A stretch of DNA of 64,000 bases from NCBI GenBank assembly GCA_020848035.1, contig JADLAX010000004.1, forward strand, positions 20,444-84,443, written 5' to 3'. Within the stretch, counting starts at the first letter, position 1. Each line of letters opens with the position of its first letter. Below the pieces are notes generated by a model. It had not been told where the DNA came from and did not search any database. It saw only the letters and a program-made list of their open reading frames with translations. The DNA is from Anaerolineae bacterium (GTDB lineage Bacteria; Chloroflexota; Anaerolineae; Promineifilales; Promineifilaceae). The translations under genes were made by a program, and so were the position numbers. Positions 1 through 64,000 of this stretch are shown here, piece by piece.

Positions 1-956
1 ATGGCGGAACAAGAAACCGAACCGCCTGCGGAAAGTTTAACATTTTTTGTGCTTTGTAATCATAACACAGCGTTAAAACTGCTGTGGCACTATCCACCTG
101 CTTTTGCCTGATGTTTGCGCTACGACAAGGTGGTTAGTAGCCATGCCGAATTCAGGTAGCGATTGTGGGCCGGTACGGCTACTTCAAGCCTATTCGCCAA
201 TGCCGTTAACTTGTTTGCCAATGGGCCTTTAGCAGGAAAAGCGCCATAAATTGAATAAGCATCACTCCTGCCCAGTGCATGGGCGACAGGTGTTTCAAAA
301 GGAAACAACAAAGTGCGACTGCAACAGAAAAGATTATCGTGAAATCGCAACTCGAAAAGAAATGCTTCTTGTGAAGCAACGGCCCTTTTTTGGTAAGATT
401 TCTAGCTAATTCACAGGCCATTCGTGATTGGTTAAATTTTTTTCAGGACGTAAACACGGCGGCGTTTTTTCAGATAACGGCCGCTCTTGGCTGCTACTTT
501 TTGAAACAATTTTGCCAATTGTCAGACCCGATTTCCAGAGTTATCAATCAGTCACCCCCAAGCGGAAACATGCGCAAATACGGCCTTTTGTATGAGGCGG
601 TCGGAAAATAAAAATGCTTGTAACTGTTCAGGTATTTAAGGTGCGACCAGTTTGTTCGCAAGTCGCAACTCTTGCTGGGTTTTACGCCATAGCAAGTACG
701 CTGCACCTACGTCGTTACAAATGCTTGGCGAAGTCTATGAAAAGGAACTTCTGAAATTTGGAGTTGTAGGGAATAACGGTTAGGTTAACTGTGCAATTTT
801 TGTGCGGTTTACTCAAGTGCCTGGCAGATTACGCGCTCCTCTATTTTGAAATGCTTTCTGCCAATCACACAAGACCCCAGGTGGCGCCACTTGTTTGGCT
901 ATCGCCCCAGCGTCTTGCCTGAATGACGTACTTCTCCCCAAAGGTGAGGAAATCAT
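1..956. other. Leading region without a convincing gene
   Basis: No reading frame here has the length, codon pattern or recognisable motifs of a real gene. A frame open from base 1 to the TGA at 109-111 (36 codons) could be the tail of a gene entering the window, but I do not recognise it. The stretch holds one copy of a 68-bp dispersed repeat (159-226) and a perfect 10-bp palindrome, GTGGCGCCAC, at 881-890, about 70 bp ahead of the kaiC-like gene. I see no good -35/-10 pair. The ACGGCCGT octamer, frequent elsewhere, is absent here. Confidence 0.5.
159..226. repeat. Dispersed 68-bp repeat, copy A
   Basis: This segment matches 24165-24232 in the same orientation at about 57 of 68 positions, with the first 22 bases identical. 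Neither copy lies in a recognised gene; copy B directly abuts the stop codon of a minus-strand glycosyltransferase. The function is unknown. It could be an old intergenic repeat or a shared 3'-end structure. Confidence 0.6.
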
Positions 957-2384
957 ATGCCAAATCACATCCTAAAAACACCAACCGGAATTCGAGGCCT
1001 GGACGAAGTGCTCAACGGGGGCGTTCCGTCGGGCGGACTGACGCTGCTAAGCGGTGGTCCGGGAACTGGCAAAACGCTGTTTGGTCTGGAATTTATCGTT
1101 CGGGGGGCGTTAAACGGCCGTCCCGGTATCCTCCTCACTTTTGAAGAACGGGAACAGGCGCTGCACCGGTACGCCAGTATGTTTGGTTGGGATACGGTAA
1201 CTCTGGAGCAGCAAGGTCTGCTGGCGCTGATTGGGGCGCGGTTCGACCCGGATGCGATCCTGTCGGGCGACTTTGACCTGGGCAGCATTCTGGCCATCTT
1301 ACGCCACAAAACGGCCGCTATGCAGTCTAAACAGCTCGTCATTGACGCCCCAGATGTGTTTTTACGCCTGCTGGACAACCGAAGCAAAGAACGCACGGAA
1401 CTATATCGGCTGCAAAACTGGCTGCGCGATAATAATCAAACGGCCGTGATGACCGTTAAAGTCCACGAAGATGATCTGTCTAACTCCTACCGTGAATTTT
1501 TAGACTACATGGCCGACTGCGTTATTCAGCTGGACGAACGGGTCAATGAACAGGTGACCACCCGACGGATTCGTGTGGTGAAGTATCGTGGCTCGGTACA
1601 CGGCCGTAATGAATACCCCTTCGCCCTCACTAACCAGGGTGTCTGGATCATTCCCGTTACCGCCACCAGTCTTACCCACACCGGGCTTGGTGAGCCGGTT
1701 TCCAGCGGTGTCGCCGGGCTGGATGTGCTGTTGGGCGGTGGCTATCGCCGCGGCTCGTGCACGTTAATTGCCGGTACTTCGGGCACGGGCAAAACCACCT
1801 TTGCCGCCACTTTCACCCGCAACGCCACAGCCAACGGCGAACGGGTCTTTTACCTGAACTTTGAAGAATCGATAGACGCCATGCTTTCCTGTATGCTAAG
1901 CCCCGGTATCGACTTGCGCCCGGCACTCAACTCGGGAAACCTGAATTTTGTGTCCGTCATGCCAGAGTCGCAGGGGATCGAAGAACATCTCATCCAGGCA
2001 TTCAAAATCATTGAGCAGTTCCAACCGAGCCTGATCGTTGTTGACGCCATTTCGGCCTGCCGCCGCATGGGTTCAGAACACGCCGCCTTCGATTATTTGC
2101 TCCGCCTGGTTGACCACTGCAAAGGCATGGGCATTACCACCGTCCTCACCAACCTCACCTCCAACACCCGCGAAACGCTGGAAATCACCGGCATGGATCT
2201 GTCATCCATGATTGACACCGTCATCATTTTGCGCAATGCCGAACACGGTGGGCAGTACATCCGCGAACTGGCCATCTTAAAATCGCGGGGGCAATCTCAC
2301 TCAAACAAAGTCCACAAATTTTCGCTCTCGGCACAGGGCATCGAAGTCTTGGGCCTTAATGCGGGGTCTAGGAATGAAAAATAG
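957..2384 (+). CDS. kaiC: KaiC-family double RecA-like ATPase
   Basis: The 475-residue protein has two tandem KaiC/RecA-like ATPase domains, as in circadian KaiC. The first has a Walker A motif GGPGTGKT at residues 33-40 and the paired catalytic glutamates at 63-64. The second has GTSGTGKT at 273-280 and glutamates at 303-304. The segment LSSMIDTV near residue 415 aligns with the KaiC region carrying the Ser431/Thr432 phosphosites, here Ser416-Ser417. The ATG is preceded by GAGGAAAT. The kaiB-like gene overlaps the end by 11 bp. Length is slightly below cyanobacterial KaiC (about 519). No KaiA is present, so a full clock cannot be claimed; a timing or signalling ATPase that passes state to the downstream kinase is plausible. 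Confidence 0.9.
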   Translation: MPNHILKTPTGIRGLDEVLNGGVPSGGLTLLSGGPGTGKTLFGLEFIVRGALNGRPGILLTFEEREQALHRYASMFGWDTVTLEQQGLLALIGARFDPDAILSGDFDLGSILAILRHKTAAMQSKQLVIDAPDVFLRLLDNRSKERTELYRLQNWLRDNNQTAVMTVKVHEDDLSNSYREFLDYMADCVIQLDERVNEQVTTRRIRVVKYRGSVHGRNEYPFALTNQGVWIIPVTATSLTHTGLGEPVSSGVAGLDVLLGGGYRRGSCTLIAGTSGTGKTTFAATFTRNATANGERVFYLNFEESIDAMLSCMLSPGIDLRPALNSGNLNFVSVMPESQGIEEHLIQAFKIIEQFQPSLIVVDAISACRRMGSEHAAFDYLLRLVDHCKGMGITTVLTNLTSNTRETLEITGMDLSSMIDTVIILRNAEHGGQYIRELAILKSRGQSHSNKVHKFSLSAQGIEVLGLNAGSRNEK

Positions 2385-2676
2385 CGATTTCTCCACTGAG
2401 ACGCAGCCAATGAACTATGTGATGCGGCTCTTTATTTCCGATAATGCGGTTAATTCGCGCATTGCCCGCGAGAATCTAAGCAATTTCCTGGCCGAATTCC
2501 CGCAGCACAGCTTTCAAGTTGAGATTGTCGACCTGTACCTTCAGCCAGAGATGGCCCTGCAGAATGGCATTTTTATCACCCCTACGCTGCAAATCCTGGC
2601 CCCACAACCGGGCGGCATCATCTATGGCAATTTGAGTGACCGCAATGCATTGGAGCGCATTTTGCAGATTGGATAA
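2374..2676 (+). CDS. kaiB: KaiB-like thioredoxin-fold protein
   Basis: The 100-residue product matches the KaiB family. It has a YVMRLFISDN strand, a helix with NLSNFL, the IVDLYLQPEMA segment and the conserved ITPTLQILAP / GNLSDR region. KaiB binds KaiC and in cyanobacteria switches fold to sequester KaiA and engage output kinases. The ATG at 2374 is preferred because the preceding frame lies inside kaiC and the KaiB core begins soon after; AGGA precedes it directly. The 11-bp overlap with the KaiC-like gene suggests translational coupling and a joint function. KaiB-like domains also occur in the sensor kinase SasA, but this one is free-standing. Confidence 0.85.
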   Translation: MKNSDFSTETQPMNYVMRLFISDNAVNSRIARENLSNFLAEFPQHSFQVEIVDLYLQPEMALQNGIFITPTLQILAPQPGGIIYGNLSDRNALERILQIG

Positions 2677-2828
2677 TAACGTCCTATAGATGTGCGCCAG
2701 ACGGTAACAGCAGCAACTTTCCTGGGTTTAGGGTGGGCCAAACTGAAAGATTGGCCTGCTCTCAGTGCGCAAACTGAAGACGGTTTATCAGCGCGCCTGA
2801 CAAGGCGTGCTGCCTGAAAAGATGTTCC

Positions 2829-5069
2829 ATGACCACAACAAAACCAACTTACGAAGAATTGGAACAGCGCTGCTCAGTAGCCGAAGGGCAGTTGGCGGCC
2901 ATTCGCGCGGGGCAGGCCGATGCTATTTTAGGTGAGCATGGCCTGTTGGTGCTGCGCCTGGCGGAAGCTGAAGAAAAGGCCCGATACATCAAAAATGTCC
3001 TGTTAACCACACGCAAAGTCAGCCACCTCATTGCCCAGGAGAGCGAGCCGGAAGCTTTGATTAAGGCTGCCTGCGCTGCCCTCACCGCTACGGACGGGTA
3101 TGCGACGGCGTGGATTGCGCTGTACGCACCCGGCACACACGAGGTAACGGCCGTTGCCGCAGCCGGCTTTGAGCTAAATGACGTCGTTTATCAAATCCTG
3201 CAAAACCAACAAAACCCCCCTTTCTGTTTGGCCCGCACTCAGATGCACGACCTTGTGATTTTAGAAGACCCGGCCACCCAATGTGCTGGCTGCCCGCTGG
3301 CTGTTCACAACAACGGCCGTGCCGCCCTGGCCCACAGCCTGACCTTTGACAATCAGCGGTACGGCGTCCTGCTGGTCTACACCCCCCTGCTGTTTGCCAC
3401 CGATGCCGAAGCACAGCGCCTTTTTGCCGGGCTGGCCAACGAACTGGCCTTTGCCCTGCACAAAATGGCGCTGGAAGCACGCCGCCGGGCGACCGAACAA
3501 GAGCTGAAAGAGACACTGGAAGCGCTGCAAACGAGTGAACTTAAGTTACGCACATTGTTCAACCTGCTGCCGGTTGGCGTGTCGGTGGTGGACGAGGCCG
3601 ACCGGGTTCAAGAATCGAATCCGGCGCTGGCAAAAATGCTGGGGCTGCCCCGCCAGGAAGCGACCGCTGCGGCGGACATACCGCCGCAATTCCTGGGAGC
3701 GGACGGGTCGCCTTTGCCGCCCGAAGAGTTCCCCACAAACGTGGCATGGCGTGAACAGCGCAGCATTGAAAACGTTGAGGTGGGGGTTGTGACCCCAGGC
3801 GGCGAAACGGTCTGGATGAATGTGTGTGCTACGCCGGTAGCCTTTGCCGACTGGCGGGTTTTAACGACGGTGAGCGACATCACGCAGCGCAGGCAGGCGG
3901 AAGCCGAACGGGAAGCACTGCGCGCCGAGCTGCTGCAAGTGCAAAAGATGGAATCCATTGGCCGGTTGGCTGGTGGCGTGGCCCATGATTTTAACAACAT
4001 GCTGAGCGTGATTTTGGGCAATACCGAGTTGGCGCTGGCGCGGGTGACGCAGGGTGAAGCCCTGTGGAGCGACCTGCAAGAGATTCACAAAGCCACCCAG
4101 CGCTCGGCCAATCTAACACGCCAGCTGCTGGCTTTTGCCCGCAAACAGGTGATTATGCCGCAGGTGCTGGACTTAAATGAGTCGATTGGGCACATGCTGA
4201 AAATGCTGCAGCGGCTGATTGGCGCTGACATTCACCTGGTTTGCATGCCGGGAACGGCCGTCTGGCCGGTAAACATTGATCCCACGCAAATTGACCAGAT
4301 TTTGGTCAACCTGTGCCTGAACGCTCGCGATGCCATTACCGGGCCGGGCCACATCATCATTGAGACGGCCAACGTCGTCATTACGGCGGAGCACAGCCCA
4401 GGTTATACCGATGTACGCCCTGGGGAATATGTCCAGCTTATCGTGCGCGATGACGGGTGCGGTATGAGCGCTGAGGTAATGGCTAACCTGTTTGAGCCAT
4501 TTTTTACAACCAAAGAGATAGGCAAGGGCACCGGGTTGGGGTTGGCGACGGTGTATGGCATTGTTCGACAAAACGATGGGTTCATCCGTGTGGTTAGCCA
4601 ACCCGGAAAGGGAGCGACATTTTATATTTACCTGCCCCGACACACCGCAGAGGTGAAAGCGCCACCCCAAGAAGTGCCACCAACGGCCGTTGCCTCTGGC
4701 CAGGAAACCATTCTGTTGGCCGAGGATGAACCGGCAATGCTGGAAATTTTGCAAACGATTCTGGAGGGCCAGGGGTACAGGGTGCTGCCCGCCGCTTCTC
4801 CTGCCACAGCGCTGCAAGTGGGCCAGGAATATGCGGGCGAGCTTGACCTGCTGATTACCGACGTGATCATGCCAGAGATGAACGGCCGTGAGCTGGCACA
4901 AAATCTGTTGAACCGAAACACGCGCCTTAAGGTCTTGTTTATGTCGGGGTATACGGCCGATATTCTCACCGATGACGGGGCGCTGGATGATACAATCCAC
5001 TTTATCCAGAAACCTTTTTCGGTCAGCGACCTGGCCAACAAGGTGCGAACGGTGTTGGGAGCCCAATAA
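2829..5069 (+). CDS. Hybrid sensor histidine kinase (GAF-PAS-HisKA-HATPase-REC)
   Basis: This 746-residue protein has no membrane segment and should be cytoplasmic. A short coiled-coil-like start is followed by a GAF domain (about 55-215), a PAS domain (about 235-355), a HisKA helix with the phospho-acceptor His386 in GGVAHDFNN, an HATPase domain (about 490-610) with N box LVNLCLNARDAI and the GKGTGLGLATVYGIV glycine boxes, and a C-terminal receiver with acceptor Asp678 in ITDVIMPEM. The HDFNN form is typical of PAS-associated hybrid kinases. It lies 152 bp after the KaiB-like gene on the same strand, so it may be an output of the KaiC/KaiB pair. No dedicated DNA-binding partner is adjacent. 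A terminator follows. Confidence 0.92.
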   Translation: MTTTKPTYEELEQRCSVAEGQLAAIRAGQADAILGEHGLLVLRLAEAEEKARYIKNVLLTTRKVSHLIAQESEPEALIKAACAALTATDGYATAWIALYAPGTHEVTAVAAAGFELNDVVYQILQNQQNPPFCLARTQMHDLVILEDPATQCAGCPLAVHNNGRAALAHSLTFDNQRYGVLLVYTPLLFATDAEAQRLFAGLANELAFALHKMALEARRRATEQELKETLEALQTSELKLRTLFNLLPVGVSVVDEADRVQESNPALAKMLGLPRQEATAAADIPPQFLGADGSPLPPEEFPTNVAWREQRSIENVEVGVVTPGGETVWMNVCATPVAFADWRVLTTVSDITQRRQAEAEREALRAELLQVQKMESIGRLAGGVAHDFNNMLSVILGNTELALARVTQGEALWSDLQEIHKATQRSANLTRQLLAFARKQVIMPQVLDLNESIGHMLKMLQRLIGADIHLVCMPGTAVWPVNIDPTQIDQILVNLCLNARDAITGPGHIIIETANVVITAEHSPGYTDVRPGEYVQLIVRDDGCGMSAEVMANLFEPFFTTKEIGKGTGLGLATVYGIVRQNDGFIRVVSQPGKGATFYIYLPRHTAEVKAPPQEVPPTAVASGQETILLAEDEPAMLEILQTILEGQGYRVLPAASPATALQVGQEYAGELDLLITDVIMPEMNGRELAQNLLNRNTRLKVLFMSGYTADILTDDGALDDTIHFIQKPFSVSDLANKVRTVLGAQ

Positions 5070-5113
5070 TCCTGCGAAAACTTGGTGGGGAAATGTTGTG
5101 TCCTTCGGGCGTT

Positions 5114-5136
5114 GGCCACGTGTGGCCGGGTTTTTT
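5114..5136 (+). terminator. Rho-independent terminator after the hybrid kinase
   Basis: The stem GGCCA (5114-5118) pairs with TGGCC (5123-5127) around a CGTG loop, and is followed by GGG and six T residues (5131-5136). It lies 45 bp past the kinase stop codon and ahead of the tadA promoter. Confidence 0.7.
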
Positions 5137-5169
5137 CGATTCCCGTTCGCTTGCACGGGGCGAGTTTGT

Positions 5170-5175
5170 TATAAT
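5170..5175 (+). promoter_or_regulatory. -10 element TATAAT ahead of tadA
   Basis: A perfect TATAAT ends 9 bases before the GTG at 5185, so transcription would start at or within a few bases of that codon. No good -35 hexamer is seen at 17 bp spacing. If used, the tadA mRNA would be nearly leaderless. Confidence 0.45.
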
Positions 5176-5184
5176 TCCGGCGTT

Positions 5185-5685
5185 GTGGACAAGTTGAACG
5201 TTACAAATCCCGATGAAATCCAGCTGGCACTGGATGAGCAGTGGATGCGGGTGGCGCTGGCACAGGCGGCCAAAGCGGCTGAACTGGGTGAGGTGCCCGT
5301 GGGCGCGGTGGCGGTGTTGGACGGCCGTATCATCGGCCAGGGGTACAACCGCAAGGAAAGCGACCAGGACCCCACGGCTCATGCCGAGATGATTGCCCTG
5401 AAGGAAACGGCCGTAGCGGTGCAGAACTGGCGGCTGCTTGGCGTGACGCTCTACTGCACGTTGGAGCCCTGCCCCATGTGTGCCGGCGCGATGATCCAGG
5501 CCCGGCTGCCGCGATTGGTCTATGGGGCAAAGGACGTGCGCTTTGGGGCGCATGGCTCCATCGTCAACGTGCTGGATGAAACGCGCTTTAATCATCGTGT
5601 CAGCATCACCAGCGGCGTGCTGGAAGCGGAAGCAGCGGATTTGTTGCAGCAGTTCTTTCAAATGCTTAGAAACGGTAAGCGGTAA
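5185..5685 (+). CDS. tadA: tRNA-specific adenosine deaminase
   Basis: TadA deaminates adenosine 34 of the tRNA-Arg(ACG) anticodon to inosine. The zinc site is clear: His66-Ala-Glu68, with Glu68 as the catalytic proton shuttle, and PCPMC with Cys96 and Cys99. The GTG at 5185 is preferred to the ATG at 5245 because the family's conserved first helix (DEQWMRVALAQA) begins upstream of that ATG. The product is then 166 residues, a normal length. There is no clear ribosome binding site, consistent with the TATAAT lying only 9 bases upstream. The tRNA-Ser gene follows 16 bp after the stop. Confidence 0.93.
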   Translation: MDKLNVTNPDEIQLALDEQWMRVALAQAAKAAELGEVPVGAVAVLDGRIIGQGYNRKESDQDPTAHAEMIALKETAVAVQNWRLLGVTLYCTLEPCPMCAGAMIQARLPRLVYGAKDVRFGAHGSIVNVLDETRFNHRVSITSGVLEAEAADLLQQFFQMLRNGKR

Positions 5686-5701
5686 ACCATTTACCGAACA
5701 C

Positions 5702-5787
5702 GGAGAGGTGCCAGAGTGGACGATTGGGGTGCTCTCGAAAAGCACTGTGGCCTTCGGTCACCGTGGGTTCGAATCCCACCCTCTCCG
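5702..5787 (+). tRNA. tRNA-Ser (CGA anticodon)
   Basis: The acceptor arm GGAGAGG pairs with CCTCTCC and is followed by discriminator G. The anticodon stem GTGCT/AGCAC encloses loop CTCGAAA, giving anticodon CGA, which reads UCG. A long class II variable arm and a T arm (GTGGG TTCGAAT CCCAC) complete a serine tRNA of about 86 nt. The CCA end is not encoded; GCCTTA follows. Confidence 0.95.
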
Positions 5788-5793
5788 CCTTAA

Positions 5794-5822
5794 GAGGACA
5801 TCCGCAGGGATGTCCTTTTTTT
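5794..5822 (+). terminator. Strong terminator after tRNA-Ser
   Basis: AGGACATCC (5795-5803) and GGATGTCCT (5808-5816) form a perfect 9-bp stem with loop GCAG, followed by a run of T residues. It closes the tadA-tRNA unit. Confidence 0.9.
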
Positions 5823-5889
5823 ATTTCTGGCGTAATGTTTTGCCTGGTCATCCCATCCAACAAAAGAGAAACCACTGTGGGAGATAATC

Positions 5890-6429
5890 ATGAACGAGCT
5901 CACTCAATTTAGGAACGAAATCGATCAATTTATGCAGTTTCATCCGCAGTCACCGCTGGATGAGGCGCAGCGGGAAGCGTTTAACGGTCTGGCGTATTAC
6001 GACTTCAACGAAGCGCTGGTGATGGTTTTACCTGTGGCGCAGTTTCCGGCCAGCGAGCCGATGGTGGAGATGGAGACAAGCACAGGGGATGTACGGCCGT
6101 ATCGCCGTTGGGGCCGCATTACGTTTGCGGTGGACGGGGAACCGGCCAGCCTGACAATCTACAGCGACATCTACGGGCGCGAGTTCTTTTTGCCGTTCCG
6201 CGATGCCACCAGCGGCACCGAGACGTACGGCGCGGGGCGATACCTGGATAATCATCGGCCGGGGTTGTGGGATTTGGGCAACGGCCGTGTCAAAATCGAT
6301 CTAAACTTTGCCTACAACCCTTACTGCGCCTACAACCCCTACTACAGCTGTCCGCTGCCACCCCGAGAAAATTGGCTCGCCGTTCCGATTCGTGCGGGCG
6401 AGAAGAACTTTGATCATGATCCTGTCTAA
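5890..6429 (+). CDS. DUF1684 family protein
   Basis: The 179-residue protein matches DUF1684. Its C-terminal half carries the family signature: FRDATSGTETYGAGRYL, then an IDLNFAYNPYCAYNP segment with Asn, Tyr and Cys residues, then CPLPPRENWL and IRAGEK. The biochemical role of the family is not established. There is no signal peptide or membrane helix. GGGAG lies 8 bases before the ATG. The gene stands alone between a tRNA terminator and a degraded transposase fragment that converges on it and overlaps its end by 4 bp. Confidence 0.85.
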   Translation: MNELTQFRNEIDQFMQFHPQSPLDEAQREAFNGLAYYDFNEALVMVLPVAQFPASEPMVEMETSTGDVRPYRRWGRITFAVDGEPASLTIYSDIYGREFFLPFRDATSGTETYGAGRYLDNHRPGLWDLGNGRVKIDLNFAYNPYCAYNPYYSCPLPPRENWLAVPIRAGEKNFDHDPV

Positions 6430-6616
6430 TAATGACTAGACCTAACGTTTTTTTGCTGGCGCTTCCATTTGTTGAGCAGACCATACGTGACGCCGCGTTC
6501 TCGGTCAATTTCCAGCGCACTTTTACCGTTTGTTTCCCACAAGCGCACCGCTTCTTGCTTAAATTCTGCGTTTTCTTTACGTCTACTTTTTTAGGGGAAG
6601 AGCCGAGCTGCCGCAT
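6426..6616 (-). pseudogene. IS3-family OrfA fragment (degraded)
   Basis: Read on the minus strand from about 6590, one frame gives a typical N-terminal helix-turn-helix of IS3-type OrfA: EFKQEAVRLWETNGKSALEI, then RERGVTYGLLNKWKRQQ. A TAA stop directly precedes this frame. The likely ATG (6614-6616) lies in another frame, and a run of six A residues (minus strand) sits at the junction, so a frameshift has broken the gene. The frame stops at 6426 after only the first helices; the rest of OrfA, OrfB and recognisable terminal repeats are missing. The AT-rich remainder up to 6820 shows no gene. It is a relic of past insertion. Confidence 0.75.
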
Positions 6617-6820
6617 CTGAAAAAAAAGATTCTTTGCATAATTGTGAATTAGGTTAATATTGTCCGCGGAAGTTAACAAATGCAAATCACGCTGTAGCTT
6701 TAAAGCAAACCCGCCTGATTTACTCTAAAACCTAACTAGTGATTGACCAACGTCTGTTTTTGGGGATTTGCAAACTTCTGTGGGGCGCGCCGAACTTAGA
6801 GTCGTTTTCTGTTTCGGTTT

Positions 6821-7894
6821 ATGAGAGAGTACAAAGCAGTTATCACCCGGCGATCTGAGGAGCTGCCCGAACTAATCTGGGACAAAATGTGTGGTACCCG
6901 TCAGCCGTTTGCCCATAAACGCTGGCTAATGCTGCTGGAACGGATTACCGGAGATTACCACCCCTATTACGTGCAGCTTTGGCAAGGGGATCAATTGGTA
7001 GCGGGGGCGGCGTGTTTTGCACAGCGTCATTTCCACCTGTCAGCGCACCTTTCCTCGCCCTTGCTGGCTGGGGTCACCCAACGGGGTTTACGGCTGGTTG
7101 GCCCGCTGTCTTGCCATTTACCCCTTTTTGCTTATCCAGGCCTTTTCCTGGCAGAGAATGTATCTGCTGAAATGGTGTTACCACAACTCCTCAACGAATT
7201 GAAAAAAGTGCAGCGTACTGAACATTCTCAGTTGTTATCCATCAATCCCCTGACTACTACCGATAAGGCTATCATCCAACAGTGGCCCGGCTTTAGGCCA
7301 ACCCATATCGTGGCGGATGCTGTGTTGGATATTGCCTGGGACAGCTACGACGCGTACCAGATGTGGCTGCCTGGCAAAAAGCGGGCCGAAATTCGCCGTG
7401 TTCGTAACCGGGCGGCCGATGCTGGTGTTCAAATCCAGGAATGTTCTTTATTCGAGACAGAGGCCGCGCAGGTAGAAGCATTGATTCGCGAGGTTTATCA
7501 GCACCACGGCAGTTCCTATAGTTTTAAAGCGGAGATGGTGAAAAATACCGCTGCACTCCTCCAACCTTCCGATTACGCCCACCTGATTGCTCGACATGAG
7601 GGAGAAGTTGTTGGCACCTTGACTCTGTTTATCAGCGAAGGAGTGATGCTGGTGCGCTGGGCAGGGTTGGACTATGAACGCACCCGTGATAATTTCACCT
7701 ACCACTTGTTGATGAGCGAAACCGTGCGCGTTGCCATCGAGCGAGGGGTACGCCAATTGAAGTTGGGTGGAACCGCATTCACCCTCAAAAAGCAGCTCGG
7801 TGCACGACTGGAAGAGCGCATCGCACTGGTGAAATTGCGCAATCCTCTACTGAATCGGGCGATGCAGTTGGCTTTGGCCTGGCAGCAGAAATGA
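6821..7894 (+). CDS. FemAB/GNAT-type acyltransferase (Acetyltransf_6-like)
   Basis: The 357-residue cytoplasmic protein has the two-lobed GNAT layout of the FemAB / BioF2-like group. The N-terminal lobe contains FAHKRWLMLLE and the C-terminal lobe contains KRAEIRRVRNRAADAGVQI, followed by HEGEVVGTLTLF and LKLGGTAFTLKKQLGA, as in FemAB-related proteins of polysaccharide loci. Such enzymes transfer aminoacyl or acyl groups to cell-wall or exopolysaccharide precursors; the substrate here is unknown. A paralogue lies at 10975-12057 in the same cluster. The gene has no ACGGCCGT octamer, unlike most of its neighbours. I find no strong ribosome binding site. Confidence 0.75.
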   Translation: MREYKAVITRRSEELPELIWDKMCGTRQPFAHKRWLMLLERITGDYHPYYVQLWQGDQLVAGAACFAQRHFHLSAHLSSPLLAGVTQRGLRLVGPLSCHLPLFAYPGLFLAENVSAEMVLPQLLNELKKVQRTEHSQLLSINPLTTTDKAIIQQWPGFRPTHIVADAVLDIAWDSYDAYQMWLPGKKRAEIRRVRNRAADAGVQIQECSLFETEAAQVEALIREVYQHHGSSYSFKAEMVKNTAALLQPSDYAHLIARHEGEVVGTLTLFISEGVMLVRWAGLDYERTRDNFTYHLLMSETVRVAIERGVRQLKLGGTAFTLKKQLGARLEERIALVKLRNPLLNRAMQLALAWQQK

Positions 7895-8163
7895 ACAGCT
7901 TTATTTAACAGCAAGACGATAGGCATCACAGTCTCAATTCCCCCACTTATTCCTATCGTCTAAAAACTTACATCGTAGTCTAACATCAAGAAAAAGCCTG
8001 GGAGGTCGATTACGACGTTCGATCGGCTCGCCTTAATACCTGTCCGAATATTCGCCACAGCGTTCACAGAGAGCTAAGAGGCGAAGGTTCATTGCTCATA
8101 TTTCTCTTTTGTCTCTGTGGCTTTTTCGGATAGGTTCTTAATGAAAGGAGTGCAAGTTTTAGG
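7895..8163 (+). promoter_or_regulatory. Structured leader ahead of the glycan cluster
   Basis: This intergenic region can fold into a nested hairpin. ACCTGTCCGAA (8038-8048) pairs with TTCGGATAGGT (8125-8135) with one G.U pair, and inside it CACAGAGA (8065-8072) pairs with TCTCTGTG (8112-8119). The structure ends 28 bases before the GT2 start. It could be an attenuator, an RNA-processing site or a dispersed palindromic repeat. I recognise no known riboswitch. Confidence 0.4.
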
Positions 8164-9093
8164 ATGAGACTGTCCGCTATTTTGCCTTGCTATAACGAGG
8201 AAGAAAACGTTCGCCATGCCTATGAACGTATTACCGCCGCGTTAAAAGGGTATGACGACTATGAAATCATCATCACCGATGACGGCAGCACCGACAATAC
8301 GCTAAAAATTGTGAAGGAGCTGGCAAAGCAAGACCCACATGTCAAATACATCTCTTTTTCGCGTAACTTTGGAAACTGTGCCGCTTTTCGGGTTGGTTAT
8401 CTTTATGCTTCTTTTGATTGGTCCATTCAATTTGATGCGGATCTGCAATCCCCGCCGGAAGAAGCGTACAAGCTTATTGCTAAGGCTCAGGAAGGTTGGG
8501 ACGTGGTTTTTGCCATTCGCCAGCAGCGGCAAGATCCGCTCTACCGGGTGTGGGGAACACGATTTCAACAGTTTTTGGGCAAGTCGGTTTTTGGCATCAA
8601 TATTCCGCCTGGTGCTTCGGTCTACCGTATTTTGCGTACCAGCGTGGCCCGTGACGTAATTAATCATCCCACTCGCGCCCAATTTTTCATTGCTACGGTG
8701 CCTTACGTGACGCACAACTACACATTTGTCGAGACGGAACATCACCAGCGGCGCGCGGGCCGTTCCAAATGGCGCTGGCGGCACATTCGTGACCATACGC
8801 TGGATTTGTACTGGGGATTTTCGCTACGGCCGTTATCGTTGAGCTGGCTTTTAGCGGCGTTGGCGCTGCTGATTGGTCTCGTTGCGCTCTTTTTTAACCA
8901 GGTATCGGCTCAAGCCGTGTTGGTGTGGGTGAGCGGGCTGGCGGCGTTACAGCTGATTTCGCTGGGCATCATGGGTGAGTATGTCAAACGGCCGTTTACC
9001 AGCAAACCCTACTACAAACAAATTTACGTGCGTGAATCCAACATCCCCCAGTGCCAGATTGACTTCCACACGAGAGATTTACTGCATGACTAA
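8164..9093 (+). CDS. GT2 glycosyltransferase, polyprenyl-phosphate sugar transferase type
   Basis: The 309-residue protein is a DPM1/GtrB-like family 2 glycosyltransferase. It begins LSAILPCYNEEENV and has the nucleotide-binding TDDGSTDNT and the metal-binding FDADLQSPPE motif. A catalytic domain of about 215 residues is followed by two hydrophobic helices (about 222-245 and 250-272) that anchor it to the membrane. Such enzymes usually charge undecaprenyl phosphate with a sugar that is then flipped and used in envelope glycans. The ATP-grasp gene overlaps its end by 8 bp, which points to an operon. Confidence 0.88.
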   Translation: MRLSAILPCYNEEENVRHAYERITAALKGYDDYEIIITDDGSTDNTLKIVKELAKQDPHVKYISFSRNFGNCAAFRVGYLYASFDWSIQFDADLQSPPEEAYKLIAKAQEGWDVVFAIRQQRQDPLYRVWGTRFQQFLGKSVFGINIPPGASVYRILRTSVARDVINHPTRAQFFIATVPYVTHNYTFVETEHHQRRAGRSKWRWRHIRDHTLDLYWGFSLRPLSLSWLLAALALLIGLVALFFNQVSAQAVLVWVSGLAALQLISLGIMGEYVKRPFTSKPYYKQIYVRESNIPQCQIDFHTRDLLHD

Positions 9094-10318
9094 ACAAACC
9101 ATTTTGATTCTTGGCGCAGGGCCGGACCAGCTGCCCATCTACAAAGCAGCGCGCCGTTTGGGTCTGAGGATCATTGGCGCAGACGGCCGTAGCGATGCCG
9201 TGGCCAGGCCCTGGGCAGACCAATTTTTGCTTATAAAAACGACATCCGGCGATGAAATTGTCCAGCTGCTGGGCGACACGATTCCTGACGGAGTGGTTTC
9301 TCCGGGAAACGACTCTTTTCACCGGGCCATCTATTACCTGACAAACCATTATCATCTGCCTTCACTGCTGACGGAAACGGCCGTAGAAGCATCTTGCAAC
9401 AAGGCGTACTTCTGTGAACAGATGGCGCAGCAAGGCATTTGTGTGCCGCGCGGTAAAAGCAGCCGGGATGCCGCTGAGTTGGAAGCCTACGCCCGGGCCG
9501 TCGGCCTGCCGCTCATCGTCAAACCCATTGACGCCTCGGGCAATAAAGGCGTCACCTGCGTGCAAACATATGATGATCTGGTACCAGCGCTGACGCGGGC
9601 CTTTAGCCAGTCGCCTGGCAAACACGTCCTGGTAGAGGAGTATATCGAGGGACAGCATGGGGGCATGGAAGTCTTTCGTCTGGATGGGGAAACTCGCTTA
9701 ATGGCCGTGAGCCAGCGGCACCACAGCGGGCCACCCGACTTTTTGACGTTGAAACATGTCGTTGGCCTGCCCATGCCAGCACCATTGGCGCAAAAAATGG
9801 CGCGTGCCATAACCACCATCTGTGACACTTTTGGTATTCACAACGGGCCACTAAACCTGGATTTTGTCATTCGTGGTGAGGCTATTTACTTTTTAGAGAT
9901 GGGTGCCCGGCTCTCTGGCAATGGTTTTCCGTTTTTGGTAAAGCAATGTTATGGCTGGGACACCTATGAAATGGCGCTGCGTGTGGCGTTAGGGCAAGGG
10001 GGTGAACTGGAGCACCTGAAACCAGCCCAACAAAACATTGGCGGCATTTTGATTGTAAAATCGGCCGTTTCGGGAACGCTGGAAAAGTTTGATCATCTAG
10101 AAACCATTCGCCAGCATCCCGCCTTTGTTGAAGAACATCTTTTTGTGCAGCCAGGTATGCCAGTTACCGCATTTAGCCAGGCTAATCATCGCCTGGGTTA
10201 TTTTATGGTAGCCAGCCCCCACCTCTCCGAAATTGAGAACATTCTCCACATATTTGACCACCAGTTTGCTCCTGTTGTGGTCCAACCAACAAAAAAGGAA
10301 AAGTTTCATGGAAATTAG
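9086..10318 (+). CDS. ATP-grasp ligase (carbamoyl-phosphate-synthase-like)
   Basis: The start is taken at the ATG at 9086, which begins the Rossmann-like pre-ATP-grasp fold ILILGAGPDQLPIYKAARRL. The product has 410 residues. The ATP-grasp core shows the LPLIVKPIDASGNKGV lysine/glycine region, the VLVEEYIEG adenine-binding strand and the metal-binding LDFVIRG / FLEMGARLSGNG stretch. Members of this group join a carboxylate to an amine or similar nucleophile using ATP. In an exopolysaccharide cluster that also has FemAB-type enzymes, it may make an amino-acid or peptide decoration. The substrate cannot be read from sequence. It overlaps both neighbours, by 8 and 11 bp. Confidence 0.85.
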   Translation: MTKQTILILGAGPDQLPIYKAARRLGLRIIGADGRSDAVARPWADQFLLIKTTSGDEIVQLLGDTIPDGVVSPGNDSFHRAIYYLTNHYHLPSLLTETAVEASCNKAYFCEQMAQQGICVPRGKSSRDAAELEAYARAVGLPLIVKPIDASGNKGVTCVQTYDDLVPALTRAFSQSPGKHVLVEEYIEGQHGGMEVFRLDGETRLMAVSQRHHSGPPDFLTLKHVVGLPMPAPLAQKMARAITTICDTFGIHNGPLNLDFVIRGEAIYFLEMGARLSGNGFPFLVKQCYGWDTYEMALRVALGQGGELEHLKPAQQNIGGILIVKSAVSGTLEKFDHLETIRQHPAFVEEHLFVQPGMPVTAFSQANHRLGYFMVASPHLSEIENILHIFDHQFAPVVVQPTKKEKFHGN

Positions 10319-10964
10319 CGTGCAAATGAAATACAGCATTGGCTTTGGTGTGGCCGCACTGGTAATTGGCCTGTTTGCCATTTTTGCTCTTCCGCCCGAC
10401 CGCGAGGTAAAAAGTCTGGCGATTTTTCTCTTCAAGCTGCTGCCCTTTGCTCTGGCGGCTATTGCCATTGCTTTGTTTGATACGGCCGTACTTAACCGCT
10501 TCAACGGGGTAAAAATCGTCGTCATTTACGGCTGTTTTGGCCTGTTTTTCTTCTTCTACATCCCTAAACTCTTTTTTGATGTGGCCTTTCGCGAAGCAAG
10601 TAACACCTATTATCTGACACTGGTGATCACGCCACTGATGATTTTAGCCTTTTCACTGGCGTTTCGCCTGGGTGGCGGCACAACGGGCAACACCCTGCGC
10701 GTAGCCTTTGGCGCGCTCTCCCTGATGCTCTCCGGTTTGGAAGATTTGATGTTTTTGACGCTCAATCCCCACGCCCCCGGACGCTACAACCCTATCCCCG
10801 AAGTGTGGGATTGGGCTTCACACATCAAGGTGCGCCTGGGACACTTTCCCACCAAATATGAAGCGTTTATTTTTATTGGCGTCCACATTGTCCTGGCCCT
10901 GTTTATTGCTTTTTATCACTTCCGGTGGCTGGAAGGATTAAAACAACCATTAGGCATTCGTTAA
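10308..10964 (+). CDS. Polytopic membrane protein of unknown function
   Basis: The start is the ATG at 10308, with AAGGAAAA upstream; it overlaps the ATP-grasp gene by 11 bp. The 218-residue product has about six hydrophobic segments (near 9-27, 39-58, 68-88, 97-117, 126-145 and 190-210). I do not recognise the family. A polar stretch with NPHAPGRYNPIPEVWDW lies between the last two helices and may face outwards. The overlap ties it to the glycan cluster; a role in polymer export or anchoring is only a guess. Confidence 0.7.
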   Translation: MEISVQMKYSIGFGVAALVIGLFAIFALPPDREVKSLAIFLFKLLPFALAAIAIALFDTAVLNRFNGVKIVVIYGCFGLFFFFYIPKLFFDVAFREASNTYYLTLVITPLMILAFSLAFRLGGGTTGNTLRVAFGALSLMLSGLEDLMFLTLNPHAPGRYNPIPEVWDWASHIKVRLGHFPTKYEAFIFIGVHIVLALFIAFYHFRWLEGLKQPLGIR

Positions 10965-10974
10965 AGGACACAAA

Positions 10975-12057
10975 ATGTCTGCTTGTCGGCTGCGGCTGAT
11001 CCGGCACATTGACGAGATCGACGCCACACAGTGGAACGCCGTCACCGGAGATACGCTGCAAAAAGGGTACCGGTGGCAAAAGTATAAACAATATGCCCAG
11101 GCCAGTGGTTGGCCACCAGCCTGGACAATGTTCATCACCGCCTGGTCTGGCAGTCAACTGGCCGGGGTGGCCAGCGCCTACCGGTATCCTCTGCCTGGCC
11201 CATTTACGGCCAGCTGGCTGCGCCGACTGGCTCAAATTGTGCTGGCTCCGTCCAACCCTATCAACTTTCTGGTGCCGCCCACGGTTGCTCCCGGTGCAGA
11301 AGCAGCGACCGTTTACCCTGTGCTAATCCAGGGCATCCAGCGTCTTATGGGGCAGCGGCTGGCACCTGGGGTCCGGCTTGTCTTTTTAGAGCAAGCCCAC
11401 CACGGGCCGCTTTTGTCGCACCTCGCGCAGCACAATTTTCTTATCACAGAAGGCATCTGGGAAAACGATTTATTGCTTTCCTGGCCAACGTTTGAGGCGT
11501 ACACCTTGTCGCTGAAAAGCAGTCACCGCAACAGCCTGCGCAAACAGCAAAAAAAGGCGCTAGATCATGGCATCACCATAACAACCAAGCTGCCCCAAGA
11601 AACGGCCGATATTTACGCTCTTTTTGATAAAGTGGCGCAAAAAAACCGGAGTGCCCTTCTGTATAATCCGCAGTTTTTGGTCCATGCGCAGGCGATTTTG
11701 GGACAGGAGCATTTTAAGTTGTTCCGGGCGGTACATCGAGGGAAAACCGTGGCTTGCCTGATGATGTATCACGACCAAACCACCGCGCAGTTAGCCGCCG
11801 TTGGCCTGGACTATGATCTATCGCTGACCTTCAACCTCTATCGCCTTCTCATCTACGCCGCAATCGAGTCTTGCCTTGAAATGGGCCTTCAGCGCATTAA
11901 AGGCGGCATGTCCCGATACGATATCAAGAGGCGCATTGGTTTTGTTTCACGGCCCACGCAAACGGCCGTTTACGCCTGGCCAGCGCCCCTGAAAAAGATT
12001 TATAGTTTTACGCCTGCTAGCTTGCGAGACACCCCAGATGATGACTACCTTGCCTAA
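10975..12057 (+). CDS. FemAB/GNAT-type acyltransferase (second copy)
   Basis: The 360-residue protein belongs to the same FemAB / Acetyltransf_6 group as the 6821-7894 product. It has the matching SSHRNSLRKQQKKALDHGI segment, VAQKNRSALLY, the KTVACLMMYHDQ strand and the ending LQRIKGGMSRYDIKRRIGF. AGGA lies 8 bases before the ATG. It lies 10 bp after the membrane protein and overlaps the flippase gene. Two such enzymes around one ATP-grasp gene suggest an aminoacyl or acyl modification of a lipid-linked sugar precursor; this is inference from context. Confidence 0.75.
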   Translation: MSACRLRLIRHIDEIDATQWNAVTGDTLQKGYRWQKYKQYAQASGWPPAWTMFITAWSGSQLAGVASAYRYPLPGPFTASWLRRLAQIVLAPSNPINFLVPPTVAPGAEAATVYPVLIQGIQRLMGQRLAPGVRLVFLEQAHHGPLLSHLAQHNFLITEGIWENDLLLSWPTFEAYTLSLKSSHRNSLRKQQKKALDHGITITTKLPQETADIYALFDKVAQKNRSALLYNPQFLVHAQAILGQEHFKLFRAVHRGKTVACLMMYHDQTTAQLAAVGLDYDLSLTFNLYRLLIYAAIESCLEMGLQRIKGGMSRYDIKRRIGFVSRPTQTAVYAWPAPLKKIYSFTPASLRDTPDDDYLA

Positions 12058-13450
12058 CATTTTGCAGCGGATTAACTGGATGCTGGGCGCCAGCCTGGTC
12101 TTCAGGGTGCTTTCCGCTGCCACAACGCTCTCCATGACCTATTTTTTGGCACCGGCCGTTTATGCTGAGTATGGTTTTGCCATGTCGCTGTCGCTGCTGG
12201 TAGCCTTGATTGCCGCCGCCGGACTGCCAGATTACATCGTTAGCCGGGCCAGAGACGGGCGTGCGAATATTGCCCCCCTGGTATGGCAAAGCTGGCTCGT
12301 CAATTTCGCTCTGGGGAGCCTTTGCCTCCTTGTCATTTATGCCGTTATTTTTTACCAGGACCTTACCGAAGATGGCAAAAGGGCCATACTACTCATCAAC
12401 GCAGCAACAATCTTCGCCAGCAGCAACGTCATTAGCCAGGCAGCACTGCGAGCCATACATCGGGTTTCCACCCAGGTTTGGCTCATGTTGCTGAGCATTA
12501 CACTCTCCACTGTGACTCTGGTTTTTACTGCCTGGTACAGCGCCAATGCGTGGTGGATCGGTCTGGCAACACTGATTGTATTTGGCATCATGTTTTTGGT
12601 TCATCTGGTTGTTTTGCTACGGTACCAGCTGATCACTCGATTTGTGCCATCTCTCCAATCACTCTGGCGTCTGCTGCGCCATGTGATGCCCTTTGGGGCC
12701 GTTCTGATTTTGGAAATGGCCACACCAGTCCTGGCCAGCTATCTGGTTCTAACCCGCTTTGGTAACGAGCTGGCCGGATCGTTTAACCTGATGATTACAT
12801 TGCTGTTAAGCGCCATGATGATCGCCACTGCATTAGATCAGACTTTTTATCCGGTATTAGTCAGCGCTCGCCGCGAAGCCGCTCCCGGAATTTTGGCAGG
12901 CTATTTGCTTTTTTCGTTTTTTATTGTGGTGCCTGCCTTCCTGGCCTTCTTTTTTCATGCTCAGGCAATTGCCAACATTTCGATTTTCCAGAAATACGAG
13001 CAGTTGGCCCTATACCTGAAGTTGCTGGCCTATCTAGTACCCCTGCACTTTATTGCCAAAGTCCACACAGTTTTTTACCGTTTGCAAGACAAACAAAGAA
13101 TATCTATCTTCATGTATTCTTTGCTCCTGGTGTGGATCTTGCTGCGCAGTGGGCAAAAAGCGGTAACGGCCGTTGATATTGGCTGGTATATGGTTGAAGG
13201 ACAGGCGATTGTGGTTATTATTTTGGCTATACGCTTAGTGCCTTACCTTTTTCACGTCAATCTCCGTAAGAAAGTGGGCAAACTAGCACTAACCGCATCT
13301 CTGGCCTTCTTATTAACAGCCTGGTTCGCCAATAATTTTCTGGCTTTAATCGTTTCGTTAGCCAGCTATGCCCTTTTGGCCTGGTTGTTGGGGTTAAGCC
13401 AGGATCTGCTGACGTTAGTCAGCAAAGAAGACCTGCTATTGCCTGATTAG
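12038..13450 (+). CDS. Wzx-like polysaccharide flippase (MATE/MOP superfamily)
   Basis: The 470-residue integral membrane protein has about 12-14 hydrophobic helices arranged in two bundles, starting with the RINWMLGASLVFRVLSAATT segment typical of the polysaccharide-biosynthesis exporter group. Such proteins flip undecaprenyl-linked oligosaccharides to the outer leaflet. The gene begins inside the end of the FemAB-type gene (two adjacent ATG codons at 12038 and 12041; overlap 17-20 bp), so the two are probably translated together. It ends the plus-strand glycan cluster. Confidence 0.85.
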   Translation: MMTTLPNILQRINWMLGASLVFRVLSAATTLSMTYFLAPAVYAEYGFAMSLSLLVALIAAAGLPDYIVSRARDGRANIAPLVWQSWLVNFALGSLCLLVIYAVIFYQDLTEDGKRAILLINAATIFASSNVISQAALRAIHRVSTQVWLMLLSITLSTVTLVFTAWYSANAWWIGLATLIVFGIMFLVHLVVLLRYQLITRFVPSLQSLWRLLRHVMPFGAVLILEMATPVLASYLVLTRFGNELAGSFNLMITLLLSAMMIATALDQTFYPVLVSARREAAPGILAGYLLFSFFIVVPAFLAFFFHAQAIANISIFQKYEQLALYLKLLAYLVPLHFIAKVHTVFYRLQDKQRISIFMYSLLLVWILLRSGQKAVTAVDIGWYMVEGQAIVVIILAIRLVPYLFHVNLRKKVGKLALTASLAFLLTAWFANNFLALIVSLASYALLAWLLGLSQDLLTLVSKEDLLLPD

Positions 13451-13592
13451 CGCGTAGGCAATTTTCCTCCATTAGACGGAAGTTCGTGAACACATTCGTG
13501 GCCGCGGCGTACGCCAGCCGGCATCAAACTGGAGGCCTGGCAGCAAACACTCGCTAAACGTCCGGGCTGTCTGACATGCCAGACGCCACACG

Positions 13593-15812
13593 TCAGCGAC
13601 CTCCCTCCAGCTCAAAGATGACCGCGTCCGCATCGCGGTACACCTCCCGCACGTACGGAGCACCGGCCAGCTTATCCAACAGCTCGGTGTGATGCAGGTC
13701 GGCAAAGATGTAGTCTGCGCCAAATTTGTCGCGAATCACGGGAACCGGGTTGGCCACCTGCCCCCGGGTAAGCGCCACCCACTCATCGTACAAAGCCAGA
13801 TCGTAACGAGACAAAAAGGTCGGGTCTAGCCCCACCGTGTAGCGGGCCTCGCTGTTATAAAAAAAGAGGCGGGTAAAGTCGTCCCAATCGGCCTGGAAGA
13901 TCATTCTGCCCGGTTCGCTGTACGCCTTCAGCCACAGCGCCGCGGCCGCATACTGGCCCGCCGGAGCTGAATCGCCAACGGAGGTGTGGGCTGCCTGAAT
14001 GGTGCGCCCGCCCGGCAGCAGCAGCAAGGCCACCCCACCAGCCACCAACCAACGATGCAGCTTTGGCCGGTCCCGTTCCCACCACTTCACCAGCAGCGGA
14101 GTTAAGGCCACGGCCGCCAAAATAAGAACAAAAGCAGGAAAATATTCAATAAAACGACGCGCCCGCAGCAGCATGATGCCAAAGACGGCCGTTACCCCCA
14201 ACAAGGTCAACAACCGGGCATCCAGCCGCTCGCCGCGCCAGTTCAGCAGCAGCAAGGTGCCAAAAAAGAGGGTCAGCGCCAGGCCAGAATTCTCCACCAG
14301 CGCCCAGGTGTCGTAAGGGTACCATTCGCTGCCCACTGGAATGGTCGTCGTCCCGGCCAGCTTGGCCCACAGATGATGGCCAATAAAAACAAGGTTGCGC
14401 GGAAAAAACGGGTTCACCACCAGGCCAAAGGCAATGCCCGCCGCCGGATAGGTGAGAGCTGACCCGATCACCCGGCGCTCGGTGAGGTAGACGGCCGTAA
14501 CATAAATCCCGCCCAGCACCAGCAGCAGCGGAAAACCATCGTACAGCCAGACGTATACCGCGCCCAGCGGCAGCAGCCGTCGGTGTTTGCCCTGCAGCAG
14601 CCAGTGCAGCCCCACCACCAGCACCAGCAGCGAAGCAGACTGCACCCGTGGCATGCTCAGCCGGTAAAGAAATGGCTCCGACAGGGCCAACAGGGCCACC
14701 GTCCACAGGGCTGGCCAGCGCACCCCCTGGCCGCGCAGCAGCCACCAGATAGCCATGAAGGGCAGGGCCGCCATGAGGGTAACGGCCGTTTTCACCCCCT
14801 GCGTCAGCGCCAAACCCCCATCCACGGCCGGATCGACCCGGGCAAACAGGGCCAGGTAGAGATGGTACAGCAGGTGGTGGTTGTAAAAATCGGCTTCGTT
14901 CAGGATGGTCAGGGGGAGCAGCGGGCGGGCCAGCAGCCCTTCCTGGCGAATCAGCAGCGCCATTTTGGCGTGGTAGTAGCCATCGTTGCCCACCAGGGCA
15001 GGGGTTGCCGACTGGATGGAAAACAGAACGGCCGTAACCAGCCCAAACAGCACAGCGGCAGCGGCCGTTTCGCGCAGCCAGTCCGGTGCTTTTTCGGCCG
15101 TCCAGCCCTGCTGCTGTGCCGCCTGGCGATAGGTCAGCCAGACCATTGCGCTCACCGTCATCATTTCGCCGCCTTCTTCCAGCACAATGAGCAGCTCGCG
15201 CAGGAAAGGGTGCGGGGCCAGCCATGCCTGGCTCATCACCTGCACCACGTCCGTCGCGACGCCAAAAAAGAGCAGCCCGGCCAGCGCCAGCAGCAGCTTT
15301 TGGCTGAAGCGTCGCGCCGCCCTATCGCTGAACTGGTAGGCAAAAACGAGCGCCGTCAGGAAACACAACCCACTGACGGCGGCGAAGGCCAGCTCGCCCA
15401 GGTCTTGCGGGCGCAGGGTGAGCAGGGCGGGTAAATCGGCCGTTTGCGCCAGCCACAAACCCGCTACCTCATGCCAGCGCAGCGAATCGTCGAGCAAGAA
15501 GAACCCAAACAGTGCCGCCCAGAAGAGATAGAGCGGTGGAGACGGCCGTTTGGCCAAACCCGCCAGCAGCACAATCAAACCGCCGTATTTGAAATATTGG
15601 AACCACTCGCCATAACCACCATCAACATCCACAAAAAAGGCGTGGTTGCTCAGCAGCACGCCGTGAGCCAGCAAAAAGTGGGCCAGCAGCAGCAGCAAAT
15701 CACCGGCCAACAGGCCCGCAACAAGGCGCGTGGACCGGGTGGTGGTCGTCCATGTCCACGTTTTTGGCCGGTGCAGCGAGTTGGTTATGCGAATGTTCAG
15801 ATCCATCACCAT
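13593..15812 (-). CDS. Large polytopic GT-C-like membrane protein with an N-terminal membrane module
   Basis: The 739-residue protein has many transmembrane helices and a soluble C-terminal tail. Residues 30-230 form a separate membrane module with Asp108-Asp109, His114-Glu115 and, about 100 residues on, Glu212-Glu213 and Glu216. The same pattern occurs in the C-terminal part of the GT2 protein at 19077-21578. Residues 250-620 look like a GT-C glycosyltransferase or oligosaccharyltransferase, with a short DGYYHAKMALL loop after the first helix. The tail contains a WDDF segment and a FGADYIFADLHH strand. It lies 61 bp after the FecR protein and is probably co-transcribed with it. The donor and acceptor are unknown. 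Confidence 0.65.
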   Translation of the reverse strand: MVMDLNIRITNSLHRPKTWTWTTTTRSTRLVAGLLAGDLLLLLAHFLLAHGVLLSNHAFFVDVDGGYGEWFQYFKYGGLIVLLAGLAKRPSPPLYLFWAALFGFFLLDDSLRWHEVAGLWLAQTADLPALLTLRPQDLGELAFAAVSGLCFLTALVFAYQFSDRAARRFSQKLLLALAGLLFFGVATDVVQVMSQAWLAPHPFLRELLIVLEEGGEMMTVSAMVWLTYRQAAQQQGWTAEKAPDWLRETAAAAVLFGLVTAVLFSIQSATPALVGNDGYYHAKMALLIRQEGLLARPLLPLTILNEADFYNHHLLYHLYLALFARVDPAVDGGLALTQGVKTAVTLMAALPFMAIWWLLRGQGVRWPALWTVALLALSEPFLYRLSMPRVQSASLLVLVVGLHWLLQGKHRRLLPLGAVYVWLYDGFPLLLVLGGIYVTAVYLTERRVIGSALTYPAAGIAFGLVVNPFFPRNLVFIGHHLWAKLAGTTTIPVGSEWYPYDTWALVENSGLALTLFFGTLLLLNWRGERLDARLLTLLGVTAVFGIMLLRARRFIEYFPAFVLILAAVALTPLLVKWWERDRPKLHRWLVAGGVALLLLPGGRTIQAAHTSVGDSAPAGQYAAAALWLKAYSEPGRMIFQADWDDFTRLFFYNSEARYTVGLDPTFLSRYDLALYDEWVALTRGQVANPVPVIRDKFGADYIFADLHHTELLDKLAGAPYVREVYRDADAVIFELEGGR

Positions 15813-15873
15813 TTACCCCAAAAGGGAGCAGCCTGGCCCACTCTGGGTAAGTGGGCCAGGCACGCACCCGGTG

Positions 15874-18348
15874 TTAACCGTTGTTGTTGCCACGACCGCC
15901 GTTGTTGTTGCCGCGACCACCGTTCCCATTGTCATTGTGATTGCCACCGGGCGGCGGCGGTACAACGATGACAATCGGCTGGTAGATGATGATGATGCGG
16001 CCAGTAACGACAATTGTGCCATCAAACGCAATGCAGATGGGGAAGGTGACCACGCTGTCGAGTTCCAAATCGTCCAGATCGTCGAAGTTATCATCGTCGT
16101 CCAGCGTCAGTGTGGGCCAATGCTGCAAGGTGAGCTGGTTCGCCTGGATGCCCACCACGGTGGTGTTGATGACAAAGCAGCCCAGGCCAAAGCGGGGGGT
16201 CAACGGCCGTATTGCCACCACCTGCCACGTGCCATCCCCCGCCAGCCGAATGCGCACCCACACCAGGTCACCCACCACAATATTGCCCAGCACCGTGGTG
16301 TTGTTGGTCACCACCAGCGGCAAGCCGTTCACCACCCAGGGATCGATGCTGCTGACCACACCCACCAAAACAATCGTGTTATTTTCGTCGTCATCGTCAT
16401 CGTCGTCATCGTCATCGTCGTCAATACGGCCGTAAGGCTCAATGCTGGTGGCTACCCAGGTGCCATCGCTCAGGATCACCCCGCGCACCCGCACCCGGTC
16501 ACCTATGGCAATGCCGGGGGCAACGGCCGTCCAGTCACGCGTCGCAAAAGCAATACCAGCCACCCGCCACGGATCGATGCTTTGCACCAGCCCGGTAAAG
16601 ACAAACCCCGGCCCATCGTCATCATCATCGTCGTCATCGTCAGACAGTTGGCGAATTTGTTCGGCCAGCCAGGTGCCGTCGGGCAGGATACGGCCGTCTA
16701 CCCGCACCAAATCCCCCACCGCCACATCATCATCACGCACCGTGTTGTCATTCACGGCCACCGCCACCCCAGAGATGGTCCAGCTTCCTGGTCCTGTTGT
16801 TTCCACCAGCCCGGTAAAGGTAAACGGCTGAGCGGCCTGGCGGTTGAGCCCTTCGATGCGTTCGGCTTGCAGCCCGCCACCCGCCACAATGATGCCCGTC
16901 ACCTGAACCGCATCCCCCACGGCGAGGTCTGGCTCAATCCGGGTCTGCTCATTAACCAGCACCAGCTGCCCGGCCACCGTCCAGGCCGCTGGCGTGATTG
17001 AATCCACCTGGCCTGTGAGGGTAAAACGATTGGTCACCGCCCGCCGCAGCAAAATAATGCGATCAGCCTGGCGACGGCCGTCGTCTAGCAAACGTCCTTC
17101 CACCCGCACCACATCACCCACCTGCGCATTGCCCACAATGACGGTCTGGTTGTTGGTATCAAATGACTGCCCGCCAATGATCCAGACTGGACCAACCTGG
17201 CTCACCTGCCCCTCGCCAGAGATGCGAAAGGCGGGCACTTGTGGGGGGCTGCCAGCCAGAACGGCCGTCGTCTGCCCCGCCACCACCGGCACCACCTGGT
17301 TCAACCCAGTCACGTCCACCCGCCCTTCGGTGACGGCAAACTGGGCCAGCAGGCCCGGTGTCACCACCACCTGGAACTGCGTACCACGCGCCACACCGGA
17401 ACCGGCCGGGGTGTTCACCTGGTAAACGGAACCGCCATCGCTGCGGAACTGGACGTTGTGCGCGCTTTCACCCACGTGCTGGGTCAGCACCACGGTGCGG
17501 AACCCTACCTCTGGCCGCTGCGCGTTGAGCTGGTCAATGGAAAGTTCGCTGCTGGCGTGTACGGTTGCCTGGCTGCCGTCGTAAAAGGTCAGCGTGGCCA
17601 GCGAAAGCGCCCCGGTGCGAATGCGCTGCCCGGCGGCCAGGGTGGTCTGGCGCGGCAGCAGCTGCCAGCGGCCGTCAGCTGTTTGCACCTCAACCACGCC
17701 ATTGACGGTTTGCAGAACGGCCGTTTCCGCATGAGCGGCCAGGCCCAGTTCCGCCAGCGGCAGGAAGATCTCAAAAGCAGGGGGGCTGTCGGCAAGCGCG
17801 GTTTCCGTTTCGGCGGTGGGGTTGGGAACGGCCGTTTCGCCTGCCTGACCCTCGGCCTGGTCGCCAGACGCGGCATCGGTTACCGTGGCTGGCTCATCCT
17901 GCGCGGCGCGCGGCACCGGGCTGTTTTGCGGCAAACGCAGCAGCCAGACACCGCCCACCAGCAGCACAAGGATCAATGCGGCGCCCAGCCCAAAAGCTAC
18001 CTCACGGCGACGCAGCAAACCATCTACCTGCGTACCCAACCAGATCAAAAGCTGTTCAGCACGCACCCAAAAGGAGGCTGGCGCAGTTGGCGTCACGGTA
18101 TTGGCCCGTGGGTACAACTGTTCGGCGGCCCTCAACAACTGGGCACGCTGGGAGAGAACGGCCGTATCATCCTCCACCGGGAAAGCCGTCTTCTGCAAAC
18201 TGGCGGCCAGGTGCAGCAGCCGGGCCTCCTGCTCCGGCAAATCAGCCCCAAGTTCATCCAGGGGATAGCCCATTTCCAACTGAGTCAGGTTCACTGCCAA
18301 CCGATCTTCTGCTTCCATCTTGTTTGCCCTACCATTTAAACTGTTCAT
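15874..18348 (-). CDS. FecR-domain membrane protein with DUF5666 repeats and poly-Asp linkers
   Basis: The 824-residue protein starts with a cytoplasmic region of about 115 residues, then one transmembrane helix (about 117-140), then a FecR domain (about 220-350). Five DUF5666-like repeats of about 75 residues follow, each with a GxVxSIxP...VGDxVxVxG...DGxxxAxxI pattern, then a degenerate sixth and an Asn/Gly-rich tail. Runs of 9 and 12 aspartates separate repeats near the C-terminus and are encoded by GAC/GAT tandem repeats. ATGA overlap with the ECF sigma stop shows coupling. FecR proteins normally regulate a partner sigma factor across the membrane; the acidic linkers suggest cation binding outside the cell (inference). 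Confidence 0.85.
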   Translation of the reverse strand: MNSLNGRANKMEAEDRLAVNLTQLEMGYPLDELGADLPEQEARLLHLAASLQKTAFPVEDDTAVLSQRAQLLRAAEQLYPRANTVTPTAPASFWVRAEQLLIWLGTQVDGLLRRREVAFGLGAALILVLLVGGVWLLRLPQNSPVPRAAQDEPATVTDAASGDQAEGQAGETAVPNPTAETETALADSPPAFEIFLPLAELGLAAHAETAVLQTVNGVVEVQTADGRWQLLPRQTTLAAGQRIRTGALSLATLTFYDGSQATVHASSELSIDQLNAQRPEVGFRTVVLTQHVGESAHNVQFRSDGGSVYQVNTPAGSGVARGTQFQVVVTPGLLAQFAVTEGRVDVTGLNQVVPVVAGQTTAVLAGSPPQVPAFRISGEGQVSQVGPVWIIGGQSFDTNNQTVIVGNAQVGDVVRVEGRLLDDGRRQADRIILLRRAVTNRFTLTGQVDSITPAAWTVAGQLVLVNEQTRIEPDLAVGDAVQVTGIIVAGGGLQAERIEGLNRQAAQPFTFTGLVETTGPGSWTISGVAVAVNDNTVRDDDVAVGDLVRVDGRILPDGTWLAEQIRQLSDDDDDDDDDGPGFVFTGLVQSIDPWRVAGIAFATRDWTAVAPGIAIGDRVRVRGVILSDGTWVATSIEPYGRIDDDDDDDDDDDDENNTIVLVGVVSSIDPWVVNGLPLVVTNNTTVLGNIVVGDLVWVRIRLAGDGTWQVVAIRPLTPRFGLGCFVINTTVVGIQANQLTLQHWPTLTLDDDDNFDDLDDLELDSVVTFPICIAFDGTIVVTGRIIIIYQPIVIVVPPPPGGNHNDNGNGGRGNNNGGRGNNNG

Positions 18349-18887
18349 TTCACCGCCACTTCCAGTGCCAGCAGACCGCGATGTTGCTGTGATTTCACCG
18401 CCGCCACACTTTTGTCTAACATGGCAGCCACTTCTTTAAGGGAATAACCCAGCAAAAATCGCAAAATGATCACTTCGCGCTGAATGTCGTCTAACCTGGC
18501 CAATGCTTTTTGAACTTCTTCCAATACAAGTTGACGTTCGATCACCACGGCGGGGTTGTCTTTACGGCTGTTTACCGCTTCAGCCATCACCAACGGCACG
18601 TGCTGATATTGATTTTCTTTTCGACCAATGTGATTCACCACATGGTTGTGGGCAATGCGGTACAACCAGGCGGTAAAAGGCAGCCCCATCTCCCGGTATT
18701 CGGGCAGGTGGGTAACCATTTTCAGAAACACCTCACCGACCACATCCTGGGCCAGGTGGGTGTCGTAAATACGTGCCCGCACATACCGAAAAATTCGGGT
18801 ATGGTGCCGATCGTAAAGAATTGAGATGGCGTCGTGTTCACCATCCTGGGCGCGTTCTACCAATTCCGCGTCGCTCAAATCTTGCAT
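18345..18887 (-). CDS. ECF-type RNA polymerase sigma factor
   Basis: The 180-residue product has sigma region 2 (DAISILYDRHHTRIFRYVRA, then DVVGEVFLKM and FTAWLYRIAHNHVVNH) and region 4 (LDDIQREVIILRFLLGYSLK, then a helix-turn-helix with AAVKSQQHRGLLAL). The start at 18887 is chosen because GAAAGGAAACACG lies just before it and the DLSDAELVERAQDGEH opening is typical. Its stop overlaps the FecR start by 4 bp, so the two form a sigma/regulator pair. Downstream targets probably include its own operon. Confidence 0.92.
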   Translation of the reverse strand: MQDLSDAELVERAQDGEHDAISILYDRHHTRIFRYVRARIYDTHLAQDVVGEVFLKMVTHLPEYREMGLPFTAWLYRIAHNHVVNHIGRKENQYQHVPLVMAEAVNSRKDNPAVVIERQLVLEEVQKALARLDDIQREVIILRFLLGYSLKEVAAMLDKSVAAVKSQQHRGLLALEVAVK

Positions 18888-19076
18888 CGTGTTTCCTTTC
18901 GGGTCAGCCCATACTTGCCATTGGTTTTGTTGTTGAACGGCCGTCTCCGCATACTCGTGTAACAAAAAAGGGGCAAAAAGGATTCAAAATTCATGCCGGT
19001 ACAGGTGCGACGCCCTTGCGCTGGTGTCACCCACAAAAGGACGTCGCACCACCTCCGTTACTCAACTAAAACGCAC
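18888..19076. promoter_or_regulatory. Spacer with inverted repeat between the sigma gene and the GT2 gene
   Basis: GGTGCGACG (19004-19012) and CGTCGCACC (19042-19050) form a perfect 9-bp inverted repeat 27 bp downstream of the GT2 stop codon. It could end the GT2 transcript or be an intergenic palindromic repeat; no clear T-run follows on the minus strand. The sigma gene's promoter should also lie here, but I see no confident hexamers. Confidence 0.4.
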
Positions 19077-21578
19077 CTACGGCTGCGAGGTGCCCGTGGA
19101 AATACGGCCCGGCGCCGCGATTTGTTGAGTGCCAGGCCAGACTCGTACACTTGGATAGTGGGCGGCGCAGTAGTTCAGAAGCGCCCCGATAAACACCACC
19201 AGACCCGCCATTTCCAGGCTCTCCTCAACGGTGGCAATCAGGCTGTAGGTCCAATTTTCGTAGCCGTGCAGTTCCGCATGGCGGCTGCCGATAAGCTCGA
19301 CACCAATCGCCCCACCCACGTAAAGAATCGCCGCCAGCAAAAACTGAACCCGCGTGAGGACCGGGAGCGCCCACAAGAACTTCAGAAAGAACAACCCCAT
19401 CGTGAAGACCAGAACGATGCCAGGGATAACCCAGGGGAAGTAGAAAACCCCCAGCGTGCCATCGCCTAACAGCTGGCCAATCGGAATGTTCAGCCGCTCA
19501 TGGAATTGCAATGCCTCGTCCAGAGCCATGAGCAAAAACCCAAAGGAAAGAGTCGCCCATTTTGACGCATGGGGGGACTTCTGCAGGCCAGCCAGCTTGG
19601 TTATAACCGCCAGCAAAAACGCGGCGATAAGAATCAGGAAGACCGAGAAAGTGGTTGGGACGTTCTGCTCTGTATCGATGTAGAACAGAGGCACAAGCCC
19701 ATAGAAATAAGGATCCCCAAGTTCGAACCTGGCAAACTGGCCACCCAGGCTCAGAAGCACCAGAAGAAAGGCCACCGCACCCAACATTCGCGTATAAAAC
19801 TGCCTGCTTTCCAGCGTACTGCGCCACAAGTCCTGAACCGAAGCGAGAAGCCTGTCCTGGTCAAGCACAAAACATACCTTACCCGCATGGTCGCCATAAA
19901 AAAAGGCCAGATAGAGAACGCAGCCCGCCACAAGCGTGGCGGCAAGGGCGCTCCAGTACAGCCCGGAGCTGGCGAAGTGTACCGCCCAGACAAGCTGGTA
20001 AGTGATGAAAAACAACTCACCTAAAACATATGGCCAGTGGACCTTAACCTGATCAATTTTCTTGAAGACCGGTGCCCGACCCGCGGCAGGGGTGTTGTGC
20101 GTCTCCCCATGCGTAACCGAGGCGGCTTTGGGGGTACGTTCGAACTCACTGTTTAGCGGGCCAAACAGCCCCTCGGCAAAGGCGTTCACCTGATGCGCGA
20201 GCATCCCGGTGCCAATGGCCGCCAGGGGGACCACCCGCCCGAAGCGGCTCCAGAAGCTCGTCCGGTCGAGCGGTTCGGCATAGGTGTATTGGGTCTCACG
20301 CGCCGTTATAACGCCGGATACCGTCAGCCAGAGGGCGCTGGGTATCAGGTAGATGGCCAGGCCCAACTGCGGGTTCAATGCCCCCAGCCAGAGACCGGTG
20401 AGGATGGCAAACGGCACCACCAGCATCCAAATTGCCCATAACGGCCACTGCCACGAAATGCACATCAGATAGAGTAGCTGCAAGCGGCGCAGCGGCGACG
20501 CAGGATAGTCAAAAAGCAGCGTGCGCAGGTGCAGGCGCTGGACCTGGACCCAACCTTGCGTCCACCGTTTTTGCTGGGCTTTGTAGGCGGTGTATGTGGC
20601 GGGCAGCTCGGCAGGCACCACAATCTCTTTGACAAACTTGGTGCGATACCCGGCAAAAAGTACCCGGAAGCTGAGTTCACCATCTTCTACCAGGCTGGTG
20701 GCGCGCCAACCGCCAGCCGCCTCAATCGCCGAGGCCCGCCACACACCAGCCGTGCCCGTAAAGTTGACAAAGTTCAGCGAGGCCGAGCGCCAGGCCATTT
20801 GCAGGGTGTGGTGGTCGTCTACCCACAACGATTGGGCCTGGGTTAAGGCGGACTGGTCGTGATTGAGATGACCCCACTGGGCCTGCACCAGGGCCAGGTC
20901 GGCGTCTGGCTGACCATCGGGCTGGTAAAAGTGGGGGATGGTCCGCAGCAGGAAATCGGCGGGTGGCATAAAATCGGCGTCGAAGATGACCAAAAATTCG
21001 GCGTCGGTGTGCTGGCGTCCTACCTCCAGGGCACCAGCTTTGTAGCCGTAGCGATTGGTGCGATGCAGGACGCGGCAGTCGATCCCCTGCGCCCGGACCT
21101 CGGCGCTGACCTGCTCCACCAAACGTCGGGTGTACTCGTCGGTGGAGTCATCCAACACCTGAATGCTGAACCGGTCTGCGGGCCACTGCATCCTGGCGGT
21201 GGCCTCAATCACCCGCCGCGCCACGGTATGTTCGTTAAACATGGGTAACTGCACGCAGACGGTGGGGAACAGTTGCGGCAGCTGGCCCGGCTGCGCTGCG
21301 GCGCGACCTTTCCAGTAATAGCCGAGGCGCTCCACGATACCCATGATGAGAAAAAAGAGAATACCCAGAAAAGGCAGGTGCAATACGGCCGTTAATCCCC
21401 ACCATCCCGCACTGCCTACTTCAACCCAGGCTGCCTCCCCATTCTCGCGAGCGCGATTGAGGAACAGCCCCGCCGCGACTGTCATCAAAATAACCAGAAT
21501 GCCGGGCATCCACCAGCGGAGCCCGATCTGAAGTATCGGTTGGAAAATATTAAATGTTGCTTTTGTGGTCTGGTTCAT
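19077..21578 (-). CDS. Cellulose-synthase-like GT2 glycosyltransferase with a C-terminal membrane module
   Basis: The 833-residue protein has two N-terminal helices, then a processive family 2 catalytic domain with all key motifs: Asp143-Asp144, DAD at 200-202, Glu298-Asp299 and QQKRW at 335-339. Helices around 360-460 and 515-560 resemble the translocation pore of CESA/CslA-type enzymes. Residues 590-805 are an extra polytopic module with Asp687-Glu688, His693-Glu694 and Glu785-Glu786-x2-Glu789, matching the N-terminal module of the 739-residue protein at 13593-15812. AAAGGAG lies before the ATG. The intergenic region to the second sigma gene is divergent. It probably makes a beta-linked surface polymer; the sugar is unknown. 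Confidence 0.88.
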   Translation of the reverse strand: MNQTTKATFNIFQPILQIGLRWWMPGILVILMTVAAGLFLNRARENGEAAWVEVGSAGWWGLTAVLHLPFLGILFFLIMGIVERLGYYWKGRAAAQPGQLPQLFPTVCVQLPMFNEHTVARRVIEATARMQWPADRFSIQVLDDSTDEYTRRLVEQVSAEVRAQGIDCRVLHRTNRYGYKAGALEVGRQHTDAEFLVIFDADFMPPADFLLRTIPHFYQPDGQPDADLALVQAQWGHLNHDQSALTQAQSLWVDDHHTLQMAWRSASLNFVNFTGTAGVWRASAIEAAGGWRATSLVEDGELSFRVLFAGYRTKFVKEIVVPAELPATYTAYKAQQKRWTQGWVQVQRLHLRTLLFDYPASPLRRLQLLYLMCISWQWPLWAIWMLVVPFAILTGLWLGALNPQLGLAIYLIPSALWLTVSGVITARETQYTYAEPLDRTSFWSRFGRVVPLAAIGTGMLAHQVNAFAEGLFGPLNSEFERTPKAASVTHGETHNTPAAGRAPVFKKIDQVKVHWPYVLGELFFITYQLVWAVHFASSGLYWSALAATLVAGCVLYLAFFYGDHAGKVCFVLDQDRLLASVQDLWRSTLESRQFYTRMLGAVAFLLVLLSLGGQFARFELGDPYFYGLVPLFYIDTEQNVPTTFSVFLILIAAFLLAVITKLAGLQKSPHASKWATLSFGFLLMALDEALQFHERLNIPIGQLLGDGTLGVFYFPWVIPGIVLVFTMGLFFLKFLWALPVLTRVQFLLAAILYVGGAIGVELIGSRHAELHGYENWTYSLIATVEESLEMAGLVVFIGALLNYCAAHYPSVRVWPGTQQIAAPGRISTGTSQP

Positions 21579-21724
21579 CTGTGCTTTTTGACTCCTTTCA
21601 ACGTTTTGTTTTTAGACTTTGCTGCACCTGAAAAATCAGGCCCTCAAGCAAACAGAGGCGATGCGGCGTCAAAAAATACACAAATGGAAAATCGGTTTAA
21701 GGATTGTCTAATTTTTGTTTAGTT

Positions 21725-21753
21725 TTGTTACAAATTTCAACGCTTGCTACAAT
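21725..21753 (+). promoter_or_regulatory. Sigma-70-type promoter of the second ECF operon
   Basis: TTGTTA (21725-21730) and TACAAT (21748-21753) are separated by exactly 17 bp. Transcription would start near 21760, about 17 bases before the ATG at 21777. This suggests that the sigma gene is transcribed by the housekeeping polymerase. Confidence 0.6.
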
Positions 21754-21776
21754 CTATCGAATAGATTTTGGTTTGT

Positions 21777-22337
21777 ATGCGTAACTACGAAAATTTCTCC
21801 TCCACCCAACTGATTGAAGCCTGCCGCCAACAAGATCATCTTGCCTGGAACGAGCTGGTGGCCCGCTACGAGCGCCTGGTTTTTACTGTGCCGCTGCGCT
21901 ACGGCCTGCCGCGAACGGAAGCGGAGGATGTGTTCCAGGCTGTCTGGCTGACGCTGTTGAACAACCTGCAGGCATTGGAGCAGCCTGAGCGCATTGGGGC
22001 GTGGCTGGTAACCACGGCTAAACGGGAAACGTGGTCACGGCGGCGCGGCGCGGATTATGACCAGGATGCCGGGGTCACGGTGGAGCAGCTGAATGAGCTG
22101 ATTGCGGCCGAAGAAACAAGTGAGGAGATGATTGTGCAGTACGAACGGCAAACGGCCGTTCGCCGTGCCCTGTCCCTCTTAGAAGAAAAATGTCAGAAAT
22201 TGTTGCAGCTGCTCTATTACCCTACGGAAAAAGTAGAGTACAGCGACATTGCCAGTCAGCTAAACGTGCCGGTGGGTTCCATTGGCCCAACCCGCGCCCG
22301 CTGCCTGGAAAAGCTGCGCAAGGCAATGGAGCGATAA
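21777..22337 (+). CDS. ECF-type RNA polymerase sigma factor (second)
   Basis: The 186-residue protein shows sigma region 2 (LAWNELVARYERLVFTVPLR, then AEDVFQAVWLTLLNNL and RIGAWLVTTAKRETW) and region 4 (ALSLLEEKCQKLLQLLYY, then SDIASQLNVPVGSIGPTRAR). The ATG at 21777 fits the usual start of the family; an in-frame TTG lies at 21768. It is only distantly similar to the 18345-18887 sigma factor. The anti-sigma-like gene follows after 80 bp on the same strand. Confidence 0.9.
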   Translation: MRNYENFSSTQLIEACRQQDHLAWNELVARYERLVFTVPLRYGLPRTEAEDVFQAVWLTLLNNLQALEQPERIGAWLVTTAKRETWSRRRGADYDQDAGVTVEQLNELIAAEETSEEMIVQYERQTAVRRALSLLEEKCQKLLQLLYYPTEKVEYSDIASQLNVPVGSIGPTRARCLEKLRKAMER

Positions 22338-22417
22338 GTTGGCACTTTGTTCACCCCACTTCACTTTGGCTGTATTTATCCGGCAAGCTGTTGCTCTGTA
22401 GAAGCAATGAATAAATC

Positions 22418-23137
22418 ATGACACATTTAACGTTTGAGCAACTGGTTGATTATGTAGAGGGACGCCTGAACCCGGCTGAGCTGGCGGAGGTTCAGGCGCA
22501 CCTGTCTACCGGCTGCGCCACATGCCAGGCGGAGTTGGCCTGGGTGGAACAAACGTTAGGGGCAATGGCCACCGACACCTGGGAAGCGCCGACGGCGGCC
22601 GCCAGCGAGGCGGCGCGGCAGCTGTTCCCGGTACCAACGACGATCGATCCGCTGCCCATCTGGCGGCGTGTGCCCGTAGCGGTGGGGGCAACGGCCGTAC
22701 TCATTGCCGCCCTTTTGCTCTTGGTCTGGCTCTACTTCAACCGGCCCGCACCCATTGAACCTGAGCCAACCCATACCCCCACGCCAACCGCCCCTGCGGT
22801 TGAGGATGAGGCGGTCGCCACGCCAGTGCCGCCTGGCACCACGCCAGTTCCGCCTGGCACCACGACTCCCCCCAGCCTTCAGGCAACCGCCACGGCAACC
22901 CTCACGGCGACGCAAACCGCCACCAGCAGCCCGACGGCAGCCGCTACGGCCACGCCACGACCCACCGAAACGATGGCAGCAACGGCCGTACCGCCCACCC
23001 GCACAACAGCCCCCCCTACCCAACCGCCGCCGCCCCCCAGCGTGCCCACCCAACCGCCCGATGATGATGACGATGACGACGGCGGTGATGACGACGATGA
23101 TGGCGGTGGTCGTGATGACGATGACGGCGATGACTAA
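22418..23137 (+). CDS. Anti-sigma-factor-like membrane protein with zinc motif and acidic tail
   Basis: The 239-residue protein begins with an anti-sigma zinc-finger-type domain: a helix FEQLVDYVEGRL followed by HLSTGCATC, which supplies the His-x4-Cys-x2-Cys ligands. One transmembrane helix follows (about 88-108). The outside part is a Thr/Pro-rich linker of about 90 residues and a C-terminal tail of Asp and Gly with one Arg. It sits directly after an ECF sigma gene, so it probably holds that sigma factor at the membrane. The poly-Asp tail resembles the linkers of the FecR/DUF5666 protein and may sense cations or the wall (inference). Confidence 0.8.
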   Translation: MTHLTFEQLVDYVEGRLNPAELAEVQAHLSTGCATCQAELAWVEQTLGAMATDTWEAPTAAASEAARQLFPVPTTIDPLPIWRRVPVAVGATAVLIAALLLLVWLYFNRPAPIEPEPTHTPTPTAPAVEDEAVATPVPPGTTPVPPGTTTPPSLQATATATLTATQTATSSPTAAATATPRPTETMAATAVPPTRTTAPPTQPPPPPSVPTQPPDDDDDDDGGDDDDDGGGRDDDDGDD

Positions 23138-23160
23138 AATTGCCCCAACAACGCCCCCTT

Positions 23161-23188
23161 TTGTTATCGTTCTGTTAAATCGTGTTAT
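23161..23188 (+). promoter_or_regulatory. Possible promoter of the membrane peptide / regulator operon
   Basis: TTGTTA (23161-23166) and TGTTAT (23183-23188) lie 16 bp apart, about 105 bp before the small reading frame at 23293. The -10 is imperfect, so this is a weak call. Confidence 0.3.
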
Positions 23189-23292
23189 GGTTTTGTAAAC
23201 GACCCCCAAAAGCCGAAGCTTCAAGATTATGATCTCCCGTACGGGCGACCAGCGGTAAGCAGCCCGTGTCACAATGTTACTCAGGAGAGATC

Positions 23293-23424
23293 ATGGACAG
23301 AACACGCGCCCCTTTTGTGGCAATTTTGGGAGTAACGGCCGTTACCCAACTCGCCGTTTTTTTCCTCCGCCCCCAACCCGAGCCAGTCGTAGGGCTGGTC
23401 GGTTACCAGCAAACAACCGAATGA
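23293..23424 (+). CDS. Small single-helix membrane protein, 43 residues
   Basis: An ATG at 23293, preceded by CAGGAGAGATC (a strong ribosome binding site), opens a 43-codon frame. It encodes a basic start (MDRTRA), a hydrophobic helix [18 protein letters not shown] and a short polar tail. Its TGA overlaps the ATG of the response regulator in an ATGA junction at 23421-23424. The good ribosome binding site, the helix and the coupled overlap argue that it is a real gene. I do not recognise the family. It might signal to the regulator or just couple its translation. Confidence 0.6.
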
Positions 23425-24149
23425 AAAACAAGATTCTGGTTGTGGAAGATGACGCCATATTGCTGGAAATGCTGGAATACAATCTGGTTCGTCAGGGATA
23501 TGAGGTGATCAAGGTGAGTGACGGCCGTTCCGCCCTCACCCTGGCCCGGCAAGAACCACCCAGTTTAATGATCCTCGATGTGATGCTGCCGGGCATCGAC
23601 GGCTTCGAGGTATGCCGCCAGCTGCGCAAGGAGTACAGCTTCCCCATCATGATGCTCACCGCCCGCACCGAAGAGATAGACAAAGTGCTGGGCCTGGAAT
23701 TAGGCGCCGACGACTATCTGACCAAACCCTTCAGCATGCGCGAGCTGCTTGCCCGCGTCAAAGCCCTGCTGCGCAGTGTGGGCCTCATTCAGGAAGCGCT
23801 GAACAACCAGGCCGAGCAAAAACCAAAACCCGAAGCTAAAAAAGTGGAGCTGACCTTAACTTTTGGCAACCTGGAAATTGACCAAAGCCGCCGTGAACTG
23901 CGGCTGGATGGCCAGCCAGTTCATGTCAAGCCCAAAGAGTTTGATCTGCTGCTGTTCCTGGCGCGTCACCCGGGCATTGCCCTGTCTCGCGACCTGATCC
24001 TGGAGCGTGTCTGGGGCTGGGCCTACGACGGCAACAGCCGCACCGTGGACGTGCATGTGCGCTGGCTGCGCGAAAAAATCGAGGAAGATCCCAGCCAATC
24101 GCGTCGCATCCAAACGGTACGCGGCATTGGTTACCGCTTTGACGGCTGA
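23421..24149 (+). CDS. OmpR/PhoB-family response regulator (orphan)
   Basis: The 242-residue protein has a receiver domain ([16 protein letters not shown], acceptor Asp in [13 protein letters not shown], then LTART and DDYLTKPFS) and a C-terminal winged-helix domain ending [17 protein letters not shown] and [14 protein letters not shown] sequence. A spacer of about 25 residues rich in Gln, Lys and Glu joins the domains. The ATG at 23421 begins the receiver directly; longer upstream frames lack homology. No histidine kinase follows; a converging gene and a repeat lie downstream. The kinase must be encoded elsewhere. Confidence 0.93.
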
Positions 24150-24164
24150 CGCAGAATTTAGTGA

Positions 24165-24232
24165 GCGATTGTGGGCCGGTACGGCTGCTTCACGCCCATT
24201 CGCCCACTTCGTTAATTTATTTGCGAATAGGC
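24165..24232. repeat. Dispersed 68-bp repeat, copy B
   Basis: It matches 159-226 at about 84 percent in the same orientation. It lies between the convergent response regulator and GT-C gene and ends within 2 bp of the latter's stop codon. Confidence 0.6.
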
Positions 24233-24233
24233 A

Positions 24234-25859
24234 CTATGGGGTACAAACTGCGGCTGATTCTCGGACCGCTGTTAAACCGTCGTTTGAAACGCGGAAAAAT
24301 TTTGCTTGTTCGATGGCTAACGTTAGTCGGTAATGTTTTTCCAAAACTTCCTTGGCATTGTACAGCGTGGGTGAGCGATCCTCATGAAAATACACCGGTG
24401 TTCCCGCTAATAAAAGCGTATCGACCGCGTAAACCAGGCATGGCTCAAACAAATCAAACCGATATTTGTCCTGGATCGGGTCGTATTGGGGAATACGCCG
24501 GTAATTAAGTACCGAGCGATTGCCATAGTAGGTTATGTGATCAACCCAGCCGTAGGTTAAGATGACGGCATCATCTTCGGTCGCTTCTAAAGTGGACTTG
24601 ATGTTGAAAGCGGCCGTTTCCAAAGCAGGCTTCTCCGTTCTGAGTTCCGCAACCACCGGATACAAACGCCAGCCCAATCCCAGAAAAACAAGCAGCCCCA
24701 AACCCAATTGCAGCCGGTAATCTGGCAGCTTTCCCAACAAAAAACCAATACCTTGCGCGATAAGAATGGCCAGAAAGGGAAAAACTGGGATCAAAAATCG
24801 GCTGTTAATCCCAGTCGGCGCAAACGCATAAACGCTATACAAACCAAGAGAAGCGATCACGTTGAGCAAAACGAGAAGCCGAAATTGTCGAGGCAGGGCC
24901 CACAAACCTAAAGGAAGAAAAAACAAAAGGAAGGAAAAGTTCTGCCACAAACTCTTACCCGCTTCAATTAAGCTGAATCCATCTATAGGGGAAGCACCCA
25001 AAGCGTAGCTAAGTGAAAACGGCGGAAAGTTATACCATCCATTTTCAGGGCTGTAGCTGGTTAACCGCACGCCGCCATAATAAAAATGGTTAAACGCCAA
25101 AATCCCTAAAAAACCAGCGAACAAAACAGCATAGAAAGTCCACTTTTGCGAAGGTTTTAGCAATTTTTGCGGATTTGTAAGCAGCTCAGCCAACCCAATA
25201 CTGAACAAAAAGGTAATATTTGAGTACCTTATGAACAGACTAAAAACCAAAGCGGCACCGGCCACCAGCATGTAAAAAGTCTTCTCTCTCTCAGAACCCT
25301 GTTCATCTTGTGCCCACAAGTAAAAAATGATTCCAACCAGCACAAAAACCATTGAAGGTATTTCCGACCACGCTTCTGTGCCAAAACGCCAGTAAATAGG
25401 CATAAAGGCGACAATACCGGCCCCGAGCAAGGCAATCCATTCATTTTTAACCAACCACTTGCCCAAATAATAGGTTAAGAGCAAACCCACGGCAGACAGC
25501 AGTGGAACCACATAATGGATCGTTTCCAGAACCCCTGTGACCATTCCCGGCAGCGCAAGCAACAAAGGGAAACCTGGCGGAAAGCCCAAATAGAGTCTCG
25601 CGTTCTCGGGTCGTTTGATTTGAAAAGCAAAAGGGGAAAAATACTTTCCTACCAGCGCATTGTTGGGGTCATCAAAGGCCAATCCCTTACCCAAGATAAG
25701 CTGCCTGGCAGCGTATTCATAGCCAGCCGTATCTGCCGTTATGGGCGTTCTTTTGGCTAAAAAAATAAAAGCCACCACAATGAAGGTGGCCAGAATTAGC
25801 AAAACCCACTGGGCTTTGACTACTTCGTTTAAATTGCGACTCAGCACAACGGCTCTCAT
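24234..25859 (-). CDS. GT-C glycosyltransferase (ArnT/PMT-like, GT39/GT83 type)
   Basis: The 541-residue protein has about 11 transmembrane helices. The first external loop contains ITADTAGYEYAARQLILGKG, equivalent to the acidic catalytic loop of PMT-type enzymes that use polyprenyl-phosphate sugars, followed by LGFPPGFPLLLAL and RFGTEAWSEIPSM. A soluble C-terminal domain of about 130 residues contains TYGWVDHITYYGNRSVLNYR. The gene has lower GC than the 13-23 kb block and ends a minus-strand run of secreted glycan-active proteins. No clear ribosome binding site precedes the ATG. The substrate is unknown. Confidence 0.82.
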   Translation of the reverse strand: MRAVVLSRNLNEVVKAQWVLLILATFIVVAFIFLAKRTPITADTAGYEYAARQLILGKGLAFDDPNNALVGKYFSPFAFQIKRPENARLYLGFPPGFPLLLALPGMVTGVLETIHYVVPLLSAVGLLLTYYLGKWLVKNEWIALLGAGIVAFMPIYWRFGTEAWSEIPSMVFVLVGIIFYLWAQDEQGSEREKTFYMLVAGAALVFSLFIRYSNITFLFSIGLAELLTNPQKLLKPSQKWTFYAVLFAGFLGILAFNHFYYGGVRLTSYSPENGWYNFPPFSLSYALGASPIDGFSLIEAGKSLWQNFSFLLFFLPLGLWALPRQFRLLVLLNVIASLGLYSVYAFAPTGINSRFLIPVFPFLAILIAQGIGFLLGKLPDYRLQLGLGLLVFLGLGWRLYPVVAELRTEKPALETAAFNIKSTLEATEDDAVILTYGWVDHITYYGNRSVLNYRRIPQYDPIQDKYRFDLFEPCLVYAVDTLLLAGTPVYFHEDRSPTLYNAKEVLEKHYRLTLAIEQAKFFRVSNDGLTAVRESAAVCTP

Positions 25860-25984
25860 TTTGATGAATTTTTAGGGCATTGTTGGAAAACGGCCGTTTA
25901 GCTAAATTTCGCCTTTAACCGAACGGCCGCTTTCACTGAATGTTCTGGCATCATTTCGTTAAACTTGCGCCAGCCTAACCGCAG

Positions 25985-27475
25985 TTAATTACCCACAGTC
26001 AGGGAAATCATTTTACTGTTGTTAATCTCACTAGACTCTGCAACGGTCCCTAATGCATCAACCACAACGTAAATTTGATATGTCCCTGAAGGCACATTTT
26101 CCCATACGTATGTCACCGTTTTGAAATGGCCACAACCTTCAAGTGAAACCAGCTGATCGCTGCCTAGCTGCGTTCCCCCTGTTTGTGGATTACCATTATA
26201 AAAACGGGCCACAAAATTTTCTGGGAATACATTGGTACCGCTGTTGGCAATGGTTGCAGTAAGGGTAAGGTCTGCTAGTTCTGTTGGTGATGCCGGTGAA
26301 CTGGCCAAAGCTGAAGGGTAAAGGTCAACTTCTTTAACCAAATTAGCCGTGTAGCTAGCATAGTTTTGGCCCATAGCAGACAAACCCCAGGGGTAAACGC
26401 CCTCAGCACCCTGAAATAAATACCCATTAAACTGGTCACCCACCGCTCCGGTGCTAAACCAGGACCATGTTTGCACAAGTTTGTAGTTATCATTGGGATT
26501 GCCAAGAATAGGATCAACGGCCGTTTTCATATAATTAAACGAAGCATTCATGAAAGTATTGACACGGTTGCTGTCAAAACCTAACCAATCAGGCATCAAT
26601 ATACCATACTCAGACACGGTCAACGGCAAACCAGCATAACCTCTGTCATACATCCATTGTCGGAAATTCTCAATTCTTTGTTTAAACCGGTCAATGTTAT
26701 CATTATCTTGAACATCCAACACTTCACCCACATCGGCATTAACTCCGGGAGGAATTTCCGCTCCCCAACAGTTTCCAGGGTCGTGGTCACAACTTACTTC
26801 ATTCAAAATAAAGTTATGGATACTCCAACCATCCACCGGCATTTTTGCCCCACTATTTTGGGCGGCATAGCTATTGAGCACCATATCTAGGTATTGGAGT
26901 CGAATAGGGGTAGGTTGCACGATAGTACCAGCAAACACACGTGCCTGAGGATCGGCCGTCTTAATAATATTATAAAGCTCCGCATAGGCCGCTGCATACA
27001 CATGGGGTTCCATGTCATCCTGAAAATCCTTGCGGTCAGGCTCATTGCCAATTAACCAATCAGCCCCAGGGTTTGCGGCAATCGCGTTCAGCAAAGTGGT
27101 TCCACTAGGCGAGTAGGCAAAGTCTTGCACGTTTGGCCCAGTTTGACTCAACCGAATCACTGGCACAAATTTTGCCCAATTACTCAACTGAGTGCTCCCC
27201 ACAGCTTGATAGTTTAAATACCATCCCAAACGCAGCTTTTCTAACTGCACATTAGCCGGATTCTGAATGACGTTCACCCCAAACCGACACTGTGGGGCCG
27301 TACCGTTCTGAACCAAAGGCAAATACAAAATCTCGCCTGAGCTTCCAGCAGAGGCGATGTTGGCTGGACTTTCACGTCTAAAGGAAAAAAGCAAAACCAT
27401 TAACACCATGAGTGAAAACACTGCAAAAGCAGATTTCCACTTTCCCTTCAATCTTTTAAATTCTCCCTTTATCAT
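25985..27475 (-). CDS. Secreted glycosidase-like protein with CARDB-type domain
   Basis: The 496-residue protein has an N-terminal membrane/signal helix (about 14-32), a YLPLV tag near residue 51, a TIM-barrel glycoside hydrolase-like domain and a C-terminal CARDB-like beta domain (about 400-495, SPASPTELADLTLTATIANS then ending SEINNSKMISLTV). The proposed acid/base Glu is in LIGNEPDRKD and the nucleophile Glu in TVSEYGILMP, the arrangement of clan GH-A enzymes. Its ATG directly follows the stop of the upstream gene. The target glycan is unknown. Confidence 0.75.
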   Translation of the reverse strand: MIKGEFKRLKGKWKSAFAVFSLMVLMVLLFSFRRESPANIASAGSSGEILYLPLVQNGTAPQCRFGVNVIQNPANVQLEKLRLGWYLNYQAVGSTQLSNWAKFVPVIRLSQTGPNVQDFAYSPSGTTLLNAIAANPGADWLIGNEPDRKDFQDDMEPHVYAAAYAELYNIIKTADPQARVFAGTIVQPTPIRLQYLDMVLNSYAAQNSGAKMPVDGWSIHNFILNEVSCDHDPGNCWGAEIPPGVNADVGEVLDVQDNDNIDRFKQRIENFRQWMYDRGYAGLPLTVSEYGILMPDWLGFDSNRVNTFMNASFNYMKTAVDPILGNPNDNYKLVQTWSWFSTGAVGDQFNGYLFQGAEGVYPWGLSAMGQNYASYTANLVKEVDLYPSALASSPASPTELADLTLTATIANSGTNVFPENFVARFYNGNPQTGGTQLGSDQLVSLEGCGHFKTVTYVWENVPSGTYQIYVVVDALGTVAESSEINNSKMISLTVGN

Positions 27476-28924
27476 TTATTTATCTACCTCAACATATAAG
27501 GGGTTTGCCCCTACCTGTACAGTGATATAACCATCAATTTTACCATCACCACTATCTACTACAGAATATTGAAAACCAGCTATTGGGTTTCTTACTAAAG
27601 CCTGAGCCACAGGTAATCGCAAAGCAGTTGTACCTGAAGCTGTCACCGGATTGAGCCATGCAACAAATACACGTTTCTCATTAACCGTATCGTCAAATTC
27701 ATAAGCCTCAAGTTCAACCAAGCCCGTTTCAGCAGTTGACAGCTTTCGAACAAAATAGGCAGTCCTCACTGTCTCAACATAGTCCTTAAAGATATGATAA
27801 GCCAACTTTGGGGTTGTAGTACCTGGGGGGTCATCCTTTGTAACCAAGCCGTTCTCATAGGTATACCCTCCTTGGATATCATAATACATCCACCAAATGA
27901 CTGCTTTTGCATCGAGAGCATATCCCTGGGTCATTAGCTGAATAACGTATCTTGCTTGAATTTGAGGAGAGCCAGGTATGGCCACACCAGAAGGATTGTT
28001 GCTGTGCCAACCAGTCTCGGTAACCACGATTGGCTTTGTTAAATTGTAATTGGCTAGGACGTTTTGAATATATTCCCCTTTCTCCAAGAGGCCCGGCCCT
28101 TTGTTGGTCGTCCAATTTGTATAAAAGATGGGGTAGGCATGAAAGTTCATGATATCGAAGTAATTCCCGCCCCCATTATCAAGCACATCGGTTAAAAACG
28201 AACGTGTAAATGGACCATTCTGATCATCAAAGAAGTCGTAGGCAATTCCAGGGAACACAAGCAGAGCCGACAGGTTGGCACTTTTTAGAGCAGGGTAAAC
28301 CACTTTTAATAGATTAGCAAACTCCTCACCGCTTTGTCCCCAAAAAGTGAAGCGATCCGGTTCGTTAAAAAGTTCCCAATGAATCACCTCTGGCGAACCG
28401 GGTGCATCGTTAATCCCGTCTGCATCGTACCGTTCAACAAGGGCAACGACGAATTGAGCAAACTCATCGTATTGATCTGGATAAATAGGTTTATCTGAAC
28501 CGGAAGCAGCCCAAGCAGGCATGCCATGAATGGTCCCAATCACGTTTAGTCCCCCCATATCTTCCCGCGCAATGGCGAGACTATTATCGGCTGTACCCCA
28601 CAAATATGTTGGCGGTGAAGTTCTGGTGGGTTCAATACTGGACCAGTTTATCTGTACACGCAACCAGGAAGCGCCCGACTCTACAATGCCGTCATGATAT
28701 GGGCTGCTTGTACTTGTATTGCTGTACATTTGCACCCCAATAGGAGGCACAATATTTGCAAACCGATTAAAAACTAAAGGTAGGTAAGTTACTGCTTGTT
28801 CACTAGACACATTGCCTTGCTCTGCTTGAGAAACTGGAATAGTCGAGGCAGTAGCAAGGCGGTTGATCCCTAACACGACACTGAACAATGCTAACCAAAA
28901 ACAACTTACTTTACGGAAATTCAT
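27476..28924 (-). CDS. Secreted clan GH-A glycoside hydrolase (GH39/GH5-like)
   Basis: The start is the ATG at 28924, preceded by GGAG at a 7-base spacing; the longer frame would use a GTG. The 482-residue protein has a signal peptide, then a YLPLVFN tag, then a TIM barrel. VIHWELFNEPDRFTFWG carries the Asn-Glu acid/base pair and PIVVTETGWHS carries the nucleophile Glu, so catalytic residues are intact. A small beta domain follows near the C-terminus. Gene order and end-to-start contact with the next glycosidase suggest joint expression. Exact family and substrate cannot be fixed by eye. Confidence 0.82.
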   Translation of the reverse strand: MNFRKVSCFWLALFSVVLGINRLATASTIPVSQAEQGNVSSEQAVTYLPLVFNRFANIVPPIGVQMYSNTSTSSPYHDGIVESGASWLRVQINWSSIEPTRTSPPTYLWGTADNSLAIAREDMGGLNVIGTIHGMPAWAASGSDKPIYPDQYDEFAQFVVALVERYDADGINDAPGSPEVIHWELFNEPDRFTFWGQSGEEFANLLKVVYPALKSANLSALLVFPGIAYDFFDDQNGPFTRSFLTDVLDNGGGNYFDIMNFHAYPIFYTNWTTNKGPGLLEKGEYIQNVLANYNLTKPIVVTETGWHSNNPSGVAIPGSPQIQARYVIQLMTQGYALDAKAVIWWMYYDIQGGYTYENGLVTKDDPPGTTTPKLAYHIFKDYVETVRTAYFVRKLSTAETGLVELEAYEFDDTVNEKRVFVAWLNPVTASGTTALRLPVAQALVRNPIAGFQYSVVDSGDGKIDGYITVQVGANPLYVEVDK

Positions 28925-29053
28925 TCGCAACTCCACAATTCACAAAATTTTGTTTACAGATAAAACCAAGCACTTATGGATCTTCCCTAGCTGTGCCTGT
29001 CCAAAGCTTGCAGAATGGACCTTTGCAGAAAATGATCTTCGGCAAGGACCAGA

Positions 29054-30151
29054 TCAATGCTTTTCTATTAAGGGTAAATAAACCCCAAGATTATAGGGAG
29101 CGGACCAACTCACAATCGATTGCGCACCCTTATCAGCAATCCAGGCCGTGCCTGACGAATCGACAACGATGTCTACCGGTTGGCTGTTGGTCGAGGGTAA
29201 ACCGTGCCGCGCATTGCCTACAACATCCAGGTTGGTGCTTTCGAGCATCATTTGCCCTACACGGCCGTTATTTGGTTCGGTATACCACAAACGAATCAAG
29301 TTCGACGACTGTGTTAAAAAGAGGCTGTTTATACCCGTATCAGCGGCTGGTAGATCAAACCAACGGAAAAAAGCCAACGTTTCGGGCAAAAACCGGCCGA
29401 TCCGGTTTTGCACAGGGTTGGCAATCCACGGAATGTTGCCCTGAGCCAGGACATCACTGGGGGGCACAGGGCTCGACCCAAAATCAGCCACGGGAATTCT
29501 GACAAACTGCTCCGTAGCGGTTTCAAATTCGGCCATATGATTTGTACCAGGCGCAGTTATCCAAACGCTGGCGTTGTTGGCAATCGATATTTTTGTGGGT
29601 GCGCCGTTGGCAGAGGTGTAGGGATAGGCGGTAAATAGCTGCGAACCTGGATCGAAGCGAACCAAATTGTTGGCTTCGGGCTGTGTAAACCAAATCAGAC
29701 CATTAGGCGATTGGGCAATACTATGGGGCAAACCACCGTTCTCAATTTCATATTCCACAATAGTGCCTGTAGCAATGGTCACGTAACCAATGTATGGCCT
29801 GGCTCGCTCGGTAAACCAGATACGGCCGTTTGTCGCATCATAAACCAAATCATATGGCTGGCTGTTCGGCGTACTTAAAAAGTAGGGGGTAACCGTGAAA
29901 TTAGTGGCGTCTGTAACTACCAACCGGCCAACGGCATTCGCCCCTGGCATCGTAAACCAAATGTGAGCTGGCGGGCCAGCCGTCTGAACAGTTACATTTT
30001 GCGGAGCGCCATTGGGGGTAGAAATCGGGAACTCGGTTACGAAACCAACCGTTTCGCTGGGTAATCCATCTTCTTCCGCTAGAATCCAGGTTGTAAGGGA
30101 CAAACAAAGCAGGATGATGGTGGCAATGAACAGTCTACGCGTCTTCTGCAT
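29054..30151 (-). CDS. Secreted beta-propeller, streptogramin lyase (Vgb)-like
   Basis: The 365-residue protein has a signal peptide (hydrophobic 8-24, ending near AEEDG) and repeated blades with IWFTMPGANAVGRL, IWFTERARPYIGYV and IWFTQPEANNLVRFD, the pattern of streptogramin B lyase/NHL propellers. Such repeats are often found in secreted proteins that do not act on antibiotics, so resistance should not be assumed. The C-terminus ends in YLPLIEKH, the same tag found near the N-terminus of the two glycosidases downstream. GAGGTAAGAATT precedes the ATG. Confidence 0.78.
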   Translation of the reverse strand: MQKTRRLFIATIILLCLSLTTWILAEEDGLPSETVGFVTEFPISTPNGAPQNVTVQTAGPPAHIWFTMPGANAVGRLVVTDATNFTVTPYFLSTPNSQPYDLVYDATNGRIWFTERARPYIGYVTIATGTIVEYEIENGGLPHSIAQSPNGLIWFTQPEANNLVRFDPGSQLFTAYPYTSANGAPTKISIANNASVWITAPGTNHMAEFETATEQFVRIPVADFGSSPVPPSDVLAQGNIPWIANPVQNRIGRFLPETLAFFRWFDLPAADTGINSLFLTQSSNLIRLWYTEPNNGRVGQMMLESTNLDVVGNARHGLPSTNSQPVDIVVDSSGTAWIADKGAQSIVSWSAPYNLGVYLPLIEKH

Positions 30152-30210
30152 AATTCTTACCTCTAAACTTTTCTTGGTACTGGCTCAACTGCTTGACCGA
30201 TAAAACAATG

Positions 30211-31455
30211 TCACATATCCAACGTACTTACAGGATTCAAGATATGGGCTACCCACTGTGCTGGGAGTGTGATCAACCCTTCCAGTTCCTGGCTATTACC
30301 TTGCGTAACGCGAAACGTATAGGCTTGCTTGTGGTAATCATAGCACTGATGCGAACGGCCGTCGTGGACGGCCGTGGTCACCAGATATATCGCAGGCAGC
30401 AGGGGCAGCTGCTCAATCTCGTAGCGCACCACACCTACGCCCTCAATAATACCCAGATCCACCCCGGCGATGTGGGTGTTCGGGCCATTCACCTGCACCC
30501 CGTCCTGCCGGAAGATCGCCAGGCCAAATTCGGGGTTGAAAATCGGTTTATGAGCCAGATAGCTCATCTCAATCGTCATTGGCTCGCCCGTCACAAATAC
30601 TTCCTGCGGCTCATCGTGTGCGTTCAAAAAGCGCGTCCCGGTGATCTCAATTTCGCCGCTGCCCGACCGGGAAAACGTGGCCGACATCAGCTGGTCCGTT
30701 CGTTGGTAGGCATGAGCTACATATTCTGCGGCAATTTCCTCGACTGGCCCATATGCCTGGGGCACACCTTTATCCATCCACAACACGTGGGTACAAAGCG
30801 TGCGCACCAGGTTGATGTTGTGGCTCACAATGAGGATGGTCACGCCCCGGTCTTTCATCGCCATGATGGCGTCGATGCACTTGGACTGGAACGCCTGGTC
30901 GCCCACGGCCAAAATCTCATCTATGATGAGGATGTCTGGCTCCATGTGGATGGCCACGCTGAAGCCCAGGCGCATGTACATGCCAGAGGAGTAGTGGCGC
31001 ACCGGCATGTCGATAAATTCTTCCAGCTCAGAAAAGGCAACGATGCGGTCGTAGTAATCGCGTGTGCTGGTCTCGTCAAAGCCCAGCAGGGCGGCGTTGA
31101 GGAAGATGTTCTCACGACCGGTGAGATCGGGGTGGAAACCGGCACCCAGTTCAAGGAGAGCACTGACACGGCCGTTAATCACAATACGGCCGTTGTTCGG
31201 GCGCAATATCCGGGCAATCAGCTTCAGGATGGTGCTCTTGCCGCTGCCGTTGCGCCCCACGATGCCAAAACATTGCCCCGGCAGCACGTCAAAACTCACG
31301 TCCTGCACCGCCCACAATGATTCGGCGGGCTGCTTTGGCTGCCTGCGCCGCGAAAACAGCTTGATAAACGTCTCCATCACCGACTGCGGCTTCTCCTTGG
31401 TAAAGGCAAACCGCTTGTCCACATGTTGGAAACTAATAACTGGCTCTAAACCCAT
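30211..31455 (-). CDS. Wzt/TagH-like ABC transporter ATPase for polysaccharide export
   Basis: The 414-residue protein (start ATG 31455) has a Walker A GRNGSGKS, signature YSSGMYMRLGF, Walker B ILIIDEILAVGD and a C-terminal beta domain of about 160 residues like the Wzt carbohydrate-binding domain, which in O-antigen systems recognises the terminal sugar. The partner permease (Wzm/TagG) is not next to it: upstream is a kinase-like gene and downstream a propeller. It heads the run of glycan-related minus-strand genes down to 24234. Its N-terminal region includes the typical VSFDVLPGQCFGIVGRNG. Confidence 0.88.
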   Translation of the reverse strand: MGLEPVISFQHVDKRFAFTKEKPQSVMETFIKLFSRRRQPKQPAESLWAVQDVSFDVLPGQCFGIVGRNGSGKSTILKLIARILRPNNGRIVINGRVSALLELGAGFHPDLTGRENIFLNAALLGFDETSTRDYYDRIVAFSELEEFIDMPVRHYSSGMYMRLGFSVAIHMEPDILIIDEILAVGDQAFQSKCIDAIMAMKDRGVTILIVSHNINLVRTLCTHVLWMDKGVPQAYGPVEEIAAEYVAHAYQRTDQLMSATFSRSGSGEIEITGTRFLNAHDEPQEVFVTGEPMTIEMSYLAHKPIFNPEFGLAIFRQDGVQVNGPNTHIAGVDLGIIEGVGVVRYEIEQLPLLPAIYLVTTAVHDGRSHQCYDYHKQAYTFRVTQGNSQELEGLITLPAQWVAHILNPVSTLDM

Positions 31456-31628
31456 ATACCCACTGTCCTGAAAAACGCAGAGACGCCAAATCACAGCCTA
31501 TTTGAACCGGCCACGACCTGGTGCCTCTGCGTTCAATTTTTCCGGTTAATGCAACGATGCATTTTAGCGCAATTGGGGTGAGCCACCAAACACGCCTGAT
31601 CAACGTTTAGGCAACGGCCGTTCCGCTC

Positions 31629-32351
31629 CTATGATGCTTCTTTGTAAACCGGCAGCGTAAAAGAAAGGCCAAATGTTGACTCACCATCCAATTCAGCAAA
31701 AACTGTCCCTCCGTTTTTTTCCACCAGCGCAACGATATGGCCAAGTGGTTCAAATCCTGCAGCCGATTCTTTATATTTGAGGCGGCCCGTTGCTGGGTCC
31801 AAACTTCTTTCAAACCAGTAGGGCCGATTTTCAAAGTTGGCAGAACTGACTTGAACCCAATCTCCATCAACGGCAAAACTCAATTCCAATTCGTCTGACT
31901 TGATGAAGGTTAGCAAATCCACTAGAGTCAAGAAAGCCTGCCTGGGAATCTCAACAGCGGGTAGAGAATAAAGGTTATTTGGCGTTAGCTGCTCTAAAAT
32001 CTCTAGCTCAGCTAGTATAATCTTTTCATGTGACGGCCATTCATGAATCAACTGAACTGTGCGCAAGGCTAATGAGTAAAATTCCTGGCTTTTAATTAGA
32101 CGGTCAGCAATCGCATTGATGCTCTGCACAAACTTTTGCTGTGTTTGATTGAGTGGGGCCAATTCATTTAGCTGAGGAGAAAGAAGCAGACGAGTATAAC
32201 CGCCGATGTTCGCCAGCGGAGCTCTGTAATCGTGAAGCATACTTGCTACAAGGCGGAATAATGCGTTGCTTTTTTCTCGCTCGCTTTGAAGATGCTCGAC
32301 AAGTTCGGCTTTTGACAAATTATCAAGTGAAGAAGGAAGTTGGGAAACCAT
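31629..32351 (-). CDS. Degenerate sensor-kinase-like protein (HisKA-like, weak ATPase)
   Basis: With the ATG at 32351 the product has 240 residues; an upstream ATG at 32420 would add 23 residues coded by an inverted-repeat element, which I consider unlikely to be native. Residues 25-90 resemble a HisKA dimerisation domain, with a possible phospho-acceptor in ASMLHDYRAPLANIGGYTRL. The following part ends PLGHIVALVEKNGGTVFAEL and STFGLSFTLPV, like the last ATP-lid and G-box region of HATPase domains, but no N box or clear DxGxG box is visible. It may be an inactive or regulatory kinase fragment. Confidence 0.6.
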   Translation of the reverse strand: MVSQLPSSLDNLSKAELVEHLQSEREKSNALFRLVASMLHDYRAPLANIGGYTRLLLSPQLNELAPLNQTQQKFVQSINAIADRLIKSQEFYSLALRTVQLIHEWPSHEKIILAELEILEQLTPNNLYSLPAVEIPRQAFLTLVDLLTFIKSDELELSFAVDGDWVQVSSANFENRPYWFERSLDPATGRLKYKESAAGFEPLGHIVALVEKNGGTVFAELDGESTFGLSFTLPVYKEAS

Positions 32352-32369
32352 GGCTTTGTTTATCTTTAC

Positions 32370-32454
32370 CGCGGAGTGAGCATCCTCAGATGCGAACGGG
32401 TAGGACGCATACTTCGACACCGCTCAACACAAGCCTGAGGATGCTCACTCCGCG
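32370..32454. repeat. 85-bp palindromic element with perfect 20-bp inverted ends
   Basis: CGCGGAGTGAGCATCCTCAG (32370-32389) is repeated perfectly in reverse complement at 32435-32454, with 45 bp between. Six T residues follow on the plus strand. It lies between the uracil-DNA glycosylase stop and the kinase-like start. It could act as a terminator for the glycosylase gene, but its size and perfect ends also fit a REP- or MITE-like mobile palindrome. I see no clear target duplication. Confidence 0.75.
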
Positions 32455-32465
32455 TTTTTTGCCAA

Positions 32466-33188
32466 CTACAAGTTCCACGCGCTGCGGACAGTATGCAAAA
32501 TTTGGATCGCTTTGGCAATCAGCAGTTTGTTGGCGGGCTTGTTGGGCCACAGGCTGGCCCCGGAGGGGTGCGGCAGGGGAACAACGAGGCGACCCGTGGT
32601 CGGTAATCCGTCATCGGTAATCGGTTCACCGTTTACCGATAACCGTTCACCGATTACCGAAACAGGTAGTGCCTCATCAAAATTAAAATTCACCGGGTTG
32701 GCGAGCGTTTCAGGCGGGAAATAAACGGCCGTTCCCACCACCTCGTTCAGTTTCAGCTTCGCCGGATACAGCAGCTTGATCGCCAGACCACCCACCAAAA
32801 TCATCAGCTTGGGGCGCACCAGGGCGATTTCGCGCTCTAAAAAGGGGCGGCAGAGCGCCTGTTCTTCTTTGCTGGGCACGCGGTCCCCTTTGCCGCTTTT
32901 GGCGTCTTTGCCGGGATAACACTTGGTAACGGCCGTCATATACTGCCGCGCCCGAAACTCATCCTCGTCCCAACCCGCTTCCCCCAGCCACTGGAACAAC
33001 CGCGTGCCGCTGCCGGCGTTAAACGGCCGTTTCGCCTCAACCTCCGTCACCCCAGGTGCCTGGCCAATCAACATCACCTCAGCCCCCAGGCTGCCGCGAA
33101 ACACCGCCCCCGGCACAATGGCATGCCCCGCCGCCAAACACAACCGGCAGGCGCGCATCTCGGTTTGTAGCTGCGTCAAAGAATCCAT
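32466..33188 (-). CDS. Uracil-DNA glycosylase, type 4/5 family
   Basis: The 240-residue enzyme (start ATG 33188) excises uracil from DNA. Motif 1 is GQAPGVTEVEAKRPFNAGSG and motif 2 is PLPHPSGASLW. Cysteines in RACRLC, TKCYPG and ALCRPF are placed as the four ligands of the iron-sulphur cluster of type 4 enzymes. Residues of about 177-196, just before motif 2, are encoded by a palindromic run of GGTAATCGG-type repeats (32601-32660). The reading frame stays open through it. The 85-bp palindrome lies 11 bp past the stop. Confidence 0.88.
   Translation of the reverse strand: MDSLTQLQTEMRACRLCLAAGHAIVPGAVFRGSLGAEVMLIGQAPGVTEVEAKRPFNAGSGTRLFQWLGEAGWDEDEFRARQYMTAVTKCYPGKDAKSGKGDRVPSKEEQALCRPFLEREIALVRPKLMILVGGLAIKLLYPAKLKLNEVVGTAVYFPPETLANPVNFNFDEALPVSVIGERLSVNGEPITDDGLPTTGRLVVPLPHPSGASLWPNKPANKLLIAKAIQILHTVRSAWNL
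32601..32660. repeat. GGTAATCGG-type palindromic repeat inside a coding region
   Basis: TCGGTAATCGGT (32614-32625) and ACCGATTACCGA (32649-32660) are perfect inverted copies, with further partial copies between and before them. The same unit occurs in tandem at 44696-44737 outside genes. Here it is in frame within the uracil-DNA glycosylase gene. Confidence 0.75.
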
Positions 33189-33290
33189 GGAAGAAAGGTT
33201 ACGAGGAAAAATCAAAGATTACGCAGATTAAAAAGATAAAAAATCTATTCAATCTGCGAAATCTTTGATGAAAATCTGGCTATTACGCCA

Positions 33291-35099
33291 TCACGTCAGC
33301 TCATCCACCAACCGCTCAAACGTAGCCACATCGGCCCGCAGCACGTCCAGGCTGGCTTCCCAAAAAGCGGTGCTGCGAATGTCGATGCCGAAGCGGTTGG
33401 CCAGGTCGGCGGCATTGCTCATGCCTGTCATCGCCAACAGCTCGTCGTAGCCGGTTTTGAACGGCTCCGGATCGGCCTGGTACTGCGCATACAGCCCCAA
33501 ACCAAACAGCAGACCAAAGGTGTAGGGGAAATTGTAATACGTCGCACCGTAGTAATGCGGCACGTAGGCCCAGCGGTATGGATGCAGCGAGCCGTCTTCC
33601 AGCGCATCACCCAGCGCCGCCAGCTGCGTTTCCTCATCCAGGGCACACAACTCTTCCACCGACAGTTCGCGCTCCTGCCGCTTTTCAAACAGCTTCTGCT
33701 CAAACATGAAGTTGCTGCTGGCCCCCAGCACTACCCGGGCGGCATACTCCAGCACCCCGTCGATGATGATGAGCTGATCTTGGGGCACGGCCGTTTTCAA
33801 CGCCGCATTCTCCACAATCTTCTGGCAGAACGTACTGGCCGTCTCCGCCAGGGTCATCGGCATTTCCTTTTGCAGCGGCGTGCGCTCGGCCAGGCACAAA
33901 TTGTGGTAGGCATGCCCCAGCTCATGCGCCAGCGTGCTCACGCCAGAAAAGCCCGGCTCAAAGTTGGCCAGGATGCGGCTCTCGTCGGCGCGCAGCCCCA
34001 TGCAAAACGCCCCGCCCCGCTTACCGTCGCGCGGCTCGGCATCGATCCAGTTTTCGGCAAAAGCGCGTTCTGCCAGGCGGCGCATCTTGGGCGAGTACGT
34101 GCCAAACTGGGCCATGACAAAATTGGTGGCGTCCTGGTAAGCCCAGCTTTGTTCCCCCTGGCCCAGCGGCACCAGGCGATCGTACCAGGCCAGCTTAGGC
34201 AGCCCCAAGGCCCTGGCCCGCGCCTTCAGGTAGCGCTGAAAATCGGGGAAAGCGTTGCGCGTGGCCGTCATCATCGCGTCCAGCGTGGCCCGGTCGATGG
34301 CGTTGGCAAAAAGCACCATCTCCAGGGGCGACTCCCAGCCGCGCCGCCGGACGAGGGTCAGCGTTTCCCCCTTCAGGCTGTTCAGGCAGGCGGCAATGGG
34401 CACGGCCGCTGCCGCCAACGCCGCCAAAACGGCCTGGTGCGCCTGGGCCCGCACTTCTCGATCTGGGTCAAACGCCAGGTTTTGCGCCGCCGTCAGGGGC
34501 ATCGCCTCCACCGTGCCGTCACGCTCAATATTGACCTTGATTTGCGAGGTGTAGTCGCTGAACAGTCGGTACCAGCCGTTGCTGCCCGTCAGCGACAGTT
34601 CGGCGGCCAAATCTTCCTGCTCGGGCGACATCAGGTGCAGCGCTTCCTGCCGCGCCCGGGCCAGCATATATTCGTGTGCCTGGGCCACGGCCGATTTTTC
34701 CAGCAACAGCTCCACATCCAAAGAGCCAATCCAGGCGGTCAGCCGGGTGTGCAGCAGGGCAAAGCGGGAGAGGTGCGGCATCAGTTCGCTCAGCCGGGCC
34801 TGGGCCTCGCTGTTGCGTGAATCGGTGGTGAGGAAGCCGTAGAGGTACGCCTGCAGCGTCTGGCCCTGCTCATCAACGGCGTTGGTACGGTTGATGATGG
34901 TGTCGAATAAGCTTACCAGTTCATCATCGACGGGTACGGCCGTTTCCAACCGATTGATCCCATGCTCATCAAAAAAGGTAACCAACCCGGCAATCGCGTC
35001 AATCACCGCCTGAAAACCGGCGGCAAATTCCGAGGAATCCAATCCCGGAAACACGGTGCTGAAATCCCAGCGGGGCAGCTCTGTTTTTACCTGGCTCAT
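33291..35099 (-). CDS. M3-family oligoendopeptidase (PepF-like)
   Basis: The 602-residue zinc metallopeptidase has the HExxH motif in TLAHELGHAYHN and the third ligand Glu in MTLAETASTFCQ, as in thimet-like M3B peptidases. Start ATG 35099 has GGGAG 7 bases upstream. Members cleave short peptides in the cytoplasm; there is no signal peptide. The C-terminal part has YRWAYVPHYYGATYYNFPYT, typical of oligoendopeptidase F-type enzymes. It stands alone, facing the response regulator gene divergently. Confidence 0.93.
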   Translation of the reverse strand: MSQVKTELPRWDFSTVFPGLDSSEFAAGFQAVIDAIAGLVTFFDEHGINRLETAVPVDDELVSLFDTIINRTNAVDEQGQTLQAYLYGFLTTDSRNSEAQARLSELMPHLSRFALLHTRLTAWIGSLDVELLLEKSAVAQAHEYMLARARQEALHLMSPEQEDLAAELSLTGSNGWYRLFSDYTSQIKVNIERDGTVEAMPLTAAQNLAFDPDREVRAQAHQAVLAALAAAAVPIAACLNSLKGETLTLVRRRGWESPLEMVLFANAIDRATLDAMMTATRNAFPDFQRYLKARARALGLPKLAWYDRLVPLGQGEQSWAYQDATNFVMAQFGTYSPKMRRLAERAFAENWIDAEPRDGKRGGAFCMGLRADESRILANFEPGFSGVSTLAHELGHAYHNLCLAERTPLQKEMPMTLAETASTFCQKIVENAALKTAVPQDQLIIIDGVLEYAARVVLGASSNFMFEQKLFEKRQERELSVEELCALDEETQLAALGDALEDGSLHPYRWAYVPHYYGATYYNFPYTFGLLFGLGLYAQYQADPEPFKTGYDELLAMTGMSNAADLANRFGIDIRSTAFWEASLDVLRADVATFERLVDELT

Positions 35100-35269
35100 A
35101 TACATTCTCCCATTTGTGTGGTTTGGCATCTTTACAACGGCCGTGCGGCAAGTTTAACAATGAATGGCGTTGGGGCAACTTTTAATTAGACGATTATCTA
35201 CAAGGCGCAAATAGGTAGGAAACGGCCGTATCGACCAATTGTCCTGCACCCGACCCTTGCCCTGTGAGT

Positions 35270-35275
35270 TATAAT
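35270..35275 (+). promoter_or_regulatory. -10 element TATAAT ahead of the receiver-domain gene
   Basis: A perfect TATAAT lies 40 bases before the ATG at 35316. No matching -35 or extended -10 is present, so activation by a factor may be needed. Confidence 0.4.
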
Positions 35276-35315
35276 GAAGCTCATCGCCTGACATGCATAA
35301 GGTTTGAAGTGCCAA

Positions 35316-35762
35316 ATGACTGCGCAAAAAAAGCCCAAAGACCCAAAAGATACACCGCCAGACACCGGCAAAACGTCGGAACCCAACCAGGCCGCGCCCA
35401 AAAACGGTGTCCTCATCATTGACGATGAAAGGCAGGTGCGCGAAACCATCCGGGATATTCTGGAGATGGAAGCGGTGCCTGCATTCCTGGCCGCCGACGG
35501 CGAAGCCGGTATTGCGGCGTTTATCGCCAATCAGGACCAAATCGGGCTGATCATTCTAGACCTGTACATGCCGGGCCTGAGCGGCCTGGAAACTTTTGCC
35601 GCCCTCCGCGAGCTTGATCCTTCGGCCAAAATTGTTCTCTCGTCTGGCTACTCCAAGGCTGAAAGCCTGGAAAAACTGGAAAATTTCAAACCCACCGACT
35701 TTTTGCCCAAACCCTACCGGCTGCAAACCATCCTGCACCTTGTTGCCGAACACCTGGCCTGA
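35316..35762 (+). CDS. Single-domain response regulator (receiver only)
   Basis: The 148-residue product has a charged, Pro/Lys-rich N-terminal tail of about 32 residues and then a CheY-like receiver: VLIIDDERQVRETIRDILEM, phospho-acceptor Asp in LIILDLYMPGLSG, the conserved Ser in VLSSGYS and Lys in FLPKPYR. There is no output domain. The ATG at 35316 is preferred over the in-frame TTG at 35304. It sits alone; the degenerate kinase-like gene at 31629-32351 is the nearest two-component gene. Its partner is unknown. Confidence 0.88.
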   Translation: MTAQKKPKDPKDTPPDTGKTSEPNQAAPKNGVLIIDDERQVRETIRDILEMEAVPAFLAADGEAGIAAFIANQDQIGLIILDLYMPGLSGLETFAALRELDPSAKIVLSSGYSKAESLEKLENFKPTDFLPKPYRLQTILHLVAEHLA

Positions 35763-35822
35763 CGGAATTACCGTCTAAAATTTACTCGTCTTAAAGAATG
35801 GTCCCCTCTGAAAAAGGGCGCT

Positions 35823-38363
35823 TTATTCAACGGCCGTATCCTCTAACCCCGCCAAATGCTGCCCCACACTGCCCCCTTCAGCCATAATTTGCTGCTCATA
35901 CTGCGACACCAGCTCACGCCGCAGCACCTTGCCAATAAAGCTGCGCGGAAACTCCTTCACAAAAATCACCAGTCGGGGCACCTGGCTGGGCGGCAGCCGC
36001 CGCTCGCAAAACGAGAGGATCGTTTTGGCCGGTAGGCGCGTTTTTTCCTTCAGGCTCACAAAGGCCACTGGCTGGTTGGCAATACCCACCACCACCACTT
36101 CGCGCACCTCCGGCAGCTCGTAAATCACCTCTTCCACATCGCGCGGGAAGGCCAGGCCACTGTCCTCCCCCGTCCAGCTGTCCTGCCGTCGGCTGATGAT
36201 CTGAAAGTAGCCGTCTTCCGTCATGCGGGCCACATCGTTGGTGTGCAGCCAGCCGTCTTTGTCGATCACTTCCTGTGTGGCAGCCTCATCCTGCCAGTAG
36301 CCGCGCATCACCTGCGGCCCGCGGATGACCAATTCGCCAATCTGCCCGGCAGCCAACGGCCGTCCCGTCTTCAAATCCACAATACGCGCCTCCGTGCTGG
36401 GCAGCGGCAGACCAATCGAACCCACTTTGTGACGGCCGTTAATCGGGTTGGCATGGGTCACCGGGCTGGCTTCACTCAGGCCGTACCCTTCCACCAGCTT
36501 GCCTTTGGTCAGCTTTTCAAACGTTTCTTTCACCTCAATCGGCAGCGGCGCCGCCCCGCTGATGCAGGCGCGGATCGAATCGATGCCAAATTTGCGCACG
36601 CCGGGGAAATTGTTAATCGCCACATACATCGCCGGAACGCCGGGGAAGAGCGTGGGCCGGTAGCGCCGAATGGCGCGCAGCACATCTTCCGTGTCGAAGC
36701 GCGGCAGCAAAACCATGCTGGCACCAATGCTCACCGCCAGGTTCATCGCCGAGGTCATGCCGTAGACGTGGCTAAACGGCACCACGCACAGCATCGCCTC
36801 ATGGCCATCGCGTATGTCGGTCAGCCACAGGCGCACCTGCATCGTGTTGGCCACCAGGTTGTAATGGCTCAACACCACCCCCTTCGGCTTGCCCGTGGTG
36901 CCGCTGGTGAACTGGATAACGGCCGTATCCTCAGCCTGCAGCTCCACCCGGGGCGGCTGGGGTCGGAATTTGCCCAGCCAGCTGCGCCAGGCAAAGTCAG
37001 CCGCGCCGGTCAGCGCCGGCAGCCGATCCGCCGTGCGCTGCGCAGGCAGCAGCGCCGCCATCAGCCGCTTGGGCAGCGGCAAATAGTCGCTGACGCTGGC
37101 AAAAATAACGTGACGCACCCCCGACTGCGCTTTGACCTGCACGGCCGTTTCCCGAAAGCGTCCCAACGTCACCAGCACCTCCGCCCCCGAAGCGTTGGCC
37201 TCGCGCACCACTTCCGCCGCCGGATCCAGCGGATTGGCCATCACCGCAATGCCGCCAATGCGCAGCGTGCCGTAGTAGGCAATCACCAGGTGCGGCACGT
37301 TGGGCAGCAGCAGCATGACACGTGTGCCCTTCTTGACCCCCAACGAGAGCAGCCCATTGGCAAACCGGCCCGCCTGGGCGCTCAACGAACGGTAGCTGAG
37401 CGTGTAGCCCATAAATCGCAGGGCCGGTCGGCTGGGAAAACGGCGGTAGGCCCGGTCCAGCAAGCGGTTCAGCGGCAGGCGGGGAATGTCGATGGTGGGG
37501 GGGACGGCCGTTTCATAACTCGCCAGCCACGGCCGTTCCGCCGATAGACCACCGCGCCCCCCCGTTTCGGCATCGCTGCGCCAGCGCGAGTAGGTAGCAG
37601 CGGCCGTTTCCCCGTCCAAAAAGCGCTCAATCGCCCGGTTTACCGCGTCGCGCCGCTCCAGCATCACCATGTGCGCCGACACGCCTACGTTGATCACCTC
37701 AGACCCCTCCGGCACCAGTTCCCCCACCCGCTCAAAGGCAGATTGGGGCAAAACGCGGTCTTTGTTACCCAAAATCACCATCGTCGGCGGCTTTAGCTGA
37801 GGAAATTTGTCCCAGCCGCGCCACTGGCGCAGGTTGTGCAAATACATCTCTTGCAGCGCATACAGCGAGGCGTCCATCACCCGGTTGGCCACCGGCTGCA
37901 GCAGCCGCAGCAGCGCCTCCGGTAGACGGAACATAAATTGGTAAGCGGGCGAGATTTTGTACTCGCCTGCTCCGGCAATCAAAATGAGGTGGCTCACCCG
38001 CTCCGGGTAACGCCAGGCCAGCTCGGTGGCCATGGCCACGCCGTAGGAATGCCCCAGCACCACAAACGGCCGATTCACGTTGCAGCGGCGCAGCACAGCC
38101 ATGATGTCGGCCAGGATGCGGTCCATGTCGTACCCATGCCCCGGCCGCGAGGAACGGCCGTGTCCGCGCAGATCAATGGCAATAATTTCGTTGTGTATGG
38201 CAAACTCTTCAATCTGATAGCGCCACTGGCGTGAACGGCCGCCAAAGCCGTGAATAAAAAGCATGGTGTGCAGCGGCCGTTCCGGGGCAATGCGAATGTA
38301 GCTAATTTGCACATCCGCCTCAACTTGGGCCTCTTCGCGGTAAAGTTCCAGGTCAAGCTGCAT
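35823..38363 (-). CDS. Alpha/beta-hydrolase :: acyl-CoA ligase fusion
   Basis: The 846-residue protein joins two enzymes. Residues 1-270 are an alpha/beta hydrolase with HGFGG and the nucleophile Ser106 in LGHSYGVAM. Residues of about 295-830 are an AMP-forming acyl-CoA ligase with FTSGTTGKPKGVV (about 485-497), EGYGLSEASPV, a DGWLHTNDVARM segment and the C-terminal catalytic lysine in SFIGKVLRREL. The hinge reads SRRQDSW rather than the usual DRKKD, followed by an atypical TGEDSGLAFPRDVEEVIYE. The fusion suggests that fatty acids released by the hydrolase are activated on the same chain. Its start overlaps the trmB-like gene by 11 bp. Confidence 0.85.
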   Translation of the reverse strand: MQLDLELYREEAQVEADVQISYIRIAPERPLHTMLFIHGFGGRSRQWRYQIEEFAIHNEIIAIDLRGHGRSSRPGHGYDMDRILADIMAVLRRCNVNRPFVVLGHSYGVAMATELAWRYPERVSHLILIAGAGEYKISPAYQFMFRLPEALLRLLQPVANRVMDASLYALQEMYLHNLRQWRGWDKFPQLKPPTMVILGNKDRVLPQSAFERVGELVPEGSEVINVGVSAHMVMLERRDAVNRAIERFLDGETAAATYSRWRSDAETGGRGGLSAERPWLASYETAVPPTIDIPRLPLNRLLDRAYRRFPSRPALRFMGYTLSYRSLSAQAGRFANGLLSLGVKKGTRVMLLLPNVPHLVIAYYGTLRIGGIAVMANPLDPAAEVVREANASGAEVLVTLGRFRETAVQVKAQSGVRHVIFASVSDYLPLPKRLMAALLPAQRTADRLPALTGAADFAWRSWLGKFRPQPPRVELQAEDTAVIQFTSGTTGKPKGVVLSHYNLVANTMQVRLWLTDIRDGHEAMLCVVPFSHVYGMTSAMNLAVSIGASMVLLPRFDTEDVLRAIRRYRPTLFPGVPAMYVAINNFPGVRKFGIDSIRACISGAAPLPIEVKETFEKLTKGKLVEGYGLSEASPVTHANPINGRHKVGSIGLPLPSTEARIVDLKTGRPLAAGQIGELVIRGPQVMRGYWQDEAATQEVIDKDGWLHTNDVARMTEDGYFQIISRRQDSWTGEDSGLAFPRDVEEVIYELPEVREVVVVGIANQPVAFVSLKEKTRLPAKTILSFCERRLPPSQVPRLVIFVKEFPRSFIGKVLRRELVSQYEQQIMAEGGSVGQHLAGLEDTAVE

Positions 38364-39372
38364 GGGTCACGTCCACTTCCAGCATGTCGCTGGGTATATT
38401 GTGGTGCAAAATTTCGGCCTCATCGTGCAGGCTCACCAGCCAGCGGGCCAGCGCGGCAATCGCCAGCTGCACCCCGGCAGTCGGCCGCGGAAAGCCCAAA
38501 TCATGCAGGCTGATGACGTAATTGCCTGGTTCACGCTGCCGGATCACAATGCCCAGCCGCTGCGCCACCGGCGCTTCGCTGATATACGTTTCCACAAACA
38601 GCGCCTCGCCTTCGTGGGCGCGGAACAACTCCATAAAGCTGACGTGGCGATCCTGGTCGCTGCTGCGCATACGGCCGTAACGGGCCTGAATCGCGTCCAA
38701 ATCCAGCGGGGTGTGCAGCACAACGTGGGGCATGGGGAACTCCTTGGGGGTGGGGTAATCGTTTGGGGCGGCCGTTTGGTTGCGCACCCATTTGTAGTAA
38801 TGGCAGATCCGCCCTTCATCCAGGCCGATCTGTTCATATTTGGTACGCAGCCGCGCGGCGTCTTCCGTGACAAAGGTGGTGGCCAACCGGCTGTCGAAAT
38901 ACGGCGTCGTTTCCAGCGCCTCGGTGATAGCCACAGCGTAATCAGCATGATCGGTGGCAATGTCCAGCAGACCGCCAGGTTTCAGCCGCGTCGCCAGCAA
39001 ATGCAGAAAATCCACATCGATCAGGCGGCGGTGCAGCTGCCGCGCCTTGGGCCACGGATCGGGAAAATTGATGTACACCTCATCAATGGCAGCGGGGGCA
39101 CACAACACCTGGAGCAGATACCGGGCATCGCTTTGCAGCACCCGCACGTTGGTGAGGGCGGCCGTTTGCACCTTACGCTGCGCCTTGTCCAGGGCAGGCA
39201 GCGAAATTTCTACCCCCAGCACGTTGGCCAACGGCCGTCGCTGCGCCAGATCAATCAAAAAGTGACCCCCGCCAAAGCCAATTTCAATTAGCAAGGGTGC
39301 TTCTCGGTTAAAAACGGCCGTCCAGTCAACCGGCCAGCTGAGCAAATGGGTGTGCAGCAAGGTGGATGTCAT
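38353..39372 (-). CDS. trmB: tRNA (guanine-N7)-methyltransferase with C-terminal extension
   Basis: The 339-residue protein (start ATG 39372) has the TrmB core: PLLIEIGFGGGHFLIDLA for S-adenosylmethionine binding, LGVEISLPALDKA, YINFPDPWPKARQLHRRL and the TEDAARLRTKYEQIG end. It methylates G46 of tRNA. The core ends near residue 195, whereas the protein goes on for about 140 residues with a domain starting PHVVLHTPLDLDAIQARYG that I do not recognise. Usual bacterial TrmB has about 210-240 residues. The stop overlaps the start of the fusion gene. Confidence 0.88.
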   Translation of the reverse strand: MTSTLLHTHLLSWPVDWTAVFNREAPLLIEIGFGGGHFLIDLAQRRPLANVLGVEISLPALDKAQRKVQTAALTNVRVLQSDARYLLQVLCAPAAIDEVYINFPDPWPKARQLHRRLIDVDFLHLLATRLKPGGLLDIATDHADYAVAITEALETTPYFDSRLATTFVTEDAARLRTKYEQIGLDEGRICHYYKWVRNQTAAPNDYPTPKEFPMPHVVLHTPLDLDAIQARYGRMRSSDQDRHVSFMELFRAHEGEALFVETYISEAPVAQRLGIVIRQREPGNYVISLHDLGFPRPTAGVQLAIAALARWLVSLHDEAEILHHNIPSDMLEVDVTHAA

Positions 39373-39427
39373 GGACGAATTATATGAAGCGCGCCCCCAC
39401 AGGCAAGAACCCTGATTTAATACCTTT

Positions 39428-39478
39428 TTGACACCTTTTTGACACTTAATTGACACCTTATTATTTTCCGTCTATAAT
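39428..39478 (+). promoter_or_regulatory. Near-consensus sigma-70 promoter with three phased TTGACAC repeats
   Basis: TTGACA (39450-39455) and TATAAT (39473-39478) are both perfect and lie 17 bp apart. Upstream, TTGACAC also occurs at 39428-39434 and 39439-39445, so three copies are spaced exactly 11 bp apart. The extra copies may be spare -35 elements or operator sites on one face of the helix. The peptide-binding gene starts 73 bp downstream. Confidence 0.85.
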
Positions 39479-39550
39479 GCCCGCATAACTCATGAACTGG
39501 ATTCTTCGGCCGAATCAATCCAACCAAACCCGTTTTTGGAGGAAATAAGC

Positions 39551-41536
39551 ATGTTTACCCATCAATTGATCAAACGATGGTCGCTTCTGGCGATCATCCC
39601 CCTGCTTGGCCTGGCGCTGCTGGCCGCCTGCCAGCCAGCGAGCCAGACTGTGGAGGTCACTCGCGTGGTAACCGAAACGGTTGTCCAGGAAGGGCAGCCC
39701 GTAGAAGTGACCCGGGTGGTGACTGAAACTGTTGTCGTCACCCCGGAAGTGACCGAAGCGCCCGCTGCACCAAAAGACCTGATTGTCTGTATGGCCCAGG
39801 AACCCGACACGCTCTATCCGTATGGTGGATCGATGCTGGCAGCAACGGCCGTTCAGGTCGCCATCTTTGAAACCAACGTCACCACCTTCTCCTACGATTA
39901 CCAGGCGCTGGGCATTGAAAAACTGCCCAGCCTGGAAGACGGCGACGCCGTTGTGTCCCCCGTAGAGGTCAACGAAGGTGACCTGGTGCTGGATGCCGTG
40001 GGCAATCCGGTTGCCCTGGCCGCAGGTGTCTCGGTCATCAATTCCGCTGGCGAAGTGGTTGAATTTGATGGCACCCCCATCACCATGGACCAGATCAGCG
40101 TTGATTTCACCTTGCAGCCGCGCGTCTGGTCAGACGGCACACCCGTGACCGCCGCAGATTCCGTTTACAGCTACGAAGTCAACCGCGATCCCGATACGCC
40201 CGCCACCAAGTTTGTCGCCGAGCGCACCGCTTCTTACGAAGCAACCGGCGAATTGGGCCTCAAATGGACCGGCATTCCTGGCTATTTGGATCCCACCTAC
40301 TTCACCAACGTCTGGCCACCCTTCCCGCAGCACATCTGGGGCCAGTTCTCTGCCAGCGAACTGCTGGCAGCTGAGGAAGTGGCCCGCCTGCCCGTCGGCG
40401 ATGGCGCATTCCGCATTGTGGAATGGGTGGCTGGTGACAGCATTGTGCTGGAACCCAACCCGTTTTACTATCGCCAGGATGAAGGGCTGCCCTACCTGGA
40501 CAGCGTGACTTACAAATTCATTCCCGATACCAACCAGCTGATCGCTCAGCTCATCTCCGGTGCTTGCGACATTGGCACGCAGGATGGTCTGTCGGCCAGT
40601 GATGCGCCGTTCCTCATCGAGGCAGAAAACAACGGCCTGCTCACCCCCTACTTCCAGACCGGCACCGTTTTTGAACACATCGACTTTGGCATCAACTCCT
40701 ATGGTGACTTTGGTGATGATCAGGGCCGTCCCGACTGGTTTGAGGATGCCCGCGTACGCCAGGCAATGACGATGTGTACCGACCGACAAGGCATGGTGGA
40801 CAATATTTTGTTCGGCCGTTCTGAGGTCATTCACAGCTACGTCCCCAGCGTGCATCCGCTCTACCCGGAAGATGGGCTGACCGAGTGGCCGTTTGATGTG
40901 GAAGCGGCCAACGCCCTGCTGGACGAGGTTGGCTTTATCGACAGCGACGGGGACGGCATTCGTGAATATTACACGGACCGGGGCACTTCGTGGGAAGGCG
41001 AACCGTTTGTGATTGACCTGGGCACCACCACCGGCAATGATATGCGCCAGCAGATGACGCAGATCTTCAAAGAGAACATGCTGGCATGTGGCATCGACGT
41101 AACGCTGTACTACGTGCCCTCCAGTGAATGGTTTGCCGATGGTCCAGATGGCCCGCTGTTCGGCCGTCGCTACGACCTGGGTGAGTTTGCCTGGGTCAGC
41201 GCTGTGCAGCCTAGCTGTAACCTTTACCTGACCAGCCAGATTTCGGGGCCGGAAGAGGAAGGTTTTGGCGGCTGGGGTGCATCGAACAACACCGGCTGGA
41301 GCAATGAGGCGTTTGACCTGGCGTGTAACACCGCCCTGTCTTCGCTGCCCGGTACGCCCGAATACGAAGAAAGCCACAAGGAAGCCCAGCGCATCTTCTC
41401 GCAAGAAGTGCCCGTTATCCCGGCCTTCTTACGGCTGATTGTGGCGGCGGCGCGGCCCAACGTGGTTGGCTTCGGCGTCGACCCGACCGGCGGTACGGAG
41501 TTGCAAAACATCTACCAGTTCGATTTGCAGCAGTAA
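39551..41536 (+). CDS. Peptide/nickel-type ABC transporter substrate-binding lipoprotein
   Basis: The 661-residue protein (start ATG 39551, with GGAGGAAATAAGC upstream) has a lipoprotein signal with lipobox LLAAC near residue 26. A low-complexity spacer follows with two VTRVVTETVV units, a hallmark of Chloroflexota binding proteins. The remainder is a DppA/OppA-type family 5 solute-binding protein: PDTLYPYGG, LQPRVWSDGTPVTAADSVYS, FEDARVRQAM and the C-terminal QEVPVIPAFLR. It is longer than usual (about 540). No permease or ATPase genes are adjacent, so it must use a transporter encoded elsewhere. Confidence 0.93.
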   Translation: MFTHQLIKRWSLLAIIPLLGLALLAACQPASQTVEVTRVVTETVVQEGQPVEVTRVVTETVVVTPEVTEAPAAPKDLIVCMAQEPDTLYPYGGSMLAATAVQVAIFETNVTTFSYDYQALGIEKLPSLEDGDAVVSPVEVNEGDLVLDAVGNPVALAAGVSVINSAGEVVEFDGTPITMDQISVDFTLQPRVWSDGTPVTAADSVYSYEVNRDPDTPATKFVAERTASYEATGELGLKWTGIPGYLDPTYFTNVWPPFPQHIWGQFSASELLAAEEVARLPVGDGAFRIVEWVAGDSIVLEPNPFYYRQDEGLPYLDSVTYKFIPDTNQLIAQLISGACDIGTQDGLSASDAPFLIEAENNGLLTPYFQTGTVFEHIDFGINSYGDFGDDQGRPDWFEDARVRQAMTMCTDRQGMVDNILFGRSEVIHSYVPSVHPLYPEDGLTEWPFDVEAANALLDEVGFIDSDGDGIREYYTDRGTSWEGEPFVIDLGTTTGNDMRQQMTQIFKENMLACGIDVTLYYVPSSEWFADGPDGPLFGRRYDLGEFAWVSAVQPSCNLYLTSQISGPEEEGFGGWGASNNTGWSNEAFDLACNTALSSLPGTPEYEESHKEAQRIFSQEVPVIPAFLRLIVAAARPNVVGFGVDPTGGTELQNIYQFDLQQ

Positions 41537-41607
41537 ATTTTCATTGATAACTGTTTAGTTGGTTTCCCGCACGTGGGCGCTGCGCGCCCCGTGCGGGGGA
41601 AAGGTTT

Positions 41608-41658
41608 GGGTTTTTTCAGTTTTTGGGGCCAAAATGGCCCCAAAAACTGAAAAAACCC
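41608..41658 (+). terminator. 24-bp perfect stem-loop after the binding-protein gene
   Basis: The arm 41608-41631 pairs perfectly with 41635-41658 around a three-base AAA loop; the arms carry T- and A-runs near the base. It could end transcripts in either direction or protect the 3' end of the lipoprotein mRNA. Confidence 0.55.
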
Positions 41659-41741
41659 TCCACCAGCGGCAGCGCCAGGCGCGAAGCGCCGAGACGCTGC
41701 CCTTGCTTCGAGGAGAGCTAAACGCTTATCTTAACTGAACT

Positions 41742-41781
41742 AAAAAGCGCAGTCGTGGGTTTCCACGGCTGCGCTTTTTTT
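41742..41781 (+). terminator. Rho-independent terminator ahead of arginase
   Basis: AAAAAGCGCAGTCGTGG (41742-41758) pairs with CCACGGCTGCGCTTTTT (41763-41779) with one G.U pair, and the T-run continues to 41781. It is a classic terminator, symmetrical enough to work both ways. Confidence 0.85.
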
Positions 41782-41888
41782 GTTTGGGGTGCGGTTGCGG
41801 CATTGGGCAGGATGGGTGACAATTAGGCTACCACTATCCCGGTAACTGGCTGGCAACAAAGCCAACACCATAAAAAGAGAGGCGCAGC

Positions 41889-42782
41889 TTGCACAAGCGA
41901 AAAATTCGGATCATTGGCGTTCCCATGGATTTGGGGCAGAGTCGGCGTGGCGTGGACATGGGGCCAAGCGCGGCGCGTTATGCCGGACTGCAAGGCCGAC
42001 TGGAGCGGCTGGGGCACACGGTATTTGACGAGGGCAACGTCCCGGTGCCTAACCCTGAGGAGGATGTGGCCCAGTCGGGGGCGCGGCGGTTGAAGACGGT
42101 TACGGCCGTTTGCCAAAACATCTACGACATCGCCCGCAAATGTGTGACGGCTGAGGAGTTTGCTATCTTTCTCGGCGGCGACCACAGCATCAGCATTGGC
42201 TCGATTGCCGCCGCCTCGCAGGACGAACCGCTGGGGGTGATCTGGGTTGATGCCCACGGCGACTTCAACACGCCGCAAAGCTCGCCCAGCGGCAACATTC
42301 ACGGCATGCCGGTGGCCACGCTCATTGGCGAAGGGCCGGAACCGCTGATTAATGTGGGCACGCCGGGGGCCAAGCTGAAGCCCAGCCAGATTGTGCAGAT
42401 TGGTATCCGCGACCTGGATGCAGCCGAGCGTGAGCGGCTGGCGCGCAGCGGCATCAGCGTCTTTACCATGCGCCATGTGGACGAGATGGGCATGGCCAGC
42501 GTGGCCCGGCAGGCGATTGACCGCCTGCGCCATTTTTCGCGCATTCACGTGAGTTTAGACATGGACAGCCTGGACCCGGATGAAGCGCCTGGGGTGGGAA
42601 CGGCCGTACCCGGCGGCCTCAGCTATCGGGAAGCTCACCTGCTGATGGAAATTCTGGGCGACAGCGGCCGGGTGCAGTCGATGGACATTGTAGAAATCAA
42701 CCCCATCCTGGATACCATGAACCGTACGGCCGAATTGGCCGTTGAACTGGCGGCGTCCCTGTTGGGCCAGCGCATTTTATGA
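41889..42782 (+). CDS. rocF: Arginase
   Basis: Arginase cleaves arginine to ornithine and urea with a binuclear manganese site. The ligands are visible in [21 protein letters not shown] and [18 protein letters not shown], and [11 protein letters not shown] favours arginase over agmatinase. The 297-residue length is normal. The start is a TTG at 41889, with GAGAGG just upstream; the family's opening [20 protein letters not shown] follows at once. The ABC exporter gene follows after 85 bp that include a GATTGGAGAT inverted repeat. Confidence 0.93.
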
Positions 42783-42867
42783 CAGATGAGATTGGCGATT
42801 AGCGATTGGAGATCGAACAAGATCTAATCTCCAATCCCCAGTTTCCAATCTCCCCGAAGGATAATTT

Positions 42868-44706
42868 ATGGCAGCCGTTACCCGTGGCCTCGACGCCGAG
42901 GCCTATGACCGCCAGTACCAGGACAAAGAGCTTTTACGGCGCATTTTGCGCTACTTTCGTCCGCATCGGCGCAAAGTAATCATTGTCACCATCTGCATTT
43001 TCCTCATGGCCTTGGCCGGGGCGGCGCTGCCGCTGATTGTGGCCAACAGCGTGGACGTGATGACCAGCGGGGCCGACGACAGGCTGGTGCCGCTGCTCAT
43101 TGGCGTGGTATTTTTCACCGGTATTGGCAACTGGGTGCTGAACTGGGTGCGCCGCCAGCTCACCTCGGAAGTCATTGCCGACGTCATCCTGGCCATGCGC
43201 CAGGATGCGTTTGCCTCGGCGGCCCGCCAGGATTTGTCGTTTTACGACGAGTTCAGCTCGGGGCGCATCGTCAGCCGCATCACCAGCGACACGCAGGAGT
43301 TTGGTGAGGTGATTGTGCTCAGCACCGACGTCATCAACCAGCTGGCGGTAGCGCTCATTTTGATCGTGACGCTGCTCACCATTGACCTGGGCCTGACGCT
43401 GCTGGTGCTGGCGATGGCTCCATTTGTGATTGCCGCCGCGTTAGCTTTCCGCAACCTGGCCCGAAAGGTCACGCAGCAAGGTTCGCGGGCGATGGGGGAA
43501 GTCAACAAAGCGATTCAGGAGTCGGTAACCGGGGTGCGGGTGGCCAAGAACTTTCGCCAGGAGCAGGCCATTTACAACGAGTTTGTGGACGTGAATCGGC
43601 AGGCGTACGGCATCAATGTGCGGCGTGGTTTTGTCATTGCCAATATTTTTCCCGTGCTGAACATTTTGTCAGGGATTGGTACGGCCGTTCTCATCTATTT
43701 CGGGGGTCGCAGCGCCGTGGCCGGAGCCATTACCGTGGCGGCCTGGTATCTGTTTGTGGCCACGATTGACCGCTTCTGGTTCCCACTGTCTAACCTGTCT
43801 GCCTTTTGGAGCCAGTTCCAGGCCGGGCTGTCGGCGTCGGAGCGGGTGTTTGCGCTGATGGACGTGGAAACGGCCGTACGCCAGACCGGCAGCGTCAAGC
43901 CACAGAATCTACGCGGCGAGATCGTCTTTGACAATGTCTCTTTCCGCTACTCTGAGCAGGAACAGGTGCTGGACGGCTTCTCGCTGCACATAACACCGGG
44001 CGAAAGCATCGCCCTGGTAGGGCACACCGGCGCGGGCAAGTCGAGCATCATCAAGCTCATCGCCCGCTACTACGAGTTCCAGGAAGGGGAAATTTGCATC
44101 GATGGACAGGACATTCGCAGTTTTGATTTAACAGCCTTTCGGCGGCAGATTGGCATTGTGTCGCAGGTGCCGTTTTTATTTGACGGCACGGTGGCGGAGA
44201 ATGTGAGATACGGCCGTCCCGCAGCCACAGACGCCGAGATCGAGGCAATGGCCCGCCGCATTGGCGAGGGGGAATGGCTGGAAACGCTGCCCAACGGCCT
44301 GGACAGCCAGGTGGGTGAGCGCGGCAGCCGCCTGTCGATGGGGCAGCGCCAGCTGGTGGCGCTGACGCGCGTGCTGGTGCAGTCGCCGCGCATTTTTGTG
44401 CTGGATGAGGCTACGGCCAGCGTAGACCCGTTCACCGAATCCCAAATTCAGCAGGCGCTCAACCTGATCATGGCCCACAGCACGGCGATCATCATTGCCC
44501 ACCGCCTGTCTACGGTGCGTGCCGCCGACCGCATCATTGTGCTGCAAAAAGGGCGCATCATCGAGCAAGGCAGCCACGAAAGCCTGATGGAGCAGGGCGG
44601 CCACTACGCCGAGCTCTACGACACCTACTTCCGCCACCAGTCGCCCAAGTACAGCGAAACCGTATCAAGCTGGCGCAAAGAAGCGAGTAGGGGCGGTAAT
44701 CGGTAA
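42868..44706 (+). CDS. ABC exporter half-transporter (MsbA-like)
   Basis: The 612-residue protein has a six-helix transmembrane domain (about 35-330) and a nucleotide-binding domain with Walker A GHTGAGKSS, Q-loop region GIVSQVPFLFDGTV, signature LSMGQRQ, Walker B RIFVLDEATASVD and switch His in IIIAHRLSTV. It should work as a homodimer or with a second half-transporter, but no partner is adjacent. Substrates of such exporters range from lipids to drugs and cannot be told here. GAAGGA precedes the ATG. Confidence 0.92.
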   Translation: MAAVTRGLDAEAYDRQYQDKELLRRILRYFRPHRRKVIIVTICIFLMALAGAALPLIVANSVDVMTSGADDRLVPLLIGVVFFTGIGNWVLNWVRRQLTSEVIADVILAMRQDAFASAARQDLSFYDEFSSGRIVSRITSDTQEFGEVIVLSTDVINQLAVALILIVTLLTIDLGLTLLVLAMAPFVIAAALAFRNLARKVTQQGSRAMGEVNKAIQESVTGVRVAKNFRQEQAIYNEFVDVNRQAYGINVRRGFVIANIFPVLNILSGIGTAVLIYFGGRSAVAGAITVAAWYLFVATIDRFWFPLSNLSAFWSQFQAGLSASERVFALMDVETAVRQTGSVKPQNLRGEIVFDNVSFRYSEQEQVLDGFSLHITPGESIALVGHTGAGKSSIIKLIARYYEFQEGEICIDGQDIRSFDLTAFRRQIGIVSQVPFLFDGTVAENVRYGRPAATDAEIEAMARRIGEGEWLETLPNGLDSQVGERGSRLSMGQRQLVALTRVLVQSPRIFVLDEATASVDPFTESQIQQALNLIMAHSTAIIIAHRLSTVRAADRIIVLQKGRIIEQGSHESLMEQGGHYAELYDTYFRHQSPKYSETVSSWRKEASRGGNR

Positions 44707-44760
44707 TCGGCGAAAGGTAATCGGTAATCGGGAGACCACTCACCCCTTCACCCCTTCACC
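44696..44760. repeat. Tandem GGTAATCGG and CACCCCTT repeats
   Basis: Four GGTAATCGG-type units (44696-44737) overlap the end of the exporter gene and are followed by CACCCCTT repeats. The first unit is also found inside the uracil-DNA glycosylase gene at 32601-32660, so it is a mobile or spreading short repeat family. Confidence 0.7.
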
Positions 44761-44771
44761 TTGTCACCCTG

Positions 44772-45434
44772 TCACGATTCGGGGGGAACGAGAAAATCGG
44801 CAGCGACCCAGCCTACCAGCCCTGTTTCGGTTTGCACCTGCTGCCAGAGCAGCCCATCGGCCGTTTCCTGAGCCTCTAGCAAGTTAAGCACGGTGCCATC
44901 GAGCAGCCACTCCAGCTGTTCGCCGCTGGTGCTGGGCGTGGCCCGTAGCCACACACCAACGCCACTGCTGACAACGGCCGTATCCCCCGCTGGCTCTGGG
45001 GTATTGCTGGGAACGGCCGTAGGCGCATCCGTCTCGCTGGGGGCTGTCGTGGGCAGTGGTGAAGGATCTTGCGGTGCAACTTCAACGGTGGGCGTGCTCA
45101 CCTGAACTTCAGGCAGATCGACAGGGGTCAGTGTCGGCTGGGGGGTGGGGCTTTCGGTGGCTTCCAGCAGCGCCGGTTCGGTGGGCGAAATAAGCGGTTC
45201 AACCGGGCGCGGCGTCAGGCCAAACGCGCCCAAAAAGATGAGAGCCACCACAATCGCCGCCAGGGCGCGAATTAAATCGATCTGCACCGCCTGGCGCGCC
45301 TGCTGGCGACCCACGTTGTAAGCATACTCGGTTGACTGTCCACGACGGACAACCGCTCGCCCCCCAAAAAATAACGCTGCCAAAACGGCCACTGCGGCCA
45401 CTCCGGCAAAGACAATGTTCAATACGGCCGTCAC
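44772..45434 (-). CDS. Membrane protein with SH3b-type domain
   Basis: The 220-residue protein starts at a GTG (45434), with GGAAGGAGG upstream. It has two transmembrane helices (about 5-25 and 57-75), a Pro/Thr/Ser-rich linker of about 75 residues and a C-terminal bacterial SH3-like domain (GVWLRATPSTSGEQLEWLLD, then LLWQQVQTETGLVGWVAADF). Such domains bind cell-wall peptides. It may be a wall-associated sensor or anchor; there is no enzyme domain. It lies 69 bp downstream of mazG on the same strand. Confidence 0.75.
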   Translation of the reverse strand: MTAVLNIVFAGVAAVAVLAALFFGGRAVVRRGQSTEYAYNVGRQQARQAVQIDLIRALAAIVVALIFLGAFGLTPRPVEPLISPTEPALLEATESPTPQPTLTPVDLPEVQVSTPTVEVAPQDPSPLPTTAPSETDAPTAVPSNTPEPAGDTAVVSSGVGVWLRATPSTSGEQLEWLLDGTVLNLLEAQETADGLLWQQVQTETGLVGWVAADFLVPPES

Positions 45435-45503
45435 ACTGCCTCCTTCCTGTACGTCAAGTTAAGCCCTACTTTAACCAACACAGGACCGTTTGGCAAGCTA
45501 ACA

Positions 45504-46946
45504 CTACTCGGTTAGATGCAGTTTCACTTCCTGCCACAGCGCTTCCAGGCTGTCCAAATCCATTTCGGCCAGCTTCATCTGGCGCATTTGGGCCAGTTTT
45601 TCCAGCGTTCTAAAGCGGCGGCTGAATTTAGCGTTGGCCTCCCGCAGGGCCGATTCGGCGTCGATGTCCAGCCATTTGGCTAGATTGACGGTGACAAACA
45701 GCAAATCGCCCAGCTCTTCCGCCCGGTGTTGGGGGGAAACGGCCGTTTGCAGCTCCACCACCTCTTCTTGCAGCTTCTCGTACACCCCGTCAATGCTGGG
45801 CCAATCAAAGCCCACCTTGCGCACCCGGCCTTGCAGCTTCTGCGAGTAAGCCAGGGCCGGCAGCGCCTGGGGAATGTTGTCCACCAATGACTCGGACCGA
45901 TCCGCCTTTTCCTGCGCCTTCAGCAGCTCCCAGTTGGCCACTACCTCAGCGCTGTCGCTCACCTGCCAGTCGCCCCACACATGCGGATGGCGGTACTTCA
46001 GCTTGGCGTCAATCCCGGCAATCACTTCCGCCAGGCGAAACTCTTCGGCTTCGCTGGCCATTTGGGTTTGCATCACCAAATGGTAGAGCACATCACCCAG
46101 CTCTTCACGCAGGCCGTCCATATCGTCTTCGTCCAGGGCCACCAGCACTTCGCTGGCCTCTTCCAGAAAACCGCTGCGCAGGCTTTGCGGTGTCTGCTCC
46201 TGATCCCAGGGGCAGCCATCCGGGCTGCGCAAGATGGCCACCGTTTCGGCCAGGGCGTTGAGGGTCGATGGCGTGGGCAGCGGTGGCACAAACAGGCTGG
46301 TGAGATGGCTCACCGCATCACTGCGGTCAATGGCGTACAGCGGCACCTGCTCAATGCTCTGATCATCGTCCCCCGCCTGGTGGATGAGGGTAACGGGGTG
46401 TTCGTCGGGGTAAACGGCCGTCAGCACCAATTTCAACTCACTGGCCAGCATCCGGCTGTACACCTGCCCCAACAGCAGCGGGAAGTCGGGATTGACGGGC
46501 GGGTAATGGTACTGGGCCACCTCGATGGCATCGAAGATTTGCACACCATCCATGCCGTCTTGATGAACGGCCGTTAAACACGGCTCCACAAAGCTCAACC
46601 CGGCCACCACTTCTACCGGCACACCGGCCGCCCCGGCCTGGGCCACCAGCCGCGTCACCGTGGACTCCCCCACAAAGGGGTGCCCCGGCACGGCGTAAAT
46701 GACCGGTTCGCGTTGGGCCAGCTCCAGCAGCTCGGCCACGATCGTTTCGTACACGCTCTCGAAGCTGTCGGCGGTATCATAGATGTGGTCAAAGCTGCGG
46801 CGCATCACGCTGGCGGGCAGATCGGCCACGGCCGGATGGCGCTCCGTGCGCAGGTAGACCACCTCTGCCTGGCTCAGCACGTCCCACGCAATTCGGGTGA
46901 GGAAACGGCCGTTGCCCGGCCCCAAGCCTACAATCGTAATTCCCAT
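45504..46946 (-). CDS. mazG: MazG nucleotide pyrophosphohydrolase with SAM-methylase-like domain
   Basis: The 480-residue protein resembles YabN/MazG fusions. Residues 1-215 form a tetrapyrrole (corrin/porphyrin) methylase-like domain starting ITIVGLGPGNGRFLT. A first MazG domain follows with CPWDQEQTPQSLRSGFLEEA and EELGDVLYHLV, and a second, shorter MazG-like part has EEVVELQT and EELGDLLFVTVNLA. MazG hydrolyses nucleoside triphosphates, removing damaged ones. The GGAGAGGGCAAAG site before the ATG is strong. A terminator separates it from rpsI. Confidence 0.92.
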   Translation of the reverse strand: MGITIVGLGPGNGRFLTRIAWDVLSQAEVVYLRTERHPAVADLPASVMRRSFDHIYDTADSFESVYETIVAELLELAQREPVIYAVPGHPFVGESTVTRLVAQAGAAGVPVEVVAGLSFVEPCLTAVHQDGMDGVQIFDAIEVAQYHYPPVNPDFPLLLGQVYSRMLASELKLVLTAVYPDEHPVTLIHQAGDDDQSIEQVPLYAIDRSDAVSHLTSLFVPPLPTPSTLNALAETVAILRSPDGCPWDQEQTPQSLRSGFLEEASEVLVALDEDDMDGLREELGDVLYHLVMQTQMASEAEEFRLAEVIAGIDAKLKYRHPHVWGDWQVSDSAEVVANWELLKAQEKADRSESLVDNIPQALPALAYSQKLQGRVRKVGFDWPSIDGVYEKLQEEVVELQTAVSPQHRAEELGDLLFVTVNLAKWLDIDAESALREANAKFSRRFRTLEKLAQMRQMKLAEMDLDSLEALWQEVKLHLTE

Positions 46947-46992
46947 CTTTGCCCTCTCCTACTCCATTTCTGGCGAAATGTTCTCGTAAAGC

Positions 46993-47022
46993 AAAAAGAC
47001 GAGAGCAAAGTCTCGCCTTTTT
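46993..47022 (-). terminator. Terminator of the ribosomal superoperon
   Basis: On the minus strand AAAAAGGCGAGA pairs with TCTCGTCTTTTT (one G.U pair) across a six-base loop and ends in five T residues. It lies 38 bp after rpsI and before mazG. Confidence 0.85.
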
Positions 47023-47059
47023 AATCAATCATTTGTCAGCCCAACAAGGACCAAACGAC

Positions 47060-47470
47060 TTAACGCTTGGTATAGGTTGGCGCTTTACGGGCACGCTTGA
47101 GACCTGGCTTTTTGCGTTCCTTAATGCGCGCATCGCGGGTCAGATGTCCCCCGGCACGCAAAGAACCGCGCAGGTTCTCGTCGTACTCCACCAGGGCACG
47201 GGCCAAACCCAAACGCACCGCGCCAGTCTGGCCGGTAATACCACCCCCGTCGATGTGGACACTCACGTCCATTTTGCCGATGAGGTTGGTATCGGACAGC
47301 GGGCCGGTCAGAGCCAGATAATCGCCAAAGCGCGGAAAGTATTCTTTTACGTCCTTGCCATTGACAACAAAGTTACCTGTGGCCTCGCCATCTGGATAGA
47401 TACGAACCCGAGCAGAGGCACGTTTACGGCGGCCAATTCCTTCGTAATAGCGTCTTGTTTCTTCTGCCAT
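47060..47470 (-). CDS. rpsI: Ribosomal protein S9
   Basis: The 136-residue protein of the 30S head has the family's RRYYEGIGRRKRASARVRIY start and ends in the typical basic tail LKRARKAPTYTKR, whose last residues reach the P-site tRNA. It lies 14 bp after rplM, the usual pairing, and is the last gene before the terminator. Confidence 0.97.
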   Translation of the reverse strand: MAEETRRYYEGIGRRKRASARVRIYPDGEATGNFVVNGKDVKEYFPRFGDYLALTGPLSDTNLIGKMDVSVHIDGGGITGQTGAVRLGLARALVEYDENLRGSLRAGGHLTRDARIKERKKPGLKRARKAPTYTKR

Positions 47471-47484
47471 CTTAACTTACTCTC

Positions 47485-47913
47485 CTACAGTTCCAACGGA
47501 ACAGGCTGCTGTGCCTGATGCGGATGCTCTTCACCCGCGTAAACCTTCAGCTTCTTAATCACCTTGCGACCCAGCTTATTTTTGGGCAGCATCCCACGAA
47601 CGGCCGCTTCAATTGGCCGAGTCGGGAACTGCTCCAGCTGATCGCGCAAGCTGATTTCGCTGAGGCCACCCGGATAACCCGAGTGCCGGTAATACATTTT
47701 TTGATCCATGCGACGACCCGTTACATGAATTTTTTCTGCATTGATCACAATCACATAGTCGCCACAGTCAACCGACGGGGAAAATCCGGGCTTGTGTTTG
47801 CCACGCAAAATAGAGGCCACCCGGGTCGCCAAACGACCCAACGTTTGGCCCTGGGCATCCACAATCACCCATTGGCGTTCCACCTCGGCCGGTTTTGTGA
47901 TGTACGTTCTCAT
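47485..47913 (-). CDS. rplM: Ribosomal protein L13
   Basis: The 142-residue 50S assembly protein shows [39 protein letters not shown] and [20 protein letters not shown], all diagnostic. It pairs with rpsI and follows truA by 58 bp. Confidence 0.97.
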
Positions 47914-47971
47914 GCCGCTTTCTCCTAAACGTAACCCTTTGGTCTAGTCGTTCGCCCGATACACTCGTGGT

Positions 47972-48727
47972 TTACGCAGACCAGTTCAGATTCTCAAATG
48001 TTATAGAAACAAGATGAAGACCTTGTGGTGGCGCCACTGGGCCACATGCATCACGATTTTGGGCGTGAAATGCATTCACAAACTCTTCAATAGTCCAGGT
48101 TCCCTCGCCTACCAGCTTTAAGCTGCCCACAATGCTGCGCACCATCCGGTATAAAAAAGCGTTCGCCTCAATCCGAAAGGTTAACATTTCGTCCGAGCGC
48201 AGCCAGCTGGCCTCATAAACTTCCCGCACAAAGTTGTTGCCCTGTGGCGGTTGGCCAAATGTGGCAAAGTTGTGTGAGCCTGACAGCACTTGCGCCGCCA
48301 GATTCATGCTTTGTTCGTCCAGCTTTTTGTGCACATGCCAGCAAAAACGGCGCTTTAAAGGCGGCCGTATCGGGCCATCGTGAATGTAATATTCATAAGC
48401 CCGGCGCTGCGCATCATACCGTGGATGAAAGGCGGAGGGTACCTGTTTCAGTTGTAAAATTGCAATATCGTCAGGCAGATTGGCGTTGATCGCTTTTTGC
48501 AAAACCTCGCCACCGTGCTGCCATTCCAAAGAAAAAGTAACAACCTGCCCAACTGCGTGAACACCACTGTCGGTTCGTCCTGAGCCAAGCAACGTAACGG
48601 GTTGGCGGGCTAGCTGGCTCAGAACCTCTTCAAGCGTGCTCTGTATGGTTGGCTGGCTTTCAATTTGTCGCTGAAAGCCATAATACTCTGTGCCATCATA
48701 GGCAAGCAGAGCCGCAAAACGGGGCAA
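47972..48727 (-). CDS. truA: tRNA pseudouridine synthase A
   Basis: TruA makes pseudouridine at positions 38-40 of the tRNA anticodon stem. The 251-residue enzyme has the catalytic Asp in GSGRTDSGVHAVGQ, plus AYDGTEYYGFQRQ and FLYRMVRSIVGSL. Length is normal. It starts 3 bp after the rplQ stop and is embedded in the ribosomal operon, a common arrangement. Confidence 0.96.
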   Translation of the reverse strand: MPRFAALLAYDGTEYYGFQRQIESQPTIQSTLEEVLSQLARQPVTLLGSGRTDSGVHAVGQVVTFSLEWQHGGEVLQKAINANLPDDIAILQLKQVPSAFHPRYDAQRRAYEYYIHDGPIRPPLKRRFCWHVHKKLDEQSMNLAAQVLSGSHNFATFGQPPQGNNFVREVYEASWLRSDEMLTFRIEANAFLYRMVRSIVGSLKLVGEGTWTIEEFVNAFHAQNRDACGPVAPPQGLHLVSITFENLNWSA

Positions 48728-48730
48728 GCA

Positions 48731-49159
48731 CTACTCCTTGTCGACCAACATGAGGAGCGCCATATCGGCATTGTCCCCAGACCGTTTGCCAATTTTGACC
48801 ATACGGGTGTAACCACCGGGACGGTCCGCAAAGCGTGGTGCGATGTCATCAAAGAGCTTCTTAACAACATCAACGTCTTCCACGTCTCCATCCTCGTCAA
48901 TGGCCTGGCGGAAGCGAGCAATGCGTGCTGCCACCAGACGGCGGGCGTGAACGGTATTGGCGGGGTTTTGTTCCCCTTTAACCAGGCCACGTTTGGCCAT
49001 GGTGATAATTTTCTCAGCTGCCGGGCGAAGCATTCTCGCCTTGGCTTCTGTGGTCAGAACTTGTTCGTGGGTGATGAGCTCTGCAATCAAGTTTTTACGC
49101 AGGGCTTTACGGTGTGCAGTATCTCGACCCAGTCTACGACCGCTTACTCTGTGTCGCAT
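48731..49159 (-). CDS. rplQ: Ribosomal protein L17
   Basis: The 142-residue protein lies near the peptide exit tunnel. RHRVSGRRLGRDTAHRKALR and LITHEQVLTTEAKA identify it. It is slightly longer than the E. coli protein (127), with an insertion around IDEDGDVEDVDVVKKLFDD. It follows rpoA by 36 bp, as usual. Confidence 0.96.
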   Translation of the reverse strand: MRHRVSGRRLGRDTAHRKALRKNLIAELITHEQVLTTEAKARMLRPAAEKIITMAKRGLVKGEQNPANTVHARRLVAARIARFRQAIDEDGDVEDVDVVKKLFDDIAPRFADRPGGYTRMVKIGKRSGDNADMALLMLVDKE

Positions 49160-49195
49160 GATGTATACCTCATTTGTGGGGAGAACGGCCGTTAC

Positions 49196-50164
49196 CTAAA
49201 TAGCGGCCGTTTCACCTTCTTCATCTTTCAAAAAACCTTTGGCGCGCAGTTGATCCTTCAATTCATCCAGGGATTTTTCACCAAAGTTACGGATGGCCAG
49301 CATGGTTTCTTCGCCACGCTCCAACATATCCAGCATTTCACCAACTTTGGTAATGCCCGTGCGCTTCAAGGAGTTGAACACACGCACGCTCAGATCAAGC
49401 TGCTCAATCGGCGTGTCATAAATTTCATTCGGGATGGCGCCTTCTTCTTCTTCTTCTACCTCAATGGGCATGAAGGTTTCTTCGCTCACACCAGCAATCG
49501 GGCGCAAATATTGCATCATGATTTGCGCCGACTGGGCCAGCGATTCTTCTGGCTTAATGGTGCCATCGGTCCAGATTTGCATGACCACGCGATCATAATC
49601 GGCCGCCTGCCCCACGCGCGTTTTTTCTACTTCGTAGCCAACGCGGCGAATCGGGCTGAAGATTGCATCAACCGGCAGCTCACCGATGGGCAGGCGTCCC
49701 CGCTCTTCAGCTGGGGAGTAACCACGCCCGGTTTCGGCCGTCATTTCAATTTCCAGGAACGCATCATCGGAATCGACGGTGAACAGGTACAGTTCCGGGT
49801 TGATGATTTCCACTTCTGGCGGCGTCTGAATATCGGCGGCCGTCACGGTGCCCGCGCCGTGAACCTCCAGGCGCAGTCGGGCGGTGTCGGTGCCGTGCAG
49901 CTTCAGGCGCAGCTGTTTAATGTGCAGGATTAACTGCATCATATCTTCGCGCACATGTTCAATCGCCGAAAATTCATGCGGCACATCGGTCACGCGAATC
50001 GACGTAATGGCAGCCCCCGGCAATGATGCAAGCAAGACGCGGCGCAGAGCGTTGCCCAAGGTGGTGCCATACCCTCTTTCCATAGGCCCGAGGATAAAAC
50101 GGCCGTATTCACGCGACATCGCGGTACTTTCAATTTTGGGCAGTATAAGGTTACTAATAGCCAA
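49196..50164 (-). CDS. rpoA: RNA polymerase alpha subunit
   Basis: The 322-residue protein has the N-terminal dimerisation domain (GRFILGPMERGYGTTLGNAL, then RRVLLASLPGAAI) that nucleates polymerase assembly, an acidic linker (IEVEEEEEGAIP) and the C-terminal domain (LDLSVRVFNSLKRTGITKVG, then RNFGEKSLDEL) that binds UP elements and activators. It lies in the usual rpsD-rpoA-rplQ order. Confidence 0.97.
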   Translation of the reverse strand: MAISNLILPKIESTAMSREYGRFILGPMERGYGTTLGNALRRVLLASLPGAAITSIRVTDVPHEFSAIEHVREDMMQLILHIKQLRLKLHGTDTARLRLEVHGAGTVTAADIQTPPEVEIINPELYLFTVDSDDAFLEIEMTAETGRGYSPAEERGRLPIGELPVDAIFSPIRRVGYEVEKTRVGQAADYDRVVMQIWTDGTIKPEESLAQSAQIMMQYLRPIAGVSEETFMPIEVEEEEEGAIPNEIYDTPIEQLDLSVRVFNSLKRTGITKVGEMLDMLERGEETMLAIRNFGEKSLDELKDQLRAKGFLKDEEGETAAI

Positions 50165-50203
50165 CGTACATACCTCCCTATGCTAGGCTCAGGACGGTCA
50201 AAA

Positions 50204-50845
50204 TTACCGCCGGGAGTAATATTCAACAACTAACTGCTCATTGATAGAGACATCAATGTCATCGCGAGCAGGTAAATTCACGACTTTTGCGGAAACGTTA
50301 CGCACGTCCAGGTTCAGCCAACGCGGAACCTGGCGATCATCCAAATTTTCGCGCAGCACCTTAAAATAGGATTTCCGCATGCTTTCAGGGCGAATCGCCA
50401 CCACATCTCCAGCCGAGACCAGCGCCGACGGCACACCTGTTTTACGGCCGTTAATCGTTACGTGGCCATGCTGCACCAGCTGCCGAGCCTGAGCGCGAGA
50501 ATCTGCCCACCCCAACCGATACACAACGTTATCGAGACGGGTTTCCAGAATGACCAACAGGTTGGTACCCGTCAGACCCACTCGCTGCGTAGCGCGACGG
50601 AAATAGCGGTTAAACTGCCGCTCCAACACGCCGTAAATACGACGCGCCTTTTGCTTTTCACGTAACTGAAGCAAATAGTCAGAAGCACGCCCCCGACGGA
50701 ACTGATTGTCACGACCATGTTCCCCAGGGGGATATGACCGACGCTCAAAAGAGCATTTGGGCGTCAAACAACGCGACCCTTTTAAAAACAGCTTTTCGCC
50801 TTCGCGGCGACAAAGCTTACATACTGGACCAGAATACCTTGCCAA
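50204..50845 (-). CDS. rpsD: Ribosomal protein S4
   Basis: This 213-residue primary 16S rRNA-binding protein starts with the zinc-type motif [20 protein letters not shown] and [11 protein letters not shown], and has the S4 domain [20 protein letters not shown]. The start is taken as the TTG at 50845: ACGGAGG lies 5 bases upstream and ARYSGPVC matches the family N-terminus. A longer frame from 50863 would put the ribosome binding site inside the gene. Confidence 0.96.
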
Positions 50846-50979
50846 CTTAACCTCCGTAATCAAGCTAAAATGAGAGGTTTACAGGTGTGGCACACCCCTT
50901 CGTCCCTCTCAAAAATAATAAGATGTCAAAAATTTTGGAAAACAACACTGCGACTTCCCATCGCAGTGGGTAAAACAAA

Positions 50980-51372
50980 TTAGACGCGACGCTTTTTCTT
51001 GGGACGGCACCCGTTGTGGGGCACCGGCGTAATATCGCGAATACTCTTCACCCGAATCCCAGAAGCCTGCAAAGAACGAATTGCCTGCTCGCGACCTGGG
51101 CCAGGGCCTTTTACGATCACATCAATTTCCTGCATACCACTTTCCTGGGCAATGCGAGCGGCCGTTTGGGCAGCCAAACGCGCTGCATACGGCGTACTCT
51201 TACGGGAGCCCTTGAAGCCGGAGTTACCGGCGCTGGACCAGGAAACCGTGTTGCCACCCAAATCGGTGATGGTGACAATGGTGTTATTGAAAGTGGCAAA
51301 GATGTGTGCCTGACCTTGAGGCACCATCCGCTTCACTTTTTTACGTGTCTGTGACTGTCTTCTACGTCCCAT
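50980..51372 (-). CDS. rpsK: Ribosomal protein S11
   Basis: The 130-residue protein of the 30S platform has [32 protein letters not shown] and the C-terminal [11 protein letters not shown]. It follows rpsM by 83 bp. The 134-bp gap to rpsD is longer than most gaps in the operon and holds no gene. Confidence 0.97.
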
Positions 51373-51455
51373 TCCGTCTCCTAAAACCTAAACTTTAAGA
51401 TGGGACGGCCGTTGCAGGGCAACGGCCGTATCCCACCCCAACAAGTCAACTAAAA

Positions 51456-51836
51456 TTATTTGCCCTTACGACGGCCGCGCCCGGCCACCGTCTTCTTGGG
51501 GCCTTTGCGCGAGCGCGCATTGGTCTTGGTCCGCTGGCCATGCACCGGCAAATGACGACGATGGCGCAAACCACGATAGCAGCCAATTTCCGTCAGGCGC
51601 TTGATGTTCATCGCCACTTCACGCCGCAGATCACCTTCCACCACATATTCGCCGTCGATGATCTGGCGCAGCTGCGTCACTTCAGCCTCAGACAAATCCT
51701 GAACGCGTGTGTTGGGATCGACACCCGCCTTTTCCAGGATTGACTGGCTGGTAGTTCTACCAATGCCATAAATGTAAGTGAGGCTAATTTCAACCCGCTT
51801 ATTACGGGGAATATCCACACCAGCAATACGTGCCAT
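51456..51836 (-). CDS. rpsM: Ribosomal protein S13
   Basis: The 126-residue 30S head protein, which contacts the P-site tRNA and 5S side of the 50S, shows [31 protein letters not shown] and [20 protein letters not shown] with a basic tail. It is 63 bp after rpmJ. Confidence 0.97.
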
Positions 51837-51899
51837 AATTCCTCCAAAAATCCTTACGAGACAACTCTACGCCTGGTCTTAACCAGACGCAGCTCATAG

Positions 51900-52013
51900 T
51901 TAGCCCTGACGCTGCTTATGGTTTGGGTCTACGCAGATAACGCGCACAACCCCTTTGCGCTTGATAATTTTGCACTTTGGGCAACGACGTTTAACAGACG
52001 CTGTTACTTTCAT
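51900..52013 (-). CDS. rpmJ: Ribosomal protein L36
   Basis: A short frame encodes a 37-residue L36: [20 protein letters not shown], then [17 protein letters not shown]. The zinc ligands Cys, Cys, Cys and His are all present, so this is the zinc-binding form. It directly precedes rpsM, as expected. infA, which normally lies just upstream, is absent. Confidence 0.95.
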
Positions 52014-52157
52014 CTCTCGCTCCTACAACAGTCTCACAATCTAAGACTGTTTCTCAGTTCATTTCTGGTAACCAATGTTTGCGAATGAGTAGTTTTGGGC
52101 TGTGTCCAAAGCAATCTACTATTTTGCCATTGATTCGCTATTCTGTCCAGAAACTGA
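52014..52157 (-). other. Gap where map and infA are normally found
   Basis: Between adk and rpmJ most bacteria encode methionine aminopeptidase and initiation factor IF-1. This 144-bp gap is too short for either (IF-1 alone needs about 220 bp), and no IF-1-like sequence is visible in any frame. Confidence 0.8.
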
Positions 52158-52739
52158 TTAATTTAACATCTCTTGCCGAATGACGGCCGTTAGATCGGCG
52201 CTCACTTCATCTATGGACTGCTCGCCATTTACTTTGACCAGCAGACCACGATTCTCGTAATAATCGAGCAGTGGTGCCGTCTCCGACTCATACACCTGCA
52301 TCCGGGTGCGAATGGTCTCTTCGTTATCGTCGGCACGACCCTCAATCTCAGCCCGTTTGGCCAGCCGCTTTACCAACACTTCCTGAGCCACATGAATATA
52401 AGGGACCACCGCAATTTTAGCGCCAAACTCTTGCAAAAGTTCGTCCAGTGCCTCAGCCTGGGCCAGGGTGCGGGGAAATCCATCGAGGATTGCCCCGGCT
52501 TCACAGTCTGGCTGCGACAACCGGTCTCGCACCATCGCAATGGTCACCTCATTGGGCACCAGCTCACCTTTGTCCATGTAGGTCCGGGCCAGCTTGCCAA
52601 GTTCGGTCTGATTTTTTAAGTTTGCTCGAAATAAATCGCCTGTTGCTACCTGTGGCAGCCCCAGCAAGGCTTCCAGACGTTTTGCCTGGGTTCCCTTACC
52701 GGCTCCGGGAGCGCCCATTAAGACAACAAAGGTTTTCAT
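52158..52739 (-). CDS. adk: Adenylate kinase
   Basis: Adk interconverts ATP and AMP with two ADP. The 193-residue enzyme has the P-loop GAPGAGKGTQAKRLE, the AMP-site ATGDLFR and GAILDGFPRTLAQAEAL, and KRLAKRAEIEGR. It is the short-lid form without the zinc-binding lid of many Gram-positive enzymes. Its ATG overlaps the secY stop by one base (TAATG), so the two are coupled. Confidence 0.96.
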   Translation of the reverse strand: MKTFVVLMGAPGAGKGTQAKRLEALLGLPQVATGDLFRANLKNQTELGKLARTYMDKGELVPNEVTIAMVRDRLSQPDCEAGAILDGFPRTLAQAEALDELLQEFGAKIAVVPYIHVAQEVLVKRLAKRAEIEGRADDNEETIRTRMQVYESETAPLLDYYENRGLLVKVNGEQSIDEVSADLTAVIRQEMLN

Positions 52740-54115
52740 TAGAAGAAGCCCTCGTACTGACGCATGAGCAGCTGCGATTCCAGCTGGCGCATCGTGTCAA
52801 TGACTACACCAACCACAATGATCAACCCTGAACCACTAATCACCAGCGTGCTTTGCTCGATGCCAGGAATGTTCAAAATCACGCCCAACAACTGCATGAT
52901 ACCGGGCAAAACCGCGATAACACCCAGGAAAACAGCGCCAGCAAAGGTGATGCGACGCACCACTTTGGTGATGTAGTCCTCGGTCCGCTTGCCCGGACGA
53001 ATCCCCGGAATGAAGCCACCCTGCCGCTGCAACGTCTGCGGAATGTTTTGTTGGCGCACCATCACGTCGGTGTAGAAGAAGGTGAAGCCAACCACCAGGA
53101 TGAAGAAGAACAGCCAGTAAAGTGTAAAGCCAATTGGTGCTACGGAAGGGTCGGCATTACCAAAGCGGCTAACGGCCGTTGCCACCGTATCAATAAAACC
53201 GCCATTGCCACTGATGAACAAACCAGCCAATACCGACGGGAAAATCAGGATCGAGTTAGCGAAGATGATCGGGATCATCCCGGCGGTATTTACCTTCAGC
53301 GGCACATAGCTGCTTTGCCCCTGGTATACTTTACGGCCGCGTACACGACGGCCGTATTGCACTGGTATTCGCCGTTGTCCTTCTTGCACAATGACAATGA
53401 CAAAAATGGTTAACACCGTAATCAGCAGAAAAGCCACAATGGTAAAGATGCGCGCCGTCACGTCATCCAGAGAAAACAAACCAGCAATACCGGGCAAGAT
53501 TTGGGCCACAATGCCGCCAAAGATGATCAGGGAAATACCTTGACCAATCCCATCTTCCGTAATCAGTTCGCCCATCCAAATGGCAAACATCGTGCCACCC
53601 ATCATCGCCAGTAAGGTCGTAAACGTGGGCAGAAGCTGCTCAGGCGCAAAACCAAAGTTCGGCATAATTTGGGCCAGACCATCAGCACCACCGGCACCCA
53701 GGCTAAAGCCAACGAGCCGAATTTGACCAATCGCCTGAAGCAAAGACAACGGCACAGTCAAAAAGTAAGTAAGGCGGTTTTTCCGGTTCCGCCCAGATTC
53801 GCCTTCAGAATCCATTTCCTGCAACTGCGGGATAATGGGTGTCAGCAGCTGGATGATAATCGACGCCGTGATGTAGGGATACACACCCATAGCCATCACG
53901 GAGAAGTTCCGCACAGCGCCACCCGACAGCAAATCTAGAAAATTAACAACCTGATTTGTGGTGCTGCTGTTGGTGAAGGCCAACCAGGCGCTCAGATCCA
54001 CACCCGGAACCGGGATATTGGCTACCAGGCGATAAATGACCAGGATCATCACCGTAAACAGAATTCGGCGACGCAGGTCTGGCAGTGAAAAGGCAGCTCT
54101 CATTGATTCGATCAT
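52739..54115 (-). CDS. secY: Preprotein translocase subunit SecY
   Basis: The 458-residue protein is the pore of the Sec translocon, with ten predicted helices. It has AFSLPDLRRRILFTVMILVI, a plug region LSGGAVRNFSVMAMGVYPYI, and the late cytoplasmic loop GGFIPGIRPGKRTEDYI needed for SecA and ribosome contact. It follows rplO by 53 bp. Confidence 0.97.
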   Translation of the reverse strand: MIESMRAAFSLPDLRRRILFTVMILVIYRLVANIPVPGVDLSAWLAFTNSSTTNQVVNFLDLLSGGAVRNFSVMAMGVYPYITASIIIQLLTPIIPQLQEMDSEGESGRNRKNRLTYFLTVPLSLLQAIGQIRLVGFSLGAGGADGLAQIMPNFGFAPEQLLPTFTTLLAMMGGTMFAIWMGELITEDGIGQGISLIIFGGIVAQILPGIAGLFSLDDVTARIFTIVAFLLITVLTIFVIVIVQEGQRRIPVQYGRRVRGRKVYQGQSSYVPLKVNTAGMIPIIFANSILIFPSVLAGLFISGNGGFIDTVATAVSRFGNADPSVAPIGFTLYWLFFFILVVGFTFFYTDVMVRQQNIPQTLQRQGGFIPGIRPGKRTEDYITKVVRRITFAGAVFLGVIAVLPGIMQLLGVILNIPGIEQSTLVISGSGLIIVVGVVIDTMRQLESQLLMRQYEGFF

Positions 54116-54168
54116 GTTTTTCCTCCAAGAAATGTGTCATCAGACGGTTGTAAACCTTCTACAACACT

Positions 54169-54624
54169 TTAAGATAGGGGAAGCACCTCGATCGTACCGC
54201 CAGCTGCCTCGATCTTCTCTTTTGCCGTCGCAGAAAAACGATGGGCCTTAACGTTCAGGGCCACGGTCAAATCGCCGTCGCCCAAGACAACCACTGGGTC
54301 GGTTGGTTTTTTGATAAGGCCAACAGCAGACATTACTTCTGGCGTAATTTCAACGCCATCAAACTCAAACTCAGCCAGGCTCTTGAGGTTGACAGGCTTG
54401 TAGTAAACTTTGTTGATGTTGGTAAAGCCGCGCTTGTAGGGCAACCGACGCGCCAGAGGCAGCTGACCACCTTCAAAGTAAATGCCTTTACCCCCACCAC
54501 TGCGAGCGCCCTGTCCCTTGGTACCACGTCCAGCAGTTTTACCCTGCCCGGCAGAGATACCACGACCCACTCGCTTGCGCTGTTTTTTTGAGCCTTCATT
54601 TGGGCGCAGATCGTGCAATTTCAT
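54169..54624 (-). CDS. rplO: Ribosomal protein L15
   Basis: The 151-residue 50S protein starts [20 protein letters not shown] and has the glycine-rich [11 protein letters not shown] segment and the C-terminal [19 protein letters not shown]. It begins one base after the rpmD stop. Confidence 0.97.
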
Positions 54625-54625
54625 G

Positions 54626-54808
54626 TTATTTAACCTCTTCCACGGTCACTAAGTGACTAACTTTATGAACCATCCCGCGGATAGCGGCCGTATCTTCATG
54701 CTCAACCGTCTGGTTCAGCTTGGTGAGGCCCAACGCACGGATGGTTCCTTTCTGATCTTTCTTATAACCAATTGAACTTTTCGAATACGTAATGCGTAAC
54801 TTAGCCAT
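54626..54808 (-). CDS. rpmD: Ribosomal protein L30
   Basis: The 60-residue protein ([20 protein letters not shown], then [20 protein letters not shown]) starts at the ATG at 54808. This overlaps the rpsE stop by 8 bp. A longer upstream frame has no family similarity. Confidence 0.95.
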
Positions 54809-55331
54809 TCGTACGACTCCAAAACGGGGTAACATCGGCCACGTCTTTACCGCGGTCTGCGGCTACCTCTTGAACGCTCTTCAAATTGCTCAGGCCGTTC
54901 ATGGTGGCCTGTAGCACATTCAGAGCATTCGCGCTGCCCAAGGATTTGGACAAAATGTCACGATATCCGGCCGCTTCCACCACGGCACGCACCCCACCAC
55001 CAGCGATAACACCAGTACCAGGGGAGGCGGGCTTGAGCAAAACACGGGCCGCGCCATGCACGCCAATAATTTCATGCGGAACGGTGCTGCCAACAATCGG
55101 CACTTTGGTCATTGTTTTCCGGGCAGCTTCCAACGCTTTACGGATGGCATCCGGCACGGAACGTGCCTTACCAACGCCTACGCTGACGCGGCCTTTGTTA
55201 TCGCCAACCACAACCGTCACCCGAAACGCAAAGCGACGACCACCTTTTACCACTTTGGCAACGCGGGTGATATCAATGATGCGTTCGTCATATTCTTGTT
55301 CAAAACTTTGTCGTCTTTGACCCATTTCCAT
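54801..55331 (-). CDS. rpsE: Ribosomal protein S5
   Basis: The 176-residue protein helps decoding accuracy. [20 protein letters not shown] and [20 protein letters not shown] identify its two domains. The N-terminal start is either 55331 or the second Met two codons on. It follows rplR by 73 bp. Confidence 0.96.
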
Positions 55332-55404
55332 CTCCTGGTGCCGCGCCAGTTAAGCGCTAGCGCGGCACTCTTCCAGGCATTGAACCGCCTGAATCTGTCT
55401 TGTC

Positions 55405-55767
55405 TTAGAAATCGAGACCGCCTTCGCGAGCGCCATCGGCCAGGGCCTTGATACGGCCGTGATATAAATAGCCACCCCGATCAAACAGAACGGTTGTCAC
55501 CCCGGCCGCCTTGGCGCGCTCGGCAATGATCTTGCCGACCAACGTGGCCTGCTCTTTCTTGGTTTTCCCGGCAACATCAACCCGTACCGCCTTGTCGACA
55601 GTGGAGGCAGAAACAAGCGTCTTGCCCGCCACATCATCAATGACCTGCGCGTAGATGTGGTCCAGGCTACGGAATACGTTCAAACGCGGCCGTTCAGCCG
55701 TGCCCGAGATTTTGGTACGAATTCGCTGATGGCGCCGCTTGCGTGCAACTTTTGATTTAATAGCCAT
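55405..55767 (-). CDS. rplR: Ribosomal protein L18
   Basis: The 120-residue 5S rRNA-binding protein has [34 protein letters not shown] and the C-terminal [20 protein letters not shown]. It is 13 bp after rplF. Confidence 0.97.
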
Positions 55768-55780
55768 TGCTCAATACCTC

Positions 55781-56323
55781 TTAAACCTTACCGGCCTTAC
55801 CGGCTTTACGCCGCACGTACTCACCCCGGTAGCGAATGCCCTTGCCCTTGTAGGGTTCGGGGGGACGCTGCTTGCGAATATTGGCGGCAACTTCGCCCAC
55901 CGCTTGTTTGTCGATGCCGGAAACAATGATGGTCTTGTTACGATTTTCTACCGCAAAGGAAATATCTTGGGGCGGAACAAAGCGGACCGGGTGGGAGTAA
56001 CCCACATTCAGCACCAGCGTTTGACCATCCATCTCAGCGCGGTAACCCACACCTTCGATTTCCAAAACTTTAGAAAACCCATCACTCACACCAACAACCA
56101 TGTTGTTCACGAGGGCGCGGGTCAGACCATGCAAAGAACGGTGGATACGGGAGTCAGACGGCCGTTTCACCGACAACACCCCTTCTTCCTGCTCCAGCTG
56201 CATGTCCGGATGAATCACCTGGGTCAGCTGACCCTTCGGGCCTTTCACATTGACAGACCCTCTTTTTACTTCAACTTGTACCCCATTTGGAATAGTAATG
56301 GGGGCTTTACCAATGCGAGACAT
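55781..56323 (-). CDS. rplF: Ribosomal protein L6
   Basis: The 180-residue protein of the factor-binding region has SRIGKAPITIPNGVQVEVKR and the C-terminal PEPYKGKGIRYRGEYVRRKA. Its first residues fit the family start at 56323; it is 14 bp after rpsH. Confidence 0.97.
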   Translation of the reverse strand: MSRIGKAPITIPNGVQVEVKRGSVNVKGPKGQLTQVIHPDMQLEQEEGVLSVKRPSDSRIHRSLHGLTRALVNNMVVGVSDGFSKVLEIEGVGYRAEMDGQTLVLNVGYSHPVRFVPPQDISFAVENRNKTIIVSGIDKQAVGEVAANIRKQRPPEPYKGKGIRYRGEYVRRKAGKAGKV

Positions 56324-56337
56324 GTTAAATCCTCCAA

Positions 56338-56745
56338 CTACCAGACCTTACAGAGCACTTCGCCGCCAACACCCAGGCGACGGGCCTGCTGCCCAGTCAT
56401 TACACCCTTGGAAGTGGTGACAATGGAAATACCCATGCCGCTCAATACCCAAGGAATCTCACCCTTACCAACATAGACACGACGGCCCGGACGGCTCACC
56501 CGCTCCAACCCGGTAATCACCGAGCGGCGGTGGCGGCGGTCGCCAACGTATTTCAAGGTAATCTGCAGCACCGCCTGCGGCGTCTCTGGCAGAACCTTAA
56601 ATTCTTCAATATAGCCTTCTTTCTGTAACACTTCAGCAATCGCAACCTTCACCGTGGAGTGCGGCATCGAAACCGCCTTATGCTCCCGCATTTGGGCATT
56701 GCGAATGCGTGTCAACATATCAGCAATCGGATCACTCATTGACAT
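56338..56745 (-). CDS. rpsH: Ribosomal protein S8
   Basis: The 135-residue 16S rRNA-binding protein shows [20 protein letters not shown] and the C-terminal STSKGV-like core as [20 protein letters not shown]. Two Met codons (56745, 56739) could start it. In many bacteria S8 also represses its own operon by binding spc mRNA; that cannot be judged here. Confidence 0.96.
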
Positions 56746-56757
56746 GATGCACCACCT

Positions 56758-56940
56758 TTACCAGCTAGACTTGACCACGCCAGGGATGTTGCCTTGCAAC
56801 GCCTGCTCACGGAAACAAATGCGGCATAACCCAAAGCGGCGAATATAACCGCGCGGACGCCCACACAATTTACAACGATTACGAACCCGAACTTTATATT
56901 TGCGGTTCGATTCCCGGGCAATCATTGATTTCTTTGCCAT
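56758..56940 (-). CDS. rpsN: Ribosomal protein S14, type Z (zinc)
   Basis: The 60-residue short form has [20 protein letters not shown], giving two Cys-x2-Cys pairs that bind zinc. The ATG at 56940 starts [20 protein letters not shown], the usual N-terminus; a longer frame to 56997 is not supported. It begins one base after the rplE stop. Confidence 0.96.
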
Positions 56941-56941
56941 A

Positions 56942-57487
56942 CTAATTCTCCCAGAAGGGCATGCCCAACATAGATAATAAACGCCGCCCTTCTTCATCTT
57001 TCTGGGCAGTGGTTACAATGCTAACTTCCATACCACGGATCTTATCAATCCGATCATATTCAATTTCCGGAAAAATCAACTGTTCGCGCAGACCCAAGGT
57101 ATAGTTGCCACGGCCGTCAAACGAATCCGGGGAAATACCCTGGAAGTCACGGGTACGGGGCAGCGCCACATGGATGAGGCGGGTCAAAAAGGCCCACATC
57201 CGCTCGCCGCGCAGGGTAACTTTTACCCCAATTACGCGACCTTCGCGCAGCTTGAAGCCTGCAATTGAATTTTTCGCCTTGGTCAACACCGGTTTTTGGC
57301 CCGTGATGGCGGTAATATCATTCACCGCAAACTCGATAGCTTTGGCATTGTCCAAAGCCTCGCCCAAACCAACGTTAATCACAATTTTGGTAATTCGCGG
57401 TACCTGCATCACACTACGAAAGTCGAATTCTTTCATCAATGCGGGCACCACTTCGCTTTTGTACTGCTCTTTAAGTGGTGTAAACAC
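56942..57487 (-). CDS. rplE: Ribosomal protein L5
   Basis: The 181-residue 5S rRNA-binding protein has [40 protein letters not shown], and the C-terminal [20 protein letters not shown]. It follows rplX by 83 bp. Confidence 0.97.
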
Positions 57488-57570
57488 AGTTTACCTCCGA
57501 GTTGAGTGGCAGGTTCGCATACGCGCTGCGTACTTAGGCGACCTGGCTCACCGATGGTATATAAAATAAC

Positions 57571-57894
57571 TTAGCTAATCGGGTTGCCGCTTTTCTTGGA
57601 AACACGAACGCGGTTTCCATTTTCATCGCGGCTAATGCCAATTCGGGTGGGTTTGTCCGTCTCTGGGCAGACCAGCATCACGTTTGAAACATTGATAGGA
57701 GCTTCAAACTCAATGATACCGCCCTGAGCCTGGCTGCGGCCACCAGTGGGCCGGGGACGCTGGTGCTTTTTCACCAGATTGACCCCAGAAACCACAACGC
57801 GATTTTCTTTGGGCAAAACACGCTGCACAGTGCCGCGTGCGCCTTTGTCGTTGCCGGAAATTACCTCTACTTCATCGCCAACTTTAATTTTCAT
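57571..57894 (-). CDS. rplX: Ribosomal protein L24
   Basis: The 107-residue assembly initiator has the KOW motif [20 protein letters not shown] and [19 protein letters not shown]. The ATG at 57894, preceded by AGAGGAAGCC, is chosen over a much longer frame that overlaps rplN. Confidence 0.96.
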
Positions 57895-57904
57895 GGCTTC
57901 CTCT

Positions 57905-58276
57905 CTATAGCACTTCTGGCGCCAGCGACATGATGCGGCTGTACCCGGCAGGGCGCAGTTCACGCGCCACGGGGCCAAAAATGCGTGTCCCAATCGGGTT
58001 CTTGCTCGCCGGGTCGATGATAACGGCCGCATTGTCATCAAAGCGAATGTAGCTGCCATCGTCGCGCTTGTACTCTTTCTTGGTACGCACAATCACGGCT
58101 TTCACAACGGACCCCTTCTTAACCGAAGAGTTGGGCACCGCTTTTTTAACTGTGGCAGTAACCATGTCACCAACGCTGCCATAGCGGCGAATGGAGCCAC
58201 CCATCACCTGGATGACCAGCAGTTCACGAGCACCAGAATTGTCTGCGACGTTCAAACGACTTTCTTTTTGAATCAT
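57905..58276 (-). CDS. rplN: Ribosomal protein L14
   Basis: The 123-residue interface protein has [40 protein letters not shown] and [13 protein letters not shown]. It starts 12 bp after rpsQ. Confidence 0.97.
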
Positions 58277-58288
58277 GATGCAGTCCTC

Positions 58289-58540
58289 TTATTTTGCTCG
58301 CTCCAAAATGGAGACAACGGCCCACCGCTTGTGACGGCTAATTGGCTTGGATTCAATAATCTCGACCTGATCACCAACGCGGCATTCATTTGCTTCGTCA
58401 TGCGCTTTGTACTTGGTAACCAGGCGCATCACTTTGCCATAAATTGGGTGGCGTTTGGTTGTAGTGACGGTCACAATCACGGTTTTGTCCATCTTGTCGC
58501 TCGTCACAACGCCTTTTAATCGTTTACGCTGCTCTCTCAT
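58289..58540 (-). CDS. rpsQ: Ribosomal protein S17
   Basis: The 83-residue 16S rRNA-binding protein has KRLKGVVTSDKMDKTVIVTV, HPIYGKVMRLVTKYKAHDE and ISRHKRWAVVSILERAK. It is 7 bp after the unusually long L29 gene. Confidence 0.97.
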   Translation of the reverse strand: MREQRKRLKGVVTSDKMDKTVIVTVTTTKRHPIYGKVMRLVTKYKAHDEANECRVGDQVEIIESKPISRHKRWAVVSILERAK

Positions 58541-58547
58541 CGTTTAC

Positions 58548-58976
58548 CTACCCTGCAACCTCAGCGGTTACAACGCGCTGGGATTGGCTTTGCTCCTTGG
58601 CCTGGCGGCGGCCGTGCGGCCGTTTCTTGTTAAGATTCACAAGAGCGGTGCCCAGCTCTTTACCACCTTTTTCCACAAACGTAACCTGCCAACCGCTGTC
58701 TTCGTAGCTGAAGCGCGCCGAAGCTTCCCATTCTTTACCCACGAGGGCTTTGGCCAGGGCAGGGCTGGCAACGGCCGTTTCTATCGCCAGCTGCCGCATG
58801 TTCAAAACGGTTTCCAGCTGCGCAATCTGACGCCGTATCGCCTTCAGCTGCGTATAATCTTCCAGCCGCGCCGAAGCAACCTGGAACCGCAGGTTAAACA
58901 TCTCCTCACGGCTGTTCTCCAGCATCTCCTCCAGCTTGGCGTCACTCATTCCGCGTAATTCAACAATATTTGCCAT
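58548..58976 (-). CDS. rpmC: Ribosomal protein L29 with long C-terminal extension
   Basis: Residues 1-65 are a normal L29 (IVELRGMSDAKLEEMLENSR, then EEMFNLRFQVASARLEDYTQ), which sits by the peptide exit and helps bind trigger factor. The protein then continues to 142 residues, about twice the normal 60-75. The extension has a possible beta-rich piece (EWEASARFSYEDSGWQVTFV) and a basic tail (NKKRPHGRRQAKEQSQSQ). The frame is clean, and the next gene starts 7 bp later, so this is not a read-through artefact. The start overlaps the rplP stop (TAATG). Confidence 0.92.
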   Translation of the reverse strand: MANIVELRGMSDAKLEEMLENSREEMFNLRFQVASARLEDYTQLKAIRRQIAQLETVLNMRQLAIETAVASPALAKALVGKEWEASARFSYEDSGWQVTFVEKGGKELGTALVNLNKKRPHGRRQAKEQSQSQRVVTAEVAG

Positions 58977-59392
58977 TACAACGAATCCTCCCGAGATATG
59001 ATCTGCGTCTTGATGGGCAGCTTATAGCTGGCCAGACGCAGCGCCTCGCGTGCCACGTCATCCGGCACACCGGCAATCTCAAACAGAATGCGGCCAGGTT
59101 TCACCACAGCCACGTAATGGTCCACAGACCCCTTGCCCTTGCCCATACGGGTTTCGGCCGGTTTAGCCGTTACGGGCTTGTCTGGGAAAATACGAATCCA
59201 ATATTTACCGCGCCGCTTGTTGTGGCGTACCACCACACGACGAATCGCTTCAATCTGCCGACTGGTGATCCATCCCGGCTCTAAAGCCTGGATACCATAC
59301 TCACCATTCTGCAAATCAGAACCGCCCTTCGCCATGCCACGCATACGTCCACGGAATTGCTTACGGTATTTTGCTCGTTTTGGCATTAACAT
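58976..59392 (-). CDS. rplP: Ribosomal protein L16
   Basis: The 138-residue protein near the A-site tRNA elbow has [40 protein letters not shown] and [20 protein letters not shown]. It follows rpsC by 55 bp. Confidence 0.97.
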
Positions 59393-59447
59393 AGCTCAAA
59401 CTCCGTCAAAAACTCAGGAAAGCGCTTGCACGCTCCAGAATTTAAGG

Positions 59448-60119
59448 TTACTCACTAATATAGACATCCGTGGCTTCAAATTCGGTCTTTTGCGGCAGGA
59501 TTTCACCCTTATAGACCCACACCTTCACGCCAATCTGGCCAAAGGTAGTCAGAGCCTCGGCAAAACCAAACTGCAGGTCAGCTCGAATTGTGTTGCGCGG
59601 CACACGGCCGTCCCAAAGCTTTTCTTTACGGGCCATTTCAGAACCACCCAAACGGCCGCTTACCTCAATGCGCACGCCCTCAGCACCCTGGCGCATCGCC
59701 TGCTGAATGGCGCGCTTCATCGCCCGGCTGTGCGAAATACGGCGCTGCAGCTGCCCGGCAATATTTTCGGCGATCAGCTGTGCATCGGTGTCTGGCTGAG
59801 AAATCTCTTCAACCTCAACCTTCACCGCTTTGTCAGTCAGATCACGCAGCTTACCACGCAGATCTTTCACCGAACCGCCCTTGCGCCCAATCACAATACC
59901 AGGACGAGCCGTATGAATGGTCACCTGAACCTGATTGGGAAACCGCTCGATCTCCAGCAAAGAAATACCAGCCGAAGGCATCTCCTTCATGATGAGTTTG
60001 CGGATGGCAAAATCCTCATGCAAACGTTCTTCGTACTGCTTCCCTTCTGCAAACCAACGCGTATTCCAATCGCGAATTGATTTTAAACGGAATCCAACAG
60101 GATGTACTTTGCGTCCCAA
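59448..60119 (-). CDS. rpsC: Ribosomal protein S3
   Basis: The 223-residue mRNA-entry protein has GRKVHPVGFRLKSIRDWNTR, the KH domain IHTARPGIVIGRKGGSVKDL and RIEVSGRLGGSEMARKEKLW. It follows rplV by 63 bp. Confidence 0.97.
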   Translation of the reverse strand: MGRKVHPVGFRLKSIRDWNTRWFAEGKQYEERLHEDFAIRKLIMKEMPSAGISLLEIERFPNQVQVTIHTARPGIVIGRKGGSVKDLRGKLRDLTDKAVKVEVEEISQPDTDAQLIAENIAGQLQRRISHSRAMKRAIQQAMRQGAEGVRIEVSGRLGGSEMARKEKLWDGRVPRNTIRADLQFGFAEALTTFGQIGVKVWVYKGEILPQKTEFEATDVYISE

Positions 60120-60182
60120 GACTAATCCTCCATACCATCACTAGCACGCCTTCCGACGTCTAACGCTAATGACCGGTTTCTC

Positions 60183-60560
60183 TTAATCACCGTACTCAAC
60201 CACATCCCGTTCAGCCAGCACGACTGTCACATGGGATGACCGCTTAATAATGGGCCGAAAACGGCCGCGTCCAGCAAAACGACCACCATAGGGTGCCTTG
60301 CGATGACGGGGACCATCGTCGGCAAAAATTTGGCTCACAAAAAGCTCATCAGCTTCCAGGCCAAAATTCTGCTCGGCATTGGCCACGGCCGACGCAATCA
60401 ATTTATAGACTGGGCCAGCCGCGCGCTGGGGCATAAAACGCAGCGTATCCAACGCTTCCTGCGCATTTTTACCCCGCACCGCATTCACCACCAAACGCAC
60501 CTTTTGGGGCGTGATCTGTAGGTAACGTAACTTCGCCTTAATCTCAAATGCTTCAGCCAT
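60183..60560 (-). CDS. rplV: Ribosomal protein L22
   Basis: The 125-residue protein lines the exit tunnel. KLRYLQITPQKVRLVVNAVR, ALDTLRFMPQRAA and the hairpin RAPYGGRFAGRGRFRPI-like segment (as KAPYGGRFAGRGRFRPIIKR) identify it. It begins 2 bp after rpsS. Confidence 0.97.
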   Translation of the reverse strand: MAEAFEIKAKLRYLQITPQKVRLVVNAVRGKNAQEALDTLRFMPQRAAGPVYKLIASAVANAEQNFGLEADELFVSQIFADDGPRHRKAPYGGRFAGRGRFRPIIKRSSHVTVVLAERDVVEYGD

Positions 60561-60562
60561 GA

Positions 60563-60844
60563 TTAACGACGCCCCTTCTTCTCAGCTTTGCTGACATGAC
60601 CACGGAACGTCCGTGTGGGCGCAAATTCACCCAGCTTGTGCCCCACCATATTCTCCGTAATATAAATCGGGATATGGCGACGGCCGTCATAGACAGCAAC
60701 TGTATGTCCTACCATCTGCGGGAAAACAGTGCTAGAACGTGACCAGGTACGAATTACCTCACGCTTCTTCGCCGCGTTCAGCACTTCCACCTTCTTCAAC
60801 AGTTTCGGATTAATGTATGGACCTTTCTTTAACGAACGAGACAT
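60563..60844 (-). CDS. rpsS: Ribosomal protein S19
   Basis: The 93-residue 30S head protein has [40 protein letters not shown] and [20 protein letters not shown]. It is 14 bp after rplB. Confidence 0.97.
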
Positions 60845-60858
60845 TTCCTATCTACCTC

Positions 60859-61701
60859 CTACCGACGCTTCTTGCTGCGACGACGGAATATAAACTTATC
60901 CGTAGCCTTATTACGACGGGTCCGCCGGCCCTGTGCCGGTTGACCCCACGGCGTTTTCGGCGCAGCCATACCAATCGGCGAACGGCCTTCACCACCACCA
61001 TGCGGATGATCATTCGGGTTCATTGCCGAACCACGCACGGCCGGACGAATACCAAGGTGACGTTTGCGTCCCGCCTTGCCCAGCTTCACGTTGCCGTGTT
61101 CCACGTTGCCAACCTGGCCAATCGTCGCCAGACACTCTTGAGGCACATACCGCTCTTCGCCCGAAGGCAAACGCAGCGTCACGTAGCGCGGATGATCCTT
61201 GGCCAGCAGCTGAGCTGAGGTACCCGCCGAACGAACCATCTGCGCCCCACGGCCAACCTGAAGCTCAATGTTATGCACCTGCGTACCCAGCGGAATATCC
61301 TGCAAGGGCAGCGCATTACCCGGGCGAATCTCCGAACCAGGGCCACTCATAACCGAGTCACCCACGCGCAGACCCAGCGGCGCAATAATGTACCGTTTCT
61401 CGCCGTCGGCATACACCAGCAGCGCAATACGCGCTGAACGGTTAGGATCATATTCAATTGAACTTACACGAGCTGGAATCCCAAACTTGTCGCGCCGCTT
61501 GAAATCAATCTCACGAAAACGACGCTTGTGGCCACCACCCCGATGGCGGATGGTGATCTTCCCGCGAAAGTTACGGCCGCCTTGCTTTCGCATACCTTTG
61601 GTTAAGCTGCGCTCCGGGGTAACCCGGGTCACTTCTTCAAAGGTTTGCCCACTCATGTCACGGCGACCCGGCGACGTGGGCTTAAAAACTTTAATTGGCA
61701 T
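60859..61701 (-). CDS. rplB: Ribosomal protein L2
   Basis: The 280-residue protein is needed for subunit joining and peptidyl transfer. It has [40 protein letters not shown] sequence (as [20 protein letters not shown]) and the essential [20 protein letters not shown] with its conserved histidines. It follows rplW by 92 bp. Confidence 0.97.
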
Positions 61702-61793
61702 ATTTCCTCCAGAGACGGGCTACAGGCATTTTACCCTCAGGAACAAAACCCTGATAGGTAAATGCCCTCATCCCTGCTCAAAACTTCTAAACG

Positions 61794-62093
61794 CTAAACG
61801 CCCTCAAACAAGTCGATGCTGTCACCGGGCGACAACGTCACAATGGCTTTCTTCCAACCAGCCTTACGCGTGGTCACACGCCGATAACGACGCGCCCGCT
61901 TGGCTGGCATATTCGCTACGCGAATCTGTTCCACGGAAACTTCGGGCCAGGCCAGTTCAATAGCCTGCTTGATTTGCATCTTGTTAGCCCGCGAATCCAC
62001 GACAAACGTATATTGGTTGTACAGGTCCACGTTGTAGCTGCTTTTTTCTGTCACCACCGGGCGACGAATGACTTCACGCCAATGCATCTGCAT
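61794..62093 (-). CDS. rplW: Ribosomal protein L23
   Basis: The 99-residue exit-site protein, the dock for trigger factor and SRP, has IRRPVVTEKSSYNVDLYNQY, VDSRANKMQIKQAIE and an R/K-rich loop. It starts 2 bp after rplD. Confidence 0.96.
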   Translation of the reverse strand: MQMHWREVIRRPVVTEKSSYNVDLYNQYTFVVDSRANKMQIKQAIELAWPEVSVEQIRVANMPAKRARRYRRVTTRKAGWKKAIVTLSPGDSIDLFEGV

Positions 62094-62095
62094 GA

Positions 62096-62761
62096 TTATG
62101 CCTCCTCCCCAGATTCATCAACGTTTTCGAAATCATCTTCTGTGCCCAGGAAGTTGGTCAAGACATCCAGCGCCGCCAGCGGCATCACCAGTGTGTCATA
62201 ACCAAGCAGGTCACGAATATTCAGGTAACTTGCCTGCAGCGCTTTCACGTCGGCCAGATTACGAGTCGATTTCTCAACGTTCTCATTGTGTCCAGGCAAA
62301 AGCACCAGGGCACTTCCATTGGGAACCAGAGTCTGGACAAACTGTTTCATATCGCGCGTTTTGGGCGCATCGAACGTCAGTTCATCTACCAAGATAATGG
62401 CTTCGCTGCCCGCTTTAACGCTCAAAGCCGAGCGCAGGGCCGCCCGACGCATTTTCCGGGGCATTTGTTTGGTGTATTTACGCGGCAGTGGACCGTGTAC
62501 CACACCACCACCCACAAAGATAGGCGCTTTTTTGCTGCCATGCCGGGCGTTGCCGGTACCTTTCTGGCGGTAAGCCTTGGCCCCAGTCCGGTTCACTTCC
62601 GAACGTCCCTTGGCTTTATGCGTACCCAGGCGAGCATTGGCCAGCTGCCGTACTAACGCCTGGTGCATCAGATCACGATTAATCTTTGCTTCAAAAATGC
62701 TAGCGGGAAGGTCTACGCTGTTAACTTCCTTGCCAGCCATGTTGAAAACTGAAACTTTCAT
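62096..62761 (-). CDS. rplD: Ribosomal protein L4
   Basis: The 221-residue protein starts at the ATG at 62761 ([20 protein letters not shown]). The tunnel loop [20 protein letters not shown] and [15 protein letters not shown] are diagnostic. In some bacteria L4 represses the S10 operon; no such leader is in view. It ends in an acidic tail and lies 13 bp after rplC. Confidence 0.96.
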
Positions 62762-62774
62762 CTCAACGCCTCCG

Positions 62775-63434
62775 CTAGCCTTTTGCTGCTTTCCGAATGA
62801 CAACGAGTGCGCCTTTTGCCCCAGGCACTGGCCCTTTAACGGCAATCAGGTTACGCTCGGCGTCAACACGAATCACTTCCAGGTTCTGGGCGGTAAACTG
62901 GTCGTTGCCCATGCGTCCGGGCATACGCTTGCCCTTAAACACGTGGCCGGTACCGGAAGTCCCGCCAATAGAACCAGGCGCCCGCCACCGATCAGACTGG
63001 CCGTGGGTTTTTGAACCACCGCCAAAGCCATATCGTTTAACAGCACCGGCAAAACCTTTACCTTTGGTTTTGCCGCTGACATCTACGCGTTCGCCAATTT
63101 CAAATTGATCGACGGTTAAAGTTTGACCTACTGCGTGTTCGGCTGCATCTTTGGTGCGGAACTCACGCAGGTAGCGCAAGGCTGGAATATTTCGAGCATT
63201 TTTGCGGCCCTTCCCTTTTTTGAGAAGGCCCAAGTGACCCTGTTGGCCCTTAGTCAACCGTTTTTCAACAATTTCGCCAAAACCAATTTGTACGGCCGTA
63301 TATCCGTCCGTCTTCTCAGTTTTAACCTGTGTCACATAGCAGGGTCCGGCCTGGATGATCGTGACCGGTGTAACCTCACCGCTCGCGTCAAAAACCTGGG
63401 CCATACCCACTTTAGTGCCTAGTAATCCTTTCAC
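62775..63434 (-). CDS. rplC: Ribosomal protein L3
   Basis: The 219-residue 50S assembly protein has [20 protein letters not shown], the long central extension [20 protein letters not shown], and [20 protein letters not shown]. It follows rpsJ by 65 bp. Confidence 0.97.
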
Positions 63435-63499
63435 ATTAACCTCCCAGGACTGTCAGCCACCAGGCAGGGACTGCATCATCCTTCGTTTAGAGATTTATC

Positions 63500-63808
63500 T
63501 TAGATAGAAATCTCAATGTCCACCCCGGCGGGCAGGTTCAGCCGCATCAGGGTGTCAATCGTTTTCGAGTCCGGATTGATCACGTCGATCAACCGCTTGT
63601 GCGTACGAATCTCGAAATGTTCTTGCGAATCTTTGTCAATAAAAGTACTGCGGCGCACGGTAAACCGCTCGATACGGGTAGGCAGCGGCACCGGCCCTAC
63701 AACACGGGCACCGGTACGTTCGGCCGTTCCCACAATACGACGGGCAGACTGGTCCAGTACACGGTGATCATAAGCCTTCAAACGGATTCGAATTCTCTGC
63801 TTAGACAT
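63500..63808 (-). CDS. rpsJ: Ribosomal protein S10
   Basis: The 102-residue protein, also NusE in antitermination, has [40 protein letters not shown] and [14 protein letters not shown]. It heads the S10 block 61 bp after tuf. Confidence 0.97.
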
Positions 63809-63869
63809 ACTTTCCTCGAAAGTAGAGGCGTTGGATTCAATGAATCACAACGCCTCTATGATGACAATC

Positions 63870-64000
63870 CTAGACCAGGATCTTGGTAATAACGCCAGAG
63901 CCAACGGTGAGGCCACCTTCACGAATCGCGAAACGGCCGCCTTCTTCCAACGCCACCGGCTTGCTCAACTTCACATGCAGGTTCACGTTGTCGCCCGGCA
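63870..64000 (-). CDS. tuf: Elongation factor Tu (C-terminal end, cut by window edge)
   Basis: Only the last 43 codons are in the window. They encode the end of domain 3: [20 protein letters not shown], then [20 protein letters not shown], ending in a TAG at 63870-63872. The order tuf-rpsJ is typical of the str/S10 junction. Confidence 0.95.

What the first reader, a model, noticed from the sequence alone, without database searches (positions are those of the whole stretch)
1114..63299. A HIP1-like highly iterated palindrome, ACGGCCGT
About 95 perfect copies in 64 kb is far above chance for an octamer. The core CGGCCG with other flanks (for example ACGGCCGC, GCGGCCGT) is also common but less so, which suggests that the full octamer is favoured. 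It sits in coding and non-coding DNA on both strands and even forms codons 2-4 of the gene starting at 45434. Cyanobacterial HIP1 (GCGATCGC) is the best-known comparison; a cause such as a methyltransferase or a repair bias is unknown here.
Basis: partly seen in the sequence, partly recalled or inferred. Interest (0 to 1): 0.75.

Follow-up and report, generated by a model that had tools for sequence, protein, structure and literature searches.

The report
Genome-wide DNA password phages also carry
An eight-letter palindrome, ACGGCCGT, is repeated about 13,000 times in an uncultured Chloroflexota genome, is replaced by sister words in some related lineages, is carried at similar or higher density by some phages, and marks points where the base make-up of the two DNA strands flips; it likely works as a two-way "self" signal that DNA-repair machinery is predicted to read, but no reader protein has been found.

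Summary
ACGGCCGT occurs 95 times in the window (about 4.5 expected) and 12,866 times in the 7.65-Mb genome. The host is an uncultured Chloroflexota near Promineifilum. It is a HIP1-like highly iterated palindrome, outside cyanobacteria.

(1) The core CGGCCG is usually fixed, but the outer base pair is a lineage dialect: A, T (TCGGCCGA) or G (GCGGCCGC). (2) No methyltransferase family fits all: 10 of 21 high-copy genomes show no C5-MTase, three of them only weak N4/N6-MTase matches; Vsr and Dnd do not fit. (3) Phages carry the word: two phage contigs in this assembly at 1.6/kb, IMG/VR stretches with tailed-phage genes at up to 2.7/kb (host 1.8). (4) At chromosomal copies the strand composition flips symmetrically (5' side G-rich, C-poor), strongest at fourfold-degenerate sites, fading over hundreds of bases; absent at HIP-less orthologous sites and nearly absent in phages.

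I propose, as inference, a palindromic Chi-like site read by DNA-end-processing or recombination machinery. Against this: classical readers (AddAB/RecBCD) were not found at full size in this genome, and a small polarised-substitution test did not show ongoing C loss. Binding-protein and repair-drive rivals remain open.

The parts
1114..63299 (.). Array of 95 ACGGCCGT palindromes; starts: 1114, 1440, 1600, 3147, 3313, 4254, 4683, 4882, 5321, 5407, 6093, 6281, 8826, 8988, 9183, 9377, 10482, 11962, 13166, 14185, 14491, 14782, 15028, 15542, 16203, 16426, 16523, 16690, 17074, 17261, 17717, 17828, 18158, 18937, 21385, 22152, 22691, 22982, 23335, 23521, 25890, 26517, 29261, 29822, 30355, 30368, 31168, 31186, 31614, 32725, 32929, 33023, 33787, 34936, 35137, 35222, 35830, 36356, 36432, 36919, 37141, 37504, 37529, 38154, 38671, 39231, 39314, 39845, 42102, 42600, 43681, 43870, 44210, 44974, 45013, 45424, 45739, 46414, 46567, 46905, 49185, 50099, 50444, 51405, 51422, 52183, 53172, 53348, 55453, 56158, 57110, 58771, 59604, 60680, 63292
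1114..1121 (.). first perfect copy, inside the KaiC-like ORF 957-2384
45424..45431 (-). copy forming codons 2-4 (ACG GCC GTA) of the ORF 44772-45434 on the minus strand, GTG start at 45434
52739..54115 (-). secY, used to place the organism and to align relatives; holds the copies at 53172 and 53348
63292..63299 (.). last perfect copy

Best explanation
ACGGCCGT is a genome-wide highly iterated palindrome that likely works as a palindromic, two-way Chi-like recognition site: host DNA-end-processing or recombination machinery is predicted to read it and act outward on the strand that lies 5' of it, and phages carry the same word, likely to pass as self. SHOWN: the over-representation, the dialects (outer base pair A, T or G on a CGGCCG core), the strong conservation of single copies, the host-like or higher density in some phages, and a strand-composition flip centred on chromosomal copies that is missing at HIP-less orthologous sites. 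INFERRED: that the flip records recurrent strand-specific handling of DNA at the site (single-stranded exposure, or selection for a G-rich, C-poor 3'-ended strand favourable to RecA); that phages gain by being spared or repaired; that the dialect follows an evolving reader protein. The Chi analogy itself is not new: Elhai (2015) raised it for methylated HIP1 and noted that there was no evidence.
For: Over-representation beyond Markov-3 and codon use. Conservation 24/25, 11/15 and 17/25 against 0.45, 0.22 and 0.18 for control octamers. Strand flip: GC skew on the 5'-side strand 0.46 at 3-4 bp, 0.29 at 5-10, 0.17 at 11-20, 0.09 at 21-30, still 0.016 (se 0.004) at 241-400 bp, n=1156 copies, of which 184 lie in phage contigs; TGGCCA control within 0.02 of zero beyond 2 bp. 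At fourfold-degenerate sites inside the same gene the half-difference is 0.52, 0.36, 0.17, 0.09, 0.08, 0.065 out to 300 bp; control 0.06 at 1-10 bp and within 0.025 of zero beyond. The flip is mirror-symmetric in 7 of 8 contig sets of either overall skew sign, so (taking contig skew as a proxy) it does not follow replication direction; the eighth set is a phage contig. It is seen for A, T and G dialects and not at other CGGCCG. It follows HIP presence: 0.112 [0.081, 0.142] at copies missing in a relative, 0.003 [-0.027, 0.033] at the HIP-less orthologue, 0.184 [0.153, 0.213] at shared copies. Phages: contigs C7 and C24 hold 184 copies at 1.62/kb with the same A-1 A-2 G-3 G-4 flank but no broad skew; 27 of 120 viral stretches are HIP-rich (at least 5 copies, over 4 times expectation, over 0.8/kb), 19 of these at or above the host's 1.79/kb; of 14 of these 27 examined, 10 have terminase, portal, protease, tape-measure or tail-spike matches; three T-dialect stretches hold T and no A copies. 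RecA filaments are most stable on TGG repeats and TG-rich DNA surrounds E. coli Chi (PMC3763553, passages).
Against: AddAB/RecBCD-type nuclease (PF12705) in G000, G001 and G003 is only a stand-alone protein of about 280-330 aa; frames over 900 aa occur in 7 of 32 genomes. NurA matches occur in 29 of 32 genomes, HIP-rich or not, and are missing in two HIP-rich ones (G025, G034), so NurA is not the discriminating reader. In a small polarised test near HIPs, C>T on the 5'-side strand was not in excess of G>A (1 v 6 at 1-10 bp; 9 v 15 at 11-30 bp). Enriched flank triplets include GAG, GGA and AGG as well as GGT, GTG and TGG, so the strand is G-rich and C-poor rather than strictly GT-rich. The known Chi words GCTGGTGG and AGCGG are not palindromes. 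Some A-dialect loci show little broad skew (L119 0.03, se 0.05; L125 0.02, se 0.06). In cyanobacterial plasmids the skew around HIP1 is weak (about 0.05 at 5-40 bp, n=321). The broad skew is nearly absent in phages although they carry the word, so word and flip may have different causes.
Confidence: 0.36

Rival explanations
1. The palindrome is the site of an abundant sequence-specific DNA-binding protein (nucleoid or chromosome-organising factor) whose preferred flanks are under selection; phages carry it to be organised, replicated or left unsilenced.
For: Immediate flanks A-1 A-2 G-3 G-4 are shared by host and phage copies, so the recognised motif is longer than 8 bp. Single copies are conserved.
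Against: The skew decays smoothly, is strongest at silent sites, reaches hundreds of bases and is nearly missing from phage copies that keep the near flanks; a footprint would be short and common to both.
Confidence: 0.22
2. Repair drive: a mismatch- or nick-repair system converts near-HIPs into HIPs in any DNA in the cell, so HIPs accumulate without benefit (kin of the mismatch-repair model of Elhai 2015).
For: Core single-base deviants are not enriched in the chromosome even against a masked background (O/E 0.4-1.0), as if decay is corrected; the strand flip could record repair tracts.
Against: Elhai's version needs a site-specific methyltransferase: G003, G005 and G021 have no PF00145 match and no PF01555 match stronger than 9.5e-10, although such weak matches can pass Pfam's cut-off; Vsr in 6 of 39 genomes and not in G000. 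In aligned pairs 227 of 277 non-HIP partner sites differ from the word by two or more bases, so gain or loss is often not a single-step conversion. Some phage stretches exceed host density (2.7/kb in the tape-measure-bearing L333).
Confidence: 0.2
3. Methylation or phosphorothioation mark (orphan methyltransferase or Dnd at GGCC) that labels self DNA.
For: In cyanobacteria abundant HIPs go with methyltransferases (PMC4390886, sections read). G000 has DndC and two C5-MTase matches. Weak PF01555 matches exist even in G003, G005 and G021.
Against: No C5-MTase match in 10 of 21 high-copy family genomes, of which G002, G005, G008 and G031 are 75-83% complete; DndC over cut-off in 4 of 32; the G-dialect word has no adenine, so an m6A mark cannot be general.
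Confidence: 0.12
4. DNA uptake sequence for natural transformation.
For: Dense, conserved and dialect-forming, as uptake sequences are (recalled).
Against: Uptake gives tailed phages no reason to match host density, and does not explain the silent-site strand flip.
Confidence: 0.05
5. Lagging-strand priming or other replication signal.
For: Mean spacing of 546 bp is not far from Okazaki length (recalled).
Against: The flip is mirror-symmetric in contigs of either overall skew sign; a fork-direction effect would be one-sided.
Confidence: 0.03

Closest known systems
HIP1 (GCGATCGC) and alternate HIPs of cyanobacteria (Elhai 2015, PMC4390886)
   Same: GC-rich palindromic octamer, around 1-2 per kb, genic and intergenic, deviations concentrated at positions 1 and 8, replaced by other palindromes in some lineages.
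   Different: Different phylum and word; mostly only the outer base pair varies on a CGGCCG core (plus one GCCGGC-core lineage, G013); no methyltransferase family found in all; broad strand flip and dense phage carriage shown here. [quoted passage not shown]
Chi sites of RecBCD/AddAB
   Same: Over-represented short word, lineage-specific; G-rich, C-poor DNA on the strand 5' of the site recalls the TG-rich DNA reported near E. coli Chi.
   Different: Palindromic, so without direction; no AddAB/RecBCD-size nuclease found in this genome; the skew flips inside single genes, so codon use, the published explanation of the E. coli islands (titles in the reference list of PMC3763553), does not explain it.
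DNA uptake sequences (Neisseriaceae DUS, Pasteurellaceae USS)
   Same: Dense, conserved, with dialects (recalled).
   Different: Those words are not palindromes (recalled); here phages carry the word densely.
Restriction-modification sites
   Same: Short palindrome; CGGCCG is the EagI site and GCGGCCGC the NotI site (recalled).
   Different: Restriction sites tend to be avoided in host and phage (recalled); this one is enriched in both.

Membership tests
Highly iterated palindromes (HIP, sensu Elhai 2015) | GC-rich palindrome grossly over-represented against a Markov model | tested here: met
   95 v 4.4 in the window; 972 v 16.4 in 544 kb of chromosome
Highly iterated palindromes (HIP, sensu Elhai 2015) | density of about 500-2500 per Mb, genome-wide | tested here: met
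   12,866 in 7.65 Mb
Highly iterated palindromes (HIP, sensu Elhai 2015) | deviations concentrated at first and last positions | tested here: met
Highly iterated palindromes (HIP, sensu Elhai 2015) | association with a methyltransferase able to methylate the word (a reported correlate, not part of the definition) | tested here: inconclusive
   No PF00145 match in 10 of 21 high-copy genomes; G003, G005, G021 also have only weak PF01555 matches. Specificities unknown; other MTase families were not searched.
Chi sites | host encodes RecBCD/AddAB/AdnAB-type helicase-nuclease | tested here: not met
   PF12705 in G000 only as a protein of about 290 aa (genome 97% complete)
Chi sites | non-palindromic, oriented word | tested here: not met
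   perfect palindrome
Chi sites | protects DNA ends from degradation and stimulates recombination | not testable with these tools
   needs an experiment
DNA uptake sequences | promotes uptake of conspecific DNA | not testable with these tools
   phage density argues against it
Dnd phosphorothioation sites (GGCC core, recalled) | dnd genes present where the motif is abundant | tested here: not met
   DndC over cut-off in 4 of 32 genomes; no match in G003, G004, G010, G015, G025
Vsr very-short-patch repair | Vsr endonuclease present | tested here: not met
   6 of 39 genomes, not in G000

The most novel reading that the evidence does not exclude
Highly iterated palindromes, here and as HIP1 in cyanobacteria, are bidirectional Chi sites: passwords read from both sides by a still unnamed end-processing machine in bacteria without RecBCD/AddAB, which spares and repairs DNA that speaks the local dialect; phages learn the dialect of their host, and each copy becomes a point where the strand bias of the chromosome flips.
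Probability: 0.2. Interest if true: 0.95.

Novelty: new variant of a known kind. Interest (0 to 1): 0.8.

Why it matters
The purpose of HIP sequences has been open since HIP1 was described in 1995 (date from PMC4390886). This clade gives a natural experiment: dialects differing by one base pair, lineages without the word, genomes without the expected C5-methyltransferases, phages that carry the word, and a strand flip at silent sites that dates from the arrival of each copy. Together these turn "why are they there" into testable questions: which protein binds CGGCCG with an A, T or G outer pair, and does the word protect linear or phage DNA.

Tried and rejected
C5-methyltransferase as cause: PF00145 matches in 19 of 39 genomes. 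N4/N6-MTase PF01555: matches in 36 of 39 at E<=0.001 (34 over Pfam's cut-off), none in G007, G011, G023, and only weak (E from 9.5e-10 to 5e-4) in G001, G003, G005, G021, G032, with 1.1e-7 in G022. Vsr: 6 of 39. DndC: 8 of 32 at E<=0.001, 4 over cut-off. AddAB/RecBCD: not found at full size in G000, G001, G003. NurA: 29 of 32, not discriminating and missing in HIP-rich G025 and G034; HerA was not searched. Extended hairpin: left and right flanks uncorrelated. Codon phase as source of the flip: seen in all three phases and between genes (49 copies), strongest at fourfold sites. Pre-existing skewed context: refuted. Simple cytosine-deamination model: not supported by a small polarised count. Replication-direction effect: not seen. 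TGCCGGCA (alternate word of G013): 6 of 120 viral stretches enriched, at most 1.1/kb. Relatives of the C7 phage terminase: 7 viral loci, 1 HIP in all.

Papers: PMC4390886 named sections and passages (part 1 of 2, 20, 79); PMC5101192 passages; PMC3763553 passages; others as search listings only. PMC3271550 and 10.1093/nar/gky075 are not held.

Full report
WHAT WAS CHECKED. The window holds 95 ACGGCCGT. A third-order Markov model gives 4.4, 100 simulations never exceed 17, and shuffling synonymous codons gives 14.0, maximum 24, against 86 in predicted genes. The genome (G000, 104 contigs, 97% complete, 7% contaminated by the tool's figures) holds 12,866 copies. Of 1,156 copies studied, 1,014 (88%) lie in predicted genes, in all three codon phases (541, 332, 141); the coding share is about 83%. 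Gaps between chromosomal copies are near-exponential (947 gaps, mean 546, CV 0.95) except that gaps under 50 bp are half as common as expected.

WHO IT IS. A SecY scan of named genomes puts the host in Chloroflexota, among MAGs titled Anaerolineae, Ardenticatenaceae and Promineifilum. G001, G002 and G003 appear to be the genomes of L092, L091 and L093 (same sizes and same matches under both handles).

DIALECTS AND LOSSES. In 35 family genomes (G000-G034), 21 carry ACGGCCGT at about 1 per kb or more; the others range from a few tenths per kb to background. Some low genomes have another word: G009 and G033 have TCGGCCGA (68 and 71 in 60 kb each), G016 has GCGGCCGC (54 in 40 kb), and G013 has TGCCGGCA (3,665 in the genome, 22 in 20 kb) with only 2 CGGCCG in 20 kb. 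Of 80 named loci, 25 have ACGGCCGT as top palindrome, three TCGGCCGA, and L130 (with L106, weakly) GCGGCCGC. On a SecY tree of 56 of these 80 loci plus the window, the T group is one side of a branch (100/100), the A label needs six changes, and a clade of seven loci, four of them titled Promineifilum, lacks the word, most simply by loss. The four same-order and 20 same-class genomes are near background.

MAINTENANCE. Against L091 (91% identity) 24 of 25 aligned copies are perfect, control octamers 45%; against L092 and L093 (82%) 11 of 15 and 17 of 25, controls 22% and 18%. Core single-base deviants are not enriched in the chromosome even against a HIP-masked background (O/E 0.4-1.0), nor in phages (0.45-1.1); in T genomes one of nine is (1.65). 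Position-1 deviants are enriched about 1.5-4.5 fold in all three sets, A>C in the chromosome excepted (0.6).

THE STRAND FLIP. Counting both flanks on the strand that lies 5' of the palindrome, G exceeds C strongly next to the site and the excess fades over tens to hundreds of bases (the 1,156 copies include 184 in phage contigs, which dilute it). A at -1 and -2 and G at -3 and -4 look like an extension of the recognised word in A genomes; T and G genomes have other bases at -1. Beyond that the skew is smooth, uncorrelated between flanks, present in genes and between genes, and largest at fourfold sites: half-difference 0.52 at 1-10 bp and still 0.065 at 161-300 bp within the same gene. The control TGGCCA shows 0.06 at 1-10 bp and within 0.025 of zero beyond. 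Other A genomes, T genomes, the G genomes and the G013 word show it; other CGGCCG in the same genomes and CGGCCG in HIP-poor genomes do not. It is mirror-symmetric in seven of eight contig sets, whose overall skew has either sign; the eighth is the phage C7.

ORDER OF EVENTS. In pairwise alignments of the SecY region (26 A loci, pairs of at least 74% identity and 3 kb), 328 copies have a usable partner; 214 are shared with all usable partners and 114 are missing in at least one. Partner sites with a one-base difference, with an indel in the word, or with another HIP within 60 bp were dropped. Skew at 5-30 bp is 0.112 [0.081, 0.142] where the copy is present, 0.003 [-0.027, 0.033] at the orthologous site without it, and 0.184 [0.153, 0.213] at shared copies. 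In nine HIP-poor loci the corresponding sites keep 0.043 against 0.157 in HIP-bearing kin; 82 of 2,075 site pairs there were still intact and are included. So the flip comes after or with the palindrome and looks stronger at older copies. The first, larger tally counts pairs and its standard errors are too small; one search is the fair version. Against a simple deamination reading, polarised substitutions near HIPs in the one 21-kb alignment show G>A, not C>T, slightly ahead; numbers are small.

PHAGES. Two G000 contigs broke the pattern: C7 (101.6 kb) and C24 (48.6 kb, 13.6 kb of it read) have the palindrome at 1.62/kb with the near flanks but no broad skew. They encode a GpA-type terminase, a siphovirus Gp37-like protein, ParB-HTH, DnaA-N and a DnaN clamp (C7), and a T4-type terminase next to an N6/N4 methylase (C24): they are phages or prophages. 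The pair criterion inflates densities of short stretches; C7 and C24 are free of that bias. Of 14 of the 27 whose proteins I examined, 10 have terminase, portal, head-protease, tape-measure or tail-spike matches (L280, L337, L241, L293, L333, L348, L320, L353, L281, L324), at 1.3-2.7/kb. The densest long ones (L250, 49 copies in 13.2 kb; L282, 47 in 13.2 kb; L239, 44 in 14.7 kb) gave no firm virion gene, and L250 has an FtsK-like ATPase, so a plasmid is possible there. Flanks of the 27 show the near motif and little broad skew (0.056 at 5-10 bp, 0.029, 0.015). T-dialect stretches are few (3 of 120; L481 has a portal and L461 a primase-helicase, L446 was not examined), with no A copies. Seven relatives of the C7 terminase carry one copy in all, so the word does not follow the phage lineage. 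HIP1-rich viral stretches also exist: 26 of 118.

READING. Enrichment in phages near or above host level suggests that the word helps DNA in this cytoplasm; a restriction site would be avoided. The chromosomal flip, centred on the word and symmetric whatever the contig's skew, points to a process that starts or stops at the word and treats the two strands differently on its two sides. A palindromic Chi-like site would do both. Elhai raised the Chi analogy for methylated HIP1 without evidence, and PMC5101192 sets HIP1 beside Chi. The classical Chi readers were not found here. NurA, half of the HerA-NurA resection pair, is in 29 of 32 genomes and in the cyanobacterial control genome, but is missing in two HIP-rich drafts. 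Larger cyanobacteria often lack recBCD while the marine picocyanobacteria, where HIP1 is not abundant, have it (PMC5101192, passages; PMC4390886). That contrast is suggestive and untested. Rivals, with weights, are listed separately.

LIMITS. Stretch-based dialect calls used 1.6-60 kb per relative, little for fragmented ones, and two stretches (G002, G021) held no readable bases. MTase families beyond PF00145 and PF01555 were not searched. That the dialects, phage carriage and strand flip are unreported rests on searches of an open-access library only.

Noticed in passing
G000 C7 (L038, L193-L196) and C24 (L039): Two phage or prophage contigs in the assembly; the 101.6-kb one encodes its own DnaA-N-domain protein and a DnaN-like sliding clamp.
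   Followed up: partly
window-wide and L031-L040: Related palindromes are strongly avoided: GCCGGC 27 v 339 expected, GGCGCC 33 v 277, GGGCCC 8 v 121 in 258 kb (expectations partly raised by HIP-derived tetramers), in host and phage contigs alike.
   Followed up: partly
window 793-872, 3930-4040, 4491-4564, 5702-5792, 8032-8147; L181:17640-17700: Short stretches that match several to about two dozen places in G001-G003: dispersed repeats of roughly 60-115 bp.
   Followed up: no
G019, G007, G027: CGGCCG at 6.1, 3.7 and 2.6 per kb in the stretches read, without preference for one outer base pair: perhaps a dialect in transition.
   Followed up: no
L565, L582, L599, L534, L490 and others: IMG/VR viral stretches with the cyanobacterial word HIP1 at 1.8-4.2 per kb, perhaps cyanophages that carry their host's word; hosts not checked.
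   Followed up: partly
L150: A contig titled Pleurocapsa minor (a cyanobacterium) whose SecY groups with Chloroflexota: probably a mislabelled MAG.
   Followed up: no
window 957-2384 and 2829-5069: KaiC-like protein followed by a CckA-like hybrid histidine kinase.
   Followed up: no
L613:1477-2307: Stand-alone PD-(D/E)XK (RecB-family) nuclease of 276 aa beside a CHAT-domain-like ORF and a SAM-dependent methyltransferase-like ORF (neighbour labels by eye); nucleases of similar size recur across the family.
   Followed up: no
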